21,300 bases of DNA, from positions 1 to 21,300 of IMG/VR virus record IMGVR_UViG_3300025141_015222; one strand, written 5' to 3'. The first letter of the stretch is position 1, and the number at the start of each line of letters is the position of its first letter. Origin of the DNA: a virus. Shown in pieces: positions 1 to 21,300 of this stretch. A model generated the notes under the pieces. It was not told where the DNA came from. It did not search any database and saw only the letters and a list, made by a program, of their open reading frames with translations. The position numbers and the translations under genes were made by a program.

Positions 1-806
1 TCTAAACACTTGGATTTAACTCCAACAAACCTATTAATATCATAGACGATTTTTGATCTATCAAAACCAACAATATCACAAATATGCTGGGCATACTTTC
101 TTATTGGATATTCCTTGCCTCTTCCAATGTTAATAACTTCATTATCCCTGTGCAGGACCTCCAGAAGAATCGTCACGAAATCATCCACATGAATCAATTC
201 CCTCTTCTGCTTACCGTCTCCCCACAGAATTACTTCTTTACCTTCGTGCTTACCGTTACATATTTTTCGGACCAAATCGAAGATAAAATGATTATCAGTT
301 TCTTCGTACCCTGGACCGTACAAAGTTGATGGGATAGCATATAGCCATTTCATGTCGAACTGTTTTTCTAAAGCCCTTAGTCCTGTCAGAAGCATCTTCT
401 TTGTTTGAGCATAATAATATAAATCCTCTTCGGGAATTCCTCCCTCATAATAAATCTCTGCTAGGGGAAGGTTAGGATCATAGCTACAACTAGTACCCAT
501 ACACACCATTTTAGCCTGCGGATTTTCTTCTTTCCAATATCTAAGTATATTGGTATTAATTAGCTGATTTGTTATCCACTGAGTTCCTGAGTTCTTTACA
601 CACCAATCACCAGCCTTAGTATACGCAGCCAAGTGAAAGATGACATCAAAATGAATATTATTAAATATAGAAAGACTTTCGTAGAAGAAAAGATTTCCTT
701 TACTTGTATTAGACTGCCATATATCATGGCCCTGCTCTTTTAATTTTCGAACAAGTACTTTCCCTAGGAATCCAGTAGCACCGGTAATTAATACCTTCAT
801 TTTCAT
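1..806 (-). CDS. NAD-dependent epimerase/dehydratase, GDP-L-fucose synthase-like (3' end beyond window)
   Basis: Short-chain dehydrogenase of the extended NDP-sugar type. Translating the minus strand from the ATG at 806 gives an open frame to the window edge (about 268 residues), so the last few tens of residues lie outside. Seen: N-terminal Rossmann motif GATGFLG (residues 8-14), a segment HLAAYTKAGDW, and the catalytic YxxxK pair as YAQTK. The visible end, with a GVKSKCLD-like stretch, resembles the C-terminal part of GDP-4-keto-6-deoxymannose epimerase/reductase (Fcl/WcaG). Such enzymes make GDP-fucose or related deoxysugars in the cytosol. The start directly follows the upstream stop (TAAATG) with AGGG about 7 nt before it; a second ATG two codons on (798-800) is also possible. 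Fold confident; exact substrate not. Confidence 0.85.
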   Translation of the reverse strand, partial: MKMKVLITGATGFLGKVLVRKLKEQGHDIWQSNTSKGNLFFYESLSIFNNIHFDVIFHLAAYTKAGDWCVKNSGTQWITNQLINTNILRYWKEENPQAKMVCMGTSCSYDPNLPLAEIYYEGGIPEEDLYYYAQTKKMLLTGLRALEKQFDMKWLYAIPSTLYGPGYEETDNHFIFDLVRKICNGKHEGKEVILWGDGKQKRELIHVDDFVTILLEVLHRDNEVINIGRGKEYPIRKYAQHICDIVGFDRSKIVYDINRFVGVKSKCL

Positions 807-810
807 TTAA
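796..810. repeat. 15-nt direct repeat, copy 1 (gene junction)
   Basis: Plus-strand TTCATTTTCATTTAA. It covers the end of the methyltransferase gene (TAA) and the first codons (Met-Lys-Met) of the epimerase gene. An exact second copy is 837 nt away, at the start of the methyltransferase gene. Confidence 0.85.
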
Positions 811-1643
811 AACCCTAAGAGTATTATTGTCGAACCAGTAAGTCTATGCGCCCATGATTCCATATTGGTGATAGATACGCCAGGATTGTCGAGTATATAG
901 GATTTATCAATAACAAAAAAATAATTTATTATATCTTTCATCATAGGGGGTAGATCAGAGGGCACGCTGCCTTTTCGCATTTTTTGCATGAAGCTGGCAC
1001 CGAGCTGGAGCAGATGACCTTGGCTATGAAACAAATCACTATTCTCGTTTAAATATTCCCTCCATTCATCGAAACTCTTAACATTACAATGAATATGTTT
1101 TTCATCATCTGACTCGTATTCCCAAGTGGCTGCTGTTCCGAAAAACAATGTATCTTCATGAGCATGCGCTCCAAGATTTTTTAAAAACTGTCTAAAATTT
1201 GATTCTTGAATATGTTCGATATGTTCAATACAAACAATTAAATCAAATTTTATAATATTTTCATTTTCATCAACTAATTTATATTCTTGATCTGTTCTTA
1301 CGACAAAATGCGTATCTTTATCGATAAAAGGACTATTAATCGTTTCTTGGTTACCATCCAAAGTAAACACAATCAAATTAGGATCATATTTTCTAAAAAA
1401 ATATGCCAAACTACCAGCGCCGGATCCCACATCTAAAATATATTTTAAATTACTAGCAACACCAGCATTATAACGAACTTTTCGATATTGATCAATTAAA
1501 AAAAGCGCCATCATTTCCATCATTTGATGTACTGAATCTTGTTCACTGAAACGTATTCCATCATTATGACTATATCCTGGCACAAATTCATCAATTTCAA
1601 TTCCAATATTTTCAACTATTGTTTGTCTATATTTCATTTTCAT
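807..1643 (-). CDS. SAM-dependent methyltransferase (class I)
   Basis: 278-residue class I methyltransferase. Motif I is clear as LDVGSGAGS (residues 70-78), followed by an acidic strand end near FTLDGN and a motif-IV-like strand FDLIVCIEHIEHI. There is no membrane segment. The acceptor cannot be read from sequence; in this setting O-methylation of a sugar residue or nucleotide-sugar is the natural guess. Its start abuts the stop of the upstream C-methyltransferase gene (TTAAATG) with AGGGG just upstream. A 15-nt sequence spanning its start is repeated exactly at the start of the next gene, so this gene sits between perfect direct repeats. Methyltransferase call firm; specificity unknown. Confidence 0.85.
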   Translation of the reverse strand: MKMKYRQTIVENIGIEIDEFVPGYSHNDGIRFSEQDSVHQMMEMMALFLIDQYRKVRYNAGVASNLKYILDVGSGAGSLAYFFRKYDPNLIVFTLDGNQETINSPFIDKDTHFVVRTDQEYKLVDENENIIKFDLIVCIEHIEHIQESNFRQFLKNLGAHAHEDTLFFGTAATWEYESDDEKHIHCNVKSFDEWREYLNENSDLFHSQGHLLQLGASFMQKMRKGSVPSDLPPMMKDIINYFFVIDKSYILDNPGVSITNMESWAHRLTGSTIILLGF

Positions 1644-1647
1644 TTAA
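1633..1647. repeat. 15-nt direct repeat, copy 2 (gene junction)
   Basis: Exact copy of the sequence at 796-810, covering the stop-adjacent bases and first codons (Met-Lys-Met) of the methyltransferase gene. The spacing between copies, 837 nt, equals one methyltransferase gene including its stop codon. Confidence 0.85.
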
Positions 1648-2858
1648 GCCCCTACAATCTCAACATGCGGAAATGGAACTATAAATTTTACCCCCTTATC
1701 TAAAAGATCTTTATTCTTTTCTATTATCTCATCAGCGAAATTATGAGATAATAGAAGATAGTAATCAGGATAATCTGAAGGATCCTCCTTTTCAATAGGA
1801 ATGTTAGACTTCGGCAGTAAGTACCCTGTTTTTAATTCGTTGATCTCAACAGCCTTGTCTATCAAAGTCTCATCTATGCCTTCAAAATTTAACAGGGTAT
1901 TTCCCTTTGCTGGGGCACCATATGCATAGATCTTATTATTATTCTTCTTGAGAACCCGCAGGAAATTCCTAAGCCTAAAACGTTGCTTCCTGATAACATC
2001 AGCGAAACGAAGAAAACTAGACAAATTATATTCTCGATCTGCCTCCAAGGTTTCGCTGAATCGATGAGTCTTCTCATGTTCTCTTCCGTTACATACCTTC
2101 ACCATTAAGGATCCGCTGTGAATAGGAGAGTGATATGCATCAAAGACATTTAACCCATAAGGACTCAATAAATTCATTAAACTTTGGAGAGTATAGTAAC
2201 AGAGATGTTCGTGATAAATCATATCATAACTCTGGTTCCTTACAAGTTCTCCAGCGTACATGCACTGGACAGTAAGAACACCATCCTTCTTCAAAAGATA
2301 CTTTATACCCTCAATAACACTATGGAGTTCTTCTAAGTGAAAAAACACTCCCGCCGCGTTTATCAGACTAACAGATCTTCTAGAAAAATGTTTCTTCGCC
2401 GTATCCAAATTAAAAAATTCATTTATTGTATGAATACCATTTTCTCTAGAAATCTCAGCGATATTAAATGCGGACTCCACGTTTACAACCTGCGATACTC
2501 CAGCCTTCTTATACTGAAGCAGTTGAGTACCATCATTTCCTCCAATATCAACAATCAGATCCGAGTATCCCAACTCAAACTCATGGATATTTTCTTTAGC
2601 AAAAGCCCAGAAATGATCTCGCAAAGTCTTAGTCATTCCAGACAGGTAACCGTGTTCAGAAAACATAACTTCTTTGGGGACGGTATAATTCAATTGAAGA
2701 AGGGTACAATCTTTGCAGTACGCTAAATTCAAAGGATATACCTCTGCGCTATCCCTTTCAGTCAAAGGTATAAGATCATTACACCATGGTTGCTGGCCTA
2801 AATCCAATACGCCAATTAGATCACTTTTTCCACACGAACGACATTCTCTAGCTTCCAC
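1644..2858 (-). CDS. NDP-hexose C-methyltransferase, TylCIII-like
   Basis: 404 residues with the three-part layout of deoxysugar C-methyltransferases (TylCIII/EvaC family). An N-terminal zinc-binding domain has Cys pairs CRSC (6-9) and CKDC (48-51). A SAM-binding core carries DIGGNDG (104-110). A YHEHLCYYT segment (215-223) matches the family catalytic region, and the C-terminal domain has YGAPAKGN (313-320). These enzymes add a methyl group to C3 (or C5) of a 4-keto-deoxyhexose nucleotide, giving branched-chain sugars; the substrate could come from the RmlB-like dehydratase in this cluster. The start is GTG at 2858, because the frame needs the first Cys pair; GGAGG lies 6 nt before it. The first 43 nt overlap the end of the upstream glycosyltransferase gene. 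Confidence 0.88.
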   Translation of the reverse strand: MEARECRSCGKSDLIGVLDLGQQPWCNDLIPLTERDSAEVYPLNLAYCKDCTLLQLNYTVPKEVMFSEHGYLSGMTKTLRDHFWAFAKENIHEFELGYSDLIVDIGGNDGTQLLQYKKAGVSQVVNVESAFNIAEISRENGIHTINEFFNLDTAKKHFSRRSVSLINAAGVFFHLEELHSVIEGIKYLLKKDGVLTVQCMYAGELVRNQSYDMIYHEHLCYYTLQSLMNLLSPYGLNVFDAYHSPIHSGSLMVKVCNGREHEKTHRFSETLEADREYNLSSFLRFADVIRKQRFRLRNFLRVLKKNNNKIYAYGAPAKGNTLLNFEGIDETLIDKAVEINELKTGYLLPKSNIPIEKEDPSDYPDYYLLLSHNFADEIIEKNKDLLDKGVKFIVPFPHVEIVGA

Positions 2859-3793
2859 TCTGCGCCTCCATCAATTATTTCCATGAGATTCTCAGTGGTA
2901 TATCTCAATGCCTTATTATAGGCATTTTTAATTATTTTTTCATAACTGGACCAATTATTTAAAATTTTATCTATCTGCTCCTTTAACTCATCGTTTGAGT
3001 CAAAGTACACAAAATCATCCCCAGGAGTGTAGTAAGTTTCAATAATATTCCAAGGATCTCGTTTAACTAAATTTAATGTCCTAGAAGCAGCAGCTTCGTT
3101 ACATCTAGATTTAAATTGAGGAATAATGCCCAAATCATCTATATGTTTCCAAGCTTCATTCTTCTCCCAACCCTCTCTACTCTTAATATGCTGCCTATCC
3201 CTTTCATTTCTTACTTCAAAAGTATTATAACAAATAGAAATTTTACATTTGGAAATTAATTCAAACTTTTCTTTATTAGTTAAGTTTAAATTAGTGGCAT
3301 GTACTAAATTATCAGCAGTAAGAGAGTTTATGCCTTGAGTTTGAGAGGCATACCTATAGTTAAATTTCTTCATAGTCATTAGCATATTAACATACTTTTC
3401 TCCATGCAAACCACCATGATAAATTACATCATATTCTTTATCCGTAATAGGAGGAAAATCTCTTTTATTAATAGGATAAAATATATTTCTATATTTATTT
3501 TGTCCTAGCATAATATTATGCCACTGATTTGAATAAGGGCATATTGACCATACCTCATCAAAAGGAGTTTCCCAAGGTTTAGGTGTTGGCCCACAAAACT
3601 CTGTTGGAGAGGTCACATTTAAATAAATATTTCTTTTATGCTTTTTTAAATATTCATAAGGGGTTTTCTGCTCAAGAAAGGTGTATCCTAAATACAAAGC
3701 ATCTTCTGAATTATTTTTTGAAAATTCAGATAAGTTAAAATAATGAGTATTAGTCCCAGGTATCTCCATGTTTAGCTTTTCATAAACTTTCAT
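2816..3793 (-). CDS. glycosyltransferase, GT-B/CgeB-like
   Basis: 325 residues. The C-terminal half looks like the CgeB-type GT-B domain: a strand with ISICYNTFEVRNE (about 186-198), then KSRCNEAAASRTL (about 229-241), where the acidic/Glu region binds the donor nucleotide in this group, and a tail with the DDFVYFDSNDEL pattern common in these proteins. The N-terminal half is only weakly similar to known domains. Predicted role is transfer of a sugar from a nucleotide donor; donor and acceptor are unknown. No membrane segment. The ATG overlaps the upstream stop by one base (TAATG), which suggests translational coupling; the 3' end overlaps the next gene by 43 nt. The gene and its upstream neighbour are visibly richer in A+T than most of the window. 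Confidence 0.72.
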   Translation of the reverse strand: MKVYEKLNMEIPGTNTHYFNLSEFSKNNSEDALYLGYTFLEQKTPYEYLKKHKRNIYLNVTSPTEFCGPTPKPWETPFDEVWSICPYSNQWHNIMLGQNKYRNIFYPINKRDFPPITDKEYDVIYHGGLHGEKYVNMLMTMKKFNYRYASQTQGINSLTADNLVHATNLNLTNKEKFELISKCKISICYNTFEVRNERDRQHIKSREGWEKNEAWKHIDDLGIIPQFKSRCNEAAASRTLNLVKRDPWNIIETYYTPGDDFVYFDSNDELKEQIDKILNNWSSYEKIIKNAYNKALRYTTENLMEIIDGGAEWKLENVVRVEKVI

Positions 3794-5172
3794 TAATGTA
3801 TACCTCTTGTATTGGGATTAATGCCATACTCTTCTAACATACTCCCTAACTCTGCGGGATATTCTGAGAGATTCCACTTTCCTTTTACAATAGCACTAGC
3901 AATAAAAGGAAGCACAGAAGAATCATAGTGATGTATTCCTCTTTTTGGTTCCCCAGCGTAGTAAAAAACACCTTTAGTATTTAATTTCCTGCATGTATCA
4001 TTTCCTACTAACTCCATTTGAGGACCAGCTTTCTTAAATGCCATCCCAGACTTAGGCGAGTGTTCATGAATTACCTCTAAATCTCTAGTTCTCCATAAAG
4101 AACTCATCTGGCTAAAGAACCACATATTCTGATTATTCATCAAATATATATTAGGGGCTATTTCAGGCTCTTCATACTCAATACCTCTAAACAATCTAAC
4201 AAAAGATAGATTCTCATTTTTTTTCAAATAATCAAAACCGTACTGTAATTTATCTTTATCTACATCAGAATAAAAGATGTAATCTTCATTAAAGTTAATA
4301 CAAAACTCTTCACTTACTTGTTTAATACCTTTCAAAAACTGAGTTCTATAATCATCATCCTCTGAGTATTTTAATACATGACAATAAGACGGAAGCCCCT
4401 CTTTAATATCAGATATCACATACACCTTTTTATTAGGAAAATGTTTCTTAAGACGATCAAAAAACATAGGCCAAACATCAGAACAAGATGAGTGAGTATT
4501 GACCACTAATGCTATATCATCCATAATGTACCCAGGATTGTTAATTATTCTTAGTGCTACTTTTTGATCAGACGCGGGAAAAACCTTTTCGGGATTAATA
4601 ATGTACTCTCCATTCATTCCAATAAATTCATATTCTATATTATTTTCGTTAACCCACTCATAAAAAGCTTTAAATTCATGATTTCTATAATTAGGATAAT
4701 TTATAAACTCATCAAAAACAATAATACAATTATTCTTAATCCTACAACCTAAATAATCAAAGATATCTTTTGTTGAAGTGTAAAGATCACAATCAACATG
4801 TATAAAGGTTATAGGATCTTTAATTTTAAAAGTAGATAATGTTTCTGAAAAAAGCCCCTCCACTAAAGTAACATTATCTTTAACTTTAGGAGTATTACTA
4901 TTAGATAAAGAAGAATCTTTTGCAAAATCTGTATAAGAATAATGCCCTTTTTGTACAATACTCTCACCTAAATCCCAAATATCAGGCAACCCTTCAAAAG
5001 AATCAAAACCGTATACTGTCCCTTCAGTATAGTCAGCAATCTTATTAATAGTATTACCCAAAAATACTCCAAACTCTAACCAAGCCCCCTTTTCAACTAA
5101 GTTATTTTCCAAAACAAATAAAAGGGGATTTTTTTTTAAATCTATAAGTTCCTTAAGTAAATGTTCTTTCAT
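3793..5172 (-). CDS. bifunctional TylF-type methyltransferase / glycosyltransferase-like fusion
   Basis: 459 residues from the ATG at 5172 (GGGA 5 nt upstream); a GTG at 5193 would add 7 residues but has no ribosome site. Numbering from the GTG, the N-terminal 215 or so residues are a TylF/MycF-like O-methyltransferase: WLEFGVFLGNT (38-48), GFDSFEG (62-68), HVDCDLYTS (132-140), VFDEF (159-163). The remaining 240 or so residues start a new alpha/beta domain (IALVVNTHSS), contain a DxD-like YSDVDKD, and read as a GT-A-like glycosyltransferase, which is less certain. A fusion would couple sugar transfer with methylation of the same residue. The radical SAM gene lies just upstream and a GT-B gene overlaps the stop by 1 nt. 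Confidence 0.72.
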   Translation of the reverse strand: MKEHLLKELIDLKKNPLLFVLENNLVEKGAWLEFGVFLGNTINKIADYTEGTVYGFDSFEGLPDIWDLGESIVQKGHYSYTDFAKDSSLSNSNTPKVKDNVTLVEGLFSETLSTFKIKDPITFIHVDCDLYTSTKDIFDYLGCRIKNNCIIVFDEFINYPNYRNHEFKAFYEWVNENNIEYEFIGMNGEYIINPEKVFPASDQKVALRIINNPGYIMDDIALVVNTHSSCSDVWPMFFDRLKKHFPNKKVYVISDIKEGLPSYCHVLKYSEDDDYRTQFLKGIKQVSEEFCINFNEDYIFYSDVDKDKLQYGFDYLKKNENLSFVRLFRGIEYEEPEIAPNIYLMNNQNMWFFSQMSSLWRTRDLEVIHEHSPKSGMAFKKAGPQMELVGNDTCRKLNTKGVFYYAGEPKRGIHHYDSSVLPFIASAIVKGKWNLSEYPAELGSMLEEYGINPNTRGIH

Positions 5173-5189
5173 AGCATTCCCATCTTTTA

Positions 5190-6299
5190 TCACAGAAAAT
5201 TAACATCCTCTGTTTCTTCAGGGTGTTTTAGAAAATCAAGCAGTTTATTAGGCTCTGATAACTTGCAACACATCTGACATTTTTCTTTATAATTCAGGGC
5301 TCGTACAGCCTTAATCGCTTCCTGCCTCTGTTCTGACACCCAAATATCTTTAAAGGAGGATTCATTAACATTGCCAAACGTGAGACTAGGATCATTAGGA
5401 TGGTAGGTACAAACTTTTACTTCACCTGTTGCGGCTAGAATAGGCTCAAAGAAGTGACCCTCACAACTTCTAAAGGAAAAGGCTGTGCCATCTCTTAAAT
5501 CCTTTCGTTTATCGTCGCTAAGATTAATTTTGGTCATAAGCTCTGGGGGAAGGTTATCTAAATAATCCCACACCTCTGTATTAATCTCCGCTGTGCCCGT
5601 CTCTTTATACGAAGTCTCAGCCTCCTTATAGTACCTGGGTAGGATAGGCCTAAACTGTAAGTAAGAAATACCCTCGTATTCATTAACCCAATCTACCAAC
5701 TCTTTAGCATGATCGAGGGTGATGTTAGGACCAACATTACAATTGATACCTACTCGACAACCGTACTTGACAAGCTCGGCAACATTCTTTCTAATAATTT
5801 TAACCCCATCTACCTCTTTCCATTCTTTATATTTAACATCATCCAATGTATCTAAAGAAATTCTAATCCACTGGAAGCTCTCGCCAATAAGTTTACAATA
5901 CCGTGGCTTGAATACCCCATTAGTCATCATACCTAATTGCAGTCCCGCATCTTTAGCAGCTTTCACCGCTTCTTCAAAATGGGGGTAAAAGGTAGGCTCT
6001 CCTTGCCCTGCGTAGGTAACAGCTTTTCCCCCCATCTCAGCAAAGTCTCTCAAAAACCTTTTCAGACTTTCGATCTCTAGATGCTTTCCAAACTTATTAT
6101 CTCTACCCTGCTCAGTAATACACCAAAAACAAGCCATGTTACACTTATCGGTTAAACCTACCTCCATAAAGATAGGACACTCAGTATCTCCCTTATTTAA
6201 ATACTGGTGTAACTTATCAAAATGAAGCACTATTTTAGCTTGAGAAGCAAAAGGATTTCTCCCTGAGAAAGAAGTATAGTTGCTATTAAACTTCGTCAT
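5190..6299 (-). CDS. radical SAM enzyme with twitch/SPASM-like C-terminal cluster
   Basis: 369 residues. The radical SAM cluster motif CxxxCxxC is present (C53, C57, C60), followed by a glycine motif GQGEP (98-102) for SAM binding. The C-terminal region has C279-x12-G-x4-C297 and C331-x2-C334-C335, matching the first part of the SPASM pattern (CX9-15GX4C) and suggesting one auxiliary iron-sulfur cluster (twitch). Family members include peptide-modifying enzymes and sugar or aminocyclitol enzymes such as the dehydrogenase BtrN. Between an RmlB-like dehydratase and glycosyltransferases, a sugar oxidation, epimerisation or deamination is plausible but not shown. The ATG is 1 nt after the upstream stop, with AGGAAAG before it; the 3' end overlaps the GTG alternative start of the next gene. 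Confidence 0.9.
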   Translation of the reverse strand: MTKFNSNYTSFSGRNPFASQAKIVLHFDKLHQYLNKGDTECPIFMEVGLTDKCNMACFWCITEQGRDNKFGKHLEIESLKRFLRDFAEMGGKAVTYAGQGEPTFYPHFEEAVKAAKDAGLQLGMMTNGVFKPRYCKLIGESFQWIRISLDTLDDVKYKEWKEVDGVKIIRKNVAELVKYGCRVGINCNVGPNITLDHAKELVDWVNEYEGISYLQFRPILPRYYKEAETSYKETGTAEINTEVWDYLDNLPPELMTKINLSDDKRKDLRDGTAFSFRSCEGHFFEPILAATGEVKVCTYHPNDPSLTFGNVNESSFKDIWVSEQRQEAIKAVRALNYKEKCQMCCKLSEPNKLLDFLKHPEETEDVNFL

Positions 6300-6300
6300 C

Positions 6301-7236
6301 TTATCTTTCCTCTAAATCTTTAACAATATTTTCAATACAATTATCTAAACTCCATTTCGATTTCCAACCCATTTTAAGCAACTTTTCATTAGATAAACTA
6401 TATCTTTTATCATGCCCTGGTCGAGCCGTATGAAAATCAACAAATTCAACAGCATCCATTGGCATTTCGTGCCCCTTTGTATAAAAGTAAATAAGCTTTG
6501 CTAAAGAATAAACATCCATTTCTTCTCCAGCGATGTGATAAATCTCTTTTTGGTGAGCCTCATGTAATAAAAAGAACACCGCACTTGCAACATCTTTAGC
6601 ATAGATCCAATGCCTTGAAGCAACATTCTCTGGTGAGTTACCGTGTAGAACAATTTTCTTTCCATCTTTTATACTCTTAAAGGTTTTTGGAATAAACTTA
6701 TTAAAGCTTTCCCCTTCACCTATTACGTTCATACACCGGATAGTAAAAATTGGCATATTAAAAGAGTGGGCAAACGAGTAAGCTAATAATTCAGCCCCTG
6801 CTTTTGTTGCCGCATATGGGTTAGATGGTTTGCGTAAATCGTCTTCTTTGAAGTATACACCCTCTGGGGCTGCCCCCATTACTTCGTCACTGGAGAACAC
6901 ACAAACTTTCGTTTTCGGGTGATTTTTTTTAATCCATTCTAAAAGATTCGCTGTGCCTAAGAAATTAGAGTTAACAAAAGGTATACAATTTTTTAAACTG
7001 TCATCAACATAAGTTTCAGAAGCCATATGTATAATGTAATCTAGGTTTCCTACATCTAGATCAATCTCTTGTGATAAGTCCACCCTTATACACTTTACTC
7101 TATCTGATTTTGGAAGTCTTTCTGTGTTATTCCTATAGAGTGCAACAACTTCCCAGTCCGTAGTATCTAATACATATTGTAAAAAATGATGTCCTATAAG
7201 TCCGTTACCACCTGTAATTAATATCTTTTTATTCAT
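6301..7236 (-). CDS. NDP-glucose 4,6-dehydratase-like (RmlB family) SDR
   Basis: 311 residues, extended short-chain dehydrogenase. Rossmann motif GGNGLIG (9-15). The catalytic triad region is SSDEVMG (115-121), where RmlB enzymes usually have STDEVYG, so Asp and Glu are kept and Thr is replaced by Ser; then YAATK (Y131, K135). The C-terminal RPGHDKRYS (272-280) is typical of RmlB-type 4,6-dehydratases. The expected product is an NDP-4-keto-6-deoxyhexose, the branch-point substrate for the aminotransferase-like, C-methyltransferase and perhaps radical SAM proteins nearby. It is somewhat shorter than the roughly 350 residues usual for RmlB. Reduction or epimerisation cannot be excluded. It starts 16 nt after the preceding glycosyltransferase gene. 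Confidence 0.85.
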   Translation of the reverse strand: MNKKILITGGNGLIGHHFLQYVLDTTDWEVVALYRNNTERLPKSDRVKCIRVDLSQEIDLDVGNLDYIIHMASETYVDDSLKNCIPFVNSNFLGTANLLEWIKKNHPKTKVCVFSSDEVMGAAPEGVYFKEDDLRKPSNPYAATKAGAELLAYSFAHSFNMPIFTIRCMNVIGEGESFNKFIPKTFKSIKDGKKIVLHGNSPENVASRHWIYAKDVASAVFFLLHEAHQKEIYHIAGEEMDVYSLAKLIYFYTKGHEMPMDAVEFVDFHTARPGHDKRYSLSNEKLLKMGWKSKWSLDNCIENIVKDLEER

Positions 7237-7252
7237 AACCTACAATCCTTTA

Positions 7253-8053
7253 TTACTTAAATCCACGGAAGTATCTCCTTATGAATTTTTGATCCTCCGT
7301 TATATGCTTAAATACTAATTCTGACAACGAAGTGTTAAAATCTAACAGTTCAGGCCAATGAAGATCTAAACCAACCCCATACTCCTGGGCTAACTCTTCC
7401 CTACCCCACACATCTATAGAGTCGTAGACAGGACGATTGCCTGATCCATGATGATAAATAATATCATCATAAACTCCAAAGTTTAAAGGGTGAAGATCAT
7501 AAGAATTAGTCCTCAGAAGCCTCTTCCATTTAATATTTCTCTGATCAAAAAATTGTTTGAGAAGTACCCCCGCACACTCGGCTCCTTGGGAGGGATCTAA
7601 ATCCCATGAAAGGTTATTTTCTTTCCAAAATTTAGCCGTAGTAACAAAGAAACAAGGATGAGGATAGGGCTTTTGATCGTCGCGTAAGAGAGGTTCAATA
7701 TTTTCTTCTCGACTAATAGCCACTACTGCGTATTCTTGAAGGTACTTTCTAATTTGAAGATTCCACCCCTTCTTAAATAGTAACGCATCAGGATCTAAAA
7801 ATACCAATAAATCATCATCTTCAAAATTTTCTCTCTCAATAATTCCAAACAAAGCATTAAGCTTGTCTGAGTGTACATTACGAACTTGTAAAGCATAATG
7901 AGCATAATTAGAAGAAGTTAAATCAGGCGCGGTTGCCATATCAGTAAGACCACAACAAACTCTGTACTTCTCAGTAGTATTAGCCTTTAAATATGTGGAT
8001 TGCAACTTAATCCATTTTGGAGTCTCATGATGATTAGTTATGATATGAATCAT
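7253..8053 (-). CDS. glycosyltransferase-like protein, GT-A type
   Basis: 266 residues. The N-terminal strand-turn (MIHIITNHHETPKW) and the DDDLLVFLDPDALLF segment (79-93), with a DxD-type metal-binding motif DPD (87-89), suggest a GT-A fold glycosyltransferase. A His-rich segment IIYHHGSGN later in the protein could supply the C-terminal metal ligand seen in many GT-A enzymes. I cannot assign a numbered family. No membrane segment, so probably cytosolic. The ATG follows the upstream methyltransferase stop by 2 nt, implying a single mRNA and coupled translation. Confidence 0.68.
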   Translation of the reverse strand: MIHIITNHHETPKWIKLQSTYLKANTTEKYRVCCGLTDMATAPDLTSSNYAHYALQVRNVHSDKLNALFGIIERENFEDDDLLVFLDPDALLFKKGWNLQIRKYLQEYAVVAISREENIEPLLRDDQKPYPHPCFFVTTAKFWKENNLSWDLDPSQGAECAGVLLKQFFDQRNIKWKRLLRTNSYDLHPLNFGVYDDIIYHHGSGNRPVYDSIDVWGREELAQEYGVGLDLHWPELLDFNTSLSELVFKHITEDQKFIRRYFRGFK

Positions 8054-8055
8054 TG

Positions 8056-8658
8056 CTATTTTTTAATAAAAACCCATGATGGAGCGTCTGCATCTCCCTT
8101 TTGAGGTGATGTTTCTGTTATTTTGAATTCCAGACCACTTTCCTCAGCAAATTCATGTACAGCCTGGACCGTTCCAGGATTAGTATCATTATAATCATGC
8201 CCTGAAAGGATTCCTCCAGATTTAAGCTTGGGGAACCAATCATGAATATCTTGCTTCACACTCTCATAATCATGCAACCCATCAATATATACAAAATCCA
8301 CATCAGAGGAAAGGAAGGGGAGGACTCTGTTGGAATAAGACCTTAATAGAGTCCATTTAGTAGGGGGAAACTTACTTAATATTGTAATAGATGCAATATA
8401 CCTTGCTTCCTGAGATAAATAGCCATCATTTCCCATTGCAAAAGGATTATAATCTTCTGCATTATAATCTACATCTGCGTGACTGCTAGTTTCACACCAA
8501 GGATCAATCCCTGTAATATGCATACTAGTAGTTGCCACCATATGGGCAGTAAAGGCTCCTTGCCACACCCCAATTTCCACTCCCTTTGTAAAAGTTTTAG
8601 GTAAACTAACTACAAGATCATACCTATCATTAAAATTTAAATCGTCAAAAGTTAGCAT
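8056..8658 (-). CDS. SAM-dependent methyltransferase (class I, Methyltransf_24-like)
   Basis: 200 residues, close to a minimal class I methyltransferase core. Seen: motif I GVEIGVWQG (26-34), the acidic end of strand 2 in ITGIDPW, the segment FVYIDGLHDYESV typical of Methyltransf_24 proteins, and GGILSGHDYND near the catalytic region. The IDG..H.Y and GHDY pattern is common in methyltransferases encoded inside glycan clusters, often of unknown acceptor. It lies 3 nt after the aminotransferase-like gene, with a GGAGAAAT ribosome site overlapping that gene's end. N- or O-methylation of a sugar is plausible; the acceptor is not readable. Confidence 0.85.
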   Translation of the reverse strand: MLTFDDLNFNDRYDLVVSLPKTFTKGVEIGVWQGAFTAHMVATTSMHITGIDPWCETSSHADVDYNAEDYNPFAMGNDGYLSQEARYIASITILSKFPPTKWTLLRSYSNRVLPFLSSDVDFVYIDGLHDYESVKQDIHDWFPKLKSGGILSGHDYNDTNPGTVQAVHEFAEESGLEFKITETSPQKGDADAPSWVFIKK

Positions 8659-8661
8659 AGT

Positions 8662-9273
8662 TTATTTCTCCTTAAAAATTGTAAATTCCGTTAAATCTCT
8701 ATATCCCTGATCTTCTCCAAGATCATCTACAAACTCTGGGTAGTTTTGCATTAAAGCAAGGCCGTGCGCTGCCTGCTGGGGAGTCATATACATGTTCCAT
8801 CCTAACATATCAACATTGTCATCCCGATAATTTACTTCACCTCTCCCCTCGTATCTCGCCTTCCTGAACCACTTCACAGCTTCGTAGTTATCGGTGAGAA
8901 TCATTCCTCCTTTTCCAAGGGGTAATAACTTTTTAATGTGAAAAGATAAACACATGTAGGTTCCAGGGAGATACATTTTAGAGGTAAACCTTTTAGCAGA
9001 GTCATAGATTGGATAAGGCATTAATGGGTATATGCCGCTCCATTCCTTATCTTCAAATGCAACTGTACCTCCTGAATGGATAACAGACATTGGAACAGAA
9101 AGATATGTTCTTTTGGGTAGAGTTATTTCCCCCACACTCAAATACTTGCAGCACAAAAACAATGCATTGGTACAGCTGTCCACGGAAACAGCAAAAGGTG
9201 CGCCTGTATACAGAGCTACCTCCTCCTCAAACATCTTAACTATCTCGTATGGGTTGTTCTTAATTACCTTCAT
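8662..9273 (-). CDS. half-length DegT/DnrJ/EryC1/StrS aminotransferase-like protein
   Basis: 203 residues, against about 370 for normal sugar aminotransferases of this family. The large-domain landmarks are present: SVDSCTNAL near the PLP phosphate site, YDSAKRF (90-96) where the family has an Asp contacting the cofactor ring, and SFHIKKLLPLGKGG (110-123), aligning with SFxxxKxLxxGEGG so that K115 would be the PLP lysine. GEGG has become GKGG. The reading frame stops after about 200 residues, so the C-terminal small domain is missing. It may be a compact enzyme, need a partner, or be degenerate. The following gene encodes a GNAT acetyltransferase, a pairing typical of N-acetylamino-sugar synthesis. 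Overlaps that upstream gene by 4 nt (ATGA). Confidence 0.8.
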   Translation of the reverse strand: MKVIKNNPYEIVKMFEEEVALYTGAPFAVSVDSCTNALFLCCKYLSVGEITLPKRTYLSVPMSVIHSGGTVAFEDKEWSGIYPLMPYPIYDSAKRFTSKMYLPGTYMCLSFHIKKLLPLGKGGMILTDNYEAVKWFRKARYEGRGEVNYRDDNVDMLGWNMYMTPQQAAHGLALMQNYPEFVDDLGEDQGYRDLTEFTIFKEK

Positions 9274-9671
9274 ATCAACTCGTATGGCACACCACAGGAT
9301 TCAAACAATTTGATACTCGCAAGATTATCTTTTTTTATTCTACCCTTCGCACTTGGAAATATCTTAACAATCTCACTAAGCATAAATTTCCCTACACCTT
9401 TACCCTGAAAATCTGGATGGGTACAAATTCTGATATCATCATCTATGACCCCAACGTAGCCACAATGTTTGCCGTATAATAGACATATTCTATAGCAATC
9501 CTTATATTTTTCCATGTAAATTTGTTGTTCTTTAATTGTGATATTAACATCTTCGATAAATCCCGATTTGACTCTATCATCCATTCTCAACTTACGAATA
9601 AATTCGTATCCAGTGAACGAGCGAGATATAGGATGTAATACAGGTTTACCAGACATCAACTTTAGTTCCAT
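9270..9671 (-). CDS. GNAT-family N-acetyltransferase
   Basis: 133-residue single-domain GNAT acetyltransferase. The acetyl-CoA binding motif is seen as HPDFQGKGVGKFM (about 88-100; the QxxGxG/A core), followed by NLASIKLFESCG, the usual helix that ends a GNAT domain. Because it overlaps the aminotransferase-like gene by 4 nt, the natural reading is acetylation of an amino group placed on a nucleotide sugar, as in PseH- or FdtC-type steps, though those comparisons are functional, not demonstrated homology. The start ATG at 9671 lies within the end of the upstream gene (26-nt overlap); an in-frame ATG five codons later is possible. Neither has an obvious ribosome site. Confidence 0.82.
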   Translation of the reverse strand: MELKLMSGKPVLHPISRSFTGYEFIRKLRMDDRVKSGFIEDVNITIKEQQIYMEKYKDCYRICLLYGKHCGYVGVIDDDIRICTHPDFQGKGVGKFMLSEIVKIFPSAKGRIKKDNLASIKLFESCGVPYELI

Positions 9672-10461
9672 ACTGGTTTTCCATTCCGAGAACCCAATGT
9701 TGAAGATAAGCTCTACTATATTTCCAACCGTCTAGCCCCAACCAAGGACTCAAGCTACTTCCGATATCGATATAAGTGTTTTTATCACAATCGTCATAGC
9801 ACTGGTGTACGATATAGTTACTTAAGGCTGATGCAGAACAAAGAATGACATGATCTTTTATGTTATTATCCTTAATGTAACTCTTAATTTCTTCTACAAG
9901 ATGATAATCATTTACGATACAATTACTTCCTATCCTAAAATCTTTTACTATATCAAAATCATTAAAAAGAAGCTTTGATAGATCTGCCTTCTTATTTACC
10001 ACAAAAATTATGGGCCTCTTCTTTAGCAGCGGAACAAACTCGTTGAGAAATCTAGGATAATTATTGTTAATAAAAACATTAGAAAAAGTTAGATGCTCTC
10101 TATCCCCATGTCCGTACAAATTTAACTGCCATTTGAAATCCTTTTCTCCAACATCAACCTTCCCACTAACCCCCTTGAAATAATTTTTCTTTCTGAATTG
10201 GAATGCATCAATCAAACGATCCCTATGAAACCCATGCTCTTCAGGGTCAAAATTCTTTTGCTCTTCTTCTGGATAAATCCCCTGACCCTTCTCATCTCCA
10301 GTTATATAATAATCCTTAGCTAGGACTACTTTCTTTCCCTGTAACATAAAAAGCTCCCCATCAGAGAACCGTGAGAAAGCGAAGTTTTCTCCTTTCTTAA
10401 GCTTGTTCAGAAGCTTGTTGAACTCTCCTGAAAAGTTCTTTTGCAATTCTTTCTGCGGCAT
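9646..10461 (-). CDS. probable GT-D fold (DUF1792-like) glycosyltransferase
   Basis: About 271 residues from the ATG at 10461, chosen because GGAG lies exactly 6 nt upstream; a TTG at 10473 would add four residues. The N-terminal motif SRFSDGEL resembles the FGDGE signature with the DxE metal-binding motif of GT-D (DUF1792) glycosyltransferases, which transfer glucose in bacterial adhesin glycosylation. Further on, the strand HVILCSASALSNYIVH and the C-terminal YIDIGSSLSPWLG look like the nucleotide-binding and terminal parts of such a domain. No membrane segment. It overlaps the upstream epimerase gene by 65 nt and the downstream GNAT gene by 26 nt. Family assignment rests mainly on one motif, so moderate confidence. 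Confidence 0.6.
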   Translation of the reverse strand: MPQKELQKNFSGEFNKLLNKLKKGENFAFSRFSDGELFMLQGKKVVLAKDYYITGDEKGQGIYPEEEQKNFDPEEHGFHRDRLIDAFQFRKKNYFKGVSGKVDVGEKDFKWQLNLYGHGDREHLTFSNVFINNNYPRFLNEFVPLLKKRPIIFVVNKKADLSKLLFNDFDIVKDFRIGSNCIVNDYHLVEEIKSYIKDNNIKDHVILCSASALSNYIVHQCYDDCDKNTYIDIGSSLSPWLGLDGWKYSRAYLQHWVLGMENQYGTKVDVW

Positions 10462-11428
10462 CACCATCTCCAAAAATACATTTTCCCTCAGGGGGATCTA
10501 CCAAAGCGGCCTCAAACGCTGAACCAAGATCTTTTGGCTCCTTTGCCATTATATTGGTATCACAAGGCCTCTCCGTCACCACTCTACATACGATACAATT
10601 CTTTCTAAAAAAGTTGCATTCTTCCTGCAACCCTCCGCTGTCTGTTATGACCAACTTACACTTTCTTACCCGTTCAAGCATTTCAGAATATGGCAACGGA
10701 TGGATAGGTCTCAAAGTTCTAGCTGTCCAGCCAGATGAATCAACAGAGGGATGACCTATGTAAGTAAATTTATATTTCGGATATTTGCGCTTGAGCGTCT
10801 TAATTTCCTTTAAATAATCTGGTATCTTATAGCGATTTTCTCTTCTGTGTAAAGTTATAAGAACTTCGTTACCGTCTTCAGGCTCTAGCCCTACCAAGTT
10901 ATCAATAGATGTATTTCCTGTAACTCTTATCTTATGTTCAGGAATCTTTTCATACCTAAGAAGATTATTTCGTTCTCTTAATGTGGGGCAAAAATGCAAA
11001 CTCGCCATAGAGGAAATCATTTTCCTGAAGGCCTCCTCTGGGTTAGGGTTGTCCAGGTCAAATGATCTCATTCCAGCCTCTACATGATACACTGGGATAC
11101 TCCTGCTATACGCCAGAAGACTTAATCCGTATGCTGTTGCCGTGTCTCCCTGCACTACCATTATATGCTCATTCTCCCAACCCTCTGGGATCTTGTCGCA
11201 GGATATTATAGATTTTATAATATTTTGTATCCGAGATAGGTTTTGGTTCTCTTTTACAGGAATGTGTATGTAACGATGATATTCAAAATCAAACCTAACA
11301 TCTTCTACAAGATCCTTATGCTGACCTACGCATACAAGGATATGCAAAATTCCATTATCCTTTAAATAGGAAATTAATGGCTTAAGCTTTATTAGCTCTG
11401 GCCTTGTCCCGAATCCCACCAATATCAT
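10397..11428 (-). CDS. wecB: UDP-N-acetylglucosamine 2-epimerase (non-hydrolysing, WecB-type)
   Basis: 343 residues covering the full GT-B-like fold of WecB. Hallmarks: GTRPE (7-11), QGDT (93-96, D95), VEAGMRS (116-122, E117), PEEAFRK with E131, LHRREN (183-188), DSGGLQEE (263-270) and a C-terminal GDGDAAERIA; the catalytic acids correspond to those of the E. coli enzyme. One difference is TERPCD, where the family usually has TERPE. It converts UDP-GlcNAc to UDP-ManNAc in the cytosol. The window has no UDP-ManNAc dehydrogenase, so the product may be used directly or handled by host or unseen genes. The ATG lies inside the upstream glycosyltransferase gene (47-nt overlap). Confidence 0.93.
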   Translation of the reverse strand: MILVGFGTRPELIKLKPLISYLKDNGILHILVCVGQHKDLVEDVRFDFEYHRYIHIPVKENQNLSRIQNIIKSIISCDKIPEGWENEHIMVVQGDTATAYGLSLLAYSRSIPVYHVEAGMRSFDLDNPNPEEAFRKMISSMASLHFCPTLRERNNLLRYEKIPEHKIRVTGNTSIDNLVGLEPEDGNEVLITLHRRENRYKIPDYLKEIKTLKRKYPKYKFTYIGHPSVDSSGWTARTLRPIHPLPYSEMLERVRKCKLVITDSGGLQEECNFFRKNCIVCRVVTERPCDTNIMAKEPKDLGSAFEAALVDPPEGKCIFGDGDAAERIAKELFRRVQQASEQA

Positions 11429-12179
11429 TAACTGTTTTCCAACCTTGATCTAAAAAATGTTCTATTATCTCATCTCTCTGATGATAGAATGTGGGAATAT
11501 CAATCAACGAACCATTGGACGATGCCTTTTTATCGTTACCGTATTCCCACGGCTTCAAAGAACTACTCAACTCTTTATTATAGTGTGGAGGGCAGTAAGT
11601 TCTGACTCCCCCAAACATTTTTGCCTGAGCAGAAAACTGTATATCCTCACCATTGCCGAATGTGTAGGGTTCAGCTTCCCAAAGATAATTTAAAGTTTTT
11701 CTTCTAAAAAACCATGTGTGCCCTACGAGATCGACCTCTTCAATATTTCTATTCTCAGAAGGCCACCCTTCTCTCTCATGTTGAACATAAAAGGGACTTA
11801 GCAGTTTAACTCCTGCACCTCCAAGAATACAGGTTCCTTTTTCTGTCATGGTGTCCCTACAATTTTTAAACCACATTTTTCCTGGGATAGTGTCATCATC
11901 AAAAACTGCGAGATACTCTGTATCTGCTAGAAGACCTAGAGAAAATCTACCATGGTATTTAAAATTCCTAGAAGAATCTATGACAACATCAGCCCCCACA
12001 CCTTTGATACGCTCATCCATTTCATTATTTAAATGCTTATCATATTCAGTCACCGCATCAATACGATTTCTCCATATCCATATCTCCCGTGGATCAAGGG
12101 TTTGGGACCTAATCGCGTCTATCTGCTCTTTTAAATATTCAGGCCTAGCATAACAATTTATAATAACAGTGATATCCAT
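11382..12179 (-). CDS. glycosyltransferase family 2-like (GT-A)
   Basis: 265 residues. The start is a classic GT-A strand (ITVIINCYARPEYLKEQI), followed by a DDD motif in AVFDDDTIPG (94-96) that would bind the metal and donor diphosphate. The segment NGEDIQFSAQAKMFGG matches the GT2 region with the ED catalytic-base motif. Predicted to transfer a sugar from a nucleotide donor; the substrate is unknown and no membrane helices are present, unlike many processive GT2 enzymes. The ATG at 12179 has an AGGA-containing leader; the gene overlaps its upstream neighbour by 22 nt and the epimerase gene downstream by 47 nt. Confidence 0.83.
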   Translation of the reverse strand: MDITVIINCYARPEYLKEQIDAIRSQTLDPREIWIWRNRIDAVTEYDKHLNNEMDERIKGVGADVVIDSSRNFKYHGRFSLGLLADTEYLAVFDDDTIPGKMWFKNCRDTMTEKGTCILGGAGVKLLSPFYVQHEREGWPSENRNIEEVDLVGHTWFFRRKTLNYLWEAEPYTFGNGEDIQFSAQAKMFGGVRTYCPPHYNKELSSSLKPWEYGNDKKASSNGSLIDIPTFYHQRDEIIEHFLDQGWKTVNDIGGIRDKARANKA

Positions 12180-12964
12180 GATTCTAATATCCTTTCATTG
12201 TCCCAGTAGTCCGCATGAGACTCTGCGGAGTCTAAACCATTATATTTCGTTCCCGTCATCTGACACTCAGCCTTTATATAATTAAAGGTCTCTCTCTGAG
12301 AAGAATGGTAAACTTCTCCCACAGAATCATACATCTTCTGCTTATCATCCTCATACCCCACTGCTTCAACTCCAGGCTGCGTAAGGACAGATTTAAACTT
12401 TCTCAAATATTCAATATCAGTGGGGTTTCCATACACCAGCACTTTTTTATAACCATCTTTCAATGCGCGTTCTACAGATGTGTGAACCTGCTTGTGCGGA
12501 TCTATGCTTCCAATAACTCCTGCGACTTCAGGATTCTTTCCAGTATCTTCCAGTTCAGATAGGACATTAGGTATGACTTTATATGGATAGTTTGTAGCAT
12601 GCCATCTCCTCTGTGAGTTTGAAACATAATGTATCAAGTCATACTGATCTAACTTCAAATTCTTAAGAGGGAATAAGTTAGTCTCATGGCAACTGAGAAT
12701 ATGCTTTCTTACATTCTTTTCCATCATCTCATGCTCCGCAGGAACTTGGCAAAAATGAGATATAAGGATGCACTCAGTGTCATCACTAAAAGGATCAGAA
12801 TCTAGAGTAGACGCTTGACACTTATCTAAATGCCAATTATGAGGGCCATAAAAAGTACAGTCTATACCATTAAGATTAAATAGATTGCACAAATTAACAA
12901 ACGCTGTAGCCGAACCGCCGGGATTACTCCAACTACTAATTATTTTGACTTTTAGTTTTTTCAA
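12158..12964 (-). CDS. glycosyltransferase, GT-B (GT4-like)
   Basis: 268 residues, compact GT-B glycosyltransferase. The N-terminal glycine-rich turn WSNPGGSATAFVNL fits the acceptor-domain start. In the donor domain, VIGSIDPHKQVHTSV (150-164) opens the second Rossmann unit, and E225 and E233 form the ExxxxxxxE pair typical of GT4 donor binding (in RETFNYIKAE). It is shorter than the usual 350-400 residues, so parts of the N-terminal domain are reduced. The start is a TTG at 12964 with AAAGG just upstream; no in-frame ATG fits the fold. It overlaps the previous gene by 29 nt and the next by 22 nt. Confidence 0.75.
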   Translation of the reverse strand: MKKLKVKIISSWSNPGGSATAFVNLCNLFNLNGIDCTFYGPHNWHLDKCQASTLDSDPFSDDTECILISHFCQVPAEHEMMEKNVRKHILSCHETNLFPLKNLKLDQYDLIHYVSNSQRRWHATNYPYKVIPNVLSELEDTGKNPEVAGVIGSIDPHKQVHTSVERALKDGYKKVLVYGNPTDIEYLRKFKSVLTQPGVEAVGYEDDKQKMYDSVGEVYHSSQRETFNYIKAECQMTGTKYNGLDSAESHADYWDNERILESWISLLL

Positions 12965-14159
12965 TAGCCTTTAACTCGTCTTCATAACGACGATTTTCCC
13001 TAGGGTCAAACTTTAAAGTTTTGAAGCACTCTTCATATAATGTTAACCTATTCATAACAACATTATTAATATCAAAATACTGTTCTGTAATTCTATGAAG
13101 ATTATTACCCATCTCTATTCTATGCTTTTTCTCTTTTATAACTTTAGCTAAAACCCGTACCCATTGTGTTTTAGTTGCTTTAGGAGGAAGCAAATATCCC
13201 GTCTCGCCGTTCTTTATTGTTTCATCATAGCAACCTACATCAGAAGCAATTAAAGGTATACGATATCTCCCAGCTTCTGCCACTTTAATCTCAGACTTTG
13301 AATCATTAAAATCATTCATCTGCAATGGAGCTATTGCAATGTCCATATTAGCATACATCACCCCATACACTTCGGGAGGCAATGCTTGATGAATTTGCCA
13401 ATTTTTTTGACCTTTGAACCCACGGAGCAATTCCCTCTTATATCCCTTCCACACATCCTGCTGCCAATCGTCTTTATTTCCGTCTTCTATAGGAGGCTGT
13501 CCGTAGAAATCCCACTGAATATTCTCTGCTCCTACCTTTTGATTAACTAGATGTGGGACACCAGCAAACTCTTTAACATCCACATCATGATGAATACCAC
13601 CCGCCCATCCGATCTTTATCTTTTTTGTTTTCGCTCTTTCATGATTCCAACATGGTAGTTCATAATCAATAGCATTCTTCACGACAGCCAAAACATTCCC
13701 AACAAACGGTTTAACCCTCTCAGCGAACTTTCTCTGTGTCACAGTAACTAAATGACTGTTAGCGTACATAAATTTAGTTATGTCACCCAGCCCCTTTTCC
13801 TTATAAACATCAGAAAGTCTGTGCTCCTTGTAAAGGCCAGTAAGGAGGTCATCAGTATCCATCTGTACAAACTTGCCAAACTCTATGGCTTTTCCCACCG
13901 CTCTAGCAGCATAGTTACCTCCGAAGTTGCTAATGTTGTTGACCACAATAACATCAGCCCACTTCATGTTCTCAAACTTCCAGTTAGGTTGCCACTGCCC
14001 AGAGGAAGTGTCTATTCCAAGAGGGTTATCGTCTATTCTGAGTTCTACCTCGTCTGGATATAACTCAGCCAATTTTGTGAACGGCATATTCAAACGATAA
14101 TAGGCACAACCGCCATCGTTTGCCTTAAACCCCAGTATTCTTAATTTCTTCTTTTCCAC
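12936..14159 (-). CDS. glycosyltransferase, GT-B (GT1/GT4-like), first gene of the glycan cluster
   Basis: 407 residues, full-size GT-B glycosyltransferase. N-terminal LGFKANDGGCAYYRLNMP resembles the glycine-rich entry loop; the donor domain begins at KIGWAGGIHH (182-191), and EIKVAEAGRYRIPLIAS (290-306) matches the acidic donor-ribose motif and the turn after it, followed by GETGYLLPP, the C-terminal loop common to GT4 enzymes. The start is GTG at 14159; no Shine-Dalgarno sequence precedes it, but a TATAAT hexamer ends only 5 nt upstream, so the message could be nearly leaderless. It is the first gene after the terminator and so likely heads the glycan operon. Confidence 0.85.
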   Translation of the reverse strand: MEKKKLRILGFKANDGGCAYYRLNMPFTKLAELYPDEVELRIDDNPLGIDTSSGQWQPNWKFENMKWADVIVVNNISNFGGNYAARAVGKAIEFGKFVQMDTDDLLTGLYKEHRLSDVYKEKGLGDITKFMYANSHLVTVTQRKFAERVKPFVGNVLAVVKNAIDYELPCWNHERAKTKKIKIGWAGGIHHDVDVKEFAGVPHLVNQKVGAENIQWDFYGQPPIEDGNKDDWQQDVWKGYKRELLRGFKGQKNWQIHQALPPEVYGVMYANMDIAIAPLQMNDFNDSKSEIKVAEAGRYRIPLIASDVGCYDETIKNGETGYLLPPKATKTQWVRVLAKVIKEKKHRIEMGNNLHRITEQYFDINNVVMNRLTLYEECFKTLKFDPRENRRYEDELKAIEKTKSQNN

Positions 14160-14164
14160 AATAT

Positions 14165-14195
14165 ATTATAGTAAAAAAAGAGAGCAAGCTTTCAA
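14165..14195 (-). promoter_or_regulatory. candidate promoter for the glycan cluster
   Basis: On the minus strand, TTGAAA (14195-14190) and TATAAT (14170-14165) are separated by 19 nt. The -10 is a perfect sigma70 hexamer; the spacer is long and the -35 falls in the loop of the terminator hairpin. Predicted initiation would be at or next to the GTG at 14159. AT-rich sequence alone can produce such a match, so this is tentative; a phage late-type promoter using the same TATA element is an alternative. Confidence 0.4.
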
Positions 14196-14206
14196 ACTTG
14201 CTCTCT
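14173..14206 (-). terminator. Rho-independent terminator ending the replication block
   Basis: Read on the minus strand, a perfect 10-bp stem (AGAGAGCAAG / CTTGCTCTCT), which may extend by a U-G and a U-A pair to a UGAA loop, is followed by seven T. It lies 27 nt after the stop of the lipoprotein-like gene and before the first glycosyltransferase gene, so it should separate SSB-region transcripts from the glycan cluster. The plus-strand reading has only A residues after the stem, so it is directional. Confidence 0.9.
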
Positions 14207-14232
14207 AATCACATCCACAACTGACCACCAAG

Positions 14233-14802
14233 TCAGAAATCTTTATCTATAGTCTTGGCTTCTCTCTCTTCATCTTCGTAGACCACCTTTGTGCTCTCAG
14301 AGCTATGAGCCATACCAAGGGCTCTCCCAACATTCTTAGCCCCTTCCCTCAAATCCACGCTACCATTACCAGGAAGAATGGACTTAAAGGCATTAGCATA
14401 ATGCTTGCGCTTCCTCCTGAAGAGCAGAGCTAGCACAGCTTCTAAACCAAGCAAAGGAGGAAAAAACGTCCCACCTACTCGAAGTGCAGCTTGCGCTAAA
14501 CTTCCAACGGCCCCTAAATCCCAGTCATCTCCATCCAAGGAAATAGGAACAGCATTAGATCCAGGCTTAACACTTTCTCTTGGGGCTGCAACGATGACCT
14601 CGTCCTTCCAAGCTTCCCTATACTTCTCAGGGATCTTCTCTGTTGGAACAACAATAGCCGTATCCTCTTTCCCAGGGAGAATATTATCAGCGTTGGTAAC
14701 AACCAAGTCTTGCTGCTTTAAAAAGCTTCCAACACCCTCGCAACTTGCGAAAGATACAATAGGCACTAGTAGTGCCCCCATTATCCAATATTTAAATCTC
14801 AT
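14233..14802 (-). CDS. putative lipoprotein with one internal membrane segment, unknown function
   Basis: 189 residues from the ATG at 14802, which has AGGA 5 nt upstream; an ATG at 14808 (ATGA overlap with the SSB stop) lies too close to that site. The N-terminus is a signal sequence: basic MRFKYW, a hydrophobic core, then FASC, a near-lipobox with Cys at position 21. A second hydrophobic stretch, about residues 110-128 (GGTFFPPLLGLEAVLALLF), is followed by RRKRK, suggesting a cytoplasmic C-terminal tail of about 60 residues. The intervening region is polar. I recognise no family. Envelope roles such as lysis accessory or superinfection exclusion are possible guesses. It is the last gene before the terminator, in the SSB transcript. 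Confidence 0.75.
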   Translation of the reverse strand: MRFKYWIMGALLVPIVSFASCEGVGSFLKQQDLVVTNADNILPGKEDTAIVVPTEKIPEKYREAWKDEVIVAAPRESVKPGSNAVPISLDGDDWDLGAVGSLAQAALRVGGTFFPPLLGLEAVLALLFRRKRKHYANAFKSILPGNGSVDLREGAKNVGRALGMAHSSESTKVVYEDEEREAKTIDKDF

Positions 14803-14804
14803 AA

Positions 14805-15527
14805 TCATCCTTCCAAATTAGACTCATAGTCATCATCGTCCTCAACATCCACTCCCTTCGCCAAAGAAGGAAGATAAGACTGAGCAACATGCATCATTTC
14901 CTCATAATCCTCCACTTTAACCAATGCATGAACATCGTGAAGGCCATCCATCCATGCTGCAACATCTTGCTCCGAACCAGCAGGTTCAGGTCTTGGGCGA
15001 GGGCTAGACTGGTCGTACTTCGGCCACTGCCCCTCCATGATCTTCATAATCTTAAAGTCATGCCCATTTTCCAAATCCGTAATATCCCCATAATCGGGAT
15101 CCATAATAGTCGCAACAATCTTCTTGAAAAGAATCTGACCAATGGAAAGGATTTTTACTTCACTCGTCTCACGATCTACAACATTCAAGTAGAACCTGTC
15201 CCTAGGCTTAATCTCTCTTGCCTTGTTAGCATGCTCGTCATCCTTATCTTGACTCAGCTTCCAAAGACCAAAATAAGCCTCACACATTGGGCAGATCTCA
15301 CCATGAATCTTCCTGCAATGGAAATTCTTAGGGTTTCCATCAGCCAACTTCACACGGTGGATTTTTGTTTCAGCATAAAATTCCTTGTCCTCATCCTTCC
15401 AAGGAAGAATCCTAATGTATTGGGATCCATCTTTCAGAGCAAGAAAGCTGTCCATGAAATTCCTCTGAATTCCAGTTTTGTTCATCTCAAGATGTTTTTC
15501 ACGTAATTTGTCTAAGTTAATCGCCAT
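14805..15527 (-). CDS. single-stranded DNA-binding protein, T4 gp32-like
   Basis: 240 residues. The N-terminal basic helix region (NLDKLREKHLEM) and core YIRILPWKDED / ETKIHRVK match the OB-fold core of gp32-type proteins. A zinc site is suggested by H70-C71 with C79-x2-C82, in the same place as the zinc subdomain of gp32. Next comes RFYLNVVDRET / ILSIGQILFKKIV, and the C-terminus is strongly acidic (DVEDDDDYESNLEG), the usual protein-interaction tail. It coats single-stranded DNA in replication and recombination, working with the helicase and possible mediator nearby. GGAG is 6 nt before the ATG, and a probable promoter lies upstream, allowing extra expression of this high-copy protein. Confidence 0.88.
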   Translation of the reverse strand: MAINLDKLREKHLEMNKTGIQRNFMDSFLALKDGSQYIRILPWKDEDKEFYAETKIHRVKLADGNPKNFHCRKIHGEICPMCEAYFGLWKLSQDKDDEHANKAREIKPRDRFYLNVVDRETSEVKILSIGQILFKKIVATIMDPDYGDITDLENGHDFKIMKIMEGQWPKYDQSSPRPRPEPAGSEQDVAAWMDGLHDVHALVKVEDYEEMMHVAQSYLPSLAKGVDVEDDDDYESNLEG

Positions 15528-15550
15528 GTTTTTCTCCGTTATTGTTAAAG

Positions 15551-15578
15551 GTTATAAAATATAATAGACAGTTGTCAT
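15551..15578 (-). promoter_or_regulatory. probable sigma70-type promoter for the SSB gene
   Basis: In the 64-nt gap before the SSB gene, minus strand, ATGACA (15578-15573) and TATAAC (15556-15551) are 16 nt apart, each matching the -35 and -10 consensus at five of six positions. Transcription would begin about 17-20 nt upstream of the ATG at 15527, leaving room for the GGAG ribosome site at 15537-15534. This is one of only two gaps over 20 nt in the window. Confidence 0.55.
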
Positions 15579-15591
15579 CAAATTTTCGAAA

Positions 15592-16041
15592 CTATCCATG
15601 AATTTTTGAGATAGCTCTATTATTTGAACTAAGCTGGACAAGGCAATCTCTCTTATGCTCTAACCCACGCACAATAGCTTTTATCTTTTCGTAACGTGCG
15701 TTAGATTCCAAGAGATCACTTTGCAACTCCCTATATTTAGGTTGGGTGATGACCCAAGTTTCAATAGATTTATCAGTTATTTTTATTCCTTTTTCTATCC
15801 TATTTCTGCGCTCATCCTCCTTAGCTGAACTCTCGTAAAGACTCAAATTTAGGAGAGACCTATCAGCAAGTCTCTTCGCTTCACTGGCTACCCCAGCAAA
15901 ATGAGTAAATATCGCAGGGTGACGCATGAGATCTCCATCTATATCGGCAGGATTGATTCTTCCTATTTCTTCTGCCATGTCAGCATATTGATCTATTGGT
16001 AAGGAATGCAGTATTTCCTTAGATAACATCTTTCTATTCAT
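15592..16041 (-). CDS. hypothetical protein, possibly UvsY-like recombination mediator
   Basis: 149 residues from the ATG at 16041; GGAG sits 6 nt upstream, while a TTG at 16056 lacks a ribosome site. All-helical by appearance: HPAIFTHFAGVASEAKRLADRS, then a basic stretch ending KGIKITDKSIETWV, a proline-marked turn (TQPKYREL), and a long terminal helix through IVRGLEHKRDCLVQL. The order (surface helix, K-I-T turn, long C-terminal helix with a KR pair) and the place next to a gp32-like SSB and helicase recall T4 UvsY, which loads the recombinase onto SSB-coated DNA. There is no single diagnostic motif, so the function is an inference. Overlaps the upstream zinc peptidase gene by 8 nt. Confidence 0.7.
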   Translation of the reverse strand: MNRKMLSKEILHSLPIDQYADMAEEIGRINPADIDGDLMRHPAIFTHFAGVASEAKRLADRSLLNLSLYESSAKEDERRNRIEKGIKITDKSIETWVITQPKYRELQSDLLESNARYEKIKAIVRGLEHKRDCLVQLSSNNRAISKIHG

Positions 16042-16441
16042 CTTCTTCTCCAGCAAATAAACAACTAAAAAGCTTAGGATTCAAGTTCCTAAGCAACATT
16101 AAACCTCGACTAGTAAAGGTAGCTAATTCTTCATTATTGGTTTTTATTTCTTCGTCGCCCTCATCCCCTCCCCTAAGACCAATTATTTCTAACATACAAT
16201 GCATAATCTCATGGATAAAAGTTTCTTTAGCAAGATCATACGCTTCGCAAGAATAAACCATGTCTCGATCTAACTGAAGCTCACACTTATCGAAATCCAC
16301 AGATCCATAGCAAGAACTGCTTGCTTTGCCTGCCAAATTGGCAACAATAAGAATGGAAACTTTTCTCCAACCTAGATCAATATATTCTATGTCTAGCTCT
16401 TTGAGATCATCACGCAGAGATCGCTTTTTCTGTTTCGTCAT
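16034..16441 (-). CDS. small zinc metallopeptidase-like protein (HExxH)
   Basis: 135 residues. The zinc motif HEIMH (H77, E78, H81) lies in FIHEIMHCMLEIIGL, and a downstream helix NNEELATFTSRGL (E104/E105) offers the third ligand, the minimal zincin layout often seen in small phage proteins. The N-terminal strand region (SILIVANL, then CYGSVDF, CELQLDRD) fits the sheet that holds such an active site. Substrate unknown; proteolysis of a host or phage protein early in infection is a guess. The ATG has AGGA 8 nt upstream and lies 32 nt inside the helicase gene, so both are probably co-translated. Confidence 0.75.
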   Translation of the reverse strand: MTKQKKRSLRDDLKELDIEYIDLGWRKVSILIVANLAGKASSSCYGSVDFDKCELQLDRDMVYSCEAYDLAKETFIHEIMHCMLEIIGLRGGDEGDEEIKTNNEELATFTSRGLMLLRNLNPKLFSCLFAGEEDE

Positions 16442-17729
16442 AGTCTAGTTCCTGAGTAATTCTTAAGTTTTTGTAATTTACAGACATAGGGATAATATAT
16501 CTCTGTCTGGAGTCTCTCGCCTTAACAATATATCCTCTCATCTTACCTTGAGAATACTCTTCCTCTGTCTGGTTTAAAGAGATAGCCCAATCCGCAGTTC
16601 TAATTTTGCCGTAAGAATCTCCCAACTCTGCATCAGTGATAATCTTAACCATCTTACCCTGCCGATTAGTCTGCGTTGCTGTCCAAACAAGCATATTATA
16701 CTCAACTGCCAAGCCTCGGAGTTCTTCCGCGATTCTTTGTTGTGCTTGCCATTCAGCTTCTATCTTTCTACATGGCCGCAATAATTCAAGGTAATCTACT
16801 ATTAGAATGTCAGGGACAAAACCCTCATAGTTCTCTAATTGATGCAAAAGAGCCCTCACAGTTGCAACAGTTGCTTGACCCGTAGGAAACTCTTTTATAA
16901 TCAATCTAGAATTTGGATACTTTTCTTTCGCAGCTTCCAATTTCTGATGTAACCTCAACTGAGTCGAGACTTCTTTTAGCTTTCTATTCGGCAATCCCGT
17001 CATCACTGAATCAAATCTTTGAGATATCTTATCTTCCGACATTTCTAATGAAAGATAAAGAACCTTCCTCTGCTCTGTTAGAGCTTGCACGGATTGATTT
17101 ACCAACCACAAAGATTTACCCACCCCAGGAGGGGCTATAACCATGCAAAGCTCTTTCCTCGAATTTCCCCCCTCTAATTGATCATTACACATGGGCAGAA
17201 CTGTGCCGAACTTCTCAGCCTCCTCTGTGCCTAAAATACGATCCCATCTATTCCTTGCAACATCAAAATATGACTGTCCTACGTTAATATCTCGATTAAT
17301 TAACAGAGCTTTCTTTATGACTTCTGGGACCGCATCTATGTTGTCCTCTTGGATCAGAGTGAGGGATTCTTTTATTGCTTCTTTAATAGCAGATCTTCGA
17401 GCAAACTTCTCGATAAGATCCATGTAGTATTCTTGATTATTGATTGCCGTAATATCAACTTTATTGATAAATTCTAGCTCATCCTCATATTCAGTAATAC
17501 TCTCAGTCTCACCTAACTTATCCCTGATTTCCTCCAGAACAAAGTCATCGTTGGGTAACTTTAGGTAACTATCAAAATAATTTTTTATTGTATTAAAAAT
17601 GTTTTGATGGGAAGGATATTCAAAGTAGCTTTCTTTTATTAAATTAACTATTTGTAGATAGAAATCCTTATTTGACTTACACAGATAAAGAATTCCTCTT
17701 TGTATATTTTCAGAAAATTCGTATGGCAT
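16410..17729 (-). CDS. replicative DNA helicase, DnaB/T4 gp41-like
   Basis: 439 residues. The N-terminal 120 or so residues are helical, like the DnaB primase-interaction domain, though weakly conserved. The RecA-type motor carries Walker A APPGVGKS (199-206), the catalytic Glu region LYLSLEMS (224-231) and Walker B ILIVDYLELL (308-317), followed by TATQTNRQGK, the usual sensor region, and a terminal IVKARDSRQRY segment with the arginine finger-type residues of DnaB. Expected to form a hexameric 5'-3' helicase that unwinds the phage fork. The ATG is 9 nt after the upstream zinc-ribbon gene. No ribosome site stands out. No primase gene is in the window. Confidence 0.92.
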   Translation of the reverse strand: MPYEFSENIQRGILYLCKSNKDFYLQIVNLIKESYFEYPSHQNIFNTIKNYFDSYLKLPNDDFVLEEIRDKLGETESITEYEDELEFINKVDITAINNQEYYMDLIEKFARRSAIKEAIKESLTLIQEDNIDAVPEVIKKALLINRDINVGQSYFDVARNRWDRILGTEEAEKFGTVLPMCNDQLEGGNSRKELCMVIAPPGVGKSLWLVNQSVQALTEQRKVLYLSLEMSEDKISQRFDSVMTGLPNRKLKEVSTQLRLHQKLEAAKEKYPNSRLIIKEFPTGQATVATVRALLHQLENYEGFVPDILIVDYLELLRPCRKIEAEWQAQQRIAEELRGLAVEYNMLVWTATQTNRQGKMVKIITDAELGDSYGKIRTADWAISLNQTEEEYSQGKMRGYIVKARDSRQRYIIPMSVNYKNLRITQELDYDETEKAISA

Positions 17730-17738
17730 ATTTTTGTT

Positions 17739-18194
17739 TTATTCTTGCGGTAGTCTTGCTTTAGTAGGATCTAGCCCTGCTTGATCATAGGCTTTTCTTG
17801 TTAATTTTTCAGCTTGTTTCATTCTTTTATTTGCTTTTTTATCAGATATTTTCTTTACCACTCCCTTTTTCCTGAAATACTCGTAGTTAGGTTTCATTAC
17901 CTTATAATGCTGCCCTCCCGTACTTATTCTCTCTTCAGCATTATCTATATTTTCCTTGTACCACTCATTCGCAGTATCCTTATCCATCCCCTGCTCCCAA
18001 AGTTTTCGATCTCTGGCGCTATTTGTCTCCCAGCCATCACCCTTAAACACCAATCCTGGAGCTTTTCCAGACCACAATCTCTTGCGATATTTATTACACT
18101 CAGGGCATTTCCTCCGTTGAGGAACCTTAGACATAGGTGATTTAACGGACCATACTACCATACAATCGTCACAACTAAAAGGGTAAAAAGGCAT
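17739..18194 (-). CDS. FmdB-like zinc-ribbon protein
   Basis: 151 residues from the ATG at 18194. This start is chosen because the family begins MPxYxFxCxxC, here MPFYPFSCDDC; an ATG at 18236 would add 14 very basic residues and a 41-nt overlap. Two Cys pairs, CDDC (8-11) and CPEC (33-36), form a zinc ribbon, and GLVFKGDGWETN follows as in FmdB-type regulators. The rest is lysine/arginine-rich and helical (KKISDKKANKRMKQAEKLTRKAY), suggesting nucleic-acid binding. Between the GroES and helicase genes, it may act in gene regulation or replication; neither is shown. Confidence 0.75.
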   Translation of the reverse strand: MPFYPFSCDDCMVVWSVKSPMSKVPQRRKCPECNKYRKRLWSGKAPGLVFKGDGWETNSARDRKLWEQGMDKDTANEWYKENIDNAEERISTGGQHYKVMKPNYEYFRKKGVVKKISDKKANKRMKQAEKLTRKAYDQAGLDPTKARLPQE

Positions 18195-18195
18195 C

Positions 18196-18531
18196 CTAAC
18201 TAAGTGCCCCCTTAGCCTTCTCTTTTTCTTTCGCATCCTCCAGATGCAGCCTCAAGAAGATCTCGTCCTCCTCCATAACCACAACTGTCCATTCGGCAAC
18301 GGTTATTTCTTTTCCAGCAAACTTGGGAATAAGGACCCTATCCCCAGCGGCCCACTCTGCTAGACAACCTTCTCCCGCCCTTACAACAGTCCCCAAAGCT
18401 GATTCTTCCTGGGCCTGAGCAGGAATAATTATTCCACCTTCAGTTTTATCTTCCGTAGTATCTCTTATAACGATAATTCTTGCTCCCAAGGGCTCAATTA
18501 CATCTTCCAATTTTTGTTTTTTGTTAGTCAT
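18196..18531 (-). CDS. GroES-like co-chaperonin
   Basis: 111 residues from the ATG at 18531 (TAATG overlap with the NrdJ stop); an ATG at 18558 would add nine residues. Pattern of GroES: N-terminal EPLGARIIVIRD, a mobile-loop region EGGIIIPAQAQEES (GGIIIP is the GroEL-binding loop signature), GTVVRAGEG, GDRVLIPKFAGKEI, and terminal VVVMEEDEIFLRL. The final 20 residues are charged and beyond the usual end. It should cap host GroEL, as T4 gp31 does, to help fold a phage protein; no GroEL gene is in the window. Expressed together with the reductase. Confidence 0.92.
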   Translation of the reverse strand: MTNKKQKLEDVIEPLGARIIVIRDTTEDKTEGGIIIPAQAQEESALGTVVRAGEGCLAEWAAGDRVLIPKFAGKEITVAEWTVVVMEEDEIFLRLHLEDAKEKEKAKGALS

Positions 18532-20420
18532 TATCCACAATCTCCATCCAAAGCACAAAATTCCGCAGTCGCATTGCTAGCCTTTTCCCGCAACGACTCA
18601 GGAACAAATTTCTTAACATTCTCCTTAGTAAAAGGGATAGCTTCCAGTGGCTCCTGACCCCGACTACCCGCACGGTATACTGTCATACCCTTCATATAAG
18701 GTGCGTACCCTAGCATGAACTCCTCAAACTCATCGGACTTTGCATCCTCAGGGAGATTAACAGTCTTACTTATAGCTGAATCTATGTATCTCTGTATAGT
18801 AGCTTGAACTTGTACATGCTGCTTAGGATCTATATCATAGGCCCCGACAAAATTCTCCAAGGGTAGCTTCCCCTCAACGTATTCCTTAAAGAGAGGGTCC
18901 ATGATCGTGGTTTCTTTCCAGGTACTCGCCTGCCTATAACGTCGCTTATAGAGTGCAGAAAAAATAGGCTCGATGCCGCTAGACACGCCCATAACCATGC
19001 TAATAGTTCCAGTAGGAGCAACGGTAAGCATAACAGCATTCCTGATACCATGCTCTTTAATAAGCATACGAATTCTAGCAGGCAATGTTTTAGAAAACTC
19101 TTCATTTAAATACTTCTTTCTATTGAACGCAGGAAACGGACCCTTATCTCTAGCAAGATACGTAGATGTCTTGTAGGCCTCATCTCTTATTGTCTGAAAC
19201 AACCTCTCAGTAAATTCCAAACACTTTTCACTCCCATATTTCAGACCCAATTTAATTAACATATAATGATAGCCTAAAACACCTAAACCAATTCTCCTAG
19301 ATCTATGACCAGCCTCTCGGCACTCTGGAGTTGGAAATTCATTAACAGTCAAAACATCATCTAGGAATCTAACTCCGACTCTCACCGTTTGAGCTAACTT
19401 CTTCCAATCAATTTCTCCATTGGTAACCATATTATCTAAGTTAATATGACCCAAACAACAATTTGCATAGCTAGGAAGAGGAATCTCCCCGCAAGGATTT
19501 GTAGCATTCATTTTCTCAAAATAAGATACGTTAGTGTACCTGTTGGTATAATCTATATTATAAATCCCAGGCTCCCCAGACTCCAAAGCGTTACTCCATA
19601 GTCGAGCCCACAATTCACGAGCTTTTAAAGGATACTTCTTGGCATCTTCAAATGAATCCCCTGGAAGAACCTGATAATGCTCGTTAGCTCTTGCCAAGGC
19701 ATCTTCCTTATCAAAGCCGATAACATTTATAACCTCAGAAGTAGTTTTTCCCACCCTATTCATCTGATAAATATAATACTTCTTGTGATTAAATGTAAAA
19801 TACCACTCTTCTCCCAACTCACAAGCTTCAATAAACCTATCTGTGATCGCAACTGAGATATTGAAGTTAGTAAGTTCACTCCTATCCAATTTTGTGTGCA
19901 GGAACTCCAAGATGTCTGGATGCGTAACATTAAGTATTGCCATAAGGGCCGTCCGACGATTCTTACCTGCTCTCACATGTTCCCCAATCTCATTAATCAT
20001 CTTCATTACGGAAACGGAGCCGGGAGAAGAGTACTTGATGTTTTGGATATCATCCCCCTTAGGCCGAATTTTGCTGAAATTGAAACCAATACCCCCGCCA
20101 CCACAAGATATTTTATACATATCTTGGATTGTTTTTCCTATCGATTCTACTGAATCGGTAGGCTCAATTACATAGCAATTAAGAAGGTTTTGATTCAGCC
20201 TTCCTGAACCAAAAATTATCCTCCCACCAGGGACCAAATCCCCGGCTCCTATACTCTCATAAAACTTCTGTTGCCACTTCTCTTTTTCGGCATCAGGTTC
20301 AGCAGCGGCAACGTGTTTTGCAATTGCCTTTGCTCTTTCAGACCACTTAGTTTCCCCAGGATAAGCATACTTGTGTTCGAATATAGACTGCCCTAATTCA
20401 TTTAGTTCTTTTATTGCCAT
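18531..20420 (-). CDS. nrdJ: ribonucleoside-diphosphate reductase, adenosylcobalamin-dependent (class II)
   Basis: 629 residues. The catalytic core has N-terminal Cys82 in LLNCYVIEP, GGGGIGFNFS (107-116), the active-site loop NPCGEIPLP (308-316, thiyl radical Cys310), YANCCLGHINL, and TVAPTGTISMV, with a C-terminal Cys pair in CALDGDCG for redox exchange. These fit NrdJ, which reduces nucleotides using coenzyme B12 and needs no separate radical subunit; none is present. A stretch of about 50 residues (roughly 211-262) between the 5-strand region and the ARELWARLW helix looks like an insertion relative to typical NrdJ. It starts inside the upstream gene (23-nt overlap) and supplies deoxynucleotides for phage replication. 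Confidence 0.94.
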   Translation of the reverse strand: MAIKELNELGQSIFEHKYAYPGETKWSERAKAIAKHVAAAEPDAEKEKWQQKFYESIGAGDLVPGGRIIFGSGRLNQNLLNCYVIEPTDSVESIGKTIQDMYKISCGGGGIGFNFSKIRPKGDDIQNIKYSSPGSVSVMKMINEIGEHVRAGKNRRTALMAILNVTHPDILEFLHTKLDRSELTNFNISVAITDRFIEACELGEEWYFTFNHKKYYIYQMNRVGKTTSEVINVIGFDKEDALARANEHYQVLPGDSFEDAKKYPLKARELWARLWSNALESGEPGIYNIDYTNRYTNVSYFEKMNATNPCGEIPLPSYANCCLGHINLDNMVTNGEIDWKKLAQTVRVGVRFLDDVLTVNEFPTPECREAGHRSRRIGLGVLGYHYMLIKLGLKYGSEKCLEFTERLFQTIRDEAYKTSTYLARDKGPFPAFNRKKYLNEEFSKTLPARIRMLIKEHGIRNAVMLTVAPTGTISMVMGVSSGIEPIFSALYKRRYRQASTWKETTIMDPLFKEYVEGKLPLENFVGAYDIDPKQHVQVQATIQRYIDSAISKTVNLPEDAKSDEFEEFMLGYAPYMKGMTVYRAGSRGQEPLEAIPFTKENVKKFVPESLREKASNATAEFCALDGDCG

Positions 20421-21300
20421 GATTCTTTATCTTTGAAATGCCTTTAGACTTTATTATAGAAATTCTGTCCGATCCTTCAAACGAAGATTTTAATTCTTTG
20501 TTGTGTGTAATAATAAAGATTTTCCTTTTGGATTTTAAATCTTGCAATAAATTACACAACCCTGCGATCCCCTTATCATCTAAGTTTTCAGTTACCTCGT
20601 CAAGAAATAGTATGTTTGATTTTGACTTTTTAGAGAAAGATAATATATCCTGCAATGCCATTAGAACCGCTAGATTTATCTTTCTCTTTTCTCCACCAGA
20701 CAATGATATATACGGGATGTTCCTTTTATTTGTTGCTATAACTTCACGTAATTCTTCATTAAATTCTAAATAAAATTGTCTATTAGTTAATCTCGACAGA
20801 TAAGTGTTACATTTTTTATTGAAAAAATCTAAAATATTTCTAATCACAAATTTTATAAGTCCTTGCTCAGAGAAAGCTTTTTCCCAAAACTTCATTACCT
20901 CATAATTTATGGCAGCTTCAGACTTTTTAGTTCTGTGATCTTCCAAAGCTCCTGACACACTTAATTTTTGTTCTTCATATACTTCCTCCCGAGATAGAAT
21001 ATCTCTATAATCCAAAAACTCTGACAATCTGAAGGTAAGTTCTTTAAGTTTATCCATCTCCTTATCCATCTTTTCCGTGTCTCTCAGCATCCAAAGTCTT
21101 ATATTTTGCTGCTGGAGAAGTTGATATTCAATTTTTTCTATATCTTCTGGAGTTTGAACATCTTCAAACACTGAATCACAATATTCACATTTATCAGTTC
21201 GCTTATAAACTCCTAGACTCTTTTTAAGATTTAACCTATCAAGACTTTCCTCCATCAATTTAATTGCTGATTTTTTATCAATTAACTTTTCAGCCAGATC
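20398..21300 (-). CDS. Rad50/SbcC-like recombination endonuclease subunit, T4 gp46-like (5' end beyond window)
   Basis: The frame stays open from the right edge, so the N-terminal part, including Walker A, lies outside. Visible: a coiled-coil arm, the zinc hook CEYC (21189-21178), the returning coiled coil, then the ATPase C-terminal half with the ABC signature SLSGGEKRK (21108-20680 region; Gly pair at residues 188-189 from the TTG at 21258), Walker B ILFLDE and the FIITHNKE His switch. Rad50-type proteins tether DNA ends and regulate a Mre11/gp47-type nuclease in phage recombination. The arms are far shorter than in cellular Rad50, as in T4 gp46. The TTG at 21258 and the ATG at 21255 are internal, not likely starts. 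Confidence 0.9.
   Translation of the reverse strand, partial: DLAEKLIDKKSAIKLMEESLDRLNLKKSLGVYKRTDKCEYCDSVFEDVQTPEDIEKIEYQLLQQQNIRLWMLRDTEKMDKEMDKLKELTFRLSEFLDYRDILSREEVYEEQKLSVSGALEDHRTKKSEAAINYEVMKFWEKAFSEQGLIKFVIRNILDFFNKKCNTYLSRLTNRQFYLEFNEELREVIATNKRNIPYISLSGGEKRKINLAVLMALQDILSFSKKSKSNILFLDEVTENLDDKGIAGLCNLLQDLKSKRKIFIITHNKELKSSFEGSDRISIIKSKGISKIKNHGNKRTK

Follow-up and report, generated by a model that had tools for sequence, protein, structure and literature searches.

Comparison with related viral contigs indicates that the window analysed here, a whole stretch of 21.3 kb, contains the portion nearest gp32 of an exchangeable glycan cassette, which occupies a fixed locus in an uncultured lineage of marine T4-like myoviruses. 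The window is the entire IMG/VR record IMGVR_UViG_3300025141_015222, and its left end falls inside the island, so nothing farther left can be read in this record. Sixteen minus-strand ORFs, tightly packed or overlapping, occupy positions 3-14159, the first of them truncated by the window edge. All ORFs of the one-directional 16-gene island described in the earlier note are therefore present beside the T4-like replication block, which encodes gp32, a DnaB-type helicase, a class II ribonucleotide reductase (RNR), Cpn10 and a gp46/SbcC-type protein. Together with uvsX, the genes for gp32, the helicase, RNR and gp46 constitute a T4-like phage backbone, and the terminase of the relative G001 shares 33-34% identity with T4-like phages. 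The features of the window are as follows.

3..806, minus strand: g01, SDR/NDP-sugar epimerase-reductase, truncated by the window edge (PF01370, 1e-40)
807..1643, minus strand: g02, class I methyltransferase (PF02353/PF13489 over cut-off)
1644..2858, minus strand: g03, NDP-sugar C-methyltransferase type, zinc-binding plus Methyltransf_14 (PF08484, 3e-35; PF08421, 5e-19)
2816..3793, minus strand: g04, glycosyltransferase, Glyco_trans_1_2 (PF13524, 5e-8)
3793..5193, minus strand: g05, fusion of a TylF-like methyltransferase and a C-terminal domain (PF05711, 3e-13)
5190..6299, minus strand: g06, radical SAM/SPASM protein (PF04055, 5e-21; PF13186)
6301..7236, minus strand: g07, SDR, dTDP-glucose 4,6-dehydratase-like (PF01370, 1e-41; TIGR01181, 1e-57, under cut-off)
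7253..8053, minus strand: g08, putative GT-A glycosyltransferase with an FLDPDA acidic motif (33% identical homologue in the related cassette L169)
8056..8658, minus strand: g09, methyltransferase, Methyltransf_24 (PF13578, 3e-19)
8662..9273, minus strand: g10, DegT-type sugar aminotransferase of reduced length, consisting of the large PLP domain (PF01041, 6e-21)
9270..9671, minus strand: g11, GNAT acetyltransferase (PF13508/PF00583 over cut-off)
9646..10473, minus strand: g12, GT-D-like protein (PF22882, 20.9 bits, under the cut-off of 27)
10397..11428, minus strand: g13, non-hydrolysing UDP-GlcNAc 2-epimerase, WecB-like (PF02350, 2e-57; TIGR00236, 190 bits against a cut-off of 210)
11382..12179, minus strand: g14, GT2 glycosyltransferase (PF00535, 4e-6)
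12158..12964, minus strand: g15, GT-B (GT4-like) glycosyltransferase (AlphaFold model alignment; no Pfam match)
12936..14159, minus strand: g16, constant GT4 glycosyltransferase and locus anchor, adjoining gp32 in relatives (PF00534, 4e-10)
14233..14808, minus strand: g17, conserved small protein that has a lipobox-like signal at its N-terminus and a single hydrophobic segment internally
14805..15527, minus strand: gp32-like single-strand binding protein, right flank (PF08804, 4e-16)
16410..17729, minus strand: gp41/DnaB-type helicase, right flank (PF03796, 9e-20)
18196..18558, minus strand: GroES-like co-chaperonin Cpn10, right flank (PF00166, 2e-16)
18531..20420, minus strand: NrdJ, class II ribonucleotide reductase, right flank (TIGR02504, NrdJ_Z, 521 bits, cut-off 400)
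20398..21300, minus strand: gp46/SbcC-type ATPase, right flank, cut by the window end (PF13558/PF02463 over cut-off)

Matches above the Pfam gathering score were obtained for two SDR/epimerase proteins, an Epimerase_2 (WecB) protein, a radical SAM protein with a SPASM domain, a GNAT protein, a DegT aminotransferase and four methyltransferase domains (g02, g03, the N-terminus of g05, and g09), all as the earlier note had proposed. Its count of seven glycosyltransferase-like proteins plus a methyltransferase-glycosyltransferase fusion stood in part: g04, g14 and g16 exceed the gathering score and g15 is assigned by fold, whereas g12 stays below the cut-off, and g08 and the C-terminus of g05 we infer to be glycosyltransferases. 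The probable GT-A enzyme g08 has no match in Pfam or PHROG. The C-terminal half of g05 has no family match, but related cassettes encode a stand-alone homologue with 38% identity, and this domain is probably a glycosyltransferase. The fusion used as a query found no relatives among viral contigs and is thus rare, its halves being separate elsewhere. For g01, the nearest curated NCBIfam model is GDP-fucose synthase, under the cut-off. The GT-D-like g12 is conserved in related cassettes and has no relative among sequenced phages. Glycosyltransferases and NDP-sugar enzymes are clustered both in the window and in the related cassettes.

The aminotransferase g10 (203 aa) belongs to a family of 18 proteins of 197-222 aa, which all lack the C-terminal small domain; DegT/DnrJ/EryC1/StrS enzymes are ~370 aa overall. 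Its Lys115 is invariant in the 18 sequences and aligns with the PLP lysine of perosamine synthase. In the structural model, 192 of the 203 residues align with aminotransferases of 360-400 aa (Z 18.8) and cover the large domain, so the PLP-binding domain with its catalytic lysine is retained.

In related phages the locus has the order gp32, lipoprotein, g16 (GT4), variable cassette, in most cases a zinc ribbon protein, MazG and cytidine deaminase, and then uvsX. In contigs holding both ends, g16 and uvsX bracket the cassette in a single orientation, 0.6-19 kb apart. We collected 44 distinct complete cassettes with a 30-fold range of sizes, at one extreme G008, which retains g16 beside a nearly empty cassette (620 bp). 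Their 601 ORFs fall into 243 families including 147 singletons (these counts contain a few spurious ORFs, since ORFs of at least 70 aa were called mechanically), and the rarefaction curve is still rising. Two cassettes, L169 and L183, are colinear with the window and carry homologues of g01 in the same position (65-66% identity) and of g03 (69%). Beyond the position of the window edge, their next genes encode a small protein, an SDR, a glycosyltransferase with TPR repeats (GT2-TPR), a zinc ribbon protein and cytidine deaminase, followed by uvsX; MazG is also present in one of the two. One complete relative comes from a Prochlorococcus single-cell genome (contig QCKN01000003.1), and an Altibacter MAG contains two more. 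Because such bins may include strays and the phage lacks psbA/psbD, neither bacterium was taken as the host.

The contigs L120 and L121 are 99.4% identical over flanks of 2.2 kb and 6.5 kb, and between these flanks they carry 6.2 and 5.8 kb with zero nucleotide similarity. The L120 cassette was found again in three more contigs. Near-identical flanks around unrelated contents indicate that whole cassettes are exchanged, and at the level of sequence, whole-cassette replacement between near-identical phages is established, as are the locus, its boundaries and its diversity. Neither the locus structure nor the exchange was visible to the earlier note. Recombination between conserved flanks, gp32/g16 at one end and mazG-uvsX at the other, may swap the cassettes, which would amount to something like a serotype switch for phages.

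The spread of cassette size might also be expected if the cassette were mobile DNA or head-filling stuffer without a selected glycan function, an explanation raised by Sullivan et al. for cyanophage LPS clusters (PMC3037559). We consider it extremely unlikely here, because the ORFs are open, overlapping and co-directional (in the 44 cassettes one strand encodes 141,499 aa and the opposite strand 2,295), subsets such as g14-g13-g12-g11-g10 keep the same order in several phages with 40-77% identity, and the catalytic residues of g10 are invariant.

The absence of membrane segments from the island proteins, claimed in the earlier note, was confirmed by prediction for all 16, and its failure to see a flippase, polymerase or priming transferase holds well beyond the window. 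None of the 601 cassette ORFs has four or more predicted membrane segments, that is, none encodes a polytopic membrane protein; the same scan predicted six segments in the O-antigen polymerase and nine in the flippase of E. coli K-12. No ORF of the complete ~130-kb relative, for which there are two permuted assemblies, exceeds two predicted segments; this genome therefore lacks a flippase, polymerase or oligosaccharyltransferase. Flippase, polymerase and priming transferase are likewise missing from the near-complete G001 and G002. The initiating polyprenol-phosphate sugar-phosphate transferase (PF02397) was matched in 9 of 14 controls but in none of the 18 relatives searched, WecA-type priming enzymes being covered solely by the membrane-segment scan. 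Left of the window, where the earlier note would have looked for contrary evidence, the colinear L169 and L183 contain no flippase, polymerase or lipid-carrier genes up to uvsX. The phage cassettes resemble O-antigen and capsule clusters (E. coli K-12 rfb) in their constant flanks, polymorphic middle, wholesale exchange and similar NDP-sugar enzymes, but the flippase (wzx), polymerase (wzy) and priming transferase of Wzx/Wzy-type clusters are absent. These results support a soluble glycan-assembly set operating without flippase, polymerase or priming transferase, as the earlier note had argued; of the acceptors it had suggested, phage DNA has lost ground.

Attachment of the sugars to phage DNA bases as a guard against restriction is suggested by the position of the GT4 gene beside gp32 and other replication genes. 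Furthermore, distant relatives of g16 in phi92-like phages adjoin primase/helicase and polymerase genes and have been called putative dTDP glycosylation machinery. The AlphaFold model of g15 (pLDDT 90.5), which directly follows g16 in 22 of the 44 cassettes, aligns with the GT4 enzymes TarM (Z 21.8) and BshA (Z 21.5); T4 DNA α-glucosyltransferase (Z 18.4) scores almost as high as GtfA, which glycosylates protein (Z 19.6). As a guide to the acceptor this fold was set aside, protein, DNA and small-molecule acceptors being indistinguishable by such similar scores. The hydroxymethyl-pyrimidine synthesis on which T4-type glucosylation depends was not found: the thymidylate synthase/dCMP hydroxymethylase family (PF00303) is absent from all eight relatives searched, including G001, G002 and G013 (9 of 14 controls positive). 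With regard to 5mC/TET-based hypermodification, C5-cytosine methyltransferase (PF00145) is absent from seven phage records (controls positive). A search for Tet/JBP proteins (PF12851) gave zero matches anywhere, which is uninformative as it had no positive control. Phi92-like phages are highly restriction-sensitive (PMC8594841), and a large, variable oligosaccharide set would fit base modification poorly. Overall, DNA is a very improbable acceptor.

A serious rival is modification of the host surface, in which the cassette would alter, in the course of infection, the LPS/LOS core or a different glycolipid precursor facing the cytoplasm, and thereby change the cell surface so that competing phages are excluded. 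Soluble peripheral transferases would suffice for this, the product being exported by the host's own flippase. This is the published reading of glycosyltransferase genes in pelagimyophages (PMC7029224), and it agrees with a heptose-kinase-like PfkB protein in some cassettes, an RfaE-like nucleotidyltransferase elsewhere in the genome, and GT9-like and CMP-sugar synthetase-like ORFs identified by reading in some cassettes. The position among replication genes would also fit expression before the late proteins. However, as the 18 relatives lack a priming transferase and the complete relative has neither flippase nor polymerase, every membrane step and a fitting acceptor must come from the host. 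The GT2-TPR protein in the cassettes closest to the window also suggests that the acceptor is a protein. We regard host core modification as possible but rather doubtful.

We favour cytoplasmic glycosylation of a protein, probably a protein of the virion. GmaR is a flagellin GlcNAc-transferase, and the GT2-TPR protein that ends both colinear cassettes combines a GmaR match (E 3e-8) with TPR repeats, a TPR-glycosyltransferase design shared by FlmG. GmaR-like GT2-TPR proteins occur in three of the 44 cassettes (L168, L169 and L183), and their position beyond the window edge makes this protein a prediction for the present phage. In the proposed model, soluble enzymes would supply amino, deoxy, C-methylated and O-methylated sugars in nucleotide-activated form. 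The constant GT4 g16, together with g15 where present, would attach the first sugar or sugars to an acceptor that all these phages share, and soluble transferases encoded by the cassette itself would extend and cap the glycan in the cytoplasm, as in flagellin glycosylation islands. For this model as a whole, with a swappable cassette, a constant GT4, cytoplasmic glycosylation and a phage structural protein as the likeliest acceptor, the chances appear evenly balanced; if it holds, the virion would carry a cassette-specific glycan. Against a protein acceptor stand the LPS-core-type genes in some cassettes and the silence of the glycosyltransferase folds on the acceptor; a scan of the relatives' long proteins for Ser/Thr-rich segments gave two mild cases only and was uninformative.

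Flagellin islands (GmaR in Listeria, FlmG in Caulobacter, flm in Aeromonas) share with the phage cassettes soluble sugar enzymes and cytoplasmic glycosyltransferases without a lipid carrier, as well as the GT-TPR architecture found in the colinear relatives. In contrast to them, the phage cassettes include no flagellin, and only 3 of 44 have a GT-TPR protein.

For two decades, glycan gene clusters have been observed in ocean phages without any consensus on their function. The locus described here is readable in dozens of relatives, with its constant first transferase and in near-empty and fully loaded forms, and phage pairs differing in little but the cassette offer a matched comparison for what phage sugar genes decorate and why they vary. 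We tentatively suggest, as an idea short of probable, a serotype-like system in which a virion protein is marked by the constant transferase, while the exchange of entire cassettes decides which of very many oligosaccharides coats the particle. Glycotype would then structure phage populations in the way that O-antigen structures bacterial ones, and cassette swapping would resemble the bacterial switching of surface sugars. If the virion does carry the glycan, this large, rapidly switching coat could affect adsorption, grazing or particle fate in the sea.

The earlier note considered such a phage glycan system unusual, an assessment that holds in part. Large LPS-type gene clusters with putative functions were reported in the marine T4-like cyanophages P-SSM2, S-SSM7 and S-SM2 (PMC3037559). 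However, those clusters lie near hli03/phoH, whereas the present cassette, known in 44 versions, is bounded by the constant GT4 g16 and by uvsX; psbA/psbD are also missing from the complete ~130-kb relative. Pelagimyophages, also marine and T4-like, have glycosyltransferases and sugar enzymes in a hypervariable host recognition cluster, where they are mixed with tail-fibre genes (mean region 44.6 kb; PMC7029224). Unlike these, the present cassette is inside the replication block and its annotated genes are mostly glycan enzymes. The Far-T4 paper makes no mention of glycosyl, LPS or sugar genes (PMC4360716). A single, anchored, membrane-protein-free and swappable locus looks like a new variant of the glycan clusters known in marine T4-like phages.

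The phi92-like phages (Justusliebigvirus), with their "putative disaccharide synthase", carry GT4 proteins distantly related to g16 (~24% identity) next to replication genes, but their four-glycosyltransferase group has no sugar-building cassette. Flavobacterium phage immuto and Synechococcus phage S-SCSM2R are different phages with islands at different sites and no matching g16 or g12, but both have a short DegT protein among glycosyltransferases (42% and 38% identity to g10, respectively), accompanied in S-SCSM2R by a radical SAM protein.

The IMG/VR record spans exactly the 21,300 bases of the window and is classed as linear, so the window is a fragment. Sixteen minus-strand ORFs (g01-g16), separated by short gaps or overlapping, fill positions 3-14159, and no membrane segment is predicted in any of them. 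Pfam matches above cut-off comprise two SDRs, a WecB-type epimerase, a DegT protein, a GNAT protein, a radical SAM/SPASM protein, four methyltransferase domains and three glycosyltransferases (GTs), which bears out the one-directional island of sugar enzymes without membrane segments described in an earlier note. Its count of seven GT-like proteins plus a methyltransferase fusion stands in part: beyond the three Pfam assignments, the predicted structure of g15 (pLDDT 90.5; Z 21.8 to TarM and 21.5 to BshA) suggests a GT4-like GT-B glycosyltransferase, the match of g12 to GT-D is sub-threshold, and g08 and the C-terminal half of g05 appear GT-like by reading only. Two of the island ORFs deserve separate mention:

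3793-5193, minus strand: g05, fusion of a TylF-like methyltransferase and a probable GT; the halves are separate in other cassettes
8662-9273, minus strand: g10, short DegT aminotransferase, about 200 aa, large domain only; belongs to a family conserved in phages

Alignment of g10 with 17 relatives (197-222 aa) shows that all keep the invariant PLP lysine and adjoining motifs and lack the C-terminal small domain. Over 192 residues the g10 model aligns (Z 18.8) with sugar aminotransferases of 360-400 aa, whose large domain it covers, consistent with a putative DegT-type sugar aminotransferase consisting of the large domain only. Flavobacterium phage immuto and Synechococcus phage S-SCSM2R also have short DegT proteins in their glycan islands. 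In S-SCSM2R, a cultured cyanophage, a single run of genes (L163:4589-19665) holds the short DegT together with five annotated GTs, a radical SAM protein and an amidinotransferase, which makes this phage a culturable test system for such enzymes.

To the right of the island lies a T4-type replication block, as first noticed from the sequence, with gp32, a DnaB-type helicase, Cpn10, class II RNR and a gp46-type ATPase. Scanning viral contigs with the GT4 gene g16 matched 45 contigs, in which its neighbours, where present, are gp46, RNR, helicase, gp32 and g17 in identical order, whereas the genes past g16 vary. In the long relative G001, the RecA-family uvsX gene closes the island. A uvsX scan and further regions gave 46 contigs with both ends, representing 44 distinct cassettes with constant orientation and a g16-uvsX interval between 620 and 18,976 bp long, with a median of 10.6 kb; their ORFs form 243 families, and the rarefaction curve is far from level. 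These features of the locus are near certain. The distant relative L052 has 448 bp and no GT between gp32 and uvsX, and in contig G008 g16 is followed by almost no genes until uvsX; thus, the locus likely forms a series of empty site, GT4 only and loaded cassette. The g17 protein (14233-14808) and its homologues, constantly between gp32 and g16, combine a lipobox-like signal with a hydrophobic segment in the interior, and may be spanin-like or envelope proteins, possibly tied to the cassette. One contig (G004, 34225-36636; L066:14225-16636) has two plus-strand ORFs (299 and 497 aa) amid minus-strand replication genes.

Phages whose UvsX proteins are 97-100% identical have only 12-43% of their cassette ORFs in common, part of these being the recurrent mazG and deaminase genes adjoining uvsX. 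The clearest exchange pair, contigs L120 and L121, has flanks 99.4% identical over 2,237 and 6,528 bases, but the interiors (6.2 and 5.8 kb) share no nucleotide similarity and differ in gene content. Both cassettes encode GT2, accompanied in one by an SDR, a GT9-like protein, FkbM-like proteins and a C-methyltransferase-like protein, and in the other by a full-length DegT, a PhyH oxygenase, a hexapeptide transferase and a methyltransferase (GT9, FkbM and DegT assigned by reading). The L120 cassette was found again at 100% in three more contigs, and that of L121 was seen once. This pair is direct evidence of whole-cassette replacement. Similarity breaks within the last codons of g16 and just before mazG at the other end, which would fit recombination in the conserved flanks. 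Glycan clusters are already known in marine T4-like phages (PMC3037559, PMC7029224), so the kind of system is known; what appears new, with no description found in the open-access papers searched, is the single anchored locus, its dozens of alleles without membrane proteins and the direct evidence of cassette replacement.

The absence of flippase, polymerase and lipid-carrier transferase genes, proposed for the window, holds more widely. None of 601 cassette ORFs has at least four membrane segments in a hydropathy scan that detected six in the O-antigen polymerase of E. coli K-12 and nine in its flippase, and PF02397 is absent from the 18 relatives searched. Contig G013 and a contig from the single-cell assembly of Prochlorococcus sp. 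AG-409-P03 represent one ~130-kb genome in two circularly permuted forms; hence a complete relative was examined, and none of its ORFs exceeds two predicted membrane segments. Nor do such genes appear left of the window in the colinear relatives L169 and L183, which continue past g01 with a 134-137-aa protein and an SDR; next come a GT2-TPR protein of 389-392 aa, a zinc ribbon and a cytidine deaminase (also MazG in L169), then uvsX.

This GT2-TPR protein, present in three of the 44 cassettes and predicted rather than seen for the window phage, has TPRs and a match to GmaR in the GT domain (E 3e-8). GmaR is a GlcNAc transferase that acts on flagellin, which its TPR is proposed to bind (PMC9638930), and the TPR domain of FlmG binds flagellins (PMC7591256). 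By analogy, the GT2-TPR protein gives a hint, the sole positive one, of a protein acceptor. Phage DNA, another acceptor proposed earlier, is disfavoured, as PF00303 (eight relatives searched) and PF00145 (seven phage records) are absent. Host LPS/LOS core or another cytoplasm-facing glycolipid precursor, the LPS core being the published view for pelagimyophages (PMC7029224), is a serious alternative acceptor, though we consider it less likely here than a protein.

The cassette shared by G037 and G013 (L200:5612-16021) has an unusual gene set that suggests a branched acyl or branched-sugar product: a ketopantoate hydroxymethyltransferase resembling PanB (1e-102) is encoded together with RmlC, a TPP enzyme, a PfkB kinase and a B12-radical SAM protein. 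QCKN01000003.1 (130,604 bp; L199-L205) is a complete T4-like phage genome without psbA or psbD inside a Prochlorococcus single-cell assembly, and the same species is present in IMG/VR as a circular permutation. An Altibacter MAG bin holds two different phages of the lineage (NZTP01000040.1 and NZTP01000088.1; L195, L196).
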